Assembly: GCA_947627665.1 (NCBI GenBank)
Contig: CANQWX010000009.1
Coordinates: 1 to 64,000 of the forward strand
Direction: 5' to 3'
From: an uncultured Clostridia bacterium
GTDB taxonomy: Bacteria > Bacillota > Clostridia > Christensenellales > Borkfalkiaceae
Length of the DNA: 64,000 nt
This document shows positions 1 to 64,000 of the stretch, piece after piece. The notes below the pieces were generated by a model, which saw only the letters and a list, made by a program, of their open reading frames with translations, was not told where the DNA came from and did no database searches. How positions within the stretch are numbered: the stretch's first letter is position 1; each line of letters opens with the position of its first letter. A program made the position numbers and the translations under genes.

Positions 1-1088
1 GCGAACGCATAGCCCGTCTGCCCGAGCGAGATATAGTTATAGAGATATCCGACCATCGTGCCCATGTCGTAATCCTGCCCCATCGTTTCGCCGAAGAGGC
101 CGACGATCGCCGAATATTGTTTCATGCCGCCCATGATGCCCGTCACGAGAAGATAGCTGATCTGCGGCATGATCATCGGTGCGGTAATGCGCCAGAGGAC
201 CGTCCAACGGCTCGCGCCGTCCACCTTGGCGGCGTCGTAATACTGCTTGTTGATGGACTGCATCGCGCTGAACAGGATCAGGATCTTGAACGGAAGCCCC
301 GACCAGACCTCATAGACAATGGCGACGATGTATTTCGCCCACGGGATCTGCAAACTGCCGATCTCCCAGTGCGGCGAAGTAAGCCCCACCCAGTCGATGG
401 GGTCTATGCCGAACCAGCCGAGGACAATGTTGACGATGCCCACCGTTTCGGTGTTGCTCGCCGTGCCGATGATCTTGAAGAAGGTCGCAAACACGGCGCC
501 CATGGCGAGCGCGTTGGTAAGATAGGGCAAAAAGAGGATGGTCTGGTACGCCTTTTGCACCTTCTTGATGGAATTGAGCGCCACACTGATGAGCAGCGCC
601 AGCAGAGTAGAAAGAGGCACGGAAACCAAGGTGAGGACCAGCGTGTTCACAAGACATTGAACAAAGCTGGCGCCGCCCGTTCCCGTGTCACCCTTAAAGA
701 CGCGAACGAAATTGTCGAAACCCCATCCGTTGAAATTGCCCGTCATGCCCGAGTACTGTTGCTTGAAGGACCCGATGAACGCGGCGATAATGGGGTAAAA
801 TGTGAAGATGGCCATCAAAATGAGCGCCGGCGCGACAAACAACCACCCGCTCTGCGATTTCAGACCGCGGCGAAGTTTCTCCCCGCGGCTCAGCCGGGGG
901 GCGTCCGGATCGAACTCCTCTTTGGGCTTCTTTTTGAACAGCCCGGTGAAGAAATCTTTCACCGCCGTATATTTATCCACAAACCAGCCCTTGATGCGGG
1001 CGCCCAAACCGATAAAATAGCGCACGAACCTGTTGTGCTGCTTCGGAGGCGTCGCGGAGCCGATATTGGCTTTCTCTTCTTCCATCAT
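1..1088 (-). CDS. Sugar ABC transporter permease, MalF/UgpA type (3' end outside window)
   Basis: Integral membrane subunit of a carbohydrate importer of the MalFGK2 class. The reading frame starts with ATG at 1088, overlapping the TGA of the ATPase gene by 4 bp (ATGA), and is still open at base 1. About 75 residues are a basic and acidic cytoplasmic N-terminal extension; then a first membrane helix (WLFVAPALILMAIFTFYPII) and further helices follow. The conserved EAA loop that docks on the ATPase is visible near 190-230 of the window (YYDAAKVDGASRWTVLWRIT). The translational coupling to the ATPase supports one transporter. A second permease and a substrate-binding lipoprotein would be expected beyond the left edge. 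The substrate cannot be read from this sequence; an oligosaccharide or glycerol-phosphate type sugar is likely from the family. Confidence 0.9.
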   Translation of the reverse strand, partial: MMEEEKANIGSATPPKQHNRFVRYFIGLGARIKGWFVDKYTAVKDFFTGLFKKKPKEEFDPDAPRLSRGEKLRRGLKSQSGWLFVAPALILMAIFTFYPIIAAFIGSFKQQYSGMTGNFNGWGFDNFVRVFKGDTGTGGASFVQCLVNTLVLTLVSVPLSTLLALLISVALNSIKKVQKAYQTILFLPYLTNALAMGAVFATFFKIIGTASNTETVGIVNIVLGWFGIDPIDWVGLTSPHWEIGSLQIPWAKYIVAIVYEVWSGLPFKILILFSAMQSINKQYYDAAKVDGASRWTVLWRITAPMIMPQISYLLVTGIMGGMKQYSAIVGLFGETMGQDYDMGTMVGYLYNYISLGQTGYAF

Positions 1089-2515
1089 TTCAACCTCTCC
1101 TCCGTTTCGGCGTCAAACAGGACTATCTTATGGGGCTTGACATTGAATCTGAGTTCGGAAGCGCCCTCGGGCAGCGCGGTATCGCCGCCGATCACACAGC
1201 GCACGCTCGCCGTTTTGCAGCTTGTGTGCGAGGCGCGGAGGAAGATGTTCTTCCCCTTGGTCTCGGTGCGGCTCACCTTGAGAGGCAGCGCGCCGTTTTC
1301 GTCGCAGACAAATCCCTCGGGAGAGATCCCGACGTATACCTCGCGGTCGGAAAGCTCCGTTTCCGCAATGGCTTCCCCGCCGACGGTCACCTTTCCGCCC
1401 TCGATCTTGCCTTCGAAAACGTTGAGCGGGTAGCGGATACGGTCCTCGCCGATGGCGCCGAACAGGAACAGTTTATTGGGTTTGATGCGGAATTTGAGTT
1501 CGGTCGCGTCCTCGGGCAATACGACGTCGCTGTCGATGATGCAGCGCACGGTCGGCTTCGTGGAGCTTTCGTGCGTGGCGACGATGGACTTGTCCCTGCC
1601 CATGACCTCGATATGGTCCACATGGAGGGTGAACGCACCGTCCGGACGGTAGACGAAGCCTTCGGGGCGGATGCCGACGAACACATCGCAATTGTCAAAA
1701 GAGGAGTAACCGGGTAGTTCGGCGATGACTTCCCCGCCGACGGAAACTTTTCCGTTCTCGAACTTTCCCTTAAAGATATTGATAGGAGGCGTACCGAGGA
1801 AGTTCGCCACGAACAGGTTGTTGGGATCGTCGTAGATCGCCTGCGGCGCGCCGATCTGCTGCACGACGCCGAGCTTCATCACCACCATCGTGTCGCAGAT
1901 GCTCATCGCCTCCTCTTGGTCGTGGGTGACGAACACCGTCGTGATGCCCGTCGTGCGCTGGATGCGCTTGATCTCCTCGCGCGTCTGCAACCTCAGACGG
2001 GCGTCGAGGTTGGAAAGCGGCTCGTCAAGAAGCAATACGTTCGGCATTTTGACGAGGGCGCGGGCGATGGCAACGCGCTGCTGCTGGCCGCCCGACAGCT
2101 CGTGGGGCTTGCGCGCCATGAGGTCCTCGATCTGCACCAGCCGCGCCGCGTCCAAAGCGCGGGCGTTGCCCTCTTCCTTCTTGATGCGCATGTTGTCGAG
2201 GGGGAAGCGGATGTTCTGCTCCACCGTCATGTGGGGATACAGCGCATAGTTCTGGAACACCAGCCCGACGCCGCGTTTTTCGGCGGCAAGGGTGGTCACG
2301 TCCTGATCGTCGAAGAGGATCTTTCCCGAGGAGGGGCTTTCCAGCCCGCTCAACATGAAGAGCGTGGTCGACTTTCCGCAGCCCGACGGGCCGAGCAGGC
2401 CCACAAGCTCGCCGGAGGGGATCTCGATGCTCATGTCCTCCACGGCGTGTACCGCTTTGCCCCCCTTGGAACGGCTGGGGAAGATCTTGGTCAAGTGCTG
2501 AATGGTTATCCTCAT
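1085..2515 (-). CDS. Sugar ABC transporter ATP-binding protein, MsmK/UgpC type, with duplicated C-terminal domain
   Basis: 476-residue ATPase energising the sugar importer. Walker A GPSGCGKST is at 42-50, Q-loop Gln88, signature LSGGQ 140-144, Walker B VLLLDEP 160-166 and the switch His198 in THD; all catalytic residues are intact. Family members are normally about 360-370 residues with one TOBE/MOP-like regulatory half. Here that half occurs twice in tandem: residues about 244-361 and 363-475 align along their length (NIFKGKFENGKVSVGGEVIAE against NVFEGKIEGGKVTVGGEAIAE, and VGIRPEGFV against VGISPEGFV). The extra copy explains the length. The gene lies 5 bp downstream of the 432-residue membrane protein gene and overlaps the permease gene by 4 bp. 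The ATPase assignment is very secure; the effect of the duplication is unknown. Confidence 0.95.
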   Translation of the reverse strand: MRITIQHLTKIFPSRSKGGKAVHAVEDMSIEIPSGELVGLLGPSGCGKSTTLFMLSGLESPSSGKILFDDQDVTTLAAEKRGVGLVFQNYALYPHMTVEQNIRFPLDNMRIKKEEGNARALDAARLVQIEDLMARKPHELSGGQQQRVAIARALVKMPNVLLLDEPLSNLDARLRLQTREEIKRIQRTTGITTVFVTHDQEEAMSICDTMVVMKLGVVQQIGAPQAIYDDPNNLFVANFLGTPPINIFKGKFENGKVSVGGEVIAELPGYSSFDNCDVFVGIRPEGFVYRPDGAFTLHVDHIEVMGRDKSIVATHESSTKPTVRCIIDSDVVLPEDATELKFRIKPNKLFLFGAIGEDRIRYPLNVFEGKIEGGKVTVGGEAIAETELSDREVYVGISPEGFVCDENGALPLKVSRTETKGKNIFLRASHTSCKTASVRCVIGGDTALPEGASELRFNVKPHKIVLFDAETEERLK

Positions 2516-2520
2516 AAGCG

Positions 2521-3819
2521 TTATACCTCACGCCTTACTATTTTTACGGTCTTTTCCATCTGATACCCCTCGACTTCCAGATTGTCGGGGAGATCGACGG
2601 GAGCATAGGTCCTATCGATATCGATGAACGGATTGACGTAAACGCCCGCTTTGAGGCGCTGCGTCGCCGTATAGCCCTCTTCCTTCAGCAGGGAGAACAC
2701 AAATTCCTCTCCCCCATTCGTATATTTGATCTCTGCGCTGCCGTTAAAATCCGGCGCTTCCGAAAGGTCGAGGCGGAGGGTCACCGTGCAGTAATAGTCG
2801 TGTCCGAAAACCTCTTCCTTGGCGGGTGCTTTTTTCTCCTTGTGCGGGATCTTGCATACCTTGAACAAGAACCAGCGGAAGAATTTTATGATATAGTGCG
2901 TTCCCAGAAGGAAATCCGCGATGATGTAAATGGCGATGAAATAGACGATGACGAACGGGATCGCCTTGCCGTTTGCGCGCTTGTTGACCAAGGCGGACGC
3001 GGCTTTGTATTCCTCGCTGCGGGAAGTGACCGCACAGACGGGGTCCTCTTCCAGCGAACGGATGACGGCTTCGACGTAATCGTTGCGCTCCTTGGCGTAA
3101 GCCGCCGACTCCTCGGCAGAAACGCCCTCGCGGCTTCCCGCGGCGACCAGTTCGTTGTAGCCGCCGATGTCGCCGAACCGATCGAAGAACGTGCCTGTAA
3201 AGTCCAGCGTCCGCGCCGTTTCCGCCGTAAAGACGGTGGCGCCCGTCTTATCGGTAAAGCCCAGCCGCATGACCGAGGAAACGTCGCTCTCGCGGATCTC
3301 GAGAATGATAAAGCCGTTCTGCGTAAAAGTGGAAATGCCGTCGTTTGTTCCGTCGCCGTTCGCGTCGTAATCGAGGAGCGGGAGCTTCTTCTCCGTGCCG
3401 TTGCTATCCGTCACCCGCAGCGATGTGCCGTTCGGCCCCTCGCTGAACACATCGTAGCTCCCCGAAACGCCGTAAACGTACCCCGTGTAGGCTTTATAGA
3501 GCATGCCGTGGGTCAAGCCGCCCGACGGTTCCGCATCCTCTTTGGCGGCATTGCGGTCGTAGACCTCCGCCACCGTTTCGTAGAGCACCACGCCGCCGCC
3601 GCCGAATTGCGCCTCCAGCACGGGTTCTCTGTAAAAGCCGACGGGTTCCGTCAAGACGATGCCGGTCAAAAAGTCCTTGCCTGCCAAGGCCTCGGCGATC
3701 ACCTCGGCGGGAACGGTGAAGGTCGCAAAGTAACCGGGGAGGGTCACCGCGAACAGCACGCCGATCCCGAAAGTGAAAATAAAATAAATTACGGTAGCGA
3801 AGATCCTACTTTTCTTCAT
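2521..3819 (-). CDS. Membrane protein of unknown function in sugar ABC operon
   Basis: 432 residues, starting at ATG 3819 (MKKSRIFATV), inside the last codons of the preceding gene (14 bp overlap). Upstream in-frame codons exist but would extend into the neighbouring coding frame and lack a membrane segment, so this start is preferred. A membrane helix at about 6-30 acts as signal anchor. A large outside domain follows (about 31-285) with a DYDANGDGTNDG calcium-loop-like stretch near 150-161, then a second helix at 287-304 and a cytoplasmic, partly basic C-terminal part of about 115 residues. I recognise no family. Its position between a small membrane protein and the ATPase suggests an accessory role in the transporter, such as sensing or assembly, which is inference. 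Confidence 0.75.
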   Translation of the reverse strand: MKKSRIFATVIYFIFTFGIGVLFAVTLPGYFATFTVPAEVIAEALAGKDFLTGIVLTEPVGFYREPVLEAQFGGGGVVLYETVAEVYDRNAAKEDAEPSGGLTHGMLYKAYTGYVYGVSGSYDVFSEGPNGTSLRVTDSNGTEKKLPLLDYDANGDGTNDGISTFTQNGFIILEIRESDVSSVMRLGFTDKTGATVFTAETARTLDFTGTFFDRFGDIGGYNELVAAGSREGVSAEESAAYAKERNDYVEAVIRSLEEDPVCAVTSRSEEYKAASALVNKRANGKAIPFVIVYFIAIYIIADFLLGTHYIIKFFRWFLFKVCKIPHKEKKAPAKEEVFGHDYYCTVTLRLDLSEAPDFNGSAEIKYTNGGEEFVFSLLKEEGYTATQRLKAGVYVNPFIDIDRTYAPVDLPDNLEVEGYQMEKTVKIVRREV

Positions 3820-4111
3820 GTTCGGTGGGATCGGTCGGCATACCGTAAGGGAGCGCCTCGTCCTCCTCCTGCACGGCTTCCCCTTCATCGGAAGGCTCGC
3901 TTGCGGGCGGATCGTTTTCGGCGTATTGCACATTGGATTTGAACGCAGCCTCCCGCTTGCGGAGGTTGTCGCGCATTTCCCGATATTGTTTTTTGTTGAT
4001 CACGGGGATCAAAAAGTAGAAACCGATACAGAGCGCAACGATCACGGCCAGCACAATGAAGAAAATAATATCTGTCGGTTTAAGCGGATTCAGCGCCAGC
4101 AGATCAAGCAT
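3806..4111 (-). CDS. Small membrane protein, first gene of sugar ABC operon
   Basis: 101 residues. The start at ATG 4111 is preceded by a strong GGAGGAGAGG ribosome binding site, and the promoter lies about 85 bp upstream. One membrane helix at 13-37 (TDIIFFIVLAVIVALCIGFY region) is followed by a charged stretch with KKQYREMRDNLRKREAAF, probably helical, and a strongly acidic tail (EGEAVQEEDEALPYG). No family recognised. It overlaps the next gene by 14 bp, so the two unknown proteins are probably made together. Longer upstream in-frame extension is rejected because it would cross the promoter. Confidence 0.7.
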   Translation of the reverse strand: MLDLLALNPLKPTDIIFFIVLAVIVALCIGFYFLIPVINKKQYREMRDNLRKREAAFKSNVQYAENDPPASEPSDEGEAVQEEDEALPYGMPTDPTEHEEK

Positions 4112-4196
4112 ATCCTCTCCTCCTCCGAATCTTATCGAACAGCCTTGCGGCCAAAGGGGCAAACCGCGTTTGCCGCCCCGTATCTTCCCTTTCAAA

Positions 4197-4225
4197 ATTA
4201 TATCATTTCGGGACAAGCATGTCAA
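4197..4225 (-). promoter_or_regulatory. Sigma-A type promoter of sugar ABC operon
   Basis: On the minus strand, TTGACA (4225-4220) and TATAAT (4202-4197) match both consensus hexamers exactly with a 17-bp spacer. It points to the gene starting at 4111, giving a leader of about 75-80 nt. I see no convincing operator next to it. Confidence 0.9.
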
Positions 4226-4272
4226 TCTTAATTCAATAATTTTTCTACAAAAAACTACATTTTTACGGAAAC

Positions 4273-4311
4273 GCCCCCTACGCGGCTCCTTTGGGCGGGA
4301 GCACGGGGGGG
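4273..4311 (-). terminator. Possible terminator after endonuclease gene
   Basis: A GC-rich interrupted hairpin: GCTCC (4285-4289) pairs with GGAGC (4298-4302), and the outer C-run near 4274-4278 can pair with the G-run near 4305-4311. On the minus strand it is followed after about 18 nt by a T-rich stretch. The gap makes it a weak intrinsic terminator. Confidence 0.35.
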
Positions 4312-4322
4312 CTGTCCTTCTT

Positions 4323-5900
4323 CTATGGCTTGCGGCGGATCGCAACGGCAGCCGCGAGAAGCGCCGCGGCAAAGACCGCCGCGCCCGCGCCGCCGATCGT
4401 CCCTTCACACCCGAAGCCGAAAGGCTCCGGCTCCGCAGGATCGGGGTCCACAGGTTCAGGGTCGACGGGATCGGGGTCGACGGGATCGGGGTCGACGGGT
4501 TCAGGGTCCACAGGATCGGGATCGACAGGCGGTAATTCTTCTTCGCTTTCGTATTCAACAATGATGCTGTCGAGATATGCCGCGCCCGACTTGCCTGACA
4601 GCTCATAAGTGAGGGCGAAATAGGTATCTTCCCCGTCCAACGTCCAGGTGACACCTCCTTCCGTAACCGTTTTGGTGCCGCAGTCGGTACCGTTTGTGGG
4701 TTTGCCGGAAACCTGTCCGTAGGGGCTATCCGACGTAAGGAGCTTCCACGGTCTGTCGGACTCCCCCTTGAACGATTTCACGGTGACCGACTTGATGGCT
4801 CTCTTTGTGGGGAGATCGCTTGCAATGTAGTAGGAACTTTTGCTCTTATTGAACTGCATGCCCTTATTGGCGGGATAGCTGTCGCTGCCGCCATAAAGGA
4901 AAGCGATCCCGCCGATCCCGCCTGCCGACCACCTCTTAAAGCCGTATCCGTTGGTAAGGTCGAAGCTCGAAAGCGTGATCGTGATCGTTTCCCCCGTTGG
5001 CTCCGTAGGTCCCGGCTCTACCGGATCGGGATCGGTCATGGAAAGATTTTCCCAGATCGCTTTTACATACTCGGGGTGATCGACAAAGGGATTGCGGTTG
5101 CCCTGAATGTCGCAGGCCGCTTCATTCCGCGCAAGTTCCAACCCGTCCACGGGATCGGATTCATGCCATTTGAGAAGAAGCGCAACGGCTTCGCTCTCAC
5201 TATCGGCCGACATGATGTTCGTAAATTTCAATGTCCCGAAGTAGCTGCTCTTTCCGTTCCCGTTGGTAGTCCCGTACACATTGTTGTACGAATTGTAATG
5301 GGTGTAAACGTACAAAACGATGCGGGCGACATCCCCTTTGACGGAATCGATCGGCTCAAACACGGCACCGACGGAATAACCCGCAACGGCGATCTCGTTA
5401 TTTTCCGCATCGCGGTACCAAATCGGCGTGCGGGAAGAAACTTCGCCGTATTTGTCGTTATTGCGCGCACTGTTCACGCGGCTCTCGGTGGGACGGATAT
5501 GTAGAAGGTCGCTTCCGCCGCCGCCCTGTCCCCAAAGTCCGTTCGAAAGGCTCTGGCACCAGACATGCTCACGGTTCCACGTTCCCGACGCCGCGCTCTG
5601 CCATTTTGCAGACAATTCCGCCTGCGCATAAAATTCCATGAGCTGGCCGTTGGGACCGGGGTCCGTCCGTTTGACATAGGCGGGGTCTTTGCAGTCCTCA
5701 TAAGTCGTATAATGGGTATGCGTCGTTGTGATGAGGTCGTGGAGCTGGCCCAGAAGCTCCTCCCCGCCCGTTGCGGTAATGGGAGCGTAATAATCCCCCT
5801 CCGCGGCCGCCGTCCGCGGAAACGCACAGACGGAAAGAGCGCCCGCGCCGATCATCAGCGCCAACGCAAGCGGCAAAGCCCTCTTTACGGTCTTTCTCAT
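4323..5900 (-). CDS. Secreted endonuclease I family nuclease with C-terminal surface-anchor tail
   Basis: 525 residues from ATG 5900, behind a GGAGGG ribosome binding site. A signal peptide (MRKTVKRALPLALALMIGAG, ending near AFPRTAAAE) exports it. Residues about 35-300 carry the His-Me-finger nuclease signature of the endonuclease I family (NucM/BsnB): NREHVWCQS and DLLHIRPTESRVNSARNNDK. A second beta-rich domain (about 310-455) resembles a carbohydrate or surface-binding module. It is followed by a Pro-Asp/Glu repeat stalk, then FGCEGTIGG, a membrane helix and RRKP. That tail looks like a processing and anchoring signal rather than LPXTG. The gene starts 22 bp after tdk, so it is probably the last gene of the nucleoside operon, where it would cut extracellular DNA or RNA to feed salvage. 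The nuclease assignment is firm; anchoring is inferred. Confidence 0.88.
   Translation of the reverse strand: MRKTVKRALPLALALMIGAGALSVCAFPRTAAAEGDYYAPITATGGEELLGQLHDLITTTHTHYTTYEDCKDPAYVKRTDPGPNGQLMEFYAQAELSAKWQSAASGTWNREHVWCQSLSNGLWGQGGGGSDLLHIRPTESRVNSARNNDKYGEVSSRTPIWYRDAENNEIAVAGYSVGAVFEPIDSVKGDVARIVLYVYTHYNSYNNVYGTTNGNGKSSYFGTLKFTNIMSADSESEAVALLLKWHESDPVDGLELARNEAACDIQGNRNPFVDHPEYVKAIWENLSMTDPDPVEPGPTEPTGETITITLSSFDLTNGYGFKRWSAGGIGGIAFLYGGSDSYPANKGMQFNKSKSSYYIASDLPTKRAIKSVTVKSFKGESDRPWKLLTSDSPYGQVSGKPTNGTDCGTKTVTEGGVTWTLDGEDTYFALTYELSGKSGAAYLDSIIVEYESEEELPPVDPDPVDPEPVDPDPVDPDPVDPEPVDPDPAEPEPFGFGCEGTIGGAGAAVFAAALLAAAVAIRRKP
4427..4533 (-). repeat. Coding tandem repeat for Pro-Asp/Glu stalk
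   Basis: Short near-identical units of about 12-15 bp (gggtcgacgggatc-like) encode PVDPDP/PVDPEP repeats between the endonuclease domains and the C-terminal membrane tail. Such units commonly vary in number between strains. Confidence 0.8.
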
Positions 5901-5922
5901 AACGTACCCTCCTCTTTGGATG

Positions 5923-6504
5923 TTATTCCGCCTGCTCCGCGATCCGCCGCAGCCAGCATCTTCTGCACATCGCCACATACCTGTCGTTGCCGCCGAGAAG
6001 CACCTGCGAGCCTTCGGTCACGATCCTGCCGCGGTCGTCTATCCGCGCGTTTACCGTCGCTTTTGCCCCGCAGGTACACACCGATTTGATCTCGCTGATG
6101 GATTCGGCGACCTCGAACAGCCGCTTGCTGCCCGGGAAGAGGTGGGTGGTGAAGTCGGTGGAAAGCCCAAAGCAGAGCACGGGGATATTTTTGCGGATGA
6201 CGATATCCGAGAGCTGGTCCACCTGCGCGGGGGAAAGGAACTGGCACTCGTCCACGATGATCACGTTGCAGTCGGAATAACGGCGGGTGTATAGCTCATA
6301 GAGATCCTCCTCCGTTCCGACGGCGAGCGCCTCCTGTTCCAGCCCGATGCGCGAACGGACGACGTTGGCGCCGTCCCTGTCGTCGATGGCGGGCTTTAGG
6401 AGGAGCACCTTCATGTTGCGCTCCTCGTAGTTGAATTTGGTGATGAGCGCCTGCGCCGTCTTGGAACAGCCCATCGCCCCGAATTTGAAGTATAATTTTG
6501 CCAT
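5923..6504 (-). CDS. tdk: Thymidine kinase (type II)
   Basis: 193 residues; phosphorylates thymidine (and deoxyuridine) with ATP in the cytoplasm. The P-loop-like segment is GAMGCSKT at 9-16, the catalytic region DECQFLS is near 85-91, and a structural zinc site is formed by CTC and CRRC pairs (CTCGAKATVNAR and AMCRRCW). The P-loop lacks the usual Gly before Lys (Ser14 instead), which I believe occurs in a Firmicute subfamily. The gene lies 10 bp after pdp. A kinase in a phosphorolytic operon gives the cell a choice between keeping thymidine for DNA and degrading it. Confidence 0.93.
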   Translation of the reverse strand: MAKLYFKFGAMGCSKTAQALITKFNYEERNMKVLLLKPAIDDRDGANVVRSRIGLEQEALAVGTEEDLYELYTRRYSDCNVIIVDECQFLSPAQVDQLSDIVIRKNIPVLCFGLSTDFTTHLFPGSKRLFEVAESISEIKSVCTCGAKATVNARIDDRGRIVTEGSQVLLGGNDRYVAMCRRCWLRRIAEQAE

Positions 6505-6514
6505 TTTCTTCCGT

Positions 6515-7816
6515 TTATGTCACGACGTCGTACACGAGGGGTTCCTCCGCGGGCCTTGCGTCCGAGAAATCCGTCGCGCCGAGCAGCGTCTTTTCCGCCG
6601 CCGCGAACGCGGAGGGATCGTTGGAGCAGAGGACCGCAAGTTCTTCGCCCGCCTGCACGAAATCGCCCGTTTTCTTCTTCAAAAGGATGCCCGCGCTCGG
6701 GTCGACGCTGTCCTCCGCGGTGTTGCGGCCCGCGCCGAGCAAGAGGCTCGCAAGGCCGTACGCCTCGGTATCCGCCCGCGCGATGTAGCCGCTCTTTCCG
6801 CTCTTGACGGAATGGGAATATTTCGCCCGCGCAAAGCCAGCGGGATCGTCGATGAGCGCCGCGTTGCCGCCCTGCGCCGCGACCGTTTCCCTAAGCTTTG
6901 CGAGCGCGCTGCCGTCCGCGATCGCCTGTGCGGCGAGCGCCCTGCATGCCGCGGGAGCGCCCTTCCCCGCCAACGAGAGCATATAGCTTGCGAGGGTGAG
7001 GCAGACCTCGGTGAGATCCTTCGGTCCCCTTCCCTGTAACGTTTCCACCGCCTCGATGACTTCGAGGGAATTGCCGATGGCGTTGCCGAGCGGTCTGTCC
7101 ATATTGGTGATGAGCGCGACCATCTTCTTGCCTGCGCTCTTGCCGATGTCCACCATGAGCCGCGCAAGCTCCTTGCTCGCTTCTGCGGACTTCATGAAGG
7201 AACCGCTGCCCGTCTTTACGTCGAGCACGATGCAGTCGTCGTCCGCGGCGAGCTTTTTGCCCATGATGCTTGCGGCGATGAGGGGCATGCTGTCCACCGT
7301 CGCCGTGACGTCGCGGATGGCGTAGAGTTTCTTATCCGCGGGCGCGAACTGACGCGACTGTCCCACGATGGCAAGCCCCACGCGGTTGACCTGCGCGATG
7401 AATTCTTCCTCCGAGAGGGTGGTGCGGAACCCGTCTATCGATTCGAGCTTATCGACGGTGCCGCCCGTGTGCCCCAGCCCCCGTCCGCTCATCTTGGCGA
7501 CTTTTACGCCGAGAGAGGCGACAATGGGCGCGACGACCAAGCTGGTCTTGTCCCCTACGCCGCCCGTGGAATGCTTGTCCGCGCGGATCCCGCCGATCGC
7601 CGAAAAATCGAGCCGCTCGCCCGAATCGCGCACGGCAAACGTGAGATCGCACGTTTCCCGCACCGACATGCCGCGGAAATAGATCGCCATGAGCAGCGCG
7701 GCGGTCTGGTAATCGGGGATGCTGCCGTCGGTGACCCCGCCGATGAAGAATTTGATCTCCTCGGTGGAAAGTTCCCCGCCGTCCCGTTTTTTCTTGATGA
7801 TGTCATACATCCGCAT
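6515..7816 (-). CDS. pdp: Pyrimidine-nucleoside phosphorylase
   Basis: 433 residues, the usual length. It splits uridine, thymidine or deoxyuridine with phosphate into base and (deoxy)ribose 1-phosphate. Diagnostic segments: the N-terminal helical domain MYDIIKKKRDGGELS; the phosphate-binding DKHSTGGVGDKTSL near 80-92; SGRGLGHTGGTVDKLE; and the C-terminal glycine-rich barrel region. ATG 7816 gives the family N-terminus. It sits 12 bp downstream of the 5'-nucleotidase gene. Deoxyribose 1-phosphate made here is the substrate of DeoB upstream in the same operon. Pyrimidine (Pdp) rather than strict thymidine specificity is assigned from the Gram-positive context. Confidence 0.95.
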   Translation of the reverse strand: MRMYDIIKKKRDGGELSTEEIKFFIGGVTDGSIPDYQTAALLMAIYFRGMSVRETCDLTFAVRDSGERLDFSAIGGIRADKHSTGGVGDKTSLVVAPIVASLGVKVAKMSGRGLGHTGGTVDKLESIDGFRTTLSEEEFIAQVNRVGLAIVGQSRQFAPADKKLYAIRDVTATVDSMPLIAASIMGKKLAADDDCIVLDVKTGSGSFMKSAEASKELARLMVDIGKSAGKKMVALITNMDRPLGNAIGNSLEVIEAVETLQGRGPKDLTEVCLTLASYMLSLAGKGAPAACRALAAQAIADGSALAKLRETVAAQGGNAALIDDPAGFARAKYSHSVKSGKSGYIARADTEAYGLASLLLGAGRNTAEDSVDPSAGILLKKKTGDFVQAGEELAVLCSNDPSAFAAAEKTLLGATDFSDARPAEEPLVYDVVT

Positions 7817-7828
7817 GGCGTTTCCCCC

Positions 7829-9307
7829 TTACTTGCTCCAGGCGCCGCTCCTGATGTATTCCGCCAGGAGATCGCGGGCATAGATGTTGCCTTCAAGACG
7901 GGCGACCTCGGTGATATTGTTCCAGCGGTAAGTGGAGGTATAACTGTCGATTATGATGTAATAGGTCTTATTGGCCTCCACGTTGCCCGCGTCGAAATTT
8001 CCGCCGAGGTAGCTGTAATAGTTCCTCTTGGTGCCGAGGAAATTGCTCTTGAGATCGCTGCCCTTGATACTGCCGAGGACGAGGGCGTTGTCGAAGGGGA
8101 GCAGGGAGAATACGTCGGCATAGGTGACGTTCCCCTTGGCAAGATCGTAGGGGCTGCGCGTTTTGAGATAACCGCCGCCGAGCGCGATCTCGTAGGCATC
8201 GCCCCATACTTCCACGCCCTTCTTGTAGTACAGTTCGGCGACCGTTTCGGCGATGCCGGAGGACTCCCGCTGCCGCGCGTTCTCCCCGAGCACGGCGGTA
8301 TAAGGGTCCTCATCGGGGAAATATTTGCCGTAGAGTTGCCCGATGCAGGGGTCGTCGTACAATCTGTCGCTCGCGTATTCGCCGCTCGGGAGGATCTTGG
8401 GGGTCACGGTGTACTCCTTGGTGTCGGCGTCAAAGGAAACGTCCGCGCAGCTCAGCGCGCGGTTTTCGCCGCCACCCTGTAAATGGTAGACGCCGTATTC
8501 GTCCTTCAATATGTATTGCTTATGGGTGTGCGCTTCGAACACGAGGTCGACATAGCCGTCCGAAAGCGCGGTGTCGTAATACCCCATATCGCTGTTCTTT
8601 ACGTTGTTTACGCCCGAGGCGGAGAAGCTGTCGCCTCCGTCGTGCAGGGAATAGACGATAAAATCGCACCCCTCCTCCGTGCGGAGGCGGGTCGCCTCGT
8701 TCTTGACGAGAGCGGTGAGTTCATTCCCCGTGGCAAAATGCAGTCCCGTCTGGAATTCGCCCGAGATGGAGCCGAGGCAGTCGCCGATCGCACCGATGAT
8801 GCCGATCTTGACGCCGCTCTTTTCCACGATCGTCGAGGCTTGGCAATAACCGGCGGGCGCGCCGTCCTGCGTCACGTTGATGGCGAGGAAGGGAAAGCCG
8901 GCGGCTTCGCTGTTGGGGGTCAACACGTCGGCTCCCCAATCGAATTCGTGGTTGCCGAGGGTCATGGAAACAAAGCCGGCCTCGTTCATCCACTCCGTCA
9001 TGAGCTGCCCCCGGTTCGTCGATGACTCCACCGTGCCCTGCCACATGTCGCCCGAGGAGAGCAAGATCTCTTCGCGCGAAGGGTCCTTATAGAGCTTTTT
9101 GAGATAAGTGGTGAATTCGTCCAGACCGGGCTGGTCGTCCGTATCCATGAATTTCCCGTGCAGGTCGTTGACGGCATAAAAGGACAGCTGCACCTTATGC
9201 CCGCCGCTGCCCGTGAGATCGGTATAGGGCTTGCAGCCGCAAAGTCCCGTGCCGAAAATCGCCAGGGCGAACAAGAGAGAACCTGTTTTTAAGAATAATT
9301 TTTTCAT
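7829..9307 (-). CDS. 5'-nucleotidase / metallophosphoesterase lipoprotein
   Basis: 492 residues from ATG 9307. The signal peptide ends in a lipobox LCGC with Cys25, so the mature protein is lipid-anchored outside the membrane. The calcineurin-like metallophosphoesterase domain shows NDLHGKF (47-53), SGDMWQG (85-91), GNHEFD (118-123) and EAHTHK near 285. The second half is the 5'-nucleotidase C-terminal substrate domain (GGGYLKTRSPYDLAKGNVTY, FPFDN-like LLPFDNALV). It probably dephosphorylates nucleotides outside the cell so that nucleosides can be imported. It lies 7 bp after cdd and 12 bp before pdp, which supports this role. A related UDP-sugar hydrolase or 2',3'-cyclic nucleotidase activity is possible. 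Confidence 0.9.
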   Translation of the reverse strand: MKKLFLKTGSLLFALAIFGTGLCGCKPYTDLTGSGGHKVQLSFYAVNDLHGKFMDTDDQPGLDEFTTYLKKLYKDPSREEILLSSGDMWQGTVESSTNRGQLMTEWMNEAGFVSMTLGNHEFDWGADVLTPNSEAAGFPFLAINVTQDGAPAGYCQASTIVEKSGVKIGIIGAIGDCLGSISGEFQTGLHFATGNELTALVKNEATRLRTEEGCDFIVYSLHDGGDSFSASGVNNVKNSDMGYYDTALSDGYVDLVFEAHTHKQYILKDEYGVYHLQGGGENRALSCADVSFDADTKEYTVTPKILPSGEYASDRLYDDPCIGQLYGKYFPDEDPYTAVLGENARQRESSGIAETVAELYYKKGVEVWGDAYEIALGGGYLKTRSPYDLAKGNVTYADVFSLLPFDNALVLGSIKGSDLKSNFLGTKRNYYSYLGGNFDAGNVEANKTYYIIIDSYTSTYRWNNITEVARLEGNIYARDLLAEYIRSGAWSK

Positions 9308-9314
9308 AAGCGGA

Positions 9315-9716
9315 TCAAAGGTCCTTCCCGCCGAAGGAGAAGGGCAGGAGCGCGTCGCAGGTGTACGCTCCGAAGTTTTCGGGCGTACCCAAAAGGATCT
9401 TGAAATCTTTCGGGCAGAATTCGGCGATGACCTGCCTGCACACCCCGCAAGGCGCGCAGAACGCGGCGGTCTCGCCCTCCTTTCCGCCCACGATGGCAAG
9501 CGCCTCGAATGCGCGCTCGCCCTCGCTCACCGCCTTGAAGATCGCCGTCCGCTCCGCGCAGACGGTCGCCGAAAAGGCGGCGTTTTCGATGTTGCAGCCC
9601 GTGTAGACTTTCCCGCTCTTGGTGAGGAGCGCCGCCCCCACGCGGAAACGGGAATAGGGAGAGTAGGAATTTTCGCGCGCCTTCTGCGCCGCCTCCATGA
9701 GCGCCCTGTCCGTCAC
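9315..9716 (-). CDS. cdd: Cytidine deaminase
   Basis: 133 residues; deaminates cytidine and deoxycytidine to uridine and deoxyuridine. Zinc ligands and catalytic Glu are in CAERTAIF (with CNIENAAF just before) and PCGVCRQ. The start is taken as GTG 9716, which overlaps the deoB stop as GTGA and has GGGAGGT about 8 nt upstream; it gives the normal family N-terminus (TDRALMEAAQKARENSYSPY). A TTG six codons earlier is less likely. In the operon it converts cytidine into a substrate for Pdp. Confidence 0.95.
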   Translation of the reverse strand: MTDRALMEAAQKARENSYSPYSRFRVGAALLTKSGKVYTGCNIENAAFSATVCAERTAIFKAVSEGERAFEALAIVGGKEGETAAFCAPCGVCRQVIAEFCPKDFKILLGTPENFGAYTCDALLPFSFGGKDL

Positions 9717-10876
9717 TTGCGCACCTCCCCCCAAAAGCTCGTGCCCGCGGTCTTCTCCTGCGGCACGCCGAACAGGTCGAGCACGGTGGCGGAGATGTCC
9801 GCAAAAGTCGGGCGGGTCCCCAGATCGACGCCGCTTCGGACCCCCTGCCCATAGAGGAGCATCGGGGTGTATTCGCGGGAATGGTCGGTGGAGGGCGTCG
9901 AGGGATCGCAGCCGTGGTCGGCGGTGATGAGAAGGACGTCGTCCCGCCTCATATCTTGGAGGAAGCCGCCCAAAAAGCCGTCGAACTCGGTCGCCGCGGC
10001 GGCATAGCCTTCGATGTCGTTTCTATGGCCGTACTTCATGTCGAAGTCGACGAGATTGACGAAGCACAGCCCGTTGAAGTCGCGCGCCTGCATCTCCTTC
10101 GTCACCTGCATGCCGTGCGTGTTCGAAACGGTGCGGTTGCTCTCGGAAAGCCCGCTCCCCGCAAAAATGTCGTAGATCTTTCCGACGGAGATCGTTTCGT
10201 ATCCCGCCCGTTGCAGCAAATTCAGCATGGTGTCGGCGGGAGGGAGCAGCGAATAGTCGTGGCGGTTCGCCGTGCGCGTATAGGGATATGCGCCCGTAAA
10301 AGGACGGGCGATGACCCTGCCCACATTGTGCGGCGGCACGAGCATCTCCCGTGCGATCTCGCAGTCGCGGTAGAGTTCCCCGACGGGAACGACGTCCTCG
10401 TGCGCGGCGATCTGAAAGACGCTGTCCGCGGAGGTATACACGATGAGCGCGCCCGTTTCGACCTGCTCGCGCCCGTAGTCCTTGATGACCTCGGTCCCCG
10501 AATAGGGCTTGTTGCAGATGACCTTTCTGCCCGTCCGTTTTTCGAATTCTTCGATGAGTTCCTTGGGAAATCCATCGGGATAGGTGGGGAGCGGTTCGGG
10601 CGAGATCAGCCCCGCGATCTCCCAATGCCCGATGGTGGTGTCCTTGCCCATGGAACGCTCCGCCATTCTCGCGTAGCTCGCCTTGGGGGAAGGCACGCCC
10701 CCACCCACGCCCTCGATGTTGAATAGCCCCAGCTCTTTCAGCGTCGGGCAGCGGAAAGCGGGATGGTTGCGGATCGCGCCCAACGTATCGCTCCCTTCGT
10801 CGTGCCAGAGAGAGGCGTCGGGCAATTCCCCCACGCCGAAACTGTCGAGCACGATCAGAAATACTCTCTTTGCCAT
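9713..10876 (-). CDS. deoB: Phosphopentomutase
   Basis: 387 residues from ATG 10876 (MAKRVFLIVLDSFGVGELPD), preceded by GGAGGA; upstream in-frame codons are rejected on ribosome binding site and family length. It interconverts (deoxy)ribose 1-phosphate and 5-phosphate in the alkaline-phosphatase superfamily fold, with two metal ions: Asp in LDSFGVG, Asp/His in ITADHGCDPSTPSTDHSREY near 325-345. It links the phosphorylases (DeoD, Pdp) to the aldolase DeoC. It overlaps cdd by 4 bp and lies 10 bp after deoD. Confidence 0.96.
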   Translation of the reverse strand: MAKRVFLIVLDSFGVGELPDASLWHDEGSDTLGAIRNHPAFRCPTLKELGLFNIEGVGGGVPSPKASYARMAERSMGKDTTIGHWEIAGLISPEPLPTYPDGFPKELIEEFEKRTGRKVICNKPYSGTEVIKDYGREQVETGALIVYTSADSVFQIAAHEDVVPVGELYRDCEIAREMLVPPHNVGRVIARPFTGAYPYTRTANRHDYSLLPPADTMLNLLQRAGYETISVGKIYDIFAGSGLSESNRTVSNTHGMQVTKEMQARDFNGLCFVNLVDFDMKYGHRNDIEGYAAAATEFDGFLGGFLQDMRRDDVLLITADHGCDPSTPSTDHSREYTPMLLYGQGVRSGVDLGTRPTFADISATVLDLFGVPQEKTAGTSFWGEVRK

Positions 10877-10886
10877 GTGTCCTCCG

Positions 10887-11594
10887 TCATGCGAGTTCAA
10901 GCCCGATCTTCATCATCGCCGTGAACGAGTTCTGCCGTTCCTCGGCGGTGGCGTTCTCTTCGGGATAGAGGAAGCTGTCGCTCACGGTGCAGATGCACAG
11001 CGCTTTTTTGCCCGCGCGCGCCGCGTTGCAGTAGAGCGCCGCGCTCTCCATCTCCACGCCGAGGACCCCCATCTTCGCCCACTGCATGCCGCTGTTCGCG
11101 TCGTCGTAGAACATATCGGACGAGAAGATATTGCCCACTTTATAGCGGACGCCCGCCTCTTCGCACAGCTCCGCCGCCCGCTTCAAAAGCCCGAAGTCGG
11201 CGATCGGGCAGAAGGTGCCGGGCAGGTTGTACTGCGCCGCGTAATTGCCGTTGGTGCAGGCGCCCTGCGCAAGAATGATGTCCCGCAGATGCAGGTCCTT
11301 GTCGAAGGAGCCGCAGGACCCCACACGGATGATGCTCTCCACGTCGTAGAAGTGGAAAAGCTCGTAGGAATAAATGCCGATGGAGGGCTGCCCCATGCCC
11401 GACGCCATGACGGACACGCGTTTGCCCTTATAATATCCCGTATAGCCGTTTACCCCGCGCACGTTGTTGACGAGGACGGGGTCATCGAGAAAGTTTTCCG
11501 CGATGAACTTGGCGCGCAGCGGATCGCCGGGCATCAGAACGGTCTTTGCGAAGTCGCCGCGCTTTGCGGCGATATGCGGGGTGGGGACGCTCAT
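10887..11594 (-). CDS. deoD: Purine-nucleoside phosphorylase, DeoD type
   Basis: 235 residues, usual for the hexameric trimer-of-dimers class. Motifs: [13 protein letters not shown] near 20-32 and RVGSCGS near 88-94 (phosphate site), [10 protein letters not shown] near 178-187 (ribose site) and TVSDSF near 200-205 (purine-binding Asp). It cleaves purine (deoxy)nucleosides to free base and (deoxy)ribose 1-phosphate. The start ATG 11594 overlaps the deoC stop as ATGA, so the two are translationally coupled. Confidence 0.96.
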
Positions 11595-12250
11595 AACAGG
11601 CCCTCCTCTTTTACGATCTTTACGATGCGGGACGTGCCCAGCCGGTCTGCGCCGAGGGCGACGAAGTCCTCCGCGTCTTTTACGGAGGAGATCCCCCCTG
11701 CCGCCTTGATCCTGACGCCCTTTCCGACATGCTTTTTGAACAGCGCGACGTCCTCGCGGGTCGCGCCCGCCTTGGAAAAGCCCGTGGAGGTCTTGATGAA
11801 GTCCGCGCCCGCCGCCGTGACGATCTCGCACATCCTGATCTTCTCCTCCTCGGAAAGGAGGCAGGTTTCGATGATGACTTTCAAAATTTTTCCGCCGCAG
11901 GCGGCCTTGACCGCCCTGATCTCGTCCTCGATCTTTTCGTAGCGCCTTGCCTTGAGATCGCCGATGTTGATGACCATATCGATCTCGTCCGCGCCCTTTG
12001 CGACGGCGTCCGCAGTTTCGAACACCTTCACTTCCTTGGTGTTGTAGCCGTTGGGGAAGCCGATGACCGTGCAAATGGCGACCTTGCCCTGCGCGTATTT
12101 CGCCGCGTCCGCAACGTAGCAGGGCGGAATGCAGACCGACGCGGTGCCGTAGCGGACGCCGTCGTCGATAAGCGCCGCGATCTCCTCCCACGTCGACGTG
12201 ACGGAGAGCAACGTGTGGTCGCATCTGCGTAAAATTTCACGGATATCCAT
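11591..12250 (-). CDS. deoC: Deoxyribose-phosphate aldolase
   Basis: 219 residues, the usual length for Gram-positive DeoC. It splits 2-deoxyribose 5-phosphate into glyceraldehyde 3-phosphate and acetaldehyde, feeding glycolysis. The Schiff-base Lys lies in [17 protein letters not shown] and the second active-site Lys in [20 protein letters not shown] carries the conserved Asp region. The start ATG 12250 is fixed by the promoter: upstream in-frame ATGs at about 12280 and beyond fall in or above the -10 box. First gene of the nucleoside operon. Confidence 0.96.
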
Positions 12251-12278
12251 AAAGACCTCTTTCGATCGGTTTTTTCCC

Positions 12279-12307
12279 ATTATAACCCAACCCGCGGATT
12301 TTGTCAA
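12279..12307 (-). promoter_or_regulatory. Promoter of deo/nucleoside operon
   Basis: Minus strand TTGACA (12307-12302), 17-bp spacer, TATAAT (12284-12279): a perfect consensus. The transcript would start near 12272, about 22 nt before the deoC start codon. No DeoR-like operator is obvious. Confidence 0.9.
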
Positions 12308-12363
12308 TGGAAATGCCGAAAATGGCGGCGGCCGTGAAAAAAATTTTCAAAACCGCAGGCGCT

Positions 12364-12392
12364 CTCCCTCTTTTTTCCGCGGAAAGAGGGAG
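12364..12392. other. Perfect 10-bp inverted repeat between divergent promoters
   Basis: CTCCCTCTTT (12364-12373) and AAAGAGGGAG (12383-12392) flank a 9-base loop, midway between the minus-strand deo promoter and the plus-strand promoter at 12408-12436. There is no T-run on either side, so it is not a standard terminator; an operator is possible. Confidence 0.5.
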
Positions 12393-12407
12393 CCGCGCGA
12401 AAAAGTG

Positions 12408-12436
12408 TTGCAATTTTTGACAATATCCGTTATAAT
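12408..12436 (+). promoter_or_regulatory. Promoter of DedA/PlsC fusion gene
   Basis: TTGCAA (12408-12413), 17-bp spacer, TATAAT (12431-12436). The start point near 12443 leaves a leader of about 38 nt with GGAGAG before ATG 12481. The TTGACA at 12417-12422 is only 8 bp from the -10 box and is not the -35. Confidence 0.8.
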
Positions 12437-12480
12437 CGAAGGGAAGGCGCGCCTGCGCGGCGCGCGCCGACGGAGAGAGT

Positions 12481-14397
12481 ATGAAGCGGATCCCAAAAAT
12501 CAAGATCGTCGTGGCGGTCACAGGCGTGCTGTTATTTGCCGCCGTGCTCGTCCTGCTCTTTGCGGGCGACAACTTCGAGGTGTTCCGGGCGTTTTTCCGC
12601 AAGGGCATCACGCAGGAGGAGATCCGCGAGAACGCGCAGCGCTTCGGCTGGCGCGGCGTGACGTCCGTGGGCCTGCTCTCCATGCTGCAAGTGGTGCTCA
12701 TGTTCCTGCCCGCCGAACCCGTGCAGGTGGTGGCGGGCGTGAGCTACGGGCTTTGGTTCGGCATCCTCGTGTGCGAGATCGGCGTGCTCGCGGGCAACAG
12801 CCTCATCTATCTCGGCTACAAAGTATTCGGCACGCGCATGCGGGAATATTACTCCAAGAAGATCGACATCGACTGGGACAGCGCCAAGACGACGCGGACC
12901 GTTTCTCTCATCGTCATCCTTCTGTATATCCTGCCCGCGATCCCCTACGGCATGATCTGCTTTCTTGCCGCGAGCCTGGGGCTGAAATATCCCCGCTACA
13001 TTCTGCTGACGGGCCTCGGCGCCCTGCCCTCCGTGCTCATCGGCGTGGCGCTCGGCCATCTTGCCGTCACCGCAAGCCTCATCTGGGCGGCGGTCGTCTT
13101 TGTCATTCTGCTTGCCGCGGTGATCGTGCTCTTTATCAAGCGCGACGCGCTCACCGCCAAGCTCAACGCCTATCTCAAACGGCGGGCGGCTCCCTATACT
13201 TCCGACTACGACCTCAAAGACACCCACAAATTCCTCTACCGCCTGTTTTTCTTCTTTGCGGGGATCTGGCTCCGCTTCCATTTCAGGATCAAATTCCGCA
13301 ACCTCACGGGAAAACTTGACCGTCCCTCCGTGGTGCTCGTGAACCACGGCACCTTTGTGGACTTTCTCTTTTCTACCCGCTATCTCAAAAAATATTATCC
13401 CAATATCATCTGCGCCCGCCTGTACTTCTATCACAAGCGGGTGGGCACCCTCATGAAGATGGGCGGGGTGATCCCCAAGAGCATGTTCGCCGCCGACCTC
13501 GAGAGCGCGAAGAACTGCGTGCGCGTGCTGCGGCAGCGCAAGGGCATGCTGCTCATGATGCCCGAGGCGCGGCTCTCCACGGTGGGAAGATACGAGGGCA
13601 TCCAGAGCGTGACCTCCAAATTCCTGCACAAATCGGGCGCCGACCTCTATCTCTTCAAGATCCACGGCAATTACTTTGCGCAGCCCAAGTGGGGAAACGG
13701 CCCCCGCCGCGGCGCGCCCGTGGAATGCACCCTCGACAAGCTGTTCGGCGCGGAGGAGCTGTCCGCGATGCGCTACGAGGACTTTGCCGCCGCCCTCGAC
13801 CGCGCGATGGACTACGATGAGTACGAATGGCTCGCCTCCCGTCCCAAGATCAGATACCGTTCCAAGCGCCTTGCGGAGGGACTTGAGGGGATCCTGTACA
13901 AGTGCCCCGCCTGCGGCGCGGAGGGCGCGGGCGAAACTTCCAAACGCGTTTTCCGCTGCACCGCCTGCGGCATGCAGACCACCCTCGGCGACCGCTATGA
14001 ATTCGGGGAAAACGCCCCCTTTGCCGATCTGCGCGGCTGGTACGACTGGCAGCAGGAGGAGCTTTGCAAGGAAGTGGCTGCCGACGAAAATTATTGTTTG
14101 GAGAGCAAGGTAGAGCTGAAACACTCCTCCAAGGACGGCAAGACCTTCCTGCGCCACGCGGGCGACGGGGTCTGCCGCCTCGACAAGACGGGGCTTACCT
14201 ACACGGGCACGGACGACGGCGAAGAGATGACGGTGCACTTCAACGGCAACCAGGTGTACCGCCTGCTCTTCGGCGTGAACGAAGATTTCGAGCTGTATGT
14301 GGGGAAGGAGATCTGGTACTTCGTCCCCGAGAACAGACGGCTGTGCGTGAAGTGGTACCAGAGCAGCATCGCGCTCAAGGACCATTTCAAAGATTAA
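12481..14397 (+). CDS. DedA/SNARE-associated membrane domain fused to PlsC-type acyltransferase and zinc ribbon
   Basis: 638 residues. Part 1 (about 10-230) is a polytopic DedA/TVP38-like membrane domain, with FLPAEPVQVVAG near 75-86 and LPAIPYGMICFLAASLG near 151-167. Part 2 (about 280-430) is a lysophospholipid acyltransferase with the NH(X4)D motif NHGTFVD (His289, Asp294) and a second motif PEARLS (361-366) in place of the common EGTR. Part 3 (about 470-510) is a C4 zinc ribbon, CPAC (475-478) and CTAC (493-496), followed by a beta-rich C-terminal domain. DedA proteins are linked to lipid scrambling or flipping, and PlsC enzymes acylate lysophospholipids, so a combined lipid transport and acylation protein is a reasonable inference. 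I do not recall this exact three-part fusion as a named family. It is followed 13 bp later by the YfcC gene. Confidence 0.88.
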   Translation: MKRIPKIKIVVAVTGVLLFAAVLVLLFAGDNFEVFRAFFRKGITQEEIRENAQRFGWRGVTSVGLLSMLQVVLMFLPAEPVQVVAGVSYGLWFGILVCEIGVLAGNSLIYLGYKVFGTRMREYYSKKIDIDWDSAKTTRTVSLIVILLYILPAIPYGMICFLAASLGLKYPRYILLTGLGALPSVLIGVALGHLAVTASLIWAAVVFVILLAAVIVLFIKRDALTAKLNAYLKRRAAPYTSDYDLKDTHKFLYRLFFFFAGIWLRFHFRIKFRNLTGKLDRPSVVLVNHGTFVDFLFSTRYLKKYYPNIICARLYFYHKRVGTLMKMGGVIPKSMFAADLESAKNCVRVLRQRKGMLLMMPEARLSTVGRYEGIQSVTSKFLHKSGADLYLFKIHGNYFAQPKWGNGPRRGAPVECTLDKLFGAEELSAMRYEDFAAALDRAMDYDEYEWLASRPKIRYRSKRLAEGLEGILYKCPACGAEGAGETSKRVFRCTACGMQTTLGDRYEFGENAPFADLRGWYDWQQEELCKEVAADENYCLESKVELKHSSKDGKTFLRHAGDGVCRLDKTGLTYTGTDDGEEMTVHFNGNQVYRLLFGVNEDFELYVGKEIWYFVPENRRLCVKWYQSSIALKDHFKD

Positions 14398-14410
14398 ACG
14401 GAGAAAAACC

Positions 14411-15892
14411 ATGAGAGAAGCAGAGGAAAAAGAGGAAACGGAAGAACATAGCCCCGAAACGCGCTCCACGGATCACTTGCCCGGCACGGATGCCGTGGAA
14501 AAGGAGAGATCCTTCTTGCGCATCAACCGCAGGGCGTTCTTTGTGGTATTGGGCATGCTCGTGGTCATCATCGCCGCCAGCGCCCTTCTGACGCTGTTCA
14601 TCCCGCAGGGGGAATATTCCGCCGACGGTACATATACGCAGGGCGAGATCCACGGCATCGCCTTCTGGCGGGTGATCACGGCGCCCTTCCGCGTGTTCTT
14701 TGCGGGAAGCGACGGGGTGCGCGTCATCATGATCAGCGTCTTTCTGCTTGTGATGAGCGGCGTGTTCCTGATCGTCGAAAAGACGGGCGGCATCAAAGCC
14801 GTCATCGGCGCCGCGACCCGAAAATTCGCCGCGCACAAGAAGCTCCTCCTCTGCCTTTTGGCGCTCATCTTCATGGCGTTCGGCAGCCTCTTCGGCATGT
14901 TCGAGGAACTCGTCACCCTTCTCCCCCTCGTCGTCATGCTCGCCCTGTCCCTCGGCTTCGATACGCTCACGGGGCTGTCGGTCTGCATGATGGCGGCGTG
15001 CTTCGGCTTCTCCGCGGCCATCACGAACCCCTTCTCGGTGGGGCTTGCCTCCGAAGAGGCGGGCGTGACCGTTGCAAGCGGCATCTCCCTTAGGATCGTG
15101 CTCTTTGCCGTCATCTTTGCGATGGTGTGCGGATTTTTGCTGCTGCATGTACGGCGGATCGGGCGCGATCCCAAGCGGTCGCTCACCTATCTGCGCGACG
15201 CAGAAAAGCGCCAAACGCTCACCGCGCAGGAAGGAACAACGGACAGAAAGGTCTTTCTCACCTACGTCATCTTCTTCGCGGCGGAAGTCGGCGTGCTGCT
15301 CCTCGCGGCGACGGTGCCCGTGCTCTCCGATTACGCCATTCCCATTCTCGCGGGCACCTTCCTCATCGGCGGGCTGATCGCGGGCGGGATCCTCTCCGAA
15401 AAATTCACCGACGTGCTCAAATGGTTCGGCCAGGGAGTGCTCTCCATGCTCCCCGCCGTCGCCATGATCGCCCTTGCCTCCTCCGTGAAACTCATCATGG
15501 ACGAGGGCGGCATCCTCGGCACCATTATCCACCGCGTGGTGGAGAGCCTGAAAAACAGGTCCCCCTTCGAGATCGTCCTCATCCTCTACGCGCTCATCCT
15601 CTTTTTGCAGATCTTCATCGGCTCCGCCTCGGCAAAGATCTTCCTCATCATGCCCATTCTCGTGCAATTGGCGGGACCGCTCGGGCTATCCGCCAACCTC
15701 ATCATTCTGACCTATTGCATGGCGGACGGCTTTACCGACGTGATATTGCCCACCAACCCCGTGCTCCTCATCGGGCTATCCATGGCGGACGTTTCCTACG
15801 GGAAGTGGTTCCGCTTTACCTGGTGGTTCCAGCTCGCCGTGTTCGCCGTGACGGTGCTCATGCTCTTCATCGGGGTACAGATCGGATATTGA
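14411..15892 (+). CDS. YfcC-family carrier (C4-dicarboxylate / basic amino acid antiporter type)
   Basis: 493 residues, about 12 membrane helices. The first 37 residues are an acidic cytoplasmic extension. Family hallmarks: LLTLFIPQGEYS near 56-67; FGMFEELVTLLPLVVMLALS with its re-entrant-loop character; and the paired later motif IGSASAKIFLIMPI and TDVILPTNPVLLIGLSMA, typical of the YfcC/DcuC/AbgT-like group. Members move amino acids, peptides or dicarboxylates; the substrate cannot be read here. Co-directional and 13 bp after the DedA/PlsC fusion, so likely co-transcribed, and closed by a strong terminator. Confidence 0.88.
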   Translation: MREAEEKEETEEHSPETRSTDHLPGTDAVEKERSFLRINRRAFFVVLGMLVVIIAASALLTLFIPQGEYSADGTYTQGEIHGIAFWRVITAPFRVFFAGSDGVRVIMISVFLLVMSGVFLIVEKTGGIKAVIGAATRKFAAHKKLLLCLLALIFMAFGSLFGMFEELVTLLPLVVMLALSLGFDTLTGLSVCMMAACFGFSAAITNPFSVGLASEEAGVTVASGISLRIVLFAVIFAMVCGFLLLHVRRIGRDPKRSLTYLRDAEKRQTLTAQEGTTDRKVFLTYVIFFAAEVGVLLLAATVPVLSDYAIPILAGTFLIGGLIAGGILSEKFTDVLKWFGQGVLSMLPAVAMIALASSVKLIMDEGGILGTIIHRVVESLKNRSPFEIVLILYALILFLQIFIGSASAKIFLIMPILVQLAGPLGLSANLIILTYCMADGFTDVILPTNPVLLIGLSMADVSYGKWFRFTWWFQLAVFAVTVLMLFIGVQIGY

Positions 15893-15904
15893 ACCGAAAA
15901 AATC

Positions 15905-15940
15905 GCGCGCCGTCCGAAAGTTTCGGACGGCGCGCTTTTT
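15905..15940 (+). terminator. Strong intrinsic terminator between convergent genes
   Basis: GCGCGCCGTCCGAAA (15905-15919) pairs with TTTCGGACGGCGCGC (15921-15935), followed by TTTTT. An A-run at 15897-15902 on the other side means it can also end galK transcription from the minus strand. Confidence 0.93.
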
Positions 15941-15953
15941 CTTGCAGACCGTT

Positions 15954-17072
15954 TTACAGTTTTTCCACGACGATCCCGTCGCCGATCTCCGAGTCGTAAA
16001 AGGCGGCACGGTAGCCCGTTTCGCGCGCATACCGCTCCGCGACGAATTCCTTGAACTCCTCCACGCCCTCCTTCCTGACGACGGAAACGGTACATCCGCC
16101 GAAGCCCGCGCCCGTCATGCGGGAGCCGAGGCAGGCGGGATGGCTCTGCGCGGCGTGCGCAAGGCTGTCAAGCTCCTTGCCCGTGACCTCGTACAGGTCC
16201 CGCAAAGAGGCGTGCGAGGCGTTGAGAAGCTGCCCGAAGCCCGCGATGTCCCCCTCGCGCAACAGCTGTGCGGCGCGGCGGACGCGTTCGCATTCCTCCA
16301 CGACGTGCTTCGCCCTGCGGTAGACGACGGCGGGCAGCAGCGTCTTGTATTCCTCGAGCATGTAGGGCTGCACTTCGGAAAGGCTCGAAGCGGGGATACG
16401 CTTTTTGAGCAGGCGGAGCGCCTCCTCCACCTCTCCCCTGCGCTCGTTATACTTGCTCGTGACGAGGCTGTGCGGCTTTTTGCAGTCGGCGATGACGAGC
16501 GTGCAGTCGCCAAGCTCCACGGGGATATATTCCACCGCAAGGGTGGAGCAATCGAGCAGAAGCGCATGGCCCGCCTTCCCGCGCGCGGAAGCGTATTGGT
16601 CCATGATGCCGCAGTTCACCCCCGCGTATTCCTGCTCCGCCTTTTGGGCGGTAAGGGCGACTTCCACGGGGTCGAACGTTTCGCCCGCGACCGTGGCGAG
16701 CGCCGCGATGGTGCTCACTTCGATGGCGGCGGAAGAAGATAGCCCGCTCCCGTAAGGGACGGTGCAATCCATGCGCAGATCGCAGCCGACGACCTTGTGC
16801 CCCGCTTTCCGCCAGAGCGCCGCGCAACCCGCATGGTACTTGGCGTGCTGCATGCTGCGGCCGTCCTCCAGCTTTTCGAGGTCGAGGACCGCCTCGCCGG
16901 GAAGATCCGCCCACGAGATGCGGAGGACGTTCTCCCCGTTCGGCCGCGCCAGGACGGTGTTTTTGAGGGTGAGCGCGCAGGGCAGCACTTTGCCGCCGCA
17001 ATAGTCGACATGCTCGCCGATGAGGTTGACCCTGCCCGCCGCGGAAACGCGGTAAAGATACTCCTTATTCAT
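15954..17072 (-). CDS. galK: Galactokinase
   Basis: 372 residues; phosphorylates alpha-D-galactose to galactose 1-phosphate with ATP. GHMP kinase motifs are intact: GRVNLIGEHVDY (13-24) for sugar binding, TVPYGSGLSSSAAIEV near 104-119 (ATP loop), a catalytic Asp in GIMDQYAS, and GAGFGGCTVS near the C-terminus. It overlaps galT by 8 bp, so the two Leloir enzymes are coupled. No galE or galM is in the window. Confidence 0.96.
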   Translation of the reverse strand: MNKEYLYRVSAAGRVNLIGEHVDYCGGKVLPCALTLKNTVLARPNGENVLRISWADLPGEAVLDLEKLEDGRSMQHAKYHAGCAALWRKAGHKVVGCDLRMDCTVPYGSGLSSSAAIEVSTIAALATVAGETFDPVEVALTAQKAEQEYAGVNCGIMDQYASARGKAGHALLLDCSTLAVEYIPVELGDCTLVIADCKKPHSLVTSKYNERRGEVEEALRLLKKRIPASSLSEVQPYMLEEYKTLLPAVVYRRAKHVVEECERVRRAAQLLREGDIAGFGQLLNASHASLRDLYEVTGKELDSLAHAAQSHPACLGSRMTGAGFGGCTVSVVRKEGVEEFKEFVAERYARETGYRAAFYDSEIGDGIVVEKL

Positions 17073-18498
17073 AGAAACCTGCCCCCTTCATAAATTCTTT
17101 GGTCTCCGCGTGCGTCTTGAACACCGCGGTATTTTTCAGGATGCGCTCGCAGATGCCCGAAAGTTCGTCCGCCATGCGCCCGTCGAGGTCGGCCTCATCC
17201 CCGCCGCTGCGCGAGATCTCGTCGAACAACAGGCGGAATTCCGCAAGCTCTTCGGGCAATTTGCCCGCGAGAAGCGCCTTTTTCAGCGCCCCGAGCTGTT
17301 CCACGAGCCTCCCCGGCAGAATGAACAGCCCCTGTGCCTCGATCAGCCCGATGGATTCCTTTTTGATGACGTGATATTCGGGATGGGCGTGGAACACGCC
17401 GTCGGGATACTGCGCGGACGTGATATTGCTGCGCAGAATGAGGTTCATGCAATACTTCTCCCCGTCCATAAAGACGGTGGGGCTAACCGCATGGTGCACG
17501 CCGTTCCCGTCCTCGGGGATCAGCCCGCGCGCCTCATCGCGGTAGGCGGTCCAGAGCCGCCGCACCCGCTCGCTCGCCTCCACGATGGCGCGGGCGTCCG
17601 TTCCCTTGATGCGGATGACGGTGTTGTACCAATCGAGGACCCCGATCTCGAGCTGCGGGAAATCTTTGTGGTGAAGCGGGACGGCGATCCCCGCCCCGAA
17701 CATGGGCAGACGCTCCCCGCCGCCCTGGAAGTGGTCGTGCGCGAGCACGCTCCCCCCGATGCTCGGGAGCGGTGCGTTGCAGCCGATGAAATAGTGCGGG
17801 AAGGCGTCGATGAATTCGAGAAGGGCGGCAAAGGTCGTTTCGTCGACATGCATCGGCGTATGGCGTTCGTTGACGGCGATGCCGTGCTGGTAAAAATATC
17901 CGTAGGGCGAGAACTGCCAGAACCATTTCCCGTCCGCCAGGGTGAAGGAAACGGTGCGGAGCGTCCGTTTGCCGCGGGGGAAGTACCCCTCGTTGTCGCG
18001 GCAGATGGAGCACTTGGGATAGCCCCCCTTTACGCTGTTCCCGCTCACCGCCTTCTTGGGATCGCGGAATTCGGGCTTTGCGCGGTTGATGGTGACGATC
18101 AGCCCGTTCTTGCCCGTAAAGCGGGGATTTTTATCGAGCTTCTCCTTTTTGACATAGTCGGACGCGACGGAATAGCCGTACAGCCACTCGGTCGCCTGCG
18201 CGGGAGAGCGGGAATAGCGGAGCGCGAATTCGTCCTCCACTTCCGCAGGCGGGAGCATCACCGCCCCCATCACGGCGTCCTGCATCCGTTCCCTGTCCTC
18301 CTCGGGCACGTCCGCCGTGAGAACGTCCAAAAGCGCGGAGAGCGGCTCGCCCTCGTAATGCCCGCAGCGTTCCTCGCAGCCCTCCTTGCCGAGCAGCATC
18401 AAGATCGTATTCCTCGCATAGATCTCGTTGCGCTTCCGGAGCAGGAGCCTGCGCGAAGCATAGTCGATGAGTTTACAGAGCGCGGCAGAAAAATCCAT
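17065..18498 (-). CDS. galT: UDP-glucose:hexose-1-phosphate uridylyltransferase, Gram-positive (class 2) type
   Basis: 477 residues from ATG 18498 with GGGGGAG upstream; the first in-frame codons further up overlap the promoter and are excluded. Exchanges UMP between UDP-glucose and galactose 1-phosphate. This is the long Firmicute GalT family, not the 350-residue HPHxQ enzyme. Typical segments are YGYFYQHGIAVN near 246-257, SIGGSVLAHDHFQGG near 288-302 (HDHFQGG takes the role of the His-Pro-His site) and HAVSPTVF. First gene of the gal operon. Confidence 0.95.
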   Translation of the reverse strand: MDFSAALCKLIDYASRRLLLRKRNEIYARNTILMLLGKEGCEERCGHYEGEPLSALLDVLTADVPEEDRERMQDAVMGAVMLPPAEVEDEFALRYSRSPAQATEWLYGYSVASDYVKKEKLDKNPRFTGKNGLIVTINRAKPEFRDPKKAVSGNSVKGGYPKCSICRDNEGYFPRGKRTLRTVSFTLADGKWFWQFSPYGYFYQHGIAVNERHTPMHVDETTFAALLEFIDAFPHYFIGCNAPLPSIGGSVLAHDHFQGGGERLPMFGAGIAVPLHHKDFPQLEIGVLDWYNTVIRIKGTDARAIVEASERVRRLWTAYRDEARGLIPEDGNGVHHAVSPTVFMDGEKYCMNLILRSNITSAQYPDGVFHAHPEYHVIKKESIGLIEAQGLFILPGRLVEQLGALKKALLAGKLPEELAEFRLLFDEISRSGGDEADLDGRMADELSGICERILKNTAVFKTHAETKEFMKGAGFYE

Positions 18499-18568
18499 AT
18501 CTCCCCCTTCGGGAAACCCCTTTTGCGGCGTCGGAACCGGGCCGCAAGGCTCCCCTCTTTCCGCTACC

Positions 18569-18597
18569 ATTATAAGATAGCCCGCTACGGTTGACAA
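18569..18597 (-). promoter_or_regulatory. Promoter of galT-galK
   Basis: Minus strand TTGTCA (18597-18592), 17-bp spacer, TATAAT (18574-18569). The -35 box lies inside the region of repeated TTGACA words shared with the regulator promoter, so the two divergent promoters could be controlled together. Confidence 0.8.
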
Positions 18598-18640
18598 GTA
18601 TTATTTTCACCCTTTTTGGACATTTATTGACATGATACGT

Positions 18641-18669
18641 TTGACAATCCCCTCCTCCCGCGTTACAAT
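18641..18669 (+). promoter_or_regulatory. Promoter of AraC-family regulator, predicted leaderless
   Basis: TTGACA (18641-18646), 17-bp spacer, TACAAT (18664-18669). The predicted start point coincides with the ATG at 18676, and no ribosome binding site precedes that codon. Two more TTGACA words (18591 and 18627) lie upstream and may be regulator half-sites. Confidence 0.75.
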
Positions 18670-18675
18670 AGAGAT

Positions 18676-19575
18676 ATGATCGCAAAGCGTGAAGTGTGGA
18701 ACTATCCCGGATCCGTCAAGGTCTGGGTGGGAAAGTACAGACATTCCCACAATCTTTTGCATTGGCACTACGACTGCGAGCTGCTCTATGTGGAGCGGGG
18801 CAGCATAGACGTGTTCTGCCAAAGGCAGCTGCACACCCTCGGGCCGGGCGAGGCGCTCTATGTGGACTGTTCGCAAGTCCATTATATGTCGGCGCGGGAG
18901 GAGGATACCACGCTCATCGTGATCGTGTTCGACTACGACATCCTCCGCCCCTATCTCGGCGGCGTGCGGCTCGCCCATCCCCGTCTGAAGGGAAGCTACC
19001 CCATCCCCGAAGTGTATACGGCCGTGCGCGATCTTCTGCTACGCGGGGATCCCGTTTGCGGCGTAGAGGCCACCGCGCAGATCATGCTCCTGATGTCTGC
19101 CATCTTTCGCGGCGAGGAGGTCGTTCCCCGTCCGGAAGAGGGGGAGCAGGAGCGGCGGTTCATGAGCCTGCTCGAACACATCGCGGAAAAGTACGAATTT
19201 TTCACCTTCTCCGACGCGGCGTCCTTCATGGGCATGAGCGAGGGATACTTTTCCCGCTATTTCCACGGCGCTACGGGGATCGTGTTCTCCCGCTACCTCA
19301 ATTATGTGCGCACGGAGCACGCGATCGGGTTGATGGAAGAGGGCGGGCTTTCCATGACGGAGATCGCAAGCCGCAGCGGCTTCGGGACCATCCGCAATTT
19401 CAACCGCGTGTTCCGCTCCGTCACGGGATACGCTCCGCGCGAACTGCCTCAGGGCTTTCGCCTGAGCGACAGGTTCGTGTACCCCTCCGACGCCCCTTTC
19501 GACCCCACCCTGCACGACTGCGAACTGCTCGAATCCGCGCGGGAGACCCCTCCCGCTCCTGCGCCCGTCCCATAA
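18676..19575 (+). CDS. AraC-family transcriptional regulator
   Basis: 299 residues. The N-terminal part (about 15-100) is a cupin-like ligand pocket (HSHNLLHWHYDCELLYVERG, then GPGEALYVD). Residues about 165-265 form the double helix-turn-helix: FTFSDAASFMGMSEGYFSRYF (first) and MTEIASRSGFGTIRNFNRVF (second), followed by GYAPRELP. It stands alone and is divergent from galT with only 177 bp between them, so it probably senses galactose or a related sugar and activates galT-galK. That link is by position only. A short Pro/Ala-rich tail of about 35 residues extends past the DNA-binding domain. Confidence 0.9.
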   Translation: MIAKREVWNYPGSVKVWVGKYRHSHNLLHWHYDCELLYVERGSIDVFCQRQLHTLGPGEALYVDCSQVHYMSAREEDTTLIVIVFDYDILRPYLGGVRLAHPRLKGSYPIPEVYTAVRDLLLRGDPVCGVEATAQIMLLMSAIFRGEEVVPRPEEGEQERRFMSLLEHIAEKYEFFTFSDAASFMGMSEGYFSRYFHGATGIVFSRYLNYVRTEHAIGLMEEGGLSMTEIASRSGFGTIRNFNRVFRSVTGYAPRELPQGFRLSDRFVYPSDAPFDPTLHDCELLESARETPPAPAPVP

Positions 19576-19595
19576 ATTCGGAAAACGATACGAAC

Positions 19596-19630
19596 GGCGG
19601 CGCATGCCCTTGACATGCGCCGCCTTTTTT
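19596..19630 (+). terminator. Intrinsic terminator of AraC-family gene
   Basis: GGCGGCGCATG (19596-19606), 7-base loop, CATGCGCCGCC (19614-19624), then six T. It lies between the convergent regulator and ku genes. Confidence 0.93.
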
Positions 19631-19643
19631 GCGGTCTTTTGCT

Positions 19644-20471
19644 TTAAGCCTCTTTCTTTTTCGGCGCGGCGGTCTTCTTTCCCTTCGCGCTCTTCCCCCC
19701 TTTCGCGCTCTTGGTGCCGACGCTCTTGACGCTTGCGCGGAGCGCCTCCATGAGGTCGACGACCGCGCCGACCTTCTCCTCCTTCGGCGGCGACGCCTCC
19801 TTGCCCGCGATCTTGTCCGCGATGAGCGCCTTGAGCTTCTCGCGGAACGCGTCGTGGTACTTTTCGGGCGCAAACGGCTCCTCCATGCCGCGGATGAGCT
19901 GTTCCGCCATATTCAATTCCGCCTCGGTGACTTTTGGGCGGTCGTACTCCACGGGCACGTCCTTGATCTCGTCCTGATACAAAAGCGTCTGGATGAGCAT
20001 GCCGTCCTCGCGGGGAAGAATGACGAGCAGCTTCTCCGAATTGCCGAGCACCGTTTTGCCGAGGGCGGCGCGCTGCGTCCGCATCATCGCCTGCCGCAAC
20101 AGTTCGAGCGCCTTGCCCCCGCCCTTCTGCGGCACGACGTGGTACGCTCTGTCGTAATAGACGGGACTGATCTCCCCCAGCCCCGTAAAACTCAGAATGG
20201 AGATCGTTCGGTCCTTCTCCGTCTTGATCTTTTCGATCTCCTCGTCCGTTACGGTCACATACTTGTCCTTGGCGTACTCGAAGCCGCGGACGATGTCCTT
20301 CGCCTCCACCTCTTTCCCGCAGTGGGCGCAGACCTTTTTATAACGGATCCGCGCATGATCCGCCTTGTGCAGCTGGTTGAAGGCGATGTCGCTGTCCTGC
20401 GTCGCCGTGTATAAGCCGACGGGGATATACACAAGCCCGAACGAGATCGCCCCCTTCTGAACGACCGCCAT
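19644..20471 (-). CDS. ku: Ku protein of bacterial non-homologous end joining
   Basis: 275 residues from ATG 20471 (MAVVQKGAISFGLVYIPVGLY), preceded by AAAAGGAGGG. The Ku core ring domain spans about 1-250, with the family signature of the N-terminal strand, NQLHKADHARIRYKKVC and the CxxC pair CAHC, and the FTGLGEISPVYYDRAYH segment. The last 40 residues are Lys/Ala-rich, like the DNA-binding tails of other bacterial Ku proteins. It homodimerises on double-strand ends and recruits LigD. It is divergent from ligD, with 90 bp between the start codons and no sharp consensus promoter in that gap. Confidence 0.95.
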   Translation of the reverse strand: MAVVQKGAISFGLVYIPVGLYTATQDSDIAFNQLHKADHARIRYKKVCAHCGKEVEAKDIVRGFEYAKDKYVTVTDEEIEKIKTEKDRTISILSFTGLGEISPVYYDRAYHVVPQKGGGKALELLRQAMMRTQRAALGKTVLGNSEKLLVILPREDGMLIQTLLYQDEIKDVPVEYDRPKVTEAELNMAEQLIRGMEEPFAPEKYHDAFREKLKALIADKIAGKEASPPKEEKVGAVVDLMEALRASVKSVGTKSAKGGKSAKGKKTAAPKKKEA

Positions 20472-20561
20472 ATTCCCTCCTTTTGGAAAATTATTTGCCG
20501 CCTTGGCGCACAATATTCCCCTTCCGCCCATAAATTTGCGAAAGCTCCGCAAGCTGATCGT

Positions 20562-22928
20562 ATGGCAAAAGACAAACTGGCGCGCTACCGCGGAAAGCGC
20601 AATTTCGATCTTACCAACGAACCCGAGGGAGGGGCCGCGCCGCCCCGCGGGCGGAGATTCTGCGTGCAGCACCACCTCGCCCGCAACGACCACTACGATC
20701 TCCGCCTCGAATGGGAGGGCGTTGCCCTGAGCTGGGCGGTACCCAAAGGTCCCTCCTTCTCCACGGCGGACAAGCGGCTCGCCATGCGCGTGGAGGATCA
20801 CCCTTTGGATTACATGCGCTTTGAGGGGGTGATCCCGAAAGGAGAATACGGCGGCGGGACGGTGATGCTCTGGGACGAGGGCGAATGGTCCCCCAACAAC
20901 GACTTCGGGAAGGGGCTTGAAGAGGGTTCCCTCAAATTTTGTCTTGCAGGGGAGCGGCTGAAGGGAAATTGGGCGCTCGTCCGCATGAAAAACGGCGGCG
21001 AGGGCGGCGAGGCGTGGCTGCTCATCAAGGAAAAGGACGGCTTTGCCAAGCGGAGCGCGGGGATCTCCCGCTACACGCGCGGGATAAGCTCGGGCAGGAG
21101 CATGGAGGAGATCGCCGCGGCGGGCGGGGCAAACCCCTTTTCGCGGGCGGACGTGATGCTCCCGCAGCGCACGGAAAAGCTCCCCGCGGGAGAGGGCTGG
21201 GTGTATGAGCTGAAATACGACGGGGACCGCGTCCTCGCCTTCTCCGAAGGAGGCAGGACCGTGCTCAGAACGCGGAACGGGCTGGACTGCACGCAAAGCT
21301 TTTCCCTCGCCGCGGAGGGCGTCGGCGGACTGCTGAAGGGGCGCGCCGCGGTGCTCGACGGCGAGATGACCGTTGCGGGCGGGAACGGCTTCTCCGACTT
21401 CGGCGCCCTGCGGGCCTATCAAAGAAAGGGCGGCGAAGGGCTGCGCTATGTGCTCTTTGACCTTCTCGCCCTCGACGGGACGGACCTGCGAGGCCGCCCC
21501 CTCTCGGAACGCAAGCGGAAGCTAAAAGCACTGCTTCGGGACGCGCCGCCCGTGCTCAAATACAGCGAACATACCGATCGGCTCACGGCAAGGGAGTGCG
21601 AAACGCTCAAAGCGCGCGGCGCCGAGGGGGTGGTCATCAAACGCGCCGACGCTCCCTATTCGGCGGGCAAGAACGGGGATTGGCTCAAACTCAAATTCCG
21701 CAACCGCGCGGAATTTCTCATCGGCGGCTATACGCAGGCGGAGGCGGGCGGGCTTGGCGCGCTGCTCGTCGGCTGCTACGAAAAGGACAGCCTGCGCTAT
21801 GCGGGAAAGGTGGGCAGCGGCTTTTCGGAGGAAACGAAGGCAGAGCTTTTGCGCAGGCTCCGCCCCCTCGTGCGGGAGAGTTCCCCTTTCGCCGTCCAAA
21901 AGGCGCTTCCCAAAGACGCGGTGTGGGTCGAGCCGAAGCTCGCCGCCGAAACGGAGTTTGCCGAAGTCACCGCCGCGGGGCTTCTGCGGCAGGCAAGTTT
22001 TCAGGGTCTGCGCGACGACAAGGCGCCGCGGCAGATCGTCGGGGAATTTCCCCCTCCCGCAAAGCGCAAGCCGCGCGCAAAAGAAGGCCCACGCACGGAA
22101 ACGCGGTTTTTGGGGATCGCCGTCACCCACCCCGAAAAGGTCATGTATGAAAAAGAGGGACTTACAAAGGGCGATCTTGCCGCATATTATGCGGCGGCGG
22201 CGCCGCGCATGCTGCCCTATCTCAAGGGAAGGACGCTGAGCCTCGTTTGCTGTCCCGACGGGATCGCGGGCGAGAAATTTTTCCGCCGCCACCTCGACAG
22301 CGCGTTCGAAGGCGTTTCGGAAACGGAGGACGGGCCATTTCTCAAGAGTGAAAAGGGCGTGGTGGCGCTTGCGCAGTACAACGCCGTGGAATTCCACGCG
22401 CAGGGCGCAAAGACGGGCGCCCGTCCCGACGTGATGGTGTTCGATCTGGACCCCGACGAAGGGCTTCCCCTCGCCAAAGTGCGGCGGGGTGCGCGGGAGC
22501 TGAAAAAGACGCTCGGCGAATTGGGCCTTGTTTCCTTCTTAAAGACGAGCGGGGGAAAGGGATACCACATCGTCGTTCCCTTCCGCACGGGCACGGACGG
22601 GGAGAAGTTCAAGGCGTTCGCAAAGCGGATCGCCCTGCTCTTGGAGGAGCGCTTTCCGCAGGATTTTACGGCGAACATGTCCAAGCAAAAGCGCGCGGGG
22701 AAGATCTTCCTCGACTGGCAGCGGAACAGCCGCGGCGCGACGAGCGTCGCCCCCTACTCCCTGCGCGCAAGGGCGGGGGCGCCCGTTTCCATGCCGATCG
22801 CGTGGGAGGAGCTTTCGCGCGTCGCCCCGAACGGGATCACGTTAAAGACGGCGCGCAAGCGGCTCGAAAAGCCCGACCCGTGGGCGAACTTTTTCGAAGT
22901 CAAACAAAAACAGAGTTTGAAAGGATAG
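20562..22928 (+). CDS. ligD: Multidomain ATP-dependent DNA ligase D (phosphoesterase-ligase-polymerase)
   Basis: 788 residues. Domain order is 3'-phosphoesterase (about 1-165: QHHLARNDHYDLRLE, VEDHPLDY, IPKGEYGGGT), then ATP-dependent ligase (about 195-500: adenylated Lys218 in ELKYDGDR, later VVIKRADAPY and WLKLKF), then the primase-polymerase domain (about 515-788: VMYEKEGLTKGDLAAYY, metal-binding DLDPDEG with Asp628/Asp630, and SGGKGYHIVVPF). It processes, fills and seals Ku-bound breaks. This is the Pseudomonas-like order; mycobacterial LigD has the polymerase first and Bacillus LigD lacks the phosphoesterase. All catalytic motifs look intact. Confidence 0.96.
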   Translation: MAKDKLARYRGKRNFDLTNEPEGGAAPPRGRRFCVQHHLARNDHYDLRLEWEGVALSWAVPKGPSFSTADKRLAMRVEDHPLDYMRFEGVIPKGEYGGGTVMLWDEGEWSPNNDFGKGLEEGSLKFCLAGERLKGNWALVRMKNGGEGGEAWLLIKEKDGFAKRSAGISRYTRGISSGRSMEEIAAAGGANPFSRADVMLPQRTEKLPAGEGWVYELKYDGDRVLAFSEGGRTVLRTRNGLDCTQSFSLAAEGVGGLLKGRAAVLDGEMTVAGGNGFSDFGALRAYQRKGGEGLRYVLFDLLALDGTDLRGRPLSERKRKLKALLRDAPPVLKYSEHTDRLTARECETLKARGAEGVVIKRADAPYSAGKNGDWLKLKFRNRAEFLIGGYTQAEAGGLGALLVGCYEKDSLRYAGKVGSGFSEETKAELLRRLRPLVRESSPFAVQKALPKDAVWVEPKLAAETEFAEVTAAGLLRQASFQGLRDDKAPRQIVGEFPPPAKRKPRAKEGPRTETRFLGIAVTHPEKVMYEKEGLTKGDLAAYYAAAAPRMLPYLKGRTLSLVCCPDGIAGEKFFRRHLDSAFEGVSETEDGPFLKSEKGVVALAQYNAVEFHAQGAKTGARPDVMVFDLDPDEGLPLAKVRRGARELKKTLGELGLVSFLKTSGGKGYHIVVPFRTGTDGEKFKAFAKRIALLLEERFPQDFTANMSKQKRAGKIFLDWQRNSRGATSVAPYSLRARAGAPVSMPIAWEELSRVAPNGITLKTARKRLEKPDPWANFFEVKQKQSLKG

Positions 22929-22933
22929 GAAAG

Positions 22934-22965
22934 GCGCCCCCGTTGCTGTCGCAACGGGGGCGCCC
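22934..22965. terminator. Hairpin terminator between convergent ligD and lipoprotein genes
   Basis: GGCGCCCCCGTTGC (22934-22947) pairs perfectly with GCAACGGGGGCGCC (22952-22965) around a 4-base loop. Only TTTT follows, after a 6-base gap on the plus strand, so it is a strong hairpin with a weak U-tract. Confidence 0.75.
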
Positions 22966-22982
22966 CATGCTTTTATAAGAGC

Positions 22983-25900
22983 TTAATACTGTTGAAGTTT
23001 TATAAACGTCAATGTCCAGTCGTCGCCCTCTTTGGAGATATTGAAATAGTAATAATCATTTCCAATATCAATCTCGTAATTGTACTGATCGTCGTTTTGG
23101 TAACCAGACCAGTCGATCTTTTTTTCCGCATAAACTCCGTTCTCTTTGATCTCGAATTTGGAAACGGAAACGATAACTCCTCCTGCGGAAACCCGCATTG
23201 TGATCCGATATGTTGTGTCCGCAGAAGTCACCGTAACCTCGGAGATGAGATCGATCACGCCGTCGGCGACGTGCACAAGATACTCGTTGCCGGAAGCGAT
23301 CGAGATCAAAATGTAGTCCTCGTTGTTGATCGTCTTTTGCTGTTTTGAGTACTTGACTTCCTCTCCGTTGAGAGCCACTCTCAGATAGACAGCAACATCG
23401 TTGTTTTTCTTGAGAAGCACGGTCATCGAGAACTTCGTTGCTTCATGCTTGAATTCGCGCTGCGTGAGCACATAGATCGTACAATTCGTGCTTCCGAGCG
23501 AAACCAAATAATAGTTCTCGCCGTCCTCGAACAGATAATCGGAGGAACCCTGCTGGGTGTATGTCGTGAGGTCCTTTCCCGCGACCGAAAGGGTGATCGA
23601 TTCCTCTCCGCCTGACGGCTTGCGCACGACTGTGACCGTTCCCTCGATCTCGCCGCCTGCTTCCCATGCCTCACCTTGATAGACGGTAGTCTTTATCACG
23701 ATCTTCACCGTCTTTGCCGCAAGATCAAGGGTGACATAGTAGGTATTGCCTTTGAAGGTAACGGCGAGATAGCCGCTCTCTTCCTTGATCGCGTTTTCTG
23801 CGATCTTTTCGTAGACACCCTCCTGATCCCGCATGTAGAGCGCGGTGCGGACGTCGCCCGTGTAGAACGCGATGACATACACGCCGTCGAGGTATCCCTT
23901 GACGACCGTGCCGCAGGTGAGCGTACCCGTAAGGCCTTCTCCCTCGCCCGTGAGCGTGAGGGTGAAGTCGCCCGCGTAGTTGTATTCGTACACCAGCCAG
24001 TGGTAGGACTTGCCGTCCTCTTTGGTCAATGTATAATTTTGGGTGGATGTAACGACATCTGCCCACGAGCCGTAATAGTCCACATAGAGAGTCACGCTCG
24101 TGATCGCACCGTCGGCGTTCTGGTAGAGAACGACCTGTGCCGAGCCGTCCTCCGCCTGAACGACGATCTGCCGCTCGCGCTCGTAGGTATAGGAGAAGCT
24201 CTCTTCGCCCGTGATTTGGAACGTCAGCTCGTAGCTGTAACCCCCAAAGACATAGGACTGCTTGGCGGTGAAGGTCTTGCCGTCCGTGCCCTTTTCGACG
24301 GAGACCTGCGCCAGGCTGAACGGAGTGCCGCTCTCGTCCGTGATGCCCGTCAAGACAAAGGAAACGGTGTAATCTGTCCCCGCCCTGTCGTTCTGCGAGA
24401 GGGCGAGATAGCTGTCGTCCGCGGCAGAATAGAGGGAAACGACGGGGTTGAATACGGGAGATTCGAGCGTTACCGTGGCGGACTCCTCACTTACATTGGG
24501 GGTCATGCCGTAACGGTCGCCGTCCGCCACCATATACAGGGAGGCATAATAGTATTGGTCGAACTCGAGCGAAACGGTAGCATTCTTCTTCTCGCCGTTT
24601 TTCGTCCAGACGGCGGGGACCGTGTAAACCCCGCCCACGGCAAGCGACGTATACTCATCGGGCGTAAAGACGATGGTGTCGTCCGTGCTGTCCACATGCA
24701 ACGTAAGTTCTTCTCCCGCTTTGAAATACCGATGGAAATATTCATAATATTCTTCCTCGATCCCAAAGCCGGAGCGGTCGTAGAGGAACACGCCGCCATC
24801 GGTAAAGACGCCCTTCGCCTCATCCTTATATTTGGTTTCCGCCGAGGGATCGAACGTCACCAGATGGAACACGTTGTCCTCCACATAGTACGCGCCCATG
24901 ACCGTCACGCCATAATTGACTTCCCGCAGAAGCCCGTTGAGAACGAACGTAGTCACGCCGAACTGATAGCGGTAGTAGGTGCCGTCGTACTCGCTCTGAG
25001 TGCCGAGGTTGGCGTTGTATTCCGCCCAGCCCTCGTCGAGATAGAACTGCTTGACGGCGTCGATGTCGGGCACGAGGACGGTATAGGTATCCACGCCCTC
25101 GAAGAGCGCATGCCCGACCGTGGGAACGGAGCTTCCCTGCAAGCACACCGTGAGCGGCTGCTGCGAGGTGCCGTAGCTCCTTCCGAACACGCCCGCCACC
25201 ACCTCGTCGGGCGTGCCGAGCAGGGTGAGATGTTCGCCGAGCACGACCGTTTCCAGAGCGAAGCAGTCGTAGAATACGCCCTCATACAGCTCTACCGCCG
25301 CGGGAAGTTCTACTTTTGTAAGCGCGGAGCAGCTGCTGAACGCCGAGGAGTAGACGGTCTTGACGGCGGAAAGGGAAACGTTTTCCAGCGATTCGCAGAG
25401 GTGGAAGGCGCCCTCGCCGATCTCCTCGAGCGCGGGCAGATCGAGCGTAGAAAGCTCGATGCAGGCATAAAACGCGTTCGCGCCCAACGTCTTTAATTTC
25501 TTTCCGCTCACGCGGACGAGCGCCGTGCAGCCGTTGAAGGCGTTTGCGCCGACCTCTACCGTATCGGCAAAGTCGACCGACGTGATGTCCGCGCCGCGGT
25601 AACGGGAACCGTACTCATGGACGGAAAAGGCGAGCGGTGCGATCTTTTTCACGCCATCGGGAATGACGATCGCTTTGTCCTCTCCGCCGAGATATTTGAC
25701 GAGCACGTCGCCGTCCACGACCATGCCGCTCGTGGGATGGGTGAAGCTGCCCTCTCCGAGGACAAAGATCTGCATGCCGTCGAGCGCATCCGATACGAAG
25801 CTCACGGCATTTTCCGAGAGCCGCGTATATTCTCCCTCGTAAGAGATGCCGTAGCGGTCGGTGAAGAGCGCCTCTCCGTAAGCGTCGAGGCTGAGATACT

Positions 25901-28900
25901 CCCAATCCTCACTGACATAAGTGCCCGCGCCCGCAAATTCCACGGTGTAATAGTTAGTGTATTCCTCTCCGTCGTAGAGCGCCCAGATGTGGATGCGGTA
26001 GCTCTTTTTATCGAACGTAAGGAGCAAGATCTCCTCCTCCGTATCGACGAAGCGGTATTTGCCTCTTTCGAGCGGGGTGAGCGTAATGCCGTCGTCCCCG
26101 TGCGAGTGGATGTTATAGCGGGTGACGTTGCCGTAGCCGTCGAGCACCAGCACATCGCCCGAATCGTCGTCCGCGTTGTACTGTCCCGCCTCGTAGCCGC
26201 AGAGAGAGAACGTCCCGTTTACAAGATCGATGTCGAAGAAGATCTCGGACACGCCATCCGTTTCCACGGCGTAGGCATAAATGCGGTAGCAGTTTTGCTG
26301 TTCGAGCGGACCGACGACATAGTAGTTCATCTCCTTTCCGTCGTAGTCCGCAAAGCCGTAACCGTCCAGAACGAGGGTGTGGCCGTCGCCGCGGAAAGTC
26401 TTTTCGTCCGTATCCCAAAGCCCGTTGTGCAAGGTGTAGTAGTAATACCCGTCGCTTCCCCGCACGGTCATGAACCGCCAGGTAACGTTCTCTCCGCCGA
26501 CCTTGCCCGTGAACACGCCGCGGAAGGTCTGCCCGTCGTAGGTGAACGTCCCGAAAGAGATGTTTTCGTCGGGGTCGAAGTAGACGGCGATGTTATTCGT
26601 GCCGAACAGCAGGAGAAGGTAAGCGCTTTGCTCCCCGTCCCCGCCGTAGAGTTCGTAATAGCCCGTGCCGTCCCCGAGCATGACGAGATGCTCGGAGCCG
26701 TCCTGTCCGACGACTTCGAAAAAGTACGGTACGCCCGTCGCAATATCCGAAAATTCCCAAAAGACATGGTCTTTCATGCCGTATCTCTCGTCCAGAACGG
26801 ACAGATAGCCGACGGCGGAAACGTTGTCTTTCGTATAGACCCCGACGTTGCTTTCGGGATCGGTCATGATGGTGCCGCCGCCCTCCACGGGAAGGCGCAA
26901 GATGTCTTGGTCGTCCTCCTCAAAAACGGGATAGTAGAGGAAAAAATGACAGTAATATTCGTACTCGCCGATGAGGAAGAAGCCCGCGCCGAGCTTATAT
27001 TGGAACACCTCGGTACCGTCCGTTGAAGTAAACAGGTACAGATCGGTCATGCCCGCGACTTCCGTCACCGTGCCCTCGACCTCCGTTTCTCCTTCGATCC
27101 AAAGCGTGGCGGCTCCCTTCTCCCCGAAGAGAAGGACGCTGTACCCGAGCGCAGACGAGCCAGTACGCCCATAGTAAATAAAGTACTCCGCATAAGAACC
27201 GTCGCCGACCTTTGTAAAACGATCGTTTTGGATGCGGAATGTCGTAATGGCTCCGCTCTCTTCGCGGAAACGCAGGAGCATGCCGCCGAGGGAGGTCAGA
27301 TCAAAGGCATACATGCCCTTTCTCTCCGTTCCCTCCGCGTCCGTCCAGACGGCGCTCTCGTTGGTGCCGCTGAACCCGTCGAGGACGAGCGTGCCGTCCT
27401 CCTCCGAGGTATAGGTCCCCTCACAGCCGTCTTGGCCCAGCATGATTTTGCTGCCCTGGTAGTCAAGGAGCTTGGCGACAAATTCCACACTTTCCCCTTC
27501 TTCGTCGGTGAGGAAAAGATCGATCTTGCCTCCCTCCTCGGGGTGATAGATCCCCACATAGACGAGAGCGGCGTTCCCGTCATAAATTTCCACATATCCC
27601 ATCCCGTTCAAGATGGGGTAGAGTTCGCCGAATTCCTTGATCTCTTCGTCCTGATAATAGAAGTAAAGGTATTCGTAAACGCCCGCCTCGGCGCCGATGG
27701 TGACGAACACCGCCTTGGGTTCACCGCTCACCGTCATCTCGGTGAGCATAAAGCGGAACCCCACCTCGCCCGAGCGGAAGGTGTAGCACATCGTTTCGGG
27801 ATCGTAGGTGACATCACCCTTCTGTACCGTTTCCCCCACGGTGTAGGTGACCGCCCCGTAGCCGTCGAATTCGATCGTCGCGCCGTCCTCATGCGGGCCG
27901 TACGAATAGGCGTCCCCATGGAGATATTTCGCGCTCTCCTGCGCTTCGCGGTAGTAGACGAAGGTGCGGGTAAGGCCGTTCGCCTTGCCCTTCAGAATTT
28001 CTTTTTCGCCCTCTTGGAAGGAGAAACGCTTTTCTTCCGCGGAGGAATCACTCAAAATTTTGCCCGTATATTCCACGCCCGCGCGCAAAAGGACGGCGGT
28101 GCCGGGTTCCGTCTGCGGGAAGAAGAGGAAATCTCCGCCGCCGAAGCGGTCGAAGTACGCCTCGTCCCAGACGGCATAGAGGAAGAGGTCTGCTTCGGGC
28201 GAAACTTCTTCGCCCGCCTGATAGACAAGTTCGCCGTTTTCCTCTCTCGCCCAGCCCGCAAAGCGGAGATACGGGGGCGCTTCGAGTTCTTCCGCGTCGG
28301 GCAGAGCGTAGCTTTCCCCGTAGCGCACGGAGGCGGGAAGCATGTTATCGCCGATCTCCTCTCCTTCGGGCGCATTGGCAAAGAAGTGGACGCCGTACAC
28401 CTCCCGTTTCAGATAGGCGGTGAACGTTTCCCCCTTGCCCAAACGGTCGGTGGAGAGCCTGTTTTCCTTGCTCTCGTCCAGTTCGAAGTGTTCCTGCGCG
28501 GGAGAATAGGCGAAGGGCGCGCCGTAAAGGGCGGTGCCGGACGAGGTCTGCGCCTCGCCGTACCCGCCGTCCACGCCCTCGAGATAGAGCTGCACGGTGT
28601 AGCCCGCCGTGTACTTCGCCGTGAGGGTCAGACCGCCCTCTGGCATCGTTTCCGCGCCGAGCAGGGCGTCCCCGTTATACCAACCCGCAAAGGAAAGCCC
28701 GTCCTCGGGCGTGGGACGGATGTCCGCCACAAATGCGGAAAGGTCCGCGCCCACCTCCACGTCGTATTGGGTCTCGGCAAGCGTGCCGCCCTCCCCAGCG
28801 GAGAGCGTCAGGACCGCCGTGGGCGCAGCAGGCTCTTCGGGCTTGCATGCCGCAAAGGACAAAAGCCCCAAGCCGAGCGCCGCACAGAGCAGTACAGTCA

Positions 28901-28919
28901 ACAAACGGATCCTCTTCAT
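22983..28919 (-). CDS. Giant secreted lipoprotein with repeated beta modules and BspA-like leucine-rich repeats
   Basis: 1978 residues. ATG 28919 follows AGGAGG. The signal peptide ends at a lipobox-like SFAAC (Cys25), then a Pro-rich linker. Residues about 30-110 resemble an InlB/Listeria-Bacteroides beta module (GWYNGDALLGAETMPEGG). Most of the protein is built from divergent beta-rich modules marked by an LxLDGYG-type turn (near 351, 510, 853, 923, 1010). A BspA-type leucine-rich repeat block sits at about 1110-1240 (GANAFNGCTALV, GANAFYACIELSTLDLPAL, GEGAFHLCESLENVSLSAV, SSAFSSCSALTKVELPAAV). The C-terminal 700 residues are further beta modules with no anchor. Likely an adhesin or glycan-binding surface protein. 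It has its own promoter and no co-transcribed neighbour. The overall family is not recognised; the domain-level calls are from motif memory. Confidence 0.85.
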   Translation of the reverse strand: MKRIRLLTVLLCAALGLGLLSFAACKPEEPAAPTAVLTLSAGEGGTLAETQYDVEVGADLSAFVADIRPTPEDGLSFAGWYNGDALLGAETMPEGGLTLTAKYTAGYTVQLYLEGVDGGYGEAQTSSGTALYGAPFAYSPAQEHFELDESKENRLSTDRLGKGETFTAYLKREVYGVHFFANAPEGEEIGDNMLPASVRYGESYALPDAEELEAPPYLRFAGWAREENGELVYQAGEEVSPEADLFLYAVWDEAYFDRFGGGDFLFFPQTEPGTAVLLRAGVEYTGKILSDSSAEEKRFSFQEGEKEILKGKANGLTRTFVYYREAQESAKYLHGDAYSYGPHEDGATIEFDGYGAVTYTVGETVQKGDVTYDPETMCYTFRSGEVGFRFMLTEMTVSGEPKAVFVTIGAEAGVYEYLYFYYQDEEIKEFGELYPILNGMGYVEIYDGNAALVYVGIYHPEEGGKIDLFLTDEEGESVEFVAKLLDYQGSKIMLGQDGCEGTYTSEEDGTLVLDGFSGTNESAVWTDAEGTERKGMYAFDLTSLGGMLLRFREESGAITTFRIQNDRFTKVGDGSYAEYFIYYGRTGSSALGYSVLLFGEKGAATLWIEGETEVEGTVTEVAGMTDLYLFTSTDGTEVFQYKLGAGFFLIGEYEYYCHFFLYYPVFEEDDQDILRLPVEGGGTIMTDPESNVGVYTKDNVSAVGYLSVLDERYGMKDHVFWEFSDIATGVPYFFEVVGQDGSEHLVMLGDGTGYYELYGGDGEQSAYLLLLFGTNNIAVYFDPDENISFGTFTYDGQTFRGVFTGKVGGENVTWRFMTVRGSDGYYYYTLHNGLWDTDEKTFRGDGHTLVLDGYGFADYDGKEMNYYVVGPLEQQNCYRIYAYAVETDGVSEIFFDIDLVNGTFSLCGYEAGQYNADDDSGDVLVLDGYGNVTRYNIHSHGDDGITLTPLERGKYRFVDTEEEILLLTFDKKSYRIHIWALYDGEEYTNYYTVEFAGAGTYVSEDWEYLSLDAYGEALFTDRYGISYEGEYTRLSENAVSFVSDALDGMQIFVLGEGSFTHPTSGMVVDGDVLVKYLGGEDKAIVIPDGVKKIAPLAFSVHEYGSRYRGADITSVDFADTVEVGANAFNGCTALVRVSGKKLKTLGANAFYACIELSTLDLPALEEIGEGAFHLCESLENVSLSAVKTVYSSAFSSCSALTKVELPAAVELYEGVFYDCFALETVVLGEHLTLLGTPDEVVAGVFGRSYGTSQQPLTVCLQGSSVPTVGHALFEGVDTYTVLVPDIDAVKQFYLDEGWAEYNANLGTQSEYDGTYYRYQFGVTTFVLNGLLREVNYGVTVMGAYYVEDNVFHLVTFDPSAETKYKDEAKGVFTDGGVFLYDRSGFGIEEEYYEYFHRYFKAGEELTLHVDSTDDTIVFTPDEYTSLAVGGVYTVPAVWTKNGEKKNATVSLEFDQYYYASLYMVADGDRYGMTPNVSEESATVTLESPVFNPVVSLYSAADDSYLALSQNDRAGTDYTVSFVLTGITDESGTPFSLAQVSVEKGTDGKTFTAKQSYVFGGYSYELTFQITGEESFSYTYERERQIVVQAEDGSAQVVLYQNADGAITSVTLYVDYYGSWADVVTSTQNYTLTKEDGKSYHWLVYEYNYAGDFTLTLTGEGEGLTGTLTCGTVVKGYLDGVYVIAFYTGDVRTALYMRDQEGVYEKIAENAIKEESGYLAVTFKGNTYYVTLDLAAKTVKIVIKTTVYQGEAWEAGGEIEGTVTVVRKPSGGEESITLSVAGKDLTTYTQQGSSDYLFEDGENYYLVSLGSTNCTIYVLTQREFKHEATKFSMTVLLKKNNDVAVYLRVALNGEEVKYSKQQKTINNEDYILISIASGNEYLVHVADGVIDLISEVTVTSADTTYRITMRVSAGGVIVSVSKFEIKENGVYAEKKIDWSGYQNDDQYNYEIDIGNDYYYFNISKEGDDWTLTFIKLQQY

Positions 28920-28960
28920 ATCGGCCTCCTGTTTATGATTTTTTGAAAATAATTTGGGAT

Positions 28961-28989
28961 AGTATACTATATTTTGTCAGAAAAGTCAA
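28961..28989 (-). promoter_or_regulatory. Promoter of giant lipoprotein gene
   Basis: Minus strand TTGACT (28989-28984), 17-bp spacer, TATACT (28966-28961), in an AT-rich pocket; leader of about 35 nt to ATG 28919. Confidence 0.8.
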
Positions 28990-29054
28990 GGAGAGTGCGG
29001 GACGCAAACCTTAAACGTTACTTATAGTTTGTGCAAATGGGGGGGCGAATTTGC

Positions 29055-29083
29055 TTTACTTGCGCCCGTTTTTCGGCTATAAT
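29055..29083 (+). promoter_or_regulatory. Promoter of VUT transporter gene
   Basis: TTTACT (29055-29060), 17-bp spacer, TATAAT (29078-29083). It drives a structured leader of about 95 nt. The stretch between this and the divergent lipoprotein promoter (28990-29054) shows nothing I can name. Confidence 0.65.
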
Positions 29084-29090
29084 GTTCGTT

Positions 29091-29185
29091 GCGGTGAGAT
29101 GTTCGCCTTGCCCAACCATCTCCGCCGCGATTTTCCGCCAACGGAAAACGCACGTTTTGTGCAATAAAAAACAAGGAGTTTTTTT
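29091..29185 (+). ncRNA. Structured 5' leader of VUT transporter, possible riboswitch
   Basis: Three consecutive hairpins fill the leader: GCGGTGAGATG (29091-29101) with CATCTCCGCCGC (29117-29128, one bulged C); TTTTCCG/CGGAAAA (29131-29137/29142-29148) around CCAA; and GCAC/GTGC (29050+100 to 29062+100, that is 29150-29162) around GTTTT. An A-rich strand AATAAAAAAC and the AAGGAG ribosome binding site follow. Genes of this transporter family are often controlled by queuosine-precursor (preQ1) riboswitches, and an A-rich strand just before the ribosome binding site is typical of them. I cannot match the core to class I, II or III, so this is a candidate only. Confidence 0.4.
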
Positions 29186-29944
29186 ATGAAACAGAGGATC
29201 TCGGACTTCTTTTCCGAGTGCGGCGTTCTGATGCGCGCGCTCTCCCCCCTCGCCTTTTCCCTCTTTCTTCTCTCCGTCTTTTCCATGAACCTGCTCGCCA
29301 ACAAGAGCCTCCGGATCCCGCTCGATTGGCTCGGCCTCGACTGCGGGATCATCGTTTCGTGGGTGGCGTTTTTGTGCATGGACGTCCTCACCAAACACTA
29401 CGGGCCGAAGGCGGCAACGATCGTTTCCCTCGCCGCGATCTTCATCAACCTGCTCGCCTGCCTCATTCTGTGGCTTGCGAGCCTGATCCCGGGGACGTGG
29501 GGCGCGTTTTTCGACTTCGGGGAGCAACCCGTCATCAACGAAGCGCTCGATTCGACCTTCGGCGGGACGTGGTATGTGCTTCTCGGCAGCACGACGGCAT
29601 TCATCGCCTCGGCGGTCGTCAACAATTTCTCCAATTGGGGGATCGGCAAGCTCTTCCGCAAAAATCCCGACGGCTTTCTCGCTTACGCCTGCCGCACCTA
29701 TCTCTCCACCGCGCTGGGGCAGTTCTGCGACAACCTCATCTTTGCCTTCCTCGTGAGCTACTTCTTCTTCGGCTGGTCGCCGCTGCAATGTATCACCTGC
29801 GCGGCGACGGGCATGGTGGCGGAACTTCTCGTCGAGGCGGTCTTTTCCCCCATCGGCTACAAGATCTGCAGATCGTGGCAAAAACGCGGCGTGGGCAAAG
29901 AATATCTCGAATACGTCGCCGCAAAGAAAGGAGAAACCGCATGA
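29186..29944 (+). CDS. VUT/YhhQ family transporter, probable queuosine precursor importer
   Basis: 252 residues with six predicted helices. The family signature is clear: FSMNLLANKSL near 33-43, DCGIIVSWVAFLCMDVLTKHYGPKAAT split over 52-78, and NFSNWGIGKLF. Members import 7-deazaguanine precursors of queuosine (preQ0/preQ1 or queuine) across the membrane. There is an insertion with an acidic stretch (FDFGEQPVINEALDSTFGG) between helices 3 and 4. The start ATG 29186 has AAGGAG 8 nt upstream. It overlaps the following dehydrogenase gene by 4 bp. No que or tgt gene is in the window. Confidence 0.88.
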   Translation: MKQRISDFFSECGVLMRALSPLAFSLFLLSVFSMNLLANKSLRIPLDWLGLDCGIIVSWVAFLCMDVLTKHYGPKAATIVSLAAIFINLLACLILWLASLIPGTWGAFFDFGEQPVINEALDSTFGGTWYVLLGSTTAFIASAVVNNFSNWGIGKLFRKNPDGFLAYACRTYLSTALGQFCDNLIFAFLVSYFFFGWSPLQCITCAATGMVAELLVEAVFSPIGYKICRSWQKRGVGKEYLEYVAAKKGETA

Positions 29945-30585
29945 AAATTCTCATCACGGGCGCGAGCAGCGGCATCGGGCGGGCCGCCGCGGAAAAGTTC
30001 CTCGCCATGCACCACGAAGTCGTCGGTCTGGACCTTCTTCCCGCCCCCTTTGCCGAAAAGCATTACACCCACTATATCTGCGACGTGACGGGAGAACTTC
30101 CCGATCTTGAAAACGTGGAGATCCTCGTCAACAACGCGGGGGTGCAAGACAGCGGCAAGGACATCGACGTCAATCTGAAGGGCGCCATCCGCGTCACCGA
30201 AAAATACGCGATGCAGCCGCACATCAGGAGCGTGGTATTCATCGCCTCGGCGAGCGCGACGACGGGGGCGGAATTCCCCGAATACACGGCGAGCAAGGGC
30301 GGGCTTATCTCCTACATGAAAAACGTTGCCCTCCGCGTGGCGGAATGGAGCGCGACGGCAAACAGCCTCTCCCCCGGCGGCGTGACGACCGCGCTCAACC
30401 GAAGGGTCATGGAGGACCCCGCGCTGTGGGCTGAGATCATGGCGCTCACCCCCCTAAAAAAATGGGCAAGTCCCGAGGAGATCGCCGAATGGATCTACTT
30501 TGTTTCCGCGGTGAACCGCTCGATGACCGCGCAGGACATCCTCATCGACAACGGCGAGAGCGCCGACGCAAAATTCATCTGGTAA
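29941..30585 (+). CDS. Short-chain dehydrogenase/reductase
   Basis: 214 residues, a compact classical SDR. The dinucleotide-binding TGASSGIG is at 6-13, NNAG near 66-69, the catalytic Ser in ASASATTG and YTASK with Tyr and Lys near 118-122; SPGGVTTALN is the usual post-catalytic loop. The start overlaps the transporter stop as ATGA, so the two are translationally coupled. The loop after NNAG is shorter than normal. The substrate is unknown; SDRs are not part of the standard queuosine pathway, so the coupling may be incidental. Confidence 0.93.
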   Translation: MKILITGASSGIGRAAAEKFLAMHHEVVGLDLLPAPFAEKHYTHYICDVTGELPDLENVEILVNNAGVQDSGKDIDVNLKGAIRVTEKYAMQPHIRSVVFIASASATTGAEFPEYTASKGGLISYMKNVALRVAEWSATANSLSPGGVTTALNRRVMEDPALWAEIMALTPLKKWASPEEIAEWIYFVSAVNRSMTAQDILIDNGESADAKFIW

Positions 30586-30596
30586 GCCGCACGGCG

Positions 30597-30638
30597 GCAT
30601 AAAAAAGAACGGACGGCAGGGTCCGTTCTTTTTTATGC
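30597..30638. terminator. Bidirectional intrinsic terminator
   Basis: GCATAAAAAAGAACGGAC (30597-30614) pairs with GTCCGTTCTTTTTTATGC (30621-30638) around a 6-base loop: an 18-bp stem with the A- and T-runs built in. It ends the dehydrogenase operon (plus) and the large minus-strand operon ending at 30667. Confidence 0.94.
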
Positions 30639-30666
30639 GTTTTTTGCGTTTTCGGTGCGGGCAGCG

Positions 30667-33600
30667 CTAACCTGTGAGTTCCAGCGTGCCCGTGCGGCAT
30701 TCGACTTCGTAGCAGTCGGTGACGTCGTTCCCGTCGCGGTCGTAGATACGGTATTCGAACGTGTTGGCGGAACTGCCCACGCCCTCTTGTTTTCCCGTCA
30801 CGGTGACCTCGAGGCGGTCGCCCTCCGCGAGGGAGCCGAAGGCGAGCGTCCAGCCCTCCGCCGTGAGCGGCGTGCCGTCATCCCGCCGGCTGACCGACTC
30901 CGTGGCGATGGTGATCGAGCGTTTCAGAACGGTCAGGGTAGGCCCCTCCTCGAAGAACACCACATATTCGTCCTCGTCGAGGAGGCCATGGAATCCCGAC
31001 GTATACACTTCGATCGGCAGCGCTTTGATGTCCTCCATCGAAAGGCTCCCCGGTTTTGTCAGGCTGCCTTCCAGAATAAAATACACGCTCAGGTTTGCAA
31101 AGTTTTCCACATAGTACCAATCATGCGGCAGGTATGTGAGCGGCGTGCCGTCGTATACCTTGCTGACGTCGAAGAGCGCGATGACGATCTTATAGCGTAT
31201 CCGCACCCAACCGGGGGTGTAGAGGAACTGATAATTGTCCGTGACATCTCTCCCCTGCTCATCGAACATGCTCAGATAGAACATGTTCGTAAAGCGGGAA
31301 ACATAGCTCCGTTTGAGGTAGATAGGAACGGTATAGGTGTGTCCCTCAACGAGCGGATAGCCGTCCTCCCCGACGGTGAATTCGGTGCTGCCGTGTTCGT
31401 TCCCGTCGAAGAAGAAGTCCTTGTTCGTGATGATGATGTGCACGAAACGGCGGGTGATCTCGAACGTGCCGAACCCGTAAGCGATCTCGTAATTGTCCGT
31501 CACCTCGCCGCGGGAGGTGTTCTCGATCTTGGCCGTGAAGCGGTTCTCTTCGCGGCAGACGTCGGTGTGCGAAAGGAAGGACAACACAAGGCTGTCCCCG
31601 TCCACGAGCGTGCCGTCCGTCACCGTGACGTCCTTCCCGCTGCCTTGATGCGGCTGCCCGTCGTAGACCGCGGAAACGTCGGACGAAGTCAGCGTGATCG
31701 GGCGGGGGGTGATGGTCAGCGTGCCGTACTCATAAGAGATCTCGTAGTTCGCCGTCTTGTCGGTCCCCTGCCCGTCGCGGATCTGCACCCGCACGAGATT
31801 TTGCCACCTTCCCACGTCGACGCCCTCATAGCCTTTGATCTTCTCGAGATCGGGTCCCGCATAGAAGATCGAGTGGCCGCTCACCAGCCGTTTGTCGACA
31901 AGTTCGAGCTTCTTGAATTCGGGACGGGTGCCGTCATAGACATGTTCGCCGCTCTCCGTCCGCACCGTGATGGCGCGGGGATAGATCTCGAGGTTGCCCG
32001 CATGCGCGAGAACGTCGATCTCGTAGTAGTCGGTGACGTCGCGGCTGCCGCTGCCCAAAACGCGGAACGTGAGCACGTTCTTCGTGATCCCCACGTCCGT
32101 GCGGGAGAGCGGCGAGCCGGAAACGACGAGGCGGTGGCCGCTCAAAAGACCGATCCCGGAAACGACGCGGCTGCCGCTCGTGGCGCTGTGCGGTTTGCCG
32201 TCGTATTCGAAGCGGGCGCTCGGCGTTTCCACCTCGATCTTCCGCCGCACGATGGAGATCGTGCCGTATTCGTAGGAGAGCGCATAGTTGCGCGTGACCT
32301 CTTCGCTGTCCGCATAGACGGCGGCGCCGAATTGGTTGCTCTTGCTCTCGTACAGGGCGGTGACGGTGGGAAACGCGCCCAGCGCCTTGAGGGTATGCCC
32401 TTCCGCAAGGCCGTATTCCCCCACCTCCTCGCACGAGCCGTCGGAATGGGGCTTGCCGTCGTAGGGGAAGGCCGTGCTCGCCGTCCGCACCGTGATGGGA
32501 CGGGGCAGGATCTCGAGCTTGCCGTAGGAATAGCGGATGCTGTAATTGCGGGTGACGTCCTCGCCGCCGCGCGAAGCGTTGGTCAGGTAGGCTTCGAAGA
32601 GGTGTTCGGCGACGCCGACGTCGGTGCGCCCGCCCGTGACGGACGCGACGTAGTTCACCTCGTCCCCCTTTGCAGGCCCGTTGCCCACGGGGTCGCCTTT
32701 GCCATCTCCCCGTTGCAGCTTTCCGTTGTAGAGGAGCTGTATGTCGCGGGAGCGGAGCACGAGAGAGCGCGGGGTGATCTCAACGGTGCCGTTGAGATAG
32801 GAAAGTTCATAATTGCCCGTCACGTCCCGTTCTCCCTCGGGGAGCGCGGGGTCCTCTATGAGCGCCTTGACCGCGTTTTCCCACTCGCCCACGTCGATAC
32901 GGTCGTAGGGCGCGGACGGAACGCTTTCGCCGAACACCAGCCTGTGCTCCTTGACAAGGCCGAGGCCGCCCGCGGGGAGCAGTTCGGGGAATTCCTTCCT
33001 CGTGCCGTCATAGACCGCCGTTCCCGACTGCGTCTGCACCGTCACGGGACGGGGGGTCATGAGCAGGCTGCCGTAGGCCGAACAGCGCACGTCGTAGTTC
33101 TCCTTGACGCTCTCCCCCGCCTCGTCTGTGACCGTGTATTCGACAAGACGGTTTTCGAGGCTTGCGACCTCATCGTAGGCGTAGTAGACGTCCCGTATCT
33201 CGGTAGACTTCGTGATCGTGAGGGTATGTCCCTGCACGAGATCGTAGGGAGATTGGGGCGCGAGGAGATAGTCGGAACAGGTATGTATCTCGCCGTCGTA
33301 GCAGAACTCCGCCGAGCCTGTGACGATGCGCACGGGACGGGGCTTGATTCTGAGCACATCGTATTTTTTTTCGATGGCATAATTGCGGGTGACGTCCACG
33401 CCCGCGCCGTCTATGATGAGAACGGTGAACGTCCTTTGGACGGGAGTCTGGTTCACGTCTTTGATCTTCGCCGAAGGATCGGTGGTACAGATCGCCCGCT
33501 GCCCCGCCACGAGCGCGTCTGCGTCGACGAAAAAGTCCTCTGCGTCCTCCTCGGGGGAGGGGGTATGTTCGGTGCCGTCGTAGATCCACGAACGGGGCAT

Positions 33601-35340
33601 CACCGACACATAGAGCGGGCGGGGGGTGACGGTCAAAGTGCCGTACTCATAGGAGATGTCATAGTTCGGCGTAAGGTCGTTGCCCTTCAGGTCCAGAACG
33701 AACGCCGTGAAGTGGTTCTCCGCGGGGGTCTCCCACACGTTGGTGACGAACGCCTCTGGGGAGAGCCTGAGATAGGCGCCTTCGGGAGCGAGGGTGCCAT
33801 CGATGAGTTCGATATCCTGCTCCTCCCCGCCGTGCGCTTTGCCGTCGTACTCCCACTGGCGGCTCAGCGAGCGCACCGTGACGGGACGGGGCAGAATGGT
33901 AAGCGTTCCGAATTCATAGACGATATTATAGCAGAAGAGCCTCTGCGACAGATCGGACGGTCCCTGAGCATTGTAGATGTCGATGACGATCTCGTTGCGC
34001 ATGGAAAGGATCTCGTCCCCCTCCCGCATCACGTCGCGGCAAGAGGATACCATAAAGAGCCGCCACTCGTCCCCCTCCGCCAGCGCCGACGTCTGTGCGG
34101 GATCGCTCCCCGCATAGCGCAGGATACAGTCCTCCTCCCGCGCGGCGTGTTCCTCCCCGTCGTAGACCGCCTCGATGTCCTTGGACGTCACGACGATGGG
34201 ACGGGGCAGGACGGAGAGCTTGCCCGCGGAGAGAGAGATGACATAGTTGGAGGAAACGTCCTTGCCGTCGCCGTCCAGAACGGACGCGGTGAGGGTGATC
34301 TCCTTTTCTCCCACGAGGGTGATCTCGTCCGCGCCGTCGAGCACGACGCGGTGCCCCGCCGCAAGCTCCTCAATCTCGTCTGCGCCGATCTCACGCCCGC
34401 TGACGCGCAACGGGGTCCCGTCGTATTCCTTTTCGACGGTGCCGAGATCGACGGAGATCGGCCGTCTGCCGACGGTGAGTTCCCCCGCCGCGATCTCGAA
34501 GCGGTAGTAACCCGTCCGCTCCTCCTGTCCGTGAAAGACCCCCACCGTGGGTGTGTTTTTCATACTGCCCGCGTCGACGATCGACGCGGGGAATCCGAGG
34601 ACGAGTTCGTCACCGGAGGCGAGCGTCCCCTCTTCCAGCTCGTATTCCGAGCAGGTGAGCGGCGTGCCGTCGTATACCTTTTCGGCGTCCTTCACCCGTA
34701 TGGTGAGGGTGCGGGGCGCGGCGTTCACTTCGCTCTCGCGGGCGGTAATGCTATAACAGAAGGTGATGTCCTCCCCGTTTTCGCCGAAGATGCGGACCGC
34801 CTCCAAGACGGGGGTGATGAACGCCTTGCATGGCGCCGAATCGATCTCCCCCTTGCCGTATGCCTCGGGAAAACGGTAGGAAAACTGCGTACAGGTCACG
34901 CTCTCCCCTTGGAGCAAGGAGGCGGTTGGCTCAGGCTCTTCCCCGTAGACCCATTCCCGCGCCGCGCCGACGGAAACTTCCCGCGGGACGATCCGGAAGA
35001 AGTGTTCCTTGCCTTTCTTTCCCGCGCCTTTGGAGAGGGCGCGCACCCAATAGCTGCCGACGAGGCGGGGGACTTCCTCCGTCCATTCGCCGCCGTCGGG
35101 ACGGTATTCGTAACGCACCCCCTGGAACACCGCGCTCGCACGGTAAGGGATCTCCTCGCCGTAGACGATCTCCGCGGGGCATTCGGTGGCGTCGCTCACC
35201 ACGCCCGCCATGCTCGACATGGTGATGACAAAGACGAGCGCCGCGACGAACAGGCAGGCGATCAGCACGCGGAAGCGCCACAGCTTTTGCAGCAGCGCTC
35301 CCACCCTTTGCATTTTGTTTTGGTATTCGTGATAGAGCAT
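30667..35340 (-). CDS. Giant membrane-anchored protein of about fifteen MBG/YDG modules
   Basis: 1557 residues, last gene of the eight-gene operon, starting 11 bp after the transglutaminase-like gene. A basic cytoplasmic N-terminus and one membrane helix (about 25-46) act as signal anchor; the rest is outside. After an entry domain (VYGEEPEPTASLL near 130), about fifteen modules of 80-105 residues follow. Each opens with a PRPITV-like strand and a (V/E)YDG(T/K)P(L/H) turn and closes with DVTxNYxxSYxxGTLxI. This is the MBG/YDG module family found in bacterial adhesins and filamentous surface proteins. There is no LPXTG or other C-terminal sorting signal; the protein ends within a module. A long rigid stalk or adhesive fibre is likely. 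Two modules of the same type end the neighbouring 3018-residue protein. Confidence 0.88.
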   Translation of the reverse strand: MLYHEYQNKMQRVGALLQKLWRFRVLIACLFVAALVFVITMSSMAGVVSDATECPAEIVYGEEIPYRASAVFQGVRYEYRPDGGEWTEEVPRLVGSYWVRALSKGAGKKGKEHFFRIVPREVSVGAAREWVYGEEPEPTASLLQGESVTCTQFSYRFPEAYGKGEIDSAPCKAFITPVLEAVRIFGENGEDITFCYSITARESEVNAAPRTLTIRVKDAEKVYDGTPLTCSEYELEEGTLASGDELVLGFPASIVDAGSMKNTPTVGVFHGQEERTGYYRFEIAAGELTVGRRPISVDLGTVEKEYDGTPLRVSGREIGADEIEELAAGHRVVLDGADEITLVGEKEITLTASVLDGDGKDVSSNYVISLSAGKLSVLPRPIVVTSKDIEAVYDGEEHAAREEDCILRYAGSDPAQTSALAEGDEWRLFMVSSCRDVMREGDEILSMRNEIVIDIYNAQGPSDLSQRLFCYNIVYEFGTLTILPRPVTVRSLSRQWEYDGKAHGGEEQDIELIDGTLAPEGAYLRLSPEAFVTNVWETPAENHFTAFVLDLKGNDLTPNYDISYEYGTLTVTPRPLYVSVMPRSWIYDGTEHTPSPEEDAEDFFVDADALVAGQRAICTTDPSAKIKDVNQTPVQRTFTVLIIDGAGVDVTRNYAIEKKYDVLRIKPRPVRIVTGSAEFCYDGEIHTCSDYLLAPQSPYDLVQGHTLTITKSTEIRDVYYAYDEVASLENRLVEYTVTDEAGESVKENYDVRCSAYGSLLMTPRPVTVQTQSGTAVYDGTRKEFPELLPAGGLGLVKEHRLVFGESVPSAPYDRIDVGEWENAVKALIEDPALPEGERDVTGNYELSYLNGTVEITPRSLVLRSRDIQLLYNGKLQRGDGKGDPVGNGPAKGDEVNYVASVTGGRTDVGVAEHLFEAYLTNASRGGEDVTRNYSIRYSYGKLEILPRPITVRTASTAFPYDGKPHSDGSCEEVGEYGLAEGHTLKALGAFPTVTALYESKSNQFGAAVYADSEEVTRNYALSYEYGTISIVRRKIEVETPSARFEYDGKPHSATSGSRVVSGIGLLSGHRLVVSGSPLSRTDVGITKNVLTFRVLGSGSRDVTDYYEIDVLAHAGNLEIYPRAITVRTESGEHVYDGTRPEFKKLELVDKRLVSGHSIFYAGPDLEKIKGYEGVDVGRWQNLVRVQIRDGQGTDKTANYEISYEYGTLTITPRPITLTSSDVSAVYDGQPHQGSGKDVTVTDGTLVDGDSLVLSFLSHTDVCREENRFTAKIENTSRGEVTDNYEIAYGFGTFEITRRFVHIIITNKDFFFDGNEHGSTEFTVGEDGYPLVEGHTYTVPIYLKRSYVSRFTNMFYLSMFDEQGRDVTDNYQFLYTPGWVRIRYKIVIALFDVSKVYDGTPLTYLPHDWYYVENFANLSVYFILEGSLTKPGSLSMEDIKALPIEVYTSGFHGLLDEDEYVVFFEEGPTLTVLKRSITIATESVSRRDDGTPLTAEGWTLAFGSLAEGDRLEVTVTGKQEGVGSSANTFEYRIYDRDGNDVTDCYEVECRTGTLELTG
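30670..34740 (-). repeat. About fifteen tandem MBG/YDG coding modules
   Basis: Protein-level tandem repeats of about 250-310 bp each, strongly diverged in DNA. Recurrent markers are KVYDGTPL, EYDGTPLRVS, VYDGEEHAA, EYDGKAHGG, IYDGTEHTP, CYDGEIHTC, VYDGTRKEF, LYNGKLQRG, PYDGKPHSD, EYDGKPHSA, VYDGTRPEF, VYDGQPHQG, FFDGNEHGS, KVYDGTPLT and RRDDGTPLT, in that order from N to C terminus. Confidence 0.85.
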
Positions 35341-35351
35341 GGTCCCCTCGC

Positions 35352-38300
35352 CTAATTCGTTACGGTAAGCGTGCCGTTGACGGTTTCGATGATGTAGTTC
35401 TGCGTGACGTCCTCGCCCGCTTCGTTGACGATCTTAACTTTGGCGACGCGGGTGGTGACTCTGCCGGGCTTGGTGAGCGTCCCTTCGATCTCCACCGTGA
35501 TCTCATCCCCCGCGGCAAGAGAGCCGTCGAGCGTATATCCGTCGCAGGTTTGCGGGGTGCCGTCGTATTGCTTCCTTTCGCTCTTTGCCGAAACGGTGAT
35601 CTTGCGGGGCGTGACGGTCAAAAGACCGAATTCGCCGCCGATCTCGTATTCCGCCGTGACGTCCGCGCCCGAAGCGTCCAGAATGACCACCTTGGGAATG
35701 TTCGCCACGGAGCCGACGTCGCGGATGCGCACGGGGAAGATCAAGGGCTGTAACGTGTGGCCGGGCGCCAGCTCGCCGCGGAAGAGATAGCGGTCGTCGC
35801 CCGCATGGTATTTCCCGTCATATTCCACCGTAAGACCGAAGGTGGTAAAATACAGGACCCGTTTTTCTCCCTTGGCGGCGGCGTCGATCTCCCGCTGCGC
35901 CTGTTCGGCGGCATCCCGCACCTCCTCTTCGGTCTGCGCGTTTTCGATCGCCTTCTTTCCCGCCTCCGTCGCTTCGTCGATCTTGTCCTTGATGCTCTGC
36001 TTTTGATCGCCGGTAAGATCGCCGCGGCGGTCGGTCTCCTGCTTCTTCTCTTCGCCGTAGTTTCCAAGCGCTTTCTTGGCTTCTTCCTTGTCCTTACCGA
36101 GCTGCGCGTCCTCCACGGCTTTTTGCACTTCCCGTTCGGCGTTTTGGAGCGCTTCGTCCGCCTCGCCGCCTGTTTCGGCGCCGTCGATCGCTTCCTTGCC
36201 GCGCTCTACCGCGTCATCGATCTCCTTTTGCAGCGCTTCCTTCTCTTCGGGGGAGAAACTGCCGTTTTCCGCCAGCTCCTCTTTGACCCGCTCTGAAAAG
36301 TCCCCAAGCTCTTGCTTGGCGTCCTCCTTATCCTTGCCGAGCTGCGCGCCCTCGAAAAGATCCTGCACCTTCTGCTTGCCGTTCTCCAGCTCGCGCGTTA
36401 CATCCTCTCCCGAGGCGGCGCCGCCGATCGCTTCCTTGGCATCCTCCACGGCTTCTTCGATCTGCCGTTTGAGTTCGGAGCGCTCTCCCGAGGAGAAACG
36501 GCTATCCTGCTCGGTCTCCTGTTTGAACCGCTCGCCGAGGTCCTCGATCTCCTTCTTTGCTTCCTCTTTGTCCTTGCCGAGCTGCGCGCTGTCCGTAATA
36601 TCGTCCAGCTTCTCCTTGCTCTCCTGCAAGCTGCCGCTCACGTCCTCTCCCGAGGAAGCGTCGCCGATCTCTTCCTTGCCGCCTGCCACGGCGTCGTCGA
36701 TCTGCTGTTTGAGCGCCTCTTTCTCCTCATCGGAGAAGCGGCCGTCCGCTTCGATCTCCTGTTTCTTTGCTTCGCCGTAACTTCCAAGCTCCTGCTTTGC
36801 GCTCTCCTTCTGCGCGCCGAGGTCGCCCTTGCTGTCCGCGATGCCGTCCACGGCGTCCTTGCCCTTGCCCAGCTCGCGCTCCACTCCCTCCTGCGAGGAG
36901 GCGTCATCGATCGCTTTTTTGCCGCTCTCCACGGCGTCGCCGATCGCGTCTTTAGCGGCTTCCTTCTGATCTCCGCTCAGCGAACCGTCGCCGTCGATCT
37001 CCTGCTTCTTCGCCTCGCCGTAGTCCTCAAGCTCCTGCTTGGCGTTCTCCTTTTGTTTTCCGAGCGCGGCGCCGTCCTGCACGCCGTCCACCGCTTCCTT
37101 GCCTTCTTCCAGCTTTCCGCCGAGTTCGCCCTTCCCGGAAGCGCCGTCCAAAGACTGTTTTCCGCGCTCCACGGCGTCGTCGACCTGCTGTTTGAGTTCC
37201 TGTTTCTCCTTGTCGGTGAAGCGGTCGTCGCCGTCGATCTCCTGCTTCTTCTCTTCGCCGTAGTCCTCGAGTTCCTTCTTGGCGTCCTCTTTGTCCTTGC
37301 CGAACTGCGCGCCGTCCGTAATATCGTCCAGCTTCTCCTTGCCGTCCTTCAAGTCCCCGCTGACGTCCCCGCCCGAGGAAGCGCCGCCGATCGCCTCTTT
37401 GCCGCTCTCCACGACGCCGTCCATCGCGTCCTTGATCGCTTGCTTCTCCTCGTCGGTGAAGCGGTCGTCGCCGTCGATCTCCTGCTTCTTCTCTTCGCCG
37501 TAGTCCTCAAGCTCTTTCTTGGCGCTCTCCTTCTGGGTATCGAGGTCGCCCTTGCTGTCCGCAATGCCGTCGACGGCCTTCTTGCCGTCCGCAAGACCGC
37601 TCTGCACGCCCTCGCCCGAGGTCGCGCCGCCGATCGCTTCCTTGCCGTTCTCCACTGCGTCGTCGATCGCGTCCTTGATCGCTTGCTTCTGTTCTTCGCT
37701 CAAAGAGCCGTCCTCTTCGGCTTCCTTTTTCTTCTCTTCGCCGTAGTCCTCGAGTTCTTTCTTGGCCTCTTCCTTGTCCTTGCCGAGCTGTGCGCCGCCG
37801 CTGACGCCGTCCACGGCGCCCTTGCCGTCCGAAAGACCGCCCTGCACTTCCCCTCCCGAGGAAGCGCCGCCGATCGCCCCCTTGCCGCTCTCCACGGCGT
37901 CGTCGATCTGCTGTTTGAGGTCCTCCTTCTCACGGTCGGTAAAGCGGTCGTCCTCTTCGATCTCCTGTTTCTTCTCTTCGCCGTAGTCCTCAAGCTCTTT
38001 CTTGGCGCTCTCCTTCTGGGTGTCGAGGTCGCCCTTGCTGTCCGTGACGCCGTCCACGGCGCCCTTGCCGTCCGAAAGGCCCCCCTTCACTTCCTCGTCC
38101 GAAGAAGCGTCGTCGATCTTTTCTTTGCCCTCCTCGACGGCTTGGTCGATCGCGTCCTTGATCGCGTCCTTCTGCCCGTCGGTGAGAGAGCCGTCCCTAT
38201 CGACTTCCTGTTTCTTCTCGTCGCCATAGCCCTCAAGCTCCTGCTTGGCGTTTTCCTTCTGTCCGTCGAGCCGGTCGCTCCCGAAATCGCTCACCGCGCC

Positions 38301-41300
38301 GCCCGAGCCGCCGCCCGAGCCACTGCCCGAGCCGCCGTCCGTAGCGCTGCCCGTAACTTCCACCTTTGCCCAGCCGAAGCCGTCGAGATAGACCTCCACC
38401 CAGGCGTGTGCGGCGGACAGTTTGACCTCGGTCGTCTTGCCCGCCTCCGTTTTGCCGACATAGCCGACCGTATAGCGGGCGGGAATGCCGAGCATGCGGA
38501 AGATGACGGTGGCCGCGGAGGCATAGTGGCTGCAAATGCCCGCCCTGTACTCCGTCAGGAAGGACAGAACGACGTCTGCCGCACTGTCGAGCGAGCGGTC
38601 GTATTGCAGGGAATAGGTCGCTGCGCCACTGACATAGAGCGCGACTTTGCGCAAAATGTCGGGGTCGCCCGCATACAGCCCGTTCGCCTTCAACAGCGGC
38701 CAAAGTCCCTCTGCCGTGCTTTCGCGCACGGCGAGATAGTGTTCATAGACAAATTCGCGGTAGGCCGCCTCGAATGCGCGGTACTGTTTGCCCGCGGGCG
38801 TTCCCTGTGCCACGGAATAGGTATAGTAGGGAACGGTGTATCCGCCCGTCCCGCCGCTGTAAACGACGTCGCTCGTCTGCACGGTATATTCCCCTCCCCC
38901 GAGCGGAAGATAGGTGGGAAGATAGTATTGCGCCGAATGCGACTGCGAGGCCTTAGCCCGCTCCACCGTGAGGGTGTATGCCGTATAGCCATTGTCGGCA
39001 AGCGCCGCGCCTGCGAGATAATTCGCGCTGTACTGCCCCCCGAGCAATTCGGGATAGGCGACCGCCGCGTCCCAGCTCTTGCCGTTGTAATCGCCGAAAC
39101 TCTTATAGCGCAGGTAGACCGTGCCGCTGTGGTCGGAGGTGAGCCGCATCACGACCTCGTCGCCGTTTGCGCCGCCGCCGATGGAACCGCTATCGTCGAG
39201 ATCGCCGATCCCGCCGCTGCCCTGCAAGCCGCCGCCTTGACCTTCGCCGCCTTGACCTTCGCCGCCTTCGCCGCCGCCGCCTTCGCCGCCTTGGCCGCCT
39301 TGACCGCCGCCTTGGCCGCCTTGACCGCCGCCTTGGCCGCCTTGACCGCCGCCCTGCGCGTTATTTGCGACCCAGACGGCGTAAAGCACGGTGTTTTTCG
39401 TAACGGAGAAGGGCGTGCCTGCCGCCGCAAAGTCCTCGAAAAGATAGAGCGCGTCCTCTTCCGTCAAATACACGCTGCCGTCGTCATAGACCTGCTGCGT
39501 CCAGCCCGCAAGCGTGTAGGAAATGCCGTTTACGGTCAGCGTAAAGTACGGGTTGCCCCCTTGGTCCAGACCCGCGAGGATGACGGAAGTGTTGACGAGG
39601 ATGTCCCGCACCTCGGCGGGCCAACCGATGATGTCCTGTCCGAGCTTATGGCGGTAGACGAGGGTGCAGCGTTCGTCGTCGCAGTCGGCGATCCCGTTCC
39701 CGTTGCGGTCCTCCGCCCACACCGCGTAGAGCAGGATGGTATCCCCCTCCGCAGTCGCGTCCGTCGTGTAGCGCACCATCTTGCAGGCGGGTTCGGCGAA
39801 CACGCGCGAGGTGCGCTCCTGCGTCCAGCCGTAGAACACGAAGCCCTCCGCTTGATATTGCGGGAGATAGCGCGCCTGCGTGAGGTCCTCTTTGATCCCC
39901 GCAAGCAATTCGAGGGGCGCGGGAAGGGTCGCGGACACGGCCGACGTGGCGTTCGTAAAGCGATAGGTATAGACGGGGTCCTCCCAATCGGGGACATGGT
40001 TGCCGTTGCGGTCCACCGCCCAGACGGCGTAGAACACGATCTCGTTGTTTTCGTCCGCGTCCCCGCCGTTTACGAGGTAGGGATCGGGGCTGAGTTCAAA
40101 GCCGCCGGCAAGCGCGGAGGTCTGTATCCCCACGCCCGCCGTCCTCGTCCAGCCGAGCAGCGCATAATAGGTCCCGTCGTCGAAGAGGAAATATCCCGTG
40201 GGGAAGCGGAAGGAATAGCCCTCCCAAAGCCCGCTGCAAACGCCCGCAAGCCCGTCCTCCGCGGCGCCCTCCGTGGAGATGACCTCGCCCTCGGCTTCGT
40301 TCACCGTTCTGACCGTGTAGAGGACGATCGCCTCTTCCCAGACGGCATAATATACGGCGTCGGCCGCAGGGGCGGTCGTCCCCGCTTTCTCAAACCCTAC
40401 GGGATAGGCCTCCGTCCTCTCGTGGATATAGCTTTTGAGCGAGGAAACTTTCGTCCAGCCCGCCAGACGGTATTCCACGCCCTCCGACGTGCACACGGTA
40501 TCCTCCGTACCGGGAAGCACGAGAAAAGCTTCGAGGTAGTCGGGCAGATCTTCGGGGAAGCCCGTCGTTTCGCCTTCGAGGGTGTTGACAAAGCGGATGT
40601 CGTGGCGCTGGTCCCAATCGGGGATGCCGTCGCCGTTGGCGTCCTCCGCCCAGACGGCGTGAAGGACGATCGTCTTGTTTTCGTCCGCGTCCTCTTCGCG
40701 CACGGTATATTCCATCGACCACGCAAAGGACGGCATTTCCCGATAGACCTCGGGCGCCTGCTCTACTGTCCAGCCGCAGAACAGGACGTTTTCTCTTCCC
40801 GCTTCCGCCTCGGGAAGGGGCTGCTTCATGCCCTCGAGAAGCTCTTCGATCGGGGAGGGCAGCATAGAGCCTGCCGCCGCGTCATCGGCAAATCGGATGC
40901 GGAACCGCGCGTCCCGCCAATCGGGAACGCCGTTGCCGTTGACGTCGGGCGCCCAAAGGGCATACAGGGTGATGACGCCCTCTCTTGCGTCCGCGCCGCG
41001 CACGGTGTACCGCTCCGAAACGGGCGTATAGGCGGCCTCCGGCTCCTCCCCCGCGATCCCGCCCGAAGGGACAGCCGTCCAGCCGAGGAGCACGCAGCGG
41101 GGTTCTCCCTCGAGATGATAGGTCCTCTCGCTGCCGGGGAGAAGGAGCGTGCGCCCCTCGGGGATGTCGGGATATTTCGTTTCTAAATCGTCCACGGGGA
41201 AAACTTCGCCCTCCGCCGTGTTTACGGTCACGACGGTGTAGCGCGCCTCCACCTTCTGCCAGATTGCATAGTAGGTGGCGTCCTCCGTGTTATAGACCCT

Positions 41301-44300
41301 TTCGCCGACGGAGTAGTAGCCGTAGGGGAAGGGGTCATCGCCGACGATATAGCTTTCAAGCCCCTGCTCGCGCGTCCAGCCGTACAGCGCGTATTCCTGC
41401 CCCCCGAAGAGGCAGGTGACAGACTCCTCTTCCCCTGCGAGGCGGTAACTGTCGCCGAGATAGCCGATGAGGTCGTCGGGGAAGTTCTCGGTCTTTCCGC
41501 CGAGGGGATCGACAAAGCGGATGTCGTGGCGCTGGTCCCAATCGGGAACGCCGTCGCCGTTGACGTCCTCTCCCCATACCGCATAGAGCAGAATGGTATT
41601 GTTTCCGTCCGCGTCTGCGCGGGAAACGAGATAAAGATCGAATACGTTGAACGAAGGCGTATTGCGGAGAACTTCCTCGCTCTTTTGGAGGGACCAGCCC
41701 AAGAATACCGTCTGTTCTCCCGCGGGAAGATGCGGAAGCTCCTCGAGCGCGCCCTCCGCCAGCCCCGTCCTCTCCTCGGGCAGCCCGGCAAACACGCCGC
41801 ACGCATTCTCAAACCGCAGCGTATACCGCTCCCCCGAATAGTCGGGGACCCAAACCGCATAGAGCGTGGCGCATAGCTCAAAGTCCGCGTCCTCCCAGCG
41901 GACGGTGTAGCTGTCCGTATAGAGAGGATCGGTAATCTCCTCTTCGGAGGAAACGATGCCGTAGGGGTAGAAAGACCAGCCGAGCAGGCGGTAGTTCCCC
42001 TCCGCCGAATAGAGAGAAAGTTCCTTGGGAAGCCCGACCGTCTGTCCCTCCCGCAGGTGTTCGTATTTGAAAGGAAGAACCACGTCGCCGCTCAGTTCTC
42101 CCTCCGTCATGTTCTCCAAAATGACGGTATATTCGCCCTCCTCACCGTACGGCGGGAGCGGGAAGTCGGGATCGGCGGCGCCCATGCCCGTGCCGTCGCC
42201 CACCGCGTCCACTTTGATCCACCCGCTGCCCGCGATGTAGATCTCCGTCCACGCGTGCGCCTGGTCGGCATAGATGATCGTTTCCCTGTTTCCCTCCACG
42301 GCGCCGACATAGCCCGTGACGTATCTGGCGGGAATGCCCGCCGCGCGGAAAAGCAGGGTCGCCGCCGCCGCAAAGTGCTGGCAGATCCCCGCTTGGTATT
42401 CGTTGAGGAAGGCGAGCACGACGTCCTCTTCCTCGTCCAGACGGGCGTCGTAGTCCATGTCGTACCGCGCCGCGCCGCGCACAAAGGTGCCGATCTTCCC
42501 GATGACGTCGGGATCGTCCGGGAAGATGCCCTCCCGCATCAGGATCTCGTTCAGGCCGCGCTTCGTGCTCTCGGGCACGGAAAGATAGTGCTTTTGCACA
42601 AATTCGCGGTATTCCCGCTCCTCCGCGGGAAGCACGGAGGGCACCGCGGGCAGTTCGTCCGTTCCGTATTTGTAGGAGCGGAAGTACACCGTGTAGGGAG
42701 CGGTAACTCCCGACGGGTAGGAAACGTCGCTCAGCGGGACGGGATAGTTGTCCTCGTCCGTCATCGCGGGATAGTAGGGCAGGGCGAAGCCGCCGAGCGG
42801 ATCGATCGTTGCGGCATACAGCCTGCTGTTTTCCGCCCCCGCAAGCGCGGCGCCCGTCAGATAGTTATAGCAATAGGTCCCGTACAGCAGAGAGGTGTAG
42901 CTCTCCCCCGCCGCAAAGCCGCGGAAGGTATAGTCGCCGTAGCTGCTCTCGCGCAGATACATGGAGGTAGACAGTTCCGACGTGACGGTGAGAACGGGGA
43001 TATGGGCGGGATCCGACTTGGAAAAGCGCGTTTCGGGGTTCGCTTCCGCAAAATCGGGGGTATCGTCCCCGTCCCGGTCGGTCGCCCACACGGCGCAGAA
43101 GCCGATGCGGCCCTCCAAAGCGTGCGCCGCTTGCACGAAATACCCTCCGTCCACGGAAATGATCCCGCCCTCGGCGCGCTGCGAAAGCGCCTGCAATTCT
43201 TCCTGCGAACTCACGATATAGGTGTCAAGAGAAGTGTCCCGCGTCCAGCCGACCAGGGCAAATCCGCCGCTTGACGGACAGGCGGGAAGGTTGACCCGCG
43301 CCCCCTCTCTCGCATAGATGGGATAGGGCAGCGAACCGGGGTCCGCCTTTTTCTCGGGGTCATGGAAGTCTATTTCGAGATATTCTTCCTGCGGGGGATC
43401 GGGCAGCGCGCTGCCGCCCGTGACCTCCACTTGGATCCAGCCCACGCCGTCGCGGTAAACTTCCGCCCAGGCATGCGCTTTGTCCGCCTTGACGTCCGTC
43501 CACCTTCCTTCGCGCAAGTCGCCGACATAGCCGATGACGTAGCGCGCGGGGATCCCGAGGGCGCGGTAGAGCAGGACCGCCGCCGTGGCAAAGTGCTGGC
43601 AGATGCCTTTCCTGTACTTTGTGAGGAAGGCGACGGCGATGTCCTCTTCCCCGTCGAGCGCGCGGTCGTAGTCGAGGGAATATTCCGCGCAGCCCTGCAC
43701 ATATTCCGCGACTTTTTCCACGATATCTTCGTCGTTTACGGTGAAGCCCTCCTCGGCGAGGATCTTCCTCAGTGCGTCCATGGTGTCTGCGGGAAGCGCA
43801 CAGTAATGCTCCTTCACGAATTCCCGATACCGTTCCTCGGCGTCGGCGTGTTCTTCGTGCGGGAAGATCTCCCCGCCGTTGTAGACGGCGTAGTCGACGC
43901 TATACTGGTCTCGCGTGGCTCCCTTTTGCGTCACGTCGTTTTTCTGTATCTCGTATCCTTCCCCGCCGTCAAAGAGATAATAGGGAAGCAGATATTGCGT
44001 ACCGCGCAGTTCGATCTCCACTTTCTGCACGGGATAGCCGCTCGCGCGCATGGCGGCGCCCGCGAGATGGTTCATGCCGTAGCCGTCCCCGAACACTCTG
44101 CCGTAGCTTGAAGCATCCATCCATCTTTGGCCCGTGTAGTCGCCGAAACTCTTGTAGCGGAAATAGAGCCGCTGCGACGATTGCGCACGGGCGCTGAAAG
44201 CGAGAATGGTCGAAGGATCGGAATCCGAGAGGGTCATCTTGTCGCCGATCTTGCCGCTGTCGTCGAGGTCGGCGGCGTAAGGCTCCTCGTTGGTCGCTTC

Positions 44301-44408
44301 TCCCTCGTCGGTCTTGAGGAAGAGCAGCCCCCCGCAGATGACCAGCGCGATGACCGTTACGATCAGGAGCGCGCCCACGATATAGATTGCTTTAGACGAA
44401 GTTTTCAT
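35352..44408 (-). CDS. Giant surface protein with three transglutaminase-like domains, DUF1542-like repeats and MBG modules
   Basis: 3018 residues. A membrane helix at about 7-31 anchors it, with the rest outside. Two transglutaminase-like units follow (about 70-340 and 475-740) with Cys270/His312 in GICQHF and AHAWAEVY, and Cys676/His718. The third catalytic position is Glu328 in unit 1 and Asp734 in unit 2. Residues 740-1680 are InlB-like beta repeats (LLGWT...YAVW), several preceded by a DxNGDGxPDW calcium-type loop. A Gly/Gln/Glu-rich linker (about 1681-1740) leads to a third transglutaminase unit (Cys1959; VEVTG again). Ten helical repeats of about 80 residues (2044-2846) resemble DUF1542, and two MBG modules end the protein. 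It may crosslink or cleave surface proteins, or act as a non-enzymatic adhesin. It starts 9 bp after an AAA+ gene, in the same operon. Confidence 0.88.
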   Translation of the reverse strand: MKTSSKAIYIVGALLIVTVIALVICGGLLFLKTDEGEATNEEPYAADLDDSGKIGDKMTLSDSDPSTILAFSARAQSSQRLYFRYKSFGDYTGQRWMDASSYGRVFGDGYGMNHLAGAAMRASGYPVQKVEIELRGTQYLLPYYLFDGGEGYEIQKNDVTQKGATRDQYSVDYAVYNGGEIFPHEEHADAEERYREFVKEHYCALPADTMDALRKILAEEGFTVNDEDIVEKVAEYVQGCAEYSLDYDRALDGEEDIAVAFLTKYRKGICQHFATAAVLLYRALGIPARYVIGYVGDLREGRWTDVKADKAHAWAEVYRDGVGWIQVEVTGGSALPDPPQEEYLEIDFHDPEKKADPGSLPYPIYAREGARVNLPACPSSGGFALVGWTRDTSLDTYIVSSQEELQALSQRAEGGIISVDGGYFVQAAHALEGRIGFCAVWATDRDGDDTPDFAEANPETRFSKSDPAHIPVLTVTSELSTSMYLRESSYGDYTFRGFAAGESYTSLLYGTYCYNYLTGAALAGAENSRLYAATIDPLGGFALPYYPAMTDEDNYPVPLSDVSYPSGVTAPYTVYFRSYKYGTDELPAVPSVLPAEEREYREFVQKHYLSVPESTKRGLNEILMREGIFPDDPDVIGKIGTFVRGAARYDMDYDARLDEEEDVVLAFLNEYQAGICQHFAAAATLLFRAAGIPARYVTGYVGAVEGNRETIIYADQAHAWTEIYIAGSGWIKVDAVGDGTGMGAADPDFPLPPYGEEGEYTVILENMTEGELSGDVVLPFKYEHLREGQTVGLPKELSLYSAEGNYRLLGWSFYPYGIVSSEEEITDPLYTDSYTVRWEDADFELCATLYAVWVPDYSGERYTLRFENACGVFAGLPEERTGLAEGALEELPHLPAGEQTVFLGWSLQKSEEVLRNTPSFNVFDLYLVSRADADGNNTILLYAVWGEDVNGDGVPDWDQRHDIRFVDPLGGKTENFPDDLIGYLGDSYRLAGEEESVTCLFGGQEYALYGWTREQGLESYIVGDDPFPYGYYSVGERVYNTEDATYYAIWQKVEARYTVVTVNTAEGEVFPVDDLETKYPDIPEGRTLLLPGSERTYHLEGEPRCVLLGWTAVPSGGIAGEEPEAAYTPVSERYTVRGADAREGVITLYALWAPDVNGNGVPDWRDARFRIRFADDAAAGSMLPSPIEELLEGMKQPLPEAEAGRENVLFCGWTVEQAPEVYREMPSFAWSMEYTVREEDADENKTIVLHAVWAEDANGDGIPDWDQRHDIRFVNTLEGETTGFPEDLPDYLEAFLVLPGTEDTVCTSEGVEYRLAGWTKVSSLKSYIHERTEAYPVGFEKAGTTAPAADAVYYAVWEEAIVLYTVRTVNEAEGEVISTEGAAEDGLAGVCSGLWEGYSFRFPTGYFLFDDGTYYALLGWTRTAGVGIQTSALAGGFELSPDPYLVNGGDADENNEIVFYAVWAVDRNGNHVPDWEDPVYTYRFTNATSAVSATLPAPLELLAGIKEDLTQARYLPQYQAEGFVFYGWTQERTSRVFAEPACKMVRYTTDATAEGDTILLYAVWAEDRNGNGIADCDDERCTLVYRHKLGQDIIGWPAEVRDILVNTSVILAGLDQGGNPYFTLTVNGISYTLAGWTQQVYDDGSVYLTEEDALYLFEDFAAAGTPFSVTKNTVLYAVWVANNAQGGGQGGQGGGQGGQGGGQGGQGGEGGGGEGGEGQGGEGQGGGLQGSGGIGDLDDSGSIGGGANGDEVVMRLTSDHSGTVYLRYKSFGDYNGKSWDAAVAYPELLGGQYSANYLAGAALADNGYTAYTLTVERAKASQSHSAQYYLPTYLPLGGGEYTVQTSDVVYSGGTGGYTVPYYTYSVAQGTPAGKQYRAFEAAYREFVYEHYLAVRESTAEGLWPLLKANGLYAGDPDILRKVALYVSGAATYSLQYDRSLDSAADVVLSFLTEYRAGICSHYASAATVIFRMLGIPARYTVGYVGKTEAGKTTEVKLSAAHAWVEVYLDGFGWAKVEVTGSATDGGSGSGSGGGSGGAVSDFGSDRLDGQKENAKQELEGYGDEKKQEVDRDGSLTDGQKDAIKDAIDQAVEEGKEKIDDASSDEEVKGGLSDGKGAVDGVTDSKGDLDTQKESAKKELEDYGEEKKQEIEEDDRFTDREKEDLKQQIDDAVESGKGAIGGASSGGEVQGGLSDGKGAVDGVSGGAQLGKDKEEAKKELEDYGEEKKKEAEEDGSLSEEQKQAIKDAIDDAVENGKEAIGGATSGEGVQSGLADGKKAVDGIADSKGDLDTQKESAKKELEDYGEEKKQEIDGDDRFTDEEKQAIKDAMDGVVESGKEAIGGASSGGDVSGDLKDGKEKLDDITDGAQFGKDKEDAKKELEDYGEEKKQEIDGDDRFTDKEKQELKQQVDDAVERGKQSLDGASGKGELGGKLEEGKEAVDGVQDGAALGKQKENAKQELEDYGEAKKQEIDGDGSLSGDQKEAAKDAIGDAVESGKKAIDDASSQEGVERELGKGKDAVDGIADSKGDLGAQKESAKQELGSYGEAKKQEIEADGRFSDEEKEALKQQIDDAVAGGKEEIGDASSGEDVSGSLQESKEKLDDITDSAQLGKDKEEAKKEIEDLGERFKQETEQDSRFSSGERSELKRQIEEAVEDAKEAIGGAASGEDVTRELENGKQKVQDLFEGAQLGKDKEDAKQELGDFSERVKEELAENGSFSPEEKEALQKEIDDAVERGKEAIDGAETGGEADEALQNAEREVQKAVEDAQLGKDKEEAKKALGNYGEEKKQETDRRGDLTGDQKQSIKDKIDEATEAGKKAIENAQTEEEVRDAAEQAQREIDAAAKGEKRVLYFTTFGLTVEYDGKYHAGDDRYLFRGELAPGHTLQPLIFPVRIRDVGSVANIPKVVILDASGADVTAEYEIGGEFGLLTVTPRKITVSAKSERKQYDGTPQTCDGYTLDGSLAAGDEITVEIEGTLTKPGRVTTRVAKVKIVNEAGEDVTQNYIIETVNGTLTVTN
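35870..38275 (-). repeat. Ten tandem about 240-bp repeats encoding DUF1542-like three-helix modules
   Basis: Each unit follows the pattern (K/Q)xKExAKxELxxYGEEKKQE - 6-9 residues - (S/T)xxxKxxxKxxIDxAVExGKxxIxxAxSxxxVxxxLxxGKxxxDxx. Units come in two flavours: GSLT with KDAID, and DRFT with KQQIDDAV, partly alternating, with linkers SKGDLDTQK or GAQLGKDK. The C-terminal two units are the most divergent. DNA identity between inner units is high. Confidence 0.9.
39190..39362 (-). repeat. Low-complexity coding repeat, Gly-Gln/Gly-Glu linker
   Basis: Repeats of about 9-18 bp (ccgccttggccgccttga-like) encode GGQGGQGGG followed by GGEGGEGQGG between the InlB-like region and the third transglutaminase unit. 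It is a flexible hinge and prone to length change. Confidence 0.88.
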
Positions 44409-44417
44409 GATCCTCCT

Positions 44418-46109
44418 TTATGCGTTTCGCGCGACGCGGCGGATATATTCTTTGCAGCTCGCCATGCGGTCGGTGCCGAACAGCTCGTCGAGGAAATCGC
44501 ACAGTTCCTCGGACATGCTGCGCACATACACGGCGTTCTGCGTTTCGAGCTTGCGGAGCACCTTCTTGGTGATGATGTCGTCGAGCGCGTCAAGTTCATC
44601 CCCGCCGCAGTCGGCAAAGACGGGAACGTAGCTCTGGATCTGTTTCATGATACGGTTGCCGAACGTGATATTGAACTTCTCCACGAGGTAGGCGTCCAGC
44701 CTGCCGATGCGCCGCAGGTTGCGGGAAGTGATCTCGTAGCCCTCGCGGGATTCTTTGGCGAGCCGTTCGAACTGCGCCGCGGAGATGTGCACGTTCCGCC
44801 CCGAGGGCGCGCGGAAGGGTTCGCTCTTCTTGTCGAGGTTGAGCACCATGGCGCGGTCGTACACCTTGTCCGAGATCGCAAACGTCGAGTCGTCGTTGTT
44901 CGCCGTCCCGATGAACCACATGTTCTCGGGCAGCTTGATCCGCCCCTCCCGCAATAGCTTCGGATCCGTCCGCCACTGGTCCGTCACCACCTCCAGCATC
45001 CGCGCCTCGGGGTCGGGGATCTCGAGCAGCGACAAGAACTCCGCAAAGTAGTACTCCACCCGCGCGATGTTCATCTCGTCGAGGATCGTGATATAGATGT
45101 CGCGGTTGTAGTTCGCTTCATAGATCTTTTGCAGCAGAAGCGTTTCGTTGAACCGCTTGGTAAATTCGTTGTAATACCCCAAAAGGTCCGTCCGTTCCTT
45201 CCACATCGGCTGTACGGGGATCACCGTGGACGGATTGTCCAAGAACTGCCCAAAGGCATACGCGAGCGACGTCTTGCCCGTGCCCGACATCCCCTGCAAG
45301 ATGAGGATCTTCGACACCGCCATCCCCGCGATAAAGCGGCGGATGTCCGCGATGTCGTAGTAAAGCCCCAATTTGTTCGCCGCAAAATTGCGGAACTCCT
45401 CGCACAGCCCGCGCAGGGTGATCTCTTCGTCGAAGCTGCCGCTTCCCGTCCTGCGGGGCGAGGCGTCGATCTCCGAGAGCATGCCAAAGCGCGGGACCTC
45501 CACCTGTTCCCCTTTTTTCTGCTCTTCCTCCTCCTTGCGGCGGCGCTCCTCGCGGTTCTTTTGCGCGATGACGGCGGCCTGCGCCTGGATGCGCTTTTTG
45601 AGGATCGTGACCGTATGCCGCCGCTTGCCGTTTACGACCACCATAAAGATGACGAGCACGGGCAAAAGCAGCAGGTGCGAGAGGAAGAGCACCCCGCTCC
45701 CCGATCCGCCGAGATCGTCCGCGAGGCCGCCCGCCATGTAGTACCAGATCTCCGCCTCGAGGTAGCAATAGATGAGCGCCACGATGAGAAGCCCGAAGCT
45801 CCACCGTTGCAGCTTGATGTTGGCGGGCGATTGGAACATCGCCTTGGAATTGTTCAGTTTATACAGGATGAACAGCAGGATGGGCAATAGCACGAGAATG
45901 CCGATAAAGATATATCCCGCCGTTTCGCCGTTCAGCCCGAGCGTCCGCACCAAATAGTTCCAGCCTTCGGCGTCGGAATAGAGGAGAATGAGGGCAGACA
46001 GCACAAGCCCGCCGGCGACGAGGGTCAAAAAGAGCGCGATGATCGGCACCGCAAGCCCCTTTCCTGCCCTCTCTCTTTTGATTTCGTGCATATTATTCGT
46101 CGTTGCCAT
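44418..46109 (-). CDS. Membrane-anchored McrB-like AAA+ ATPase (four membrane helices)
   Basis: 563 residues. Helices at about 21-44, 64-83, 103-118 and 138-160 are followed by a charged coiled segment (IAQKNREERRRKEEEEQKK) and the AAA+ domain. Walker A GMSGTGKT is at 273-280; DLLGYYNEF, Walker B ITILDEMN, sensor-1 GTANNDDST and arginine-finger DRAMVLNLD follow, all intact. The DLLG and DEMNxARVE features place it near McrB/dynein-type AAA+ ATPases rather than MoxR. The C-terminal lid contains the conserved CGGxELDALDD and FG elements shared with its two paralogues in the operon. The start ATG 46109 overlaps the coiled-coil gene by 17 bp. It probably forms a ring below the membrane; its partner is unknown but the giant surface protein is the next gene. 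Confidence 0.9.
   Translation of the reverse strand: MATTNNMHEIKRERAGKGLAVPIIALFLTLVAGGLVLSALILLYSDAEGWNYLVRTLGLNGETAGYIFIGILVLLPILLFILYKLNNSKAMFQSPANIKLQRWSFGLLIVALIYCYLEAEIWYYMAGGLADDLGGSGSGVLFLSHLLLLPVLVIFMVVVNGKRRHTVTILKKRIQAQAAVIAQKNREERRRKEEEEQKKGEQVEVPRFGMLSEIDASPRRTGSGSFDEEITLRGLCEEFRNFAANKLGLYYDIADIRRFIAGMAVSKILILQGMSGTGKTSLAYAFGQFLDNPSTVIPVQPMWKERTDLLGYYNEFTKRFNETLLLQKIYEANYNRDIYITILDEMNIARVEYYFAEFLSLLEIPDPEARMLEVVTDQWRTDPKLLREGRIKLPENMWFIGTANNDDSTFAISDKVYDRAMVLNLDKKSEPFRAPSGRNVHISAAQFERLAKESREGYEITSRNLRRIGRLDAYLVEKFNITFGNRIMKQIQSYVPVFADCGGDELDALDDIITKKVLRKLETQNAVYVRSMSEELCDFLDELFGTDRMASCKEYIRRVARNA
44813..45404 (-). repeat. Near-identical 592-bp segment, copy A (partner 48331-48922)
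   Basis: Aligned without gaps at an offset of 3518 bp to 48331-48922, with two differences that I can see: 45357 G against 48875 A, and 45396 C against 48914 T. Both are synonymous (Tyr TAC/TAT, Glu GAG/GAA). It covers the whole nucleotide-binding core. Divergence is abrupt on both sides. Confidence 0.95.
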
Positions 46110-47922
46110 CGTCCCCGTCCCCCGCGCGGCTCACGTCTTGTTGCGGCTCCGCCGTTTCGGCAGAAGTTCCCTCTTCGGTCTTTTCTACGGCATTTTCCAA
46201 TGTTTCGGCAGAAGTTCCCTCTTCGCTCTTTTCTACGGCGCTCTCCGCGCCGTTCTCCGTGTCGGCAGATGCCGCCGCCTTTTCGCGCTTTTGTTTCCGC
46301 TGCGCGAGAATGGAGGCGACCGTCGCCTTCCACATCTCGAGCCGTATGCGCCGCCGCGCCTTCCGCCACTGTCCGCGGAAAAACGCCTGAAAGACGGCGT
46401 ATTGGTGCTCGAGTTCGCCGAAGCCCTCCTCGCTCGTGAGGTCCCCCTCTGCGGGCAGCCCCTGTTCAAAGCGCATTGCATTCAGCCGTCCCTCGGCGAG
46501 CCTGCGGCGTTCCTCCTCTCCGGTGAGCTGTTTTCTGCACTCTGCAAGCTCGCCCTCTTTTCCGCGCATCGCCGTGCGGGCGGCCTCGTCCCGCGCCGCC
46601 ATCTCGCGGTAGAAGCTGTCCTCCGCCTCGCGCATGGCAAGACGGTGCGCCTCGCGCTCTGCGTCCTTCTCCTTGGCGATCGCGCCGATACGGGCGTTCA
46701 GTTCGGCAAGTTCGGCGCCATGGCGCTCGTTGAGTTTTTCCATCTCGATGCGGTGCCCCTCGATGGTTTGGTGGAGCGACGCGATCTCGCCGTTCAGCTT
46801 TTCCACCTCCGCGCGGCGGAGTTTGAGTTCCTCGCTGTCCGCCTCGAGGGCCTTGTTGCGCTGCTCGAGGAGCAGCATGTATTCCTCGGCGCCGCCGTTT
46901 GCGGCGATGCGCTTTTTGAGCGCGCGAATGCGCTCGCGCTGGCGCTCCGCCTCCTCGAGCCTGCGGCGTTCCTCCTCTTTTTCGTATTCTCCGAGAAGAT
47001 AGTCCTCGATGCCAAGCCCGTGCTCGTAGGCAAGAAAGGAGGCAAGCATGACCGTTTCGGCGAATTCGTCGGCGATCGGCTCCCGCAAGGGGGAGAATTC
47101 CTGCACCTCCCGCTCGACCGTATAGCCGTCCTTGCGGTAGGCGACGAGGAACTCGTACAGCTTGACGACCTCCTTGAAGTTTTTGTCCATGCGAAGGACG
47201 TTGGTCTTGGTGATGGGCGGTTTGAGTTTATCCGTCTTGGCGACCTCGAGCATGAGCGGGGTGCGCAGGTAATAGTAGACCGCGCGCAGAATAAGCTCGA
47301 TGCGCTCGAGGAGGGCGCCCGCGGGGTTGTGTTCGAGCAGGTATTTGTCGTCCTTGCGCTCCTCGGAGAGGGTCATGCGGTAGACGAGGCGCTCCTTGTT
47401 GTAGTTGACGACCTTGTCGAATTTGAGTTCGCCGCTGTAAGTGTTGGCCAGCTCTAAGATCCTGTCGCGGCGGACGGTGACGAAATCCCGCAGGTTGCAG
47501 AGGACGAGATAGAGAAAGCGGTTCTCGTAAACGGTGTAGTCGTTGAGCCGCTCCACGGTGTAGAGGCGGTCGGGAACGATGTCCTTCCCCTCCTCGGCGC
47601 GCGTGATGTAGTTGCTGTGCCGCGCGAGGTGGGCGACCGACTCCTTGGAAACGTGCTTTACCTTCTCGATCTGCTCCGTTTCCCCCTGGGAAAGAATGAA
47701 TTGCCGCTCCTCGCCGATCGCCTTGCCGATGAAGGGAAGCCCCTCCTCGATCGCCTCCACCCAGTCCTCCTCCACGCTGCAATGGACGCGGGTGACGGAG
47801 AACCTGTCGTTTTCGGCATTGGCCTTTGCGATCGCTTCCCGCCGCAGGGTGCTCTCACGGTGGGAGAGGGTCAGCTTGCGGTACTCTTTGAGCGCGCGGT
47901 ATAAAAGATCAGTCTGCGTCAT
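46093..47922 (-). CDS. Coiled-coil protein resembling McrC/DUF2357-type partners of McrB-like ATPases
   Basis: 609 residues from ATG 47922 (MTQTDLLYRALKEY), with GGGAGGGG upstream. The N-terminal 320 residues are mainly helical, with ERLNDYTVYENRFLYLVLCN near 124-143; this resembles, from memory, the DUF2357 domain that pairs with McrB-like ATPases. Residues about 330-500 are a long coiled coil, and about 560-609 an acidic tail with two EEGTSAET repeats. I see no PD-(D/E)xK nuclease motif, so if related to McrC it has swapped the nuclease for a coiled coil. There is no signal peptide or membrane helix, so it is cytoplasmic. It lies between the two AAA+ genes, 13 bp from one and overlapping the other. 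Confidence 0.8.
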   Translation of the reverse strand: MTQTDLLYRALKEYRKLTLSHRESTLRREAIAKANAENDRFSVTRVHCSVEEDWVEAIEEGLPFIGKAIGEERQFILSQGETEQIEKVKHVSKESVAHLARHSNYITRAEEGKDIVPDRLYTVERLNDYTVYENRFLYLVLCNLRDFVTVRRDRILELANTYSGELKFDKVVNYNKERLVYRMTLSEERKDDKYLLEHNPAGALLERIELILRAVYYYLRTPLMLEVAKTDKLKPPITKTNVLRMDKNFKEVVKLYEFLVAYRKDGYTVEREVQEFSPLREPIADEFAETVMLASFLAYEHGLGIEDYLLGEYEKEEERRRLEEAERQRERIRALKKRIAANGGAEEYMLLLEQRNKALEADSEELKLRRAEVEKLNGEIASLHQTIEGHRIEMEKLNERHGAELAELNARIGAIAKEKDAEREAHRLAMREAEDSFYREMAARDEAARTAMRGKEGELAECRKQLTGEEERRRLAEGRLNAMRFEQGLPAEGDLTSEEGFGELEHQYAVFQAFFRGQWRKARRRIRLEMWKATVASILAQRKQKREKAAASADTENGAESAVEKSEEGTSAETLENAVEKTEEGTSAETAEPQQDVSRAGDGDDGNDE

Positions 47923-47935
47923 TTGCCCCTCCCTG

Positions 47936-49261
47936 TCAAGCGTTGTTGGCAAGCCGCATGATATACGCCTTGCAGAGGCTCATCTCGTCCTCGCCGAAGA
48001 GTTCGTCGAGGGTGGAGCACACCTCGGAGGACATGCTGCGCACATACACGGTGTTCTGCGTTTCGAGCTTGCGGAGCACCTTCTTTGCGACGATATCGTC
48101 GAGCGCGTCAAGCTCCCGCCCGCCGCACACGACGTATACGGGGATATACGCCTTCACCTGCTTCATGATACGGTTGCCGAAAGTGATGTGGAAAGTCTTG
48201 ACGAGATATTCGTCCAGACGGGAGAGCTTTTCGAGCGTTTCCGCCGAGATCGTGTAGCTGCTCTGCGCCTCCGCGACGAGGTCGGTAAATCCCTTGGCGG
48301 AGAGGCGGACGCAGCGGCTCTGCGAGGCATGGAAGGGTTCGCTCTTCTTGTCGAGGTTGAGCACCATGGCGCGGTCGTACACCTTGTCCGAGATCGCAAA
48401 CGTCGAGTCGTCGTTGTTCGCCGTCCCGATGAACCACATGTTCTCGGGCAGCTTGATCCGCCCCTCCCGCAATAGCTTCGGATCCGTCCGCCACTGGTCC
48501 GTCACCACCTCCAGCATCCGCGCCTCGGGGTCGGGGATCTCGAGCAGCGACAAGAACTCCGCAAAGTAGTACTCCACCCGCGCGATGTTCATCTCGTCGA
48601 GGATCGTGATATAGATGTCGCGGTTGTAGTTCGCTTCATAGATCTTTTGCAGCAGAAGCGTTTCGTTGAACCGCTTGGTAAATTCGTTGTAATACCCCAA
48701 AAGGTCCGTCCGTTCCTTCCACATCGGCTGTACGGGGATCACCGTGGACGGATTGTCCAAGAACTGCCCAAAGGCATACGCGAGCGACGTCTTGCCCGTG
48801 CCCGACATCCCCTGCAAGATGAGGATCTTCGACACCGCCATCCCCGCGATAAAGCGGCGGATGTCCGCGATGTCATAGTAAAGCCCCAATTTGTTCGCCG
48901 CAAAATTGCGGAATTCCTCGCAAAATACGGACAGCGTGACCGTATCGAAGGTGTCCGCCTGCGGCTTCCCGAAATAGCGCTCGTCGAGGAGGCCGAGCAT
49001 GCTGAAGCGGCTCACGCCGTCCTCCGCCTTCACCTCTTCCTTCTTGGCCGTGGCGCTCTCCTTGCGGCGGGTGCGCAGACGGCGGAGGGTCTTGGAAAAG
49101 AGGCTCTCCTTCATCATGATCGAAATGATGAGCATCAGGATGATCGCCAGAATGAGCACGATATAGATGATGATGGCGACGGGGGCGCTCATGTAGCCCC
49201 ACAGCACCTTGAAAAAGTTGTTTACGTCGTCAAACACCGCAAGCAAATTCCACATTTTCAT
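47936..49261 (-). CDS. Membrane-anchored McrB-like AAA+ ATPase (one membrane helix)
   Basis: 441 residues from ATG 49261, overlapping the GH3/pseudo-AAA stop as ATGA. One membrane helix at about 26-50 precedes a basic segment, then the AAA+ domain: Walker A GMSGTGKT 151-158, DLLGYYNEF 186-194, Walker B ITILDEMN 218-225, sensor GTANNDDST 279-287 and DRAMVLNLD 296-304. From residue 113 to 310 it is identical in protein sequence to the 563-residue ATPase and nearly identical in DNA, while the flanks are clearly diverged. The two are therefore paralogues kept alike in their motor core. A mixed ring made of both is a reasonable inference. Confidence 0.9.
   Translation of the reverse strand: MKMWNLLAVFDDVNNFFKVLWGYMSAPVAIIIYIVLILAIILMLIISIMMKESLFSKTLRRLRTRRKESATAKKEEVKAEDGVSRFSMLGLLDERYFGKPQADTFDTVTLSVFCEEFRNFAANKLGLYYDIADIRRFIAGMAVSKILILQGMSGTGKTSLAYAFGQFLDNPSTVIPVQPMWKERTDLLGYYNEFTKRFNETLLLQKIYEANYNRDIYITILDEMNIARVEYYFAEFLSLLEIPDPEARMLEVVTDQWRTDPKLLREGRIKLPENMWFIGTANNDDSTFAISDKVYDRAMVLNLDKKSEPFHASQSRCVRLSAKGFTDLVAEAQSSYTISAETLEKLSRLDEYLVKTFHITFGNRIMKQVKAYIPVYVVCGGRELDALDDIVAKKVLRKLETQNTVYVRSMSSEVCSTLDELFGEDEMSLCKAYIMRLANNA
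48331..48922 (-). repeat. Near-identical 592-bp segment, copy B (partner 44813-45404)
   Basis: Second copy, within the 441-residue ATPase gene. Outside the segment the two genes remain homologous at protein level (for example ITFGNRIMK and KKVLRKLETQN) but have drifted, which points to gene conversion rather than a fresh duplication. Confidence 0.95.
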
Positions 49262-52200
49262 ATCTCTTCTTCTCCCTCTCCTTTCACTTGCCGCAACATT
49301 CTCGCGCAGCGGGGGATATTTCCTTCCCCGAAGATCTCTTCCAGAACGGGCAACAGTTTTTCCCGCTTGCCCCCCTTGCGCAGCGCAAGGATACGGGCGA
49401 GCAGCTTGCCCGCGACGACGCTGTCGAGCGCGTCCGTGGGGGAACCTCCGCAGGCAAGATAGACGGCGGCGTGGCATTCCGCCGCGAGCCACACGCGGTT
49501 GCCGATGTGATAGGCGCCGAACGTGTTTGCCACCGCTTCGAGGCGGTCGACCTTCTTCCAGAGCGGCTCGTCGAGTTCATAGAGCAGCCGCACGCGGCGG
49601 TTCAGCTCAATGAGTTGGCGGTATCCGAAGGGACTTGGAAGGCTCTTTTCCTTTCGCGGCGGCACAAGTTTGTATTCGGGGCTAAGCCACGAACAGACAT
49701 CCGCCACGCAGGCGGGGATGTCGGCTGCGTCCTGCCCCTCCGAGAGAATGAGCACAAAGCGCAGGTTGGGCGGGATCGCCACGCCGCCCCGTCCGTAGCC
49801 CTCGGGGTCGACCGTCTGTCCCATGCGCGGGTCCCGCAGCCGTTCGGCGATGGGACGGAAATAATTCCCGAGCGCGGACAGCTTGACCTGCGTGAGCACG
49901 GCAAAATGCAGATAGGGCGTGAGTTCCGCCGCCGAAGAGAGGGTGCGGTAAAAATTGCTCTTGACCCGCACGCCGTGGTCCCCGTCCTTATAGAAGAGGT
50001 CCTCTTGCCCGCGGTAGTTTTCGGCGGGATCGGCGCGGAAGGCGCTGCCGAAATATTCGCAGAGCGCCGCGGCGAGGGTGATGAGCGGCTTTGCCGTTCC
50101 CCGCAGGACGATACAGCGGGTGGAGGCGATCGCCGCCATGAGCGAGCGCGCCGAGTCCTCCGTGAGCGCAACGCCGTGTTCCTCCGCGCAGAGCGACAGC
50201 TCTTGGACCGCCTTGGCAAAGGTGAGGGCTTCGTCGAAGTATTCCCCCTCTTCCTGTACGGCGGGGTGCTCCGTTTCCTCCTCCTTCTCCTCGAGCGCCT
50301 TCACGAAAAACCGCTCAAGCTCGTCCGAAGGCGCCGTGGCGGCGCCGCGGAATTTCTCGCTGTCGGCGGGAAGGTCGGCAAGGGCGCCCTTTCCTCTCGT
50401 CGCCCGTTCCGCAATGAGGGCGATGACCGAGAGCACGAGGAACAGATTGATCGCCGCCATCCAGCCCGCATAGCCCGCAAGCGACGGGAGCGAAGCGTGC
50501 GCCGCCGCCAGCAAAATATCCGCCAGAACGGTCACGGCCAAAAGCACCCATGCGGCGATGCGGGTGACGCGGTGTTCCTTGCGGTTGCGCAGAACGCGGA
50601 CGCGCGCCTCTTTCAAGGTGTATCCTCTGTACATGAGATCGGAGTAGCTCTGCAAATAGTCGGAGAGCGCTCCCTCCCGCGGCGGAAGGCTCTCTCCCTC
50701 CGCTTGGTAAAGCCCTTTCAGGCGGATATCCGAAACGGACGCGCCCACATAGAGGGTGTACATTCCGCCGTCGGGCACGGGGGCGTGGCTGTTTTCGCTG
50801 AAATGGGAGAACTGCGCCGCCGGAAGCGGGATCTCCACCGCGCGGCTCTCTCCCGCCCCGAGCGTGACCCGCACATAGGCGATGAGTTCCTTTTTGGGGC
50901 GCACGCCGCCCTTGCCCGCATACACCTGCACCGTTTCCGTCCCCGCGCGCGTGCCGCGGTTGGCGAGGGTGAAGCGGATGCCCGTTTCGTTGATCTCGAG
51001 CGCGGAATAGGCAAAATCGGTATAGGAAAGCCCGTGCCCGAAGGGATAGCGGGGAGGGATCCCCGCCGTGTCGTAGCGGCGGTAGCCGACGAAATCGCCG
51101 ACCTTGTTCCGCCCTGCGTCTTTATAATTTTTGAGCGCAAGAAACAGCTCGTCCGTATTGTCGTAATAGGTGCGGGAGAGCCTCCCCGAGGGGGAACGCT
51201 TCCCCGTTAAGATCTCGATGAGCACATCGTGGGAAACCGTCCCCGCAAGCGGCGCGAGCAGAACGGCGTCCACGTCTTTGTCGAAGCTCATGTCCGCGGG
51301 GTAGTCCCCCGAGAGCACGGCGACGATCTTCTTGCCCGTGCGGCGGAGCGCGGCGGCAAGGGCGAGCTGGTTGGCGGGAAGCGCCACGCTCTTGACGACG
51401 GGCATCTCCCTCTCCCGTTCGGCGCCCTGTCCGAGGAAGAGCAGCACCACGTCCGCCTCCTCGGCGAGCTGTACCGCCTCCGGAATAAGCTCCTCGCTCC
51501 TCTCCCCCGCGAGAAGATAGCCCGCCGCCTGTCCCACGGGGACAAGCCCGTGATCGAGCCGCGCGATGCGCGAGAAGCGCTTTGCAAAGTTGTCCTCTCC
51601 CTCCGCGGCGAGTGCACCGATCACGGCGACCTTCGTTTCCGCGGCGAGCGGCAACACGTCCTCGTTTTTGAGCAGGACGGTGCTCTCCTCCGCCGCACGG
51701 GCGAGAAGCCCGTCGGGCGAGGAGGGCGGGACCGCCTTCTTCTCCGCGATCGCGTATGCAAAGCCGATGATGCGGTCCACGGCCTCGTCGATGGCCTCTT
51801 CGGGCAGCGCAGTGCCCCGCCTGACCGCCGCGTCGGCCTCCTCTTTGGAAGCGCTCCCTTCGTCGGCGAGTTCCTTTAAGCGGCGATACCGCAAAAGGGC
51901 GGAATCGAGCGGGAGCACCGCCCCGCCGAGGCACACGCTCCCCTGCAGAAGCGCGCCGAGGTCCATGTCCCCGGGGACGTCCTCCAAAAGGAGGAAACCG
52001 TCCTTCATCACGCCGTGCACAAGGCGGCGGTTGACGTCCGAATAGTCCCCTTCGGGGCGGGCGAGCGAGGCGATCATGGCGTCCGCCCCCTCCTCCGCGG
52101 CGCGGGCAAAGGGCGCCTCGTACAGCTTCTCCACCGCGGCGCGGTCCTCTTTGACGTCGAGATATTCCACGTCCTCCCGCGCCAGAGAGCGGCGGTTCAG

Positions 52201-52590
52201 ACAGCTCCCCACGCCCGCGCGGCGGATCCCGCCCAGACATTCCCTGCCGAGCGTCCCGCAAAGATAGGGATCCTCGGAAAGACGGAGGGCGTAGGGGCTG
52301 ACCGCGCTCTTGAGATCGGGCGTGGAAACGAGCCGCACCCCGTTTGCGGCGGCCGTCGAGGCGAGGTAGGCGGAAACTTCCCCATAGAGATCGGGGTCCC
52401 AGCTCCGCGCCAGCTCGAAGAGGGAGGGAAAGAGAGGCTTTACGGCGTTGATCTCCTCCAGCGAAGCGAGGACGACGGCGGGAATGCCCGCGCGGTCGAT
52501 CTCCCCGTTCGAAAGGCTCTTGAGGTCGGTGAGCAGCGCCAGCTTTTGCCTTAAATTCAGCTTCGCCACGATCGCGGGATAATTCAGCAT
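49258..52590 (-). CDS. GH3-like domain fused via two membrane helices to a degenerate AAA+ domain
   Basis: 1110 residues. Residues about 1-285 follow the glycoside hydrolase 3 N-terminal fold (FPSLFELARSWDPDLYGE; RLSEDPYLCGTLGRECLGGI), but the usual KHF region is SCLNRRSLARED and the nucleophile region reads KDGFLLLEDVPG. Residues 290-530 match the GH3 C-terminal domain (STVLLKNEDVLPL; GYRRYDTAGIPPRYPFGHGL 502-520) with the acid/base loop altered (EREREMPVVKS), then a fibronectin-III-like domain (525-630). Helices lie at 675-697 and 703-727. Residues 785-1095 align with the neighbouring AAA+ proteins (GNRVWLAAECHAAVYLACGG 1030-1049, then DALDS), but Walker A is GTAKPLIT and the Walker B Asp-Glu is gone. 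With no signal peptide and an even number of helices, both ends should be cytoplasmic. Probably a scaffold or sensor, not an enzyme. Confidence 0.87.
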   Translation of the reverse strand: MLNYPAIVAKLNLRQKLALLTDLKSLSNGEIDRAGIPAVVLASLEEINAVKPLFPSLFELARSWDPDLYGEVSAYLASTAAANGVRLVSTPDLKSAVSPYALRLSEDPYLCGTLGRECLGGIRRAGVGSCLNRRSLAREDVEYLDVKEDRAAVEKLYEAPFARAAEEGADAMIASLARPEGDYSDVNRRLVHGVMKDGFLLLEDVPGDMDLGALLQGSVCLGGAVLPLDSALLRYRRLKELADEGSASKEEADAAVRRGTALPEEAIDEAVDRIIGFAYAIAEKKAVPPSSPDGLLARAAEESTVLLKNEDVLPLAAETKVAVIGALAAEGEDNFAKRFSRIARLDHGLVPVGQAAGYLLAGERSEELIPEAVQLAEEADVVLLFLGQGAEREREMPVVKSVALPANQLALAAALRRTGKKIVAVLSGDYPADMSFDKDVDAVLLAPLAGTVSHDVLIEILTGKRSPSGRLSRTYYDNTDELFLALKNYKDAGRNKVGDFVGYRRYDTAGIPPRYPFGHGLSYTDFAYSALEINETGIRFTLANRGTRAGTETVQVYAGKGGVRPKKELIAYVRVTLGAGESRAVEIPLPAAQFSHFSENSHAPVPDGGMYTLYVGASVSDIRLKGLYQAEGESLPPREGALSDYLQSYSDLMYRGYTLKEARVRVLRNRKEHRVTRIAAWVLLAVTVLADILLAAAHASLPSLAGYAGWMAAINLFLVLSVIALIAERATRGKGALADLPADSEKFRGAATAPSDELERFFVKALEEKEEETEHPAVQEEGEYFDEALTFAKAVQELSLCAEEHGVALTEDSARSLMAAIASTRCIVLRGTAKPLITLAAALCEYFGSAFRADPAENYRGQEDLFYKDGDHGVRVKSNFYRTLSSAAELTPYLHFAVLTQVKLSALGNYFRPIAERLRDPRMGQTVDPEGYGRGGVAIPPNLRFVLILSEGQDAADIPACVADVCSWLSPEYKLVPPRKEKSLPSPFGYRQLIELNRRVRLLYELDEPLWKKVDRLEAVANTFGAYHIGNRVWLAAECHAAVYLACGGSPTDALDSVVAGKLLARILALRKGGKREKLLPVLEEIFGEGNIPRCARMLRQVKGEGEEEI

Positions 52591-53174
52591 GTTCGGATCT
52601 CCTCCGTCCGTTCCGACGCGGACGCCGTGTTTTCCTCTTCTTCTCCCCTCCCCAGATGGCGGAAGAGGGAGAACGCACCCACCGCCGCGGCCAAGAGAAG
52701 GGTGGCGGCGAGAAGCGCGAGGGTGAATTTCTTGGTCGCGGAAGCGACCGTCCGCCGCTTTCCGCCCGTGCGCCGCAGGAGCGCCTCGCGGCCGCCGTCG
52801 TCCTCGGGGGCGTAGCGCACCCGCACCGCGTTCCGCTTGACCTCGTACACATAGTCGTGCGACCGCACGGAGCGGATCTCCACCCTCACGTCGCAGCAGA
52901 GGCTGTCGAGGGGGAATTTCCGCGTCGGCCCGAATTCCTCCGCAGGCAAGACGGGCGGCCCGTTATAGGTATATTCCCTGCTCCCGAGAAGTTTCCCGTC
53001 CTCCATGAGGCGGTGGATCACCATACGGAAGGAGGTGATGACCTCGCTCCCCTCGTTGGCGAAGCGGAGCAGAAGAAAACGCTTGCCGTCCTCCTCCCCG
53101 ATGAGATACTGCTTGACCGTGAGGAAACGGCTGAGCTGCCGATGGGTATAATTGCCTTTGCCGATCACGCGCAT
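52584..53174 (-). CDS. Tail-anchored small protein of unknown function
   Basis: 196 residues from ATG 53174. The first 125 residues look like a compact beta-rich cytoplasmic domain (KRFLLLRFANEGSEVITSFR; CCDVRVEIRSVRSHDYVYEV). A basic stretch (LLRRTGGKRR) precedes one helix at 150-172, and a short acidic tail ends in Cys. There is no signal peptide, so it is a tail-anchored protein with its domain in the cytoplasm. It overlaps the GH3/pseudo-AAA gene by 7 bp and starts 2 bp after the previous stop. I recognise no family. Its position suggests an adaptor for the AAA+ complex. Confidence 0.75.
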   Translation of the reverse strand: MRVIGKGNYTHRQLSRFLTVKQYLIGEEDGKRFLLLRFANEGSEVITSFRMVIHRLMEDGKLLGSREYTYNGPPVLPAEEFGPTRKFPLDSLCCDVRVEIRSVRSHDYVYEVKRNAVRVRYAPEDDGGREALLRRTGGKRRTVASATKKFTLALLAATLLLAAAVGAFSLFRHLGRGEEEENTASASERTEEIRTC

Positions 53175-53176
53175 CG

Positions 53177-54226
53177 CTACCGTCCCTCCCCGTTTTCTTC
53201 CGCAGACTGCGGGCCTGCCGCCTCTCCTTCGGGCGCGGCCTGTTCCGACTGCTCCGTCTGTTGCGCCTCTTCCGCGGGCGCTCCGCCCTCCGTTTCCGCG
53301 GACGCTGCCTCGGACGGCGGAGCGGCTTCCGTTTTCTTTTCCCGCCCAAGGCGGCGGAATTTTTCACGGAGCGTTTTCAGGCGTTCTCCCGCCGCACGGC
53401 GGAAAGCCCGCCACTTCTTCCGCAGGGCGAGCGCCGCTCTGCACGAGCCGAGAGATACGATCCCGTTGCGGACGCGGTAGAAGAGATTGCCGAGCGCGAG
53501 GCGGGCGCGGCGCAGAACGCTGCGCTTTGCCGCGCGGGGCGAGCGCCTTCTGCCGCGCAGATAGGCAAAGAGCTGTTTTGCCCCAAACAACGAAAATACC
53601 GCAACGAGTAAGACCGCTGCGGACAAAAAGAAAATATCGGTGAGAAAGGAGGCGGAACCCTGCGGAAAGACAAACGCCCCTTCCGCGAGGAGATGGGAGA
53701 AAGCGAGATCGCAGAAGAGCGCCTCGGCGGTGACCGCCGCCGCGAGAAAGAGCACGAGGAGCGCGCCGTAAAGAAGCTGCGGCCCGACGCCGCGCGAAGA
53801 GGGCTGCGCCTCCCCGTTGACAGAGCGGAGCGCGGGGGAAACAAAGCCCGTATCCTGCGGAAGGGAGATGCGTTCCCCTCTTCCCGCCCGCGGCAGTTCC
53901 CGGACAGAGAGCAGGCGCAAGATCTTGCCGCGGCAGTCGAAGACGTACAGATCGTACTCCGCGCAGATCACGTCTTTCGCCCATTTCCCGACGAAGAGCA
54001 CCCCGCTCTTCTGCCGCGCCAGACAGTATTGCAAGAGGGCGCCGCGGTGGAGGTAGGCGGGTTCGCAGACGATGGCGCTCCCCGAGGGGGTGTTGAGCCT
54101 GCGCACGCCCCTGTCGCGGCAGACGTATCCCGCCGTGCGGACGCGCAGCACGAGGCGCGGCAAAACGACCGCGATCGCGGTCGCGGCCAACAGCGTGGAC
54201 ATGATCAAAAAGAATATCCAGAGCAT
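53177..54226 (-). CDS. Membrane protein of unknown function, first gene of the eight-gene operon
   Basis: 349 residues. Membrane helices at about 1-24, 151-175 and 196-220. Between the first two is a domain of about 125 residues (GYVCRDRGVRRLNTPSG; VGKWAKDVICAEYDLYVFD). After the third helix comes a strongly basic helical stretch (RGRRRSPRAAKRSVLRRARL and onward), then an acidic, Glu/Ala-rich tail. This basic-then-acidic cytoplasmic tail could bind other operon products. The start ATG 54226 is about 40 nt downstream of the promoter; it has no strong ribosome binding site. No family recognised. Confidence 0.72.
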   Translation of the reverse strand: MLWIFFLIMSTLLAATAIAVVLPRLVLRVRTAGYVCRDRGVRRLNTPSGSAIVCEPAYLHRGALLQYCLARQKSGVLFVGKWAKDVICAEYDLYVFDCRGKILRLLSVRELPRAGRGERISLPQDTGFVSPALRSVNGEAQPSSRGVGPQLLYGALLVLFLAAAVTAEALFCDLAFSHLLAEGAFVFPQGSASFLTDIFFLSAAVLLVAVFSLFGAKQLFAYLRGRRRSPRAAKRSVLRRARLALGNLFYRVRNGIVSLGSCRAALALRKKWRAFRRAAGERLKTLREKFRRLGREKKTEAAPPSEAASAETEGGAPAEEAQQTEQSEQAAPEGEAAGPQSAEENGEGR

Positions 54227-54270
54227 CTTCGCCTCGGCGGGTGTCGTTCCCGATAAACGGTGATAAAACT

Positions 54271-54300
54271 ATTATACAAGAAAACGACCTTTTCCGTCAA
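54271..54300 (-). promoter_or_regulatory. Promoter of the eight-gene operon
   Basis: Minus strand TTGACG (54300-54295), 18-bp spacer, TATAAT (54276-54271). It is the only good promoter I see for the 23.5 kb from 54226 to 30667. Confidence 0.8.
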
Positions 54301-54332
54301 GTTTTTGACGCCCGTTTTTGATTTTTTTCTCC

Positions 54333-54373
54333 CTCTTGCCCGCCGCGGAGAGCTTCCCCGCGGCGGGCAAGAG
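54333..54373. other. Perfect 16-bp GC-rich hairpin upstream of the eight-gene operon
   Basis: CTCTTGCCCGCCGCGG (54333-54348) and CCGCGGCGGGCAAGAG (54358-54373) flank a 9-base loop. It follows the phosphopantetheinyl transferase gene on the minus strand, but what comes after it there is A-rich (GGAGAAAAAAATC), so it lacks a U-tract. It may still end or pause transcription. Confidence 0.6.
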
Positions 54374-54382
54374 GCAGGGCGT

Positions 54383-55048
54383 TCATTCCGCCCCGAGATA
54401 GGCGCTGAGGAGCGCGTTCCCGCCGCAAAACGACGCCGCCATCTCCTCCTTTTCCCCCTCCGAAAGGCACACGGAGAGCACATACTGCGCCTCTTTTTCC
54501 GCTCCGTAGGGAAGGAGCGCCCCCTCCGTGAGAACGTAGCTCAACACCCGTTCCCCCTCCGCGCCTGTGCCGCGCAGGGCGCCAAGCCCCATGCCGCGGC
54601 GTTTGAGCACGCTCTCCCGCACCGTCCACACGCGGTAAAACTCCGTCAAGGGAGAGGCGGACGCCCCGATCTCTTCCCGTTCGCGTGCGGAAAAACAGCG
54701 TTCGGCGACCGCGCGGAAGTCCCGCTCTGCGACGCGCTCGACGTCCGCCCCGACGGGAAGCGACGCAAACGCGCACACGACGCGCTCCCCCGAATGGGAG
54801 AGATTGAAACAAAATCCGGGCAACCCTTCCAGATAGGGCTTCCCGACTTCGCCGCGCGCATATCCCGCCTGTTCCCGTCCCGCTGCCCGCGCCGCCAGCC
54901 GCACGATCGCCTCTCCCGCGACCCCCTGCGACCGCCGCAGCCCGTGTAGGCGGGAAAGCTCCTCCCGCCGCGCCGCGGGAAAGCGCAAAAGCGCCTCCTC
55001 ACGGAGGCGCGGATCCAGCCCGCCGATGTCTGCGATCACGAGGCGCAT
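54383..55048 (-). CDS. 4'-phosphopantetheinyl transferase, Sfp type
   Basis: 221 residues from ATG 55048. Transfers phosphopantetheine from CoA to a carrier-protein serine. Motifs: GKPYLEG near 91-97, FNLSHSGERVVCAFA near 103-117, VGADVERV (magnesium-binding) and RVWTVRESVLKRRGMGL near 160-176, where the W-x(3)-E-x(3)-K motif is intact. It starts 5 bp after the flavodoxin-fold gene. No carrier protein or synthase gene is nearby, so it may serve fatty-acid or a distant peptide synthase ACP. Confidence 0.9.
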   Translation of the reverse strand: MRLVIADIGGLDPRLREEALLRFPAARREELSRLHGLRRSQGVAGEAIVRLAARAAGREQAGYARGEVGKPYLEGLPGFCFNLSHSGERVVCAFASLPVGADVERVAERDFRAVAERCFSAREREEIGASASPLTEFYRVWTVRESVLKRRGMGLGALRGTGAEGERVLSYVLTEGALLPYGAEKEAQYVLSVCLSEGEKEEMAASFCGGNALLSAYLGAE

Positions 55049-55053
55049 CACGG

Positions 55054-55674
55054 TCAGCGGATGAAATTCGTGCGGACGCGCGGCTCGGACTTCGGACGCT
55101 CCACGCCGCTCTTTTTGCCCGCTTCCATACACTTGAGGAGCCACACCGTTTCGCGGGCGAGCGTGCGCATCGTCTGCAATCCCTCGCCGTCCTCTTTGAC
55201 TTCCTCGGGCGTATTCCCGTGCACCTGGTTCCAGTATTGGGAGGAAACGACGGGCATACGGTTCATCATAAAGTACTTATTCAGGCGGTCGAACGCCGCG
55301 CTCGCGCCCCCTCTGCGGCAACTGACGACCGCCGCGCCGGGCTTGCCCGCCATTCTCCTGCCGCCGGCGTAGAACAGGCGGTCCAAAAACGCCGTGATCT
55401 GCCCGCTCGGGCCGGCGTAATAGACGGGCGAACCGACAATGAGGGCGTCGAATTCGTCGAGGCGGGCGAGGACTTCGTTGACTTTGTCCCGGAACACGCA
55501 CGCCCCGTGCTCCCTGCAATAGCCGCAGGCGATACAGCCCGAGAGCGGCTGCTTGCCGAGCCAGACGATCTCGCTCTCCGCGCCCTCCTCTTGAAGGGTG
55601 TTTGCGATCTCGGAGAGCGCCGTATAGGTACAGCCCTTTTCGTTGGGGCTTCCGTTGATAAGCAATACTTTCAT
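55054..55674 (-). CDS. NADPH-dependent FMN reductase / flavodoxin-fold protein
   Basis: 206 residues from ATG 55674 (MKVLLINGSPNEKGCTYTAL). The FMN phosphate loop GSPNEKGCT is at 9-17, and GSPVYYAGPSGQITAFLDRL near 80-99 contacts the flavin ring. A CIACGYC segment with a later Cys lies near 45-60, as in the iron-sulfur flavoprotein relatives, although the cysteine spacing suggests the compact form. Probably a cytoplasmic quinone, azo-compound or disulfide reductase. It leads a two-gene operon with the phosphopantetheinyl transferase. Confidence 0.9.
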   Translation of the reverse strand: MKVLLINGSPNEKGCTYTALSEIANTLQEEGAESEIVWLGKQPLSGCIACGYCREHGACVFRDKVNEVLARLDEFDALIVGSPVYYAGPSGQITAFLDRLFYAGGRRMAGKPGAAVVSCRRGGASAAFDRLNKYFMMNRMPVVSSQYWNQVHGNTPEEVKEDGEGLQTMRTLARETVWLLKCMEAGKKSGVERPKSEPRVRTNFIR

Positions 55675-55693
55675 CTTTTTACCTCTTGCTTCC

Positions 55694-55722
55694 ATTATAG
55701 GACATCCGCCGCCCGATGTCAA
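55694..55722 (-). promoter_or_regulatory. Promoter of FMN reductase gene
   Basis: Minus strand TTGACA (55722-55717), 17-bp spacer, TATAAT (55699-55694), both consensus; leader only about 15-20 nt. Confidence 0.9.
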
Positions 55723-55728
55723 GAGGGA

Positions 55729-56394
55729 TCAGACAAGAAGGAGCAGAATGGCGGAAAATTGCAAGACGGTGCCCATGAGGTCGAACAGGTGCCACACGGA
55801 GTGGAAATAGCGCACCCGCTTGCCGAACGCAAAGAAGAGAATGCCGCCCGTGTAGGCGATCCCGCCCGCGAGCAGCAGCCAAAGGGAGAGCGCGGGGATC
55901 TTTCCGAGCACAAAGGGGAGCATGGCGAGCGCCGCCCAGCCCATCACGAAGTAGAGCGCCATCGAAAGCCCCTTGACGACCTTGTTCTTCATGGCGATCG
56001 CGTTCATCGTCACGCCCGCCGCGGCGCAGACCCACTCCCCCGCGAGCACGCCGATCCCGACCGCGGTGGAGCCGAGCGCGATGACGCAGATCGGCGTATA
56101 GGTGCCCGCGATCAGTAAAAAGATGGTGCAGTGGTCAAAGATGCGGAACACCCCCTTCGCCCTGCCGTCGGGCAAAAAGTGATAGAGCGCACTCATCGTG
56201 TACAGAACGATCACGCAGACGCCGAACACCGCCATCGCCGCCATGAACGCCCCCGAAGGAAAGGCGAAGAACAGCCCGAGCGCGAGGATCGCAAGCCCGA
56301 GCGCTCCGCCCACGATGTGCGACACGGCGTTGAAGATCTCCTCGCCGCGGGTATAAAAGGACCGAAAGCCCCGTTTTACGGATGTCGTTTCCAT
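55729..56394 (-). CDS. Hemolysin III family membrane protein (PAQR-like)
   Basis: 221 residues from ATG 56394, with GAGGGAGG just upstream; a farther ATG at 56415 lacks one. Seven helices. The family metal-site residues are visible: NAVSHIVGG near 20-28, ALYHFLPDG near 67-75 with RIFDHCTIFLLIAGTYTP, and HSVWHLFD near 200. Related to YqfA and to adiponectin-receptor-like hydrolases; the cytolytic role suggested by the name is doubtful. Monocistronic, with a TATACT at 56422-56417 as a possible -10 box. Confidence 0.92.
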   Translation of the reverse strand: METTSVKRGFRSFYTRGEEIFNAVSHIVGGALGLAILALGLFFAFPSGAFMAAMAVFGVCVIVLYTMSALYHFLPDGRAKGVFRIFDHCTIFLLIAGTYTPICVIALGSTAVGIGVLAGEWVCAAAGVTMNAIAMKNKVVKGLSMALYFVMGWAALAMLPFVLGKIPALSLWLLLAGGIAYTGGILFFAFGKRVRYFHSVWHLFDLMGTVLQFSAILLLLV

Positions 56395-56518
56395 AGACGC
56401 CTCCCTCAACGGCATCAGTATACCCCATCCGCCGCAAAAAGAAAACCTACTTCCGAAGAAGCAGGCTCTCCTTTCCGCGGCGCGTGTTTCTCTTTGCGAA
56501 AACGCCGCTCTACCCGAC

Positions 56519-56555
56519 AAAAAAGGAACTCTACCCACAGTAGAGTCCCCTTTTT
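56519..56555 (-). terminator. Terminator after zinc-ribbon gene, both directions
   Basis: AAAAAAGGAACTCTAC (56519-56534) pairs, with two G-U type mismatches, with GTAGAGTCCCCTTTTT (56540-56555). On the minus strand the stem ends in TTTTTT; it begins at the stop codon of the zinc-ribbon gene. Confidence 0.85.
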
Positions 56556-56820
56556 ACTTCCAAAAGATGTACCAGCAGACGAGCACGGCGATCGCAACCG
56601 CCATGCCGACGGAGAAGGTGATGATCTTGATCTTTTTGATCTGCTTGTCCGTGAGGGGCGTATAGCCCTTCGGCTTTAACGGCTTTTTGCAACGCGGGCA
56701 CTCCGTCATGTGGTCGAGCACCTCCGCCCCGCAGTGCGGGCAGAGCACCGTGTGTTCCTCGAGATACCGCCGCTTCTTTTCTTCGCGGTCCTCATATACC
56801 GTTGTCCTTTTGTTTTTCAT
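56554..56820 (-). CDS. Small zinc-ribbon membrane protein
   Basis: 88 residues from ATG 56820. A basic and acidic start (YEDREEKKRRYLEEH) leads to a four-Cys zinc ribbon, CPHC (27-30) and CPRC (41-44), then one membrane helix at about 65-85 and a short tail. It looks like the zinc_ribbon_2 proteins of Firmicutes with unknown function. Monocistronic, and ended by a clear terminator. Confidence 0.8.
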   Translation of the reverse strand: MKNKRTTVYEDREEKKRRYLEEHTVLCPHCGAEVLDHMTECPRCKKPLKPKGYTPLTDKQIKKIKIITFSVGMAVAIAVLVCWYIFWK

Positions 56821-56859
56821 AGATACCTCATTTTTTGCCGCTTTCCCCCTCCGTGGGCG

Positions 56860-57005
56860 GGCAAGAAAATATGCGCCCCACACCCCTACCCCTCTCCCAC
56901 GGAGAGGGTAGACCCCCTCCATCGGAGGGGGATTCAGGGGGTGGGCCTCTTGACGCCGCCCGCGAAAGCAATGCTCCACCCTTTCAGGGACAGCAAGGGG
57001 GGTGG
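56860..57005. repeat. Intergenic palindromic element with two adjacent GC hairpins
   Basis: In the 236-bp gap between the zinc-ribbon and FtsX genes, CCCTCTCC/GGAGAGGG (56890-56897/56901-56908) and CCCCCTCC/GGAGGGGG (56913-56920/56924-56931) stand side by side, framed by GGGTGGG and GGGCGGGC words that recur on both sides. This resembles dispersed REP-like elements. It may also end FtsX transcription. No gene is seen in the gap. Confidence 0.5.
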
Positions 57006-57056
57006 GCAAGAGGACCTCACGGAAAAAGATTGCGAAGCAAGATTTTTCGTGAACTT

Positions 57057-59528
57057 TTACTCCACGCTTTTCAGCGATTCCGTCATGCTGATCCGCGAAA
57101 TGGATAGCCCGAACACGAAGTTGATGAAGATCGCCGTGCCGAGCGCGACCGCCACCGACAGCGCATACGAGGCCGTCGTCAGATGATAGACGAACGCCAT
57201 GGTCGCCATCTCGTTGAGCTTCATCACGAGGTACATGAGCGGATAGCCGAGCAACGCCCCGCATGCCGTGCCGATGACCGTGAGGAGCATGATCTCCACG
57301 ATGAGCGCAAAGCTCACCTGGAAATGGGTGAAGCCCAGCACTTTCAAAGTCGCCATGTCCCGCGTGCGCTCCTTGACGTTGAGCAGGGACAGATTGTACA
57401 GCACCACGACGGACAGCAGAATGGCGAACACCATGAGGGTGTACTTCATCGCGTTGGTCGAGGAGATCAGGTTCTCGATCTCCGTGCGGCGGTCCCCCAT
57501 CGTCTTGGCGGTGCCCACGCCGTTCACCTCGTTGAGGGCGTCGCGTACTTCGTCGGGACGGTCGGTCTTGACCCACACGTTCTCCTGGTAGTAGCAGTCG
57601 TCGGAGAAACGGTTCTCCGTCGTGAAAAATCCGTTCCAGGTGGAAGTTTCCACGATGTTTTCCACGGTATAGTCCGCCGTGCAGGAGCCGAGCGTGAAGG
57701 AGAGCGGTTCCCCCTGCCCGATCTTGAGTACGTCGGAGGTGATGCGGGAGAGGGTACTGCCTCCCTCCGTGATCGACGACATCGCCGAATGGGGCTGCAA
57801 CACATACACGGTGATGTCCTTGCTCTGCGTCCCCGTGTGCGCGGTGGCGACATAGGTGCGCACCCGTTCGTAAGTCTGGATCTCTCCCCTCTCCTTCATC
57901 GCGTCGAGCGCCGCGAAGAAGCCCTCCTCCTCGGAGGCGGCAAAGGGGCTTGACACGTCGTAATAGCAGAGGACGCCGTAGTCGTTCTCCACCGAATTGG
58001 TCATCGTATCGCCGATGCCGAAGCTCGTCACGAGCAGCGCGGCGCAGCCCATCACCCCGATGACCGTCATGAGCGATCTGCCCCAATTGATGCGGATATT
58101 GCGGAGCGCCATGCGGCAGGAGAGGAGAAGATGCCGCGATTCCTTGCTTCTGCCCGTCCCCCGCTTCACCTTGGGCGTATAGCGGATCTGCTTGGGGCGC
58201 ATGCACTCGGCGGGGTTCTCCTTCATGACCGAGCGCGCCGCCCACACGCCGATGAGGAGGGCAAGCAGGCAGACGACTGCGGTCATGCCGAAGGTCCACG
58301 GCAAACTGTACACGGTGCCCACGATCTTGGGCATGGAAAAGATCAGCCCGTATTTCACCGTCATGACGGCAGGCACGATCAGGGGACCGATGACCGCCCC
58401 GAGAACGCAGCCGAAGAAGGTGACGGCGGCGCTCATAAAGGCATAGTGGAACACGATCCTGCCGTCCGTCATGCCGAGCGCCTTGAAGGTGCCGATGTTG
58501 ATCCGCTCCCGCAGTACGAGGCGGCTGATGCTCGTCATGATGACGAGGATAGACACGAGAAAGAAGATCACGGGGAAGATGTAGAGCATGTTCTTGCTCT
58601 GTTCCACCTCGTTATCGAGAATGACGACCGATTCCATCGTATCGCGGTCATAGACGAAGAGCAGGTTGCTCTCCTCTTTTGCCGCAAAGTGCGCGCGGAT
58701 CTGCTCTTTCGCCGCCGCAAAGTCCTCATTGAGGATCAAGGCCTGGTTGCGGCAGCCCTCCAGCGTTTCGGCGACCCGTTCTTTGATCTTATTTTCGGGG
58801 AAAATGCTCGCAAACAGCCCGTTCTCCATGGGAAGGCGCGCCGCGATCTCCCGCGTGACCGCCTCCGCCACGGCGTCGCCCGTCAGAAAGACGGGGGAAT
58901 TGGAGTAGATGTTCACGCCCTCCACCGAGTGCATCAGCCCCGTCACTTCAAACGTGTAGGCATAGGGGATCTCGATTTGGAAGTCTTTGAGTTCGGGGAC
59001 GAGGGTCCCGTAGCGTTCCCCGTAGGCGGCAAACCGTTGGGAAACTTGCTCGCTCAACGCTTCGGCATACTCGCGGAACGCCGTAAACTCCACCGTGATC
59101 TTGTCCCCGACTGAATATCCGTTGAGGCCTGCGATCGTCTTGTCGATGAGCACGCCCCGCTGCCCTTCCACGATGTAGGGGCGGTTGATCTCGCCGTCCG
59201 AAACGAAGATCTTGGCGATGTTGTGCGCGCTACTGCCCGCCACGGTGAATTCGCCGTCCGAATAGGTGCGGTATTCGAGCTTCTCCGCGTCCAAACCTTT
59301 GAGATATTCCCCGTCCCCCTCGTCGAAGAGATCCACCTGCACGATGAGGTCTGCAAGGTTGGACTCTTCGAGATAGCGCTCCGAGCGCAGGCGCAACGTC
59401 TGCGTATTCGAGATAAATCCCAAAAACAGGGTGACGGCGAGCGCGGTGATCATGAACATGGAAAGGTATTGGAACCAGTTCCGGAACAGCTCGCGCACCA
59501 TGAGTTTGAGCATGAGCCTGTTTACCAC
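57057..59528 (-). CDS. ABC exporter permease, two-FtsX-domain (MacB-like) type
   Basis: 823 residues. A first helix at about 17-38 anchors a large outside domain (about 40-315). A first FtsX block (about 315-440: VIFFLVSILVIMTSISRLVLRE and LGMTDGRIVFHYAFMSA) is followed by a basic linker (KQIRYTPKVKRG), a second anchor helix near 490-515, a second outside domain, and a last FtsX block (about 700-823: LSVVVLYNLSLLNVKERTRD; LGFTHFQVSFALIVEIMLLT). Such pairs export lipids, lipoproteins or antimicrobial peptides. The start is read as GTG 59528, overlapping the ATPase stop by 7 bp; ATG 59513 is an alternative. Confidence 0.92.
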   Translation of the reverse strand: MVNRLMLKLMVRELFRNWFQYLSMFMITALAVTLFLGFISNTQTLRLRSERYLEESNLADLIVQVDLFDEGDGEYLKGLDAEKLEYRTYSDGEFTVAGSSAHNIAKIFVSDGEINRPYIVEGQRGVLIDKTIAGLNGYSVGDKITVEFTAFREYAEALSEQVSQRFAAYGERYGTLVPELKDFQIEIPYAYTFEVTGLMHSVEGVNIYSNSPVFLTGDAVAEAVTREIAARLPMENGLFASIFPENKIKERVAETLEGCRNQALILNEDFAAAKEQIRAHFAAKEESNLLFVYDRDTMESVVILDNEVEQSKNMLYIFPVIFFLVSILVIMTSISRLVLRERINIGTFKALGMTDGRIVFHYAFMSAAVTFFGCVLGAVIGPLIVPAVMTVKYGLIFSMPKIVGTVYSLPWTFGMTAVVCLLALLIGVWAARSVMKENPAECMRPKQIRYTPKVKRGTGRSKESRHLLLSCRMALRNIRINWGRSLMTVIGVMGCAALLVTSFGIGDTMTNSVENDYGVLCYYDVSSPFAASEEEGFFAALDAMKERGEIQTYERVRTYVATAHTGTQSKDITVYVLQPHSAMSSITEGGSTLSRITSDVLKIGQGEPLSFTLGSCTADYTVENIVETSTWNGFFTTENRFSDDCYYQENVWVKTDRPDEVRDALNEVNGVGTAKTMGDRRTEIENLISSTNAMKYTLMVFAILLSVVVLYNLSLLNVKERTRDMATLKVLGFTHFQVSFALIVEIMLLTVIGTACGALLGYPLMYLVMKLNEMATMAFVYHLTTASYALSVAVALGTAIFINFVFGLSISRISMTESLKSVE

Positions 59529-60217
59529 TCCAATTCACCTGCCTCGACGGGATGTTCGTTCACGGTATCGGACACCACTTTCCCGTCCGAAAGGGTGATC
59601 ACGCGGTCTGCGATCCCCGCGAGCTTTGCGTTGTGGGTGACGACGACGACCGTGGTACCGTACTCCTTTTTTAATTCTCTCAGGAGCGCGGCGATCTTGC
59701 GCCCCGTCTTGGAATCGAGGGCGCCCGTCGGCTCGTCGCAGAGGAGCAGGGGGGGCTTTTTGACGATGGCGCGCGCGATGGCGACCCGCTGCTGTTCGCC
59801 GCCCGAGAGCTGCGAGGGAAAATTGTTCCCCCGCTCGAGAAGCCCCACCTTTTCGAGGGCGGCGCTTTCCTCCATGCTCCCCGCACAGCGGGCGATGGCG
59901 ACGTTCTCCCGCGCCGTCAGATTGGGCATGAGATTATAGAACTGGAACACGAAGCCGATCTCGCGGCGGCGGTAGGAAACGAGCTGTTTGGAGGAATATC
60001 CCACGATCTCGTTGCCGAACACGAGCGCGCTGCCGCTGTCGGCGCGGTCCATGCCCCCCAAGATGTTGAGGAGAGTGCTCTTTCCCGAGCCGCTCGGCCC
60101 CAAAATGACGGTCAATTCGCCCGCCTGCACTTCAAAAGAAACGCCGTCGAGCGCCTTTACCGTGCGCTGTCCGCTTCCGTAAGTTTTTCTCAGATCGGTG
60201 ATCTTCAAGCCTTCCAT
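59522..60217 (-). CDS. ABC exporter ATP-binding protein, LolD/MacB type
   Basis: 231 residues from ATG 60217, with GGGAG upstream; ATGs at 60223 and 60232 are alternatives. Walker A GPSGSGKST near 39-47, Q-loop in FVFQFYNLMPNLTA, signature LSGGEQQR, Walker B LLLCDEPTGALDS and the His switch THNAKLA are intact. It energises the FtsX-type permease encoded immediately downstream. The GALDS form after Walker B is typical of this exporter class. Confidence 0.94.
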   Translation of the reverse strand: MEGLKITDLRKTYGSGQRTVKALDGVSFEVQAGELTVILGPSGSGKSTLLNILGGMDRADSGSALVFGNEIVGYSSKQLVSYRRREIGFVFQFYNLMPNLTARENVAIARCAGSMEESAALEKVGLLERGNNFPSQLSGGEQQRVAIARAIVKKPPLLLCDEPTGALDSKTGRKIAALLRELKKEYGTTVVVVTHNAKLAGIADRVITLSDGKVVSDTVNEHPVEAGELEW

Positions 60218-60262
60218 GCCCATCTCCCGCATGCGGTCCGCCGCGCGGTCCCGCGTACTTCC

Positions 60263-60292
60263 ATTATAGCACGCACGCCGCGGGATTGACAA
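60263..60292 (-). promoter_or_regulatory. Promoter of ABC exporter operon
   Basis: Minus strand TTGTCA (60292-60287), 18-bp spacer, TATAAT (60268-60263). Confidence 0.75.
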
Positions 60293-60347
60293 GTCCCCGC
60301 GATCATGCTTTTGTATGACGATTGTAAAGATTTTGTGAAAATGTCCC

Positions 60348-60372
60348 GAAAAAAGCTCCCGCGCGGGGAGCT
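60348..60372 (-). terminator. Intrinsic terminator of dnaK-dnaJ operon
   Basis: On the minus strand AGCTCCCC-type arm (60372-60366) pairs with GGGAGCT (60360-60354), followed by six T (60354-60349). It begins 4 bp after the dnaJ stop. Confidence 0.9.
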
Positions 60373-60376
60373 GTTC

Positions 60377-61513
60377 TCAATAGGGATCCTTTCCGTAGAG
60401 CGCGGAAACGTTGTCGGCGAACCGCTTCGACTTGTCGAACTGTTTGAGGTCGCACGCCGCGTCCCCGAGCCGCTTTTTCTGCTCCCGCGTCAGCCGCGTG
60501 GGGATCTCCACAAACACTTTGAGGTAGAGATTTCCCGTACCCGTCTGCGTTTTTAAGCCCTTTCCGCGCACCGTAAAGACCGTTCCGCTCTGCGTGCCCT
60601 CGGGAATGGCGTATTCAAACGTATCGTCGATGTCGGGCACCTTTACCGTGCCGCCGAGCGCCGCCACGGTGAAGGGAATGGGCAGATCGAGGTAGAGATC
60701 GTTCTTTTCGCGGCGGAAGAGCTTGTGCGGCTCCACGCGGAACACGACGATGAGGTCGCCCGCCGCCGCGCCGCCCTCGCCCGCCTGCCCGAACCCGCGC
60801 TTGCGGATGTAGGAATTGGTGTCCACGCCCGCGGGGATGTTGAGGGAAACGGTCGTTTCCTTGCGCAGATACCCCTTCCCCTTGCAATCGGGGCATTTGT
60901 CGGTGACGATCTTCCCCGTGCCGCCGCAATCGGGGCAGACGCCCACGCGCACCGTTCTGCCGAACAGGGTGTCCTGCGAAAAGCGCACCTGTCCCCTGCC
61001 GCCGCACTTTGCGCAGGTCTTATAGGCGGTACCGCCCCTTGCGCCCGTGCCGCGGCACGCCGCGCAGGGTTCGTTGCGCATGTAGGTGAACTCCTTGACG
61101 CAGCCCTTGGCGGCGTCCATGAAGGAGAGCCTCATCTCGGCGCGGATGTCGTCGCCCGTGTCGTCGCGGTGCGCCGTTCCCCCGCCGCCGAAGCCGAACA
61201 TGGAGCTGAAAAATTCGCCGAGGTCCCCCATGCCGCCGAAGTCGGCGCTGAAGCCGCCCATGCCGCCCATGCCGCCCATTCCCCCCATGCCGGGGTGTTC
61301 CAGCTCATAGTCGTAGGCGGCGCGCTTCTGCTTGTCGGAGAGCGTTTCGTTCGCCTCGTTGATCTCCTTGAACTTCTCCGCCGCGGCCGCGTCGCCGGGA
61401 TGGAGGTCGGGGTGATACTGCTTGGCGAGCTTGCGGTAAGCCGCTTTGATCTCGTCCTCGCTCGCGTCCTTTTTCACGCCGAGGATGTCGTAATAATTCT
61501 TCTTCTCTGCCAT
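60377..61513 (-). CDS. dnaJ: Chaperone DnaJ
   Basis: 378 residues, standard type-I DnaJ. J-domain 1-70 with the HPD loop (YHPDLHPGD near 33-41); Gly/Met-rich linker ([13 protein letters not shown]); four zinc-centre repeats [24 protein letters not shown] and CPDCKGKG between about 150 and 215; then the C-terminal client-binding domains. It stimulates the ATPase of DnaK and delivers unfolded clients. It lies 93 bp after dnaK with a hairpin in between. Confidence 0.97.
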
Positions 61514-61518
61514 AAAAC

Positions 61519-61560
61519 AAAAAATTGCCTCGCCCGCCCGCGCGTTATGCGCGGGCGGGC
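61519..61560 (-). terminator. Attenuator-like hairpin between dnaK and dnaJ
   Basis: On the minus strand GCCCGCCCGCGC (61560-61549) pairs perfectly with GCGCGGGCGGGC (61543-61532), followed after 7 nt by TTTTTTG (61524-61518). It can act as a partial terminator, or as an mRNA-stabilising stem, lowering DnaJ relative to DnaK. Confidence 0.75.
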
Positions 61561-61606
61561 GGAGTTTCTCCGATCAAAACCGGTCCTATGCCGTTATGCG
61601 CGGCAG

Positions 61607-63409
61607 TTACTGGTGGAATTCTTCGTCGCCGCCGTCGGGGCCTTGTGCGCCGCCCTGCGCGCCGCCCTGCGCGCCCGCCTGCTGGTAGAGCTTTGCGAAG
61701 ATGGGCTGCACCTTGTTCGAAAGTTCTTCGAAGGCGGACTTGTACTGCTCCTCGTCATCCGAATCGAGCGCCTTCTTCGCCTCTTCCGCAGCGGAGGTGA
61801 GCGCCGTCTTGTCCTCTTCGGAGAGCTTGTCGCCGCTGTCTTTCACCGCCTGTTCCACGGAGAAGATCAGCCCGTCGAGCTTGTTGTGCTCCTCCACCTT
61901 TTGCTTGCGCTTCTTGTCCTCCTCGGCGTAGCGCTCCGCGTCCTTGACCGCCTTGTCGATCTCCTCTTCGGAGAGGTTGGTGGAGGAAGTGATGGTGATG
62001 TCCGTGCTCTTGCCCGTGCCGAGGTCCTTCGCCTCGACATGCACGATGCCGTTGGCGTCCACGTCGAAGGTGACTTCGATCTGCGGAATGCCGCGGGGCG
62101 CGGGCGCGATACCCGTCAGGGTGAATTTGCCCATCGTCTTGTTGTCGCGGCAGAATTCGCGCTCGCCCTGCAAAACGTGGATCTCCACCGTCGTCTGGTT
62201 GTCCGCCGCCGTGGAGAACACCTGGCTCTTGTGGGTGGGAATGGTGGTATTTCTGTCGATGAGGCGGGTGAACACGCCGCCGAGCGTTTCGATGCCGAGG
62301 GAGAGAGGCATGACGTCGAGAAGGAGCACGTCCTTGACTTCGCCCGAGAGCACGCCGCCCTGGATGGCCGCGCCGACCGCCACGCATTCGTCGGGGTTGA
62401 TGCCCTTGAAAGGCTCCTTGCCCGTGATCTGCTTGACTTTCTCGACGACGGCGGGCACACGGGTGGAGCCGCCCACGAGAATGACCTTGGAGATGTCGTT
62501 ATAGGAAAGTCCCGCGTCCTTCATGGCAAGGCGCATGGGTTCGGCCGTCTTTTCCACGAGGTCGGAGATGAGCGCCTCGAATTTCTGGCGGGTGATCTCG
62601 AGTTCGAGATGGGCGGGACCTGCGTCCGTCATGGAGATGAAGGGAAGGGAAACGGAGGTGCTCGTCATGCCCGAAAGCTCGATCTTCGCCTTCTCCGCCG
62701 CCTCTTTGAGGCGCTGCATCGCCATCTTGTCCTTGGAAAGGTCCACGCCGTGGCTCTTCTTGAATTCCTCCACCATGTAGTCCATGAGGCGCTTATCGAA
62801 GTCGTCGCCGCCGAGCATGTTGTTGCCGTTCGTCGCGAGCACTTCGAACACGCCGTCCGAAATTTCGAGAATGGACACATCGAAGGTGCCGCCGCCGAGG
62901 TCGTAGATCATGACCTTGCTGCTCTCCTTGTCCTTGTCAAGCCCGTAGGAAAGGGCCGCCGCCGTGGGTTCGTTGATGATGCGGAGCACGTTGAGGCCCG
63001 CGATCTTGCCCGCGTCCTTTGTGGCCTGCCGCTGGGCGTCGGTGAAGTAGGCGGGGCAGGTGATGACGGCGTCCGTCACCTTGCTGCCGAGATACGCCTC
63101 CGCGTCCGCCTTGAGCTTGCTTAAGATCATCGCCGAGATCTCCTGCGGCGAATAGGACTTGTCGTCGATCTTTACTTTATAATCCGACCCCATTTTCCGT
63201 TTGATGGAGCTGACCGTCTTGTCGGGGTTGGCGACCGCCTGGCGCTTCGCCACCTGCCCGACGACACGGGAGCCGTCCTTCTGGAATGCGACCACGGAAG
63301 GGGTCGTTCTGCTGCCCTCCGCATTTGCGATGACCACAGGCTCCCCGCCCTCCATCACCGCCACGCAGGAGTTTGTCGTTCCCAAATCAATACCGATCGT
63401 TTTAGACAT
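61607..63409 (-). CDS. dnaK: Chaperone DnaK (Hsp70)
   Basis: 600 residues. Hsp70 ATPase domain 1-360 with [18 protein letters not shown] at 5-22, [20 protein letters not shown] and [14 protein letters not shown]; linker [13 protein letters not shown]; substrate-binding domain and helical lid; and a Gly/Gln-rich tail ([12 protein letters not shown]) ending in acidic residues. Like other Gram-positive DnaK proteins it lacks the roughly 25-residue insert of the ATPase domain found in Gram-negatives. ATG 63409 has GAGAGGAAA upstream. Second or third gene of the heat-shock operon. Confidence 0.98.
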
Positions 63410-63472
63410 GATATATTTCCTCTCTTATAATTGACAAAATTTTTTTCGGTCTTTCAAGCGCCGTCCGCCGCC

Positions 63473-64000
63473 TCATTTTACCACGACGACCTGCGCGTAG
63501 CGGAGCACCTTGCCGCTCTGTTTATAGCCCTTGCGGTAGACCTGCTTCACGGTGCCGCTCTGCTCTTGCCCGTCGGGTTCGACCGCCATGATCGCCTCGC
63601 ACTCGTCCGCGTCGAATTCCTTGCCCAAGGGGTCGATGACTTCGATCTGCTCCTCTTTGAGAAGATTTTCAAAGCTCGCCGTCACCATGGAGATGCCCTT
63701 TTTTGTGGCTTCGTCGCTGCACGCTTCCAGTGCCCGTTCGAGATTGTCCGCAATGGGAAAGAGCTTGCAGACGACGTCCGCGCGTCCCTCCTCGTAGCGC
63801 CGCGCGCTTTCCCGCGCCGTGCGCTTGCGGTAGTTTTCGTACTCCGCCGTCACCGAATACCATTTCCGCTTGAAGTCCTCCGCCTGCGCTCTCGCCTCCG
63901 CAAGTTCGTCGGGCTGCGGCGCAGGTTCGGGAGAAGCGGTCTTTTCCGCCTCTTCCGCGGGCGCTTCGGCGCGCGTTTCCTTTTCTGCGGGTCCTTCTTG
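63473..64000 (-). CDS. grpE: Nucleotide exchange factor GrpE (5' end outside window)
   Basis: The frame is open to the right edge. The 175 residues in the window contain an acidic, Pro/Ala/Glu-rich N-terminal part, the long dimerising helix (AEARAQAEDFKRKWYSVTAEYENYRKR region), the four-helix segment (VCKLFPIADNLERALEAC) and the C-terminal beta wing (VIDPLGKEFDADECEAI; KGYKQSGKVLRYAQVVV). It exchanges ADP for ATP on DnaK. An internal GTG at 63853 falls within the coiled coil and is not the start. It lies 63 bp upstream of dnaK; hrcA may lie further upstream. Confidence 0.95.
   Translation of the reverse strand, partial: QEGPAEKETRAEAPAEEAEKTASPEPAPQPDELAEARAQAEDFKRKWYSVTAEYENYRKRTARESARRYEEGRADVVCKLFPIADNLERALEACSDEATKKGISMVTASFENLLKEEQIEVIDPLGKEFDADECEAIMAVEPDGQEQSGTVKQVYRKGYKQSGKVLRYAQVVVVK

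Follow-up and report, generated by a model that had tools for sequence, protein, structure and literature searches.

The inspection of a 64,000-nt stretch of contig CANQWX010000009.1 from an uncultured Clostridia bacterium (the window) identified an eight-gene run on the minus strand, from position 54226 to 30667. Judging from sequence comparisons, its products belong to a set found across species: twin ATPases predicted to be live, a DUF2357 partner, a dead AAA module joined to a pseudo-GH3 region, and long MBG/TG proteins, each with one TM segment at the N-terminus. In other species the same gene order persists despite far lower protein identity, which refutes a chance neighbourhood. McrBC relatives are known as nucleic-acid-cutting defence machines; since related bacteria keep this gene set together, a motor of the defence type may have been converted to building or working surface structures. 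The reading we prefer, held with confidence and doubt in equal measure, is that of an envelope machine in which a repurposed McrBC-type motor would act on the tails of surface proteins, for their export, assembly or tension.

The ORF coordinates bore out the layout given in a preliminary description of this DNA. In operon order, the seven gene junctions measure +2, -7, -4, +13, -17, +9 and +11 bp, and the one good promoter it had named is a TTGACG-18-TATAAT site scoring 11 of 12 (54271..54300, minus strand). Its list of parts (a DUF2357-like protein, a GH3 fold, small membrane proteins and two giant outside proteins) was likewise upheld by Pfam matches and models. A promoter scan of positions 49500-55500 returned two sites, with 0.4 expected from shuffles; across both strands of 30000-49500 there were seven, with 3.4 expected. 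Three of the latter are minus-strand sites scoring 9 of 12, so an internal promoter is possible. The last operon stop is followed by an 18-pair hairpin with a T run (30597..30638; listed without a strand, the T run being on the plus strand as scanned).

Two genes encode ATPases with predicted live McrB-like cores: AAA1 (47936..49261, minus strand; 441 aa), with one N-terminal TM segment, and AAA2 (44418..46109, minus strand; 563 aa), with a multi-TM N-terminal anchor. The AAA_5 domain was matched in the window ATPases by Pfam, and McrB, a GTPase, was matched at 97.4% in hhalign. The Walker A and B, sensor and NxDD motifs were invariant in an 18-sequence alignment, and NxD[DE]S was present in 124 of 126 distinct cores; because both Asp residues are invariant, the motif could also be read, without a gap, as NxxD. 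On the hhalign match and these motifs AAA1 and AAA2 are assigned to the McrB type with an NxD motif. The TM segment of AAA1 is followed by a linker that is shorter, in the alignment, than in the S26-kind relatives described below (an FtsB-like TM segment plus a coiled coil is a CoCoPALM feature).

The two ATPase genes share an identical 544-bp tract (48331..48874 in AAA1 and 44813..45356 in AAA2, both minus strand), a putative trace of gene conversion. Cores of 205 identical residues were found in 16 of 66 distinct twin loci, 14 of them identical also in DNA, while the anchors of these identical-core twins showed 32-59% identity where comparable. This pattern indicates that the catalytic cores of two differently anchored ATPases have been homogenised repeatedly by gene conversion, a feature new here, and is a clear example from nature of gene conversion confined to a functional domain.

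The gene between the twins encodes a 609-aa protein (46093..47922, minus strand) whose second half is rich in Glu and Arg and coiled-coil-like, as suggested by its composition and by weak matches to coiled-coil proteins in the PDB. The Pfam match of the window protein to DUF2357 fell below the family cut-off (E 9.8e-4), and a PF09823 match at E 0.01 was obtained for 11 of the 14 relatives scanned. Pfam detected no PD-(D/E)xK or other nuclease family in the partner or these 14 relatives, and no DNA-binding domain. E. coli McrC gave no alignment with a profile of 66 DUF2357 N-domains (0.1%), and the model of the window protein (mean pLDDT 87.5) had no significant fold match in the PDB (best E 0.22). 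The partner is thus classed, from its profile matches, as a DUF2357 protein with no detected nuclease.

These results bear on a defence role, in which a type IV restriction relative bound to the membrane would watch the envelope for phage, with the surface proteins as shield, decoy or sensor, and activation of the NTPase would lead to arrest or damage. The PADLOC model PDC-M26A matches AAA1 (4.5e-47) and AAA2 (1.2e-45), the ATPases have McrBC ancestry, and the locus is patchy, occurring in its twin-ATPase form in 33 of 103 same-genus genomes with few flanks in common. However, Pfam found no HEPN, nuclease or other known effector in the eight proteins, the coupling to surface proteins is constant, and PADLOC gave no match for GH3, o1 or o2, its other PDC-M26 models matching none of the remaining operon proteins. 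A defence role appears unlikely.

The third protein of the operon (GH3/AAA3; 49258..52590, minus strand; 1110 aa) joins a pseudo-GH3 region, a TM hairpin and a dead AAA module. Residues 1-640 (50671..52590, minus strand) matched the beta-glucosidase 7ms2 at 1.8e-55 in phmmer, with Glyco_hydro_3_C (1.3e-31) and Fn3-like (8e-14) domains in Pfam. GH3 enzymes rely on a nucleophile Asp and a K-H motif. Neither the nucleophile region nor the K-H motif was conserved in a 26-sequence family alignment; in the window protein K-H is absent and one Asp can be matched to the nucleophile position. The GH3-like fold reported earlier stands, but the region is probably not an enzyme, and some relatives that retain the rest do not have it. 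Some loci (L044 and L068) lack GH3, o1 and o2. The AAA module (AAA3, about residues 710-1103; 49282..50463, minus strand) was located with an AAA HMM and hhalign. Against the live AAA profile it gave an hhalign probability of 100 (E 4e-41; control 0.1%), and it lacks a Walker A motif at the aligned place; a G....GK[ST] string occurs somewhere in 3 of 66 third proteins. The earlier claim of three AAA+ modules of one family, two live and one dead, is in line with this: the third module is real, dead and related to the live pair, and this dead module, here fused to a pseudo-GH3, is a new feature.

The operon begins with o1 (53177..54226, minus strand; 349 aa), a membrane protein with a C-terminal tail from an unnamed family (18-member alignment including the window), and o2 (52584..53174, minus strand; 196 aa), modelled with an N-terminal beta-sandwich and a C-terminal TM helix (mean pLDDT 84.9). 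The o2 model retrieved generic beta-sandwiches alone in a PDB fold search (best E 0.009, none significant), and the o2 domain is joined to LRR ectodomains (LRR_5) in L091 and L084. A dead AAA module and a pseudo-enzyme are typical of regulators, and the modelled o2 sandwich comes N-terminal to the TM segment. Together with the adhesin-type ectodomains, these features suggest outside-in sensing: MBG, TG or LRR ectodomains would bind to the host, to mucus or to neighbours, and the tails would relay tension or contact to an NTPase complex signalling within the cell. Pfam, however, revealed no operon gene for a signalling output, and two live NTPases with homogenised cores would suit mechanical work better than a switch; we consider such sensing improbable.

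The last two genes encode the giant surface proteins. TG (35352..44408, minus strand; 3018 aa) has an N-terminal TM segment and MBG-like repeats, with Pfam matches to Transglut_core in 3 stretches, DUF1542 in 10 and TgpA_N (3.2e-8). In 56 transglutaminase domains the commonest residues at the first two positions of the Cys-His-Asp triad were Cys (86%) and His (96%); both are present in the three window cores, with E, D and E by eye at the third position. MBG (30667..35340, minus strand; 1557 aa) has a cytoplasmic tail, a TM segment and MBG/YDG repeats, and lacks LPxTG; YDG was matched in the surface proteins by Pfam. Transglutaminase was present in only 27 of 46 MBG loci (best 79 of >588 relatives), so it was rejected as the core partner. 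The constant surface partner is rather, by domain content, the MBG/YDG-type repeats.

The N-terminal tail of MBG (residues 1-24; 35269..35340, minus strand) contains Y..Y..K. A Y..Y..[KR] motif was found in 57 of 64 last genes (counted with an HMM from the ectodomains of a 58-row set, less two, in which starts were chosen by the motif, and with close kin kept), in 2.3% of shuffles and in none of 65 first surface genes. The last surface protein is thus predicted to carry a cytoplasmic tail motif, new here. The idea that the tail is more conserved than the ectodomain did not hold overall (identity 0.318, vs 0.337 in the adjacent ectodomain).

That the ATPases stay linked to giant surface proteins in relatives had been set beforehand by the preliminary description as its own test; by gene neighbourhood this linkage is kept, and it reaches across families and NCBI phyla. 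The AAA-DUF2357-AAA order was found in 30 of 32 same-genus loci fetched, the other two being contig-end pieces. With MBG added, this core was also found in Lachnospiraceae, ruminococci, Anaeroplasmataceae and Anaerocaecibacter muris, of which CLA-AA-M11 is a named strain with the gene set. Gene calls in these AT-rich loci are rough. Three MBG loci (L090, L107 and L108) have one ATPase and no adjoining DUF2357 gene; this may reflect collapse of identical repeats, contig ends or a real lack. Plasmid and phage records matched AAA1 (266 and 2, respectively), but an origin there was rejected, all matches being below 60% identity and none covering 80%.

The 79 named loci, the best of >588 relatives in a ranking by similarity to the window ATPase, include contig fragments, close kin and loci from the same genomes as the G-handle set. 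MBG/transglutaminase was found in 46 and signal-peptidase-like (S26) proteins in 20, a ratio that is no frequency because the loci are the best-ranked of >588; none had both. Among the 13 with neither, ten are 3-11 kb pieces and the other three are long loci (L117, L141 and L152). S26, MBG and TG were assigned with HMMs built from few loci, and the S26 label rests on one clearly matching protein that fell below the Pfam cut-offs (S24, 18.8 of 23.3 bits; S26, 18.6 of 22.9). The S26 arrangement forms a branch separate from the MBG/TG loci. SipW-type signal ORFs were present in 14 of 20 S26 loci vs 1 of 46 MBG loci (best 79 of >588 relatives); the 'SipW-type' or 'TasA-like' label rests on a signal-peptide motif pattern, and three such proteins were scanned and had no Pfam family. 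S26-like proteins showed a tail motif in 8 of 12 cases at ATPase loci and in none of 7 elsewhere.

The surface genes might merely accompany a membrane NTPase module to which they are unrelated. Their content is indeed variable, TG and LRR being optional, and no conserved chromosomal site was found: two flank families recurred in the same 3 of 34 loci, in a weak test where many loci had 0-2 flank genes. Against such passive linkage, MBG/TG and S26-like proteins never shared one of the best 79 of >588 loci even though both kinds occur within genomes G005 and G147, the linkage spans families and phyla as described above, and there is the tail motif; this explanation seems very improbable.

A membrane motor acting on a surface fibre, as the preliminary description had it, remains the best reading and has gained comparative support; its mechanism is one that we infer. 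AAA1 and AAA2 would form one mixed ring at the inner membrane face, stimulated by the DUF2357 protein as McrB is by McrC, with this protein as a cytoplasmic stalk. AAA3/pseudo-GH3, o1 and o2 may act as regulatory or docking subunits. The ring would grip the cytoplasmic tail of MBG via Y..Y..[KR], and NTP hydrolysis would serve to insert the surface proteins, to export or assemble them, or to put them under tension; at loci with transglutaminase domains, these may crosslink the proteins. A broader version, possible but rather doubtful, is a general membrane engine for surface structures in which an AAA1/AAA2 ring kept uniform by recurrent gene conversion, with a DUF2357 plug, would pull or thread short tails, using the protein's own N-terminal tail in the MBG/TG branch and the signal-peptidase tail in the other.

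The sister branch, where the same motor is paired with S26-like proteins and SipW-type ORFs, also points to surface biogenesis and was counted as support for the envelope motor, along with the McrB likeness, the DUF2357 matches, the linkage, the homogenised cores and the Y..Y..[KR] tail. Counted against it were the McrC profile result, the fold search with the DUF2357 model, the tail identity, the loci lacking GH3, o1 and o2 or DUF2357, and the PDC-M26A match. If the broader version is true, surface fibres would be driven by cytoplasmic NTP independently of sortase, including those of Anaeroplasmataceae, a family related to wall-less bacteria. A membrane-tethered McrBC form with no detected nuclease, linked to giant surface proteins in many gut bacteria, would be an example of a defence NTPase recruited to the envelope, and would suggest what a large, so far unstudied clade of AAA+/DUF2357 pairs does. 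The three-position tail motif, the twin-subunit ring and the named carrier strain supply testable features.

With McrBC type IV restriction the operon shares a McrB-like AAA core and a DUF2357 family partner; it differs in its membrane anchors and in having no detected DNA-binding or PD-(D/E)xK domain. Bcs1, a membrane AAA translocase, also places an AAA ring at the membrane after an N-terminal TM segment, but is an analogy only, belonging to another AAA clade and having no known McrC-type partner. PDC-M26, a PADLOC phage-defence candidate whose name retrieved no paper in a literature search, resembles the operon in AAA1 and AAA2, while the rest is unmatched. MoxR/TgpA gene neighbourhoods have an AAA_5-type ATPase near a transglutaminase. 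The operon resembles these neighbourhoods and the MoxR-vWA ternary systems (PMC7159879) in this respect, TG also having TgpA_N; however, the window ATPases are McrB-type and Pfam found no vWA gene among the eight proteins. A MoxR-vWA system was thus rejected. CoCoNuT (PMC11090510) shares an NxD NTPase and a coiled-coil-like McrC-type partner, whereas Pfam found no HEPN or other nuclease in the window's eight proteins.

The preliminary description knew of no named system with this combination. CoCoPALM, a McrBC pair beside a signal peptidase, is in print, where a single paragraph describes it (Bell et al. 2024, PMC11090510), though the MBG/TG form is absent from the passages on CoCoPALM there. 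A literature search gave no recognised description of this form, and the accessible main text of PMC13082335 contains neither an AAA ATPase nor McrB. CoCoPALM differs from the operon, which has two ATPases, a dead AAA3/pseudo-GH3 and MBG/TG, and in which Pfam found no signal-peptidase family protein; a counterpart of that peptidase was present in 0 of 46 MBG loci (best 79 of >588 relatives). The two share a McrB-like NTPase with an NxD motif and an N-terminal TM segment, a DUF2357/McrC-type partner with a coiled-coil part and no known nuclease, and a tie to surface biogenesis. By these predicted features, CoCoPALM is the closest named system and the operon a related form.

The eight minus-strand ORFs of the operon, from 54226 to 30667 (o1, o2, GH3/AAA3, AAA1, the DUF2357 gene, AAA2, and TG and MBG for the giant surface proteins), and all seven junctions agreed in their coordinates with the preliminary description, and the promoter proposed there was found as a promoter-like site at 54300-54271 (11/12 match). 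A hairpin of 18 pairs with a T run lies at 30597-30638 (the T run is on the + strand as scanned). GC3 was 0.78-0.85 in the eight operon genes and 0.64-0.85 in eleven other ORFs of the window; composition therefore gives no sign of recent import. Just past the operon, 22983-28919 (-) encodes a putative lipoprotein of 1978 aa with BspA-type LRR_5 (3.5e-19) and InlB-like repeats.

Judged by sequence, AAA1 and AAA2 are McrB-type AAA+ NTPases. The top PDB match of AAA2 was McrB (6hz4, E 1.1e-4), and the AAA profile scored 97.4% against E. coli McrB in hhalign. Walker A, Walker B and the sensor residues were invariant across 18 aligned ATPase sequences. N-x-D-[DE]-S was present in 124 of 126 distinct ATPase cores, in agreement with the account of the NxD clade in PMC11090510. 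An ungapped NxxD reading is possible, because both Asp residues are invariant. AAA1 carries one TM segment at its N-terminus, and four were counted by eye in AAA2. A DUF2357 family match was obtained for 11 of 14 partner proteins at E 0.01 (best 2.9e-12), the partner in the window matching at E 9.8e-4, under the family cut-off. Its second half is Glu/Arg-rich and coiled-coil-like (weak matches only). No nuclease family was found in the DUF2357 partner, and no direct alignment with E. coli McrC was obtained.

The 1110-residue GH3/AAA3 protein combines a GH3 fold showing no conservation in the catalytic region with a TM hairpin and, as its third part, a dead AAA module, which matched the live AAA profile (hhalign 100%, E 4e-41; control 0.1%) with Walker A lost at the aligned position. 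The o2 protein was modelled as a beta-sandwich with a TM helix (mean pLDDT 84.9); this domain runs on into about 1,800 residues of BspA-type LRR in Anaerocaecibacter muris (locus L091) and in L084, and L089 and L143 have o2 ORFs of comparable length. o1 is a membrane protein with no assigned family. The giant surface proteins have a single N-terminal TM segment and MBG/YDG-type repeats, and lack LPxTG; TG also contains transglutaminase cores and DUF1542 repeats.

The components are inherited together. Within the genus, which includes Candidatus Gallimonas gallistercoris (L113, with gene lengths equal to those of L063 in genome G121), 42 of 103 genomes had an AAA1 relative (E up to 1e-30). In nine, the sole relative was divergent (36-51% identical), and eight of these nine loci, those examined, had a single ATPase. 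The remaining 33, counting the window, had twin ATPases. The coupling of ATPases to giant proteins put forward in the preliminary description recurred in these relatives: the order o1-o2-GH3-AAA-D2357-AAA-surface was uninterrupted in 22 of the 32 other twin loci, and AAA-D2357-AAA was kept in 30. Ten loci departed from the full order: L026 and L070 stop ahead of the surface genes, at or near a contig end; L042, L045, L063 and L064 are interrupted by contig ends; o1 and o2 were undetected in L041 and L065; and L044 and L068 lack GH3, o1 and o2. Passive linkage is a rival reading of this neighbourhood; flanking genes were scarcely common to the loci, a weak test.

A scan of named genomes confirmed at least 588 relatives. 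Among the best 79 loci, 46 had MBG/TG-type proteins, 20 had S26-like (signal-peptidase-like) proteins and 13 neither; none had both. Of the 46 MBG loci, 40 had two detected ATPases and 33 had a third AAA-like protein, whereas all 20 S26 loci had a single ATPase and no third AAA. Across all loci examined, the window included, 52 of 66 third AAA-like proteins had a window-like GH3 region. SipW-type signal ORFs occurred in 14/20 S26 loci versus 1/46 MBG loci and 3/13 others. The MBG kind spans Clostridia, Lachnospiraceae, ruminococci, Anaeroplasmataceae and A. muris. In an ATPase tree built by a quick method and rooted at its midpoint, the two kinds fell on separate branches (SH-aLRT 81 for the twin branch and 89 for its counterpart), the six 'single' rows within the twin branch being loci with only one usable ATPase. 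Both kinds were present in G005 (L043 and L051) and G147 (L071 and L080).

Some loci had other contents. L117, L141 and L152, all of them long, combine one ATPase with a DUF2357 protein and lack S26-like and MBG/TG genes. L072, L073 and L075 are single-ATPase loci sharing one gene order, their other genes being for a DUF2357-type protein, an S26-like protein, an ABC transporter ATPase, a permease-like protein and a beta-helix protein. In L080, 1213-2610 encodes an HD + EAL protein (EAL 1.7e-32) two genes ahead of the S26-like gene, clustering with an L051 gene. A distant AAA1 relative (<60% identity) was found in 266 plasmid records, 161 from Klebsiella.

Transglutaminase is an optional part of MBG loci: the domain was present in 27 of the 46 from the best 79, and seven first surface proteins scored as TG-negative had no such domain in a Pfam scan either. 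Nor was one found in the covered part of L098, L106 (Anaeroplasmataceae) and L107 (Anaeroplasma), Mollicutes by their NCBI names. Mollicutes are wall-less, so a role requiring peptidoglycan is unlikely to be the general one.

The twin ATPases have homogenised cores. Among 66 distinct twin loci, 16 had 205-residue cores identical in protein sequence, and in 14 of these pairs the DNA was identical as well, the common tract measuring 873-1170 bp. Anchors could be compared in 15 of the 16 pairs and were 32-59% identical. The A1 and A2 labels required 23 and 24 changes on the ATPase tree. In the window, the identical tract of AAA1 and AAA2 covers 544 bp with sharp ends, from upstream of Walker A to beyond sensor 1. 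The twin cores of A. muris are identical with six synonymous differences, so core identity is not solely an assembly artefact. In the MBG loci L090, L107 and L108, one ATPase gene directly precedes the surface genes and a DUF2357 gene is missing, which may reflect repeat collapse, a contig end or real loss. Subunits with unlike anchors but equal ring surfaces are what a mixed ring would predict, and AAA1 and AAA2 may form one.

The last surface proteins share a tail motif. An HMM built from their TM and ectodomain alone recovered 64 distinct proteins, 57 with Y..Y..[KR] immediately ahead of the TM segment and seven with degenerate forms by eye; the pattern occurred in 2.3% of shuffles and in 0/65 first surface proteins. 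On the sister branch, 16 of 31 S26-like proteins carried the C-terminal motif K.[RK]AIEEY (strict pattern). With a looser pattern in seven genomes, the motif was found in 8/12 at ATPase loci versus 0/7 elsewhere, linkage being judged from contig positions and two of the seven being weak S26 hits; one of the seven, L171, had a similar string by eye. The S26 loci concerned are L049-L053, L080 and L132-L159, and their motif is conserved and cytoplasmic.

The best reading is a putative ring-shaped motor at the membrane, descended from McrBC, that would grip the cytoplasmic tails of the surface proteins and do work on them, with the DUF2357 protein as putative activator and stalk. Envelope defence is a rival, favoured by a PADLOC match to PDC-M26A (4.5e-47); outside-in sensing, in which the tails would signal to the ATPases, is another. 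The literature search, with most subscription journals outside its coverage, recognised no description of the MBG/TG form. The nearest named kind is CoCoPALM, a McrBC-type pair beside a signal peptidase, to which PMC11090510 gives one paragraph, leaving details to a later paper. The window operon shares the motor features of a McrB-like NxD NTPase and a DUF2357 partner but lacks the signal-peptidase feature, and it is therefore graded as a sister variant of CoCoPALM, not a member.
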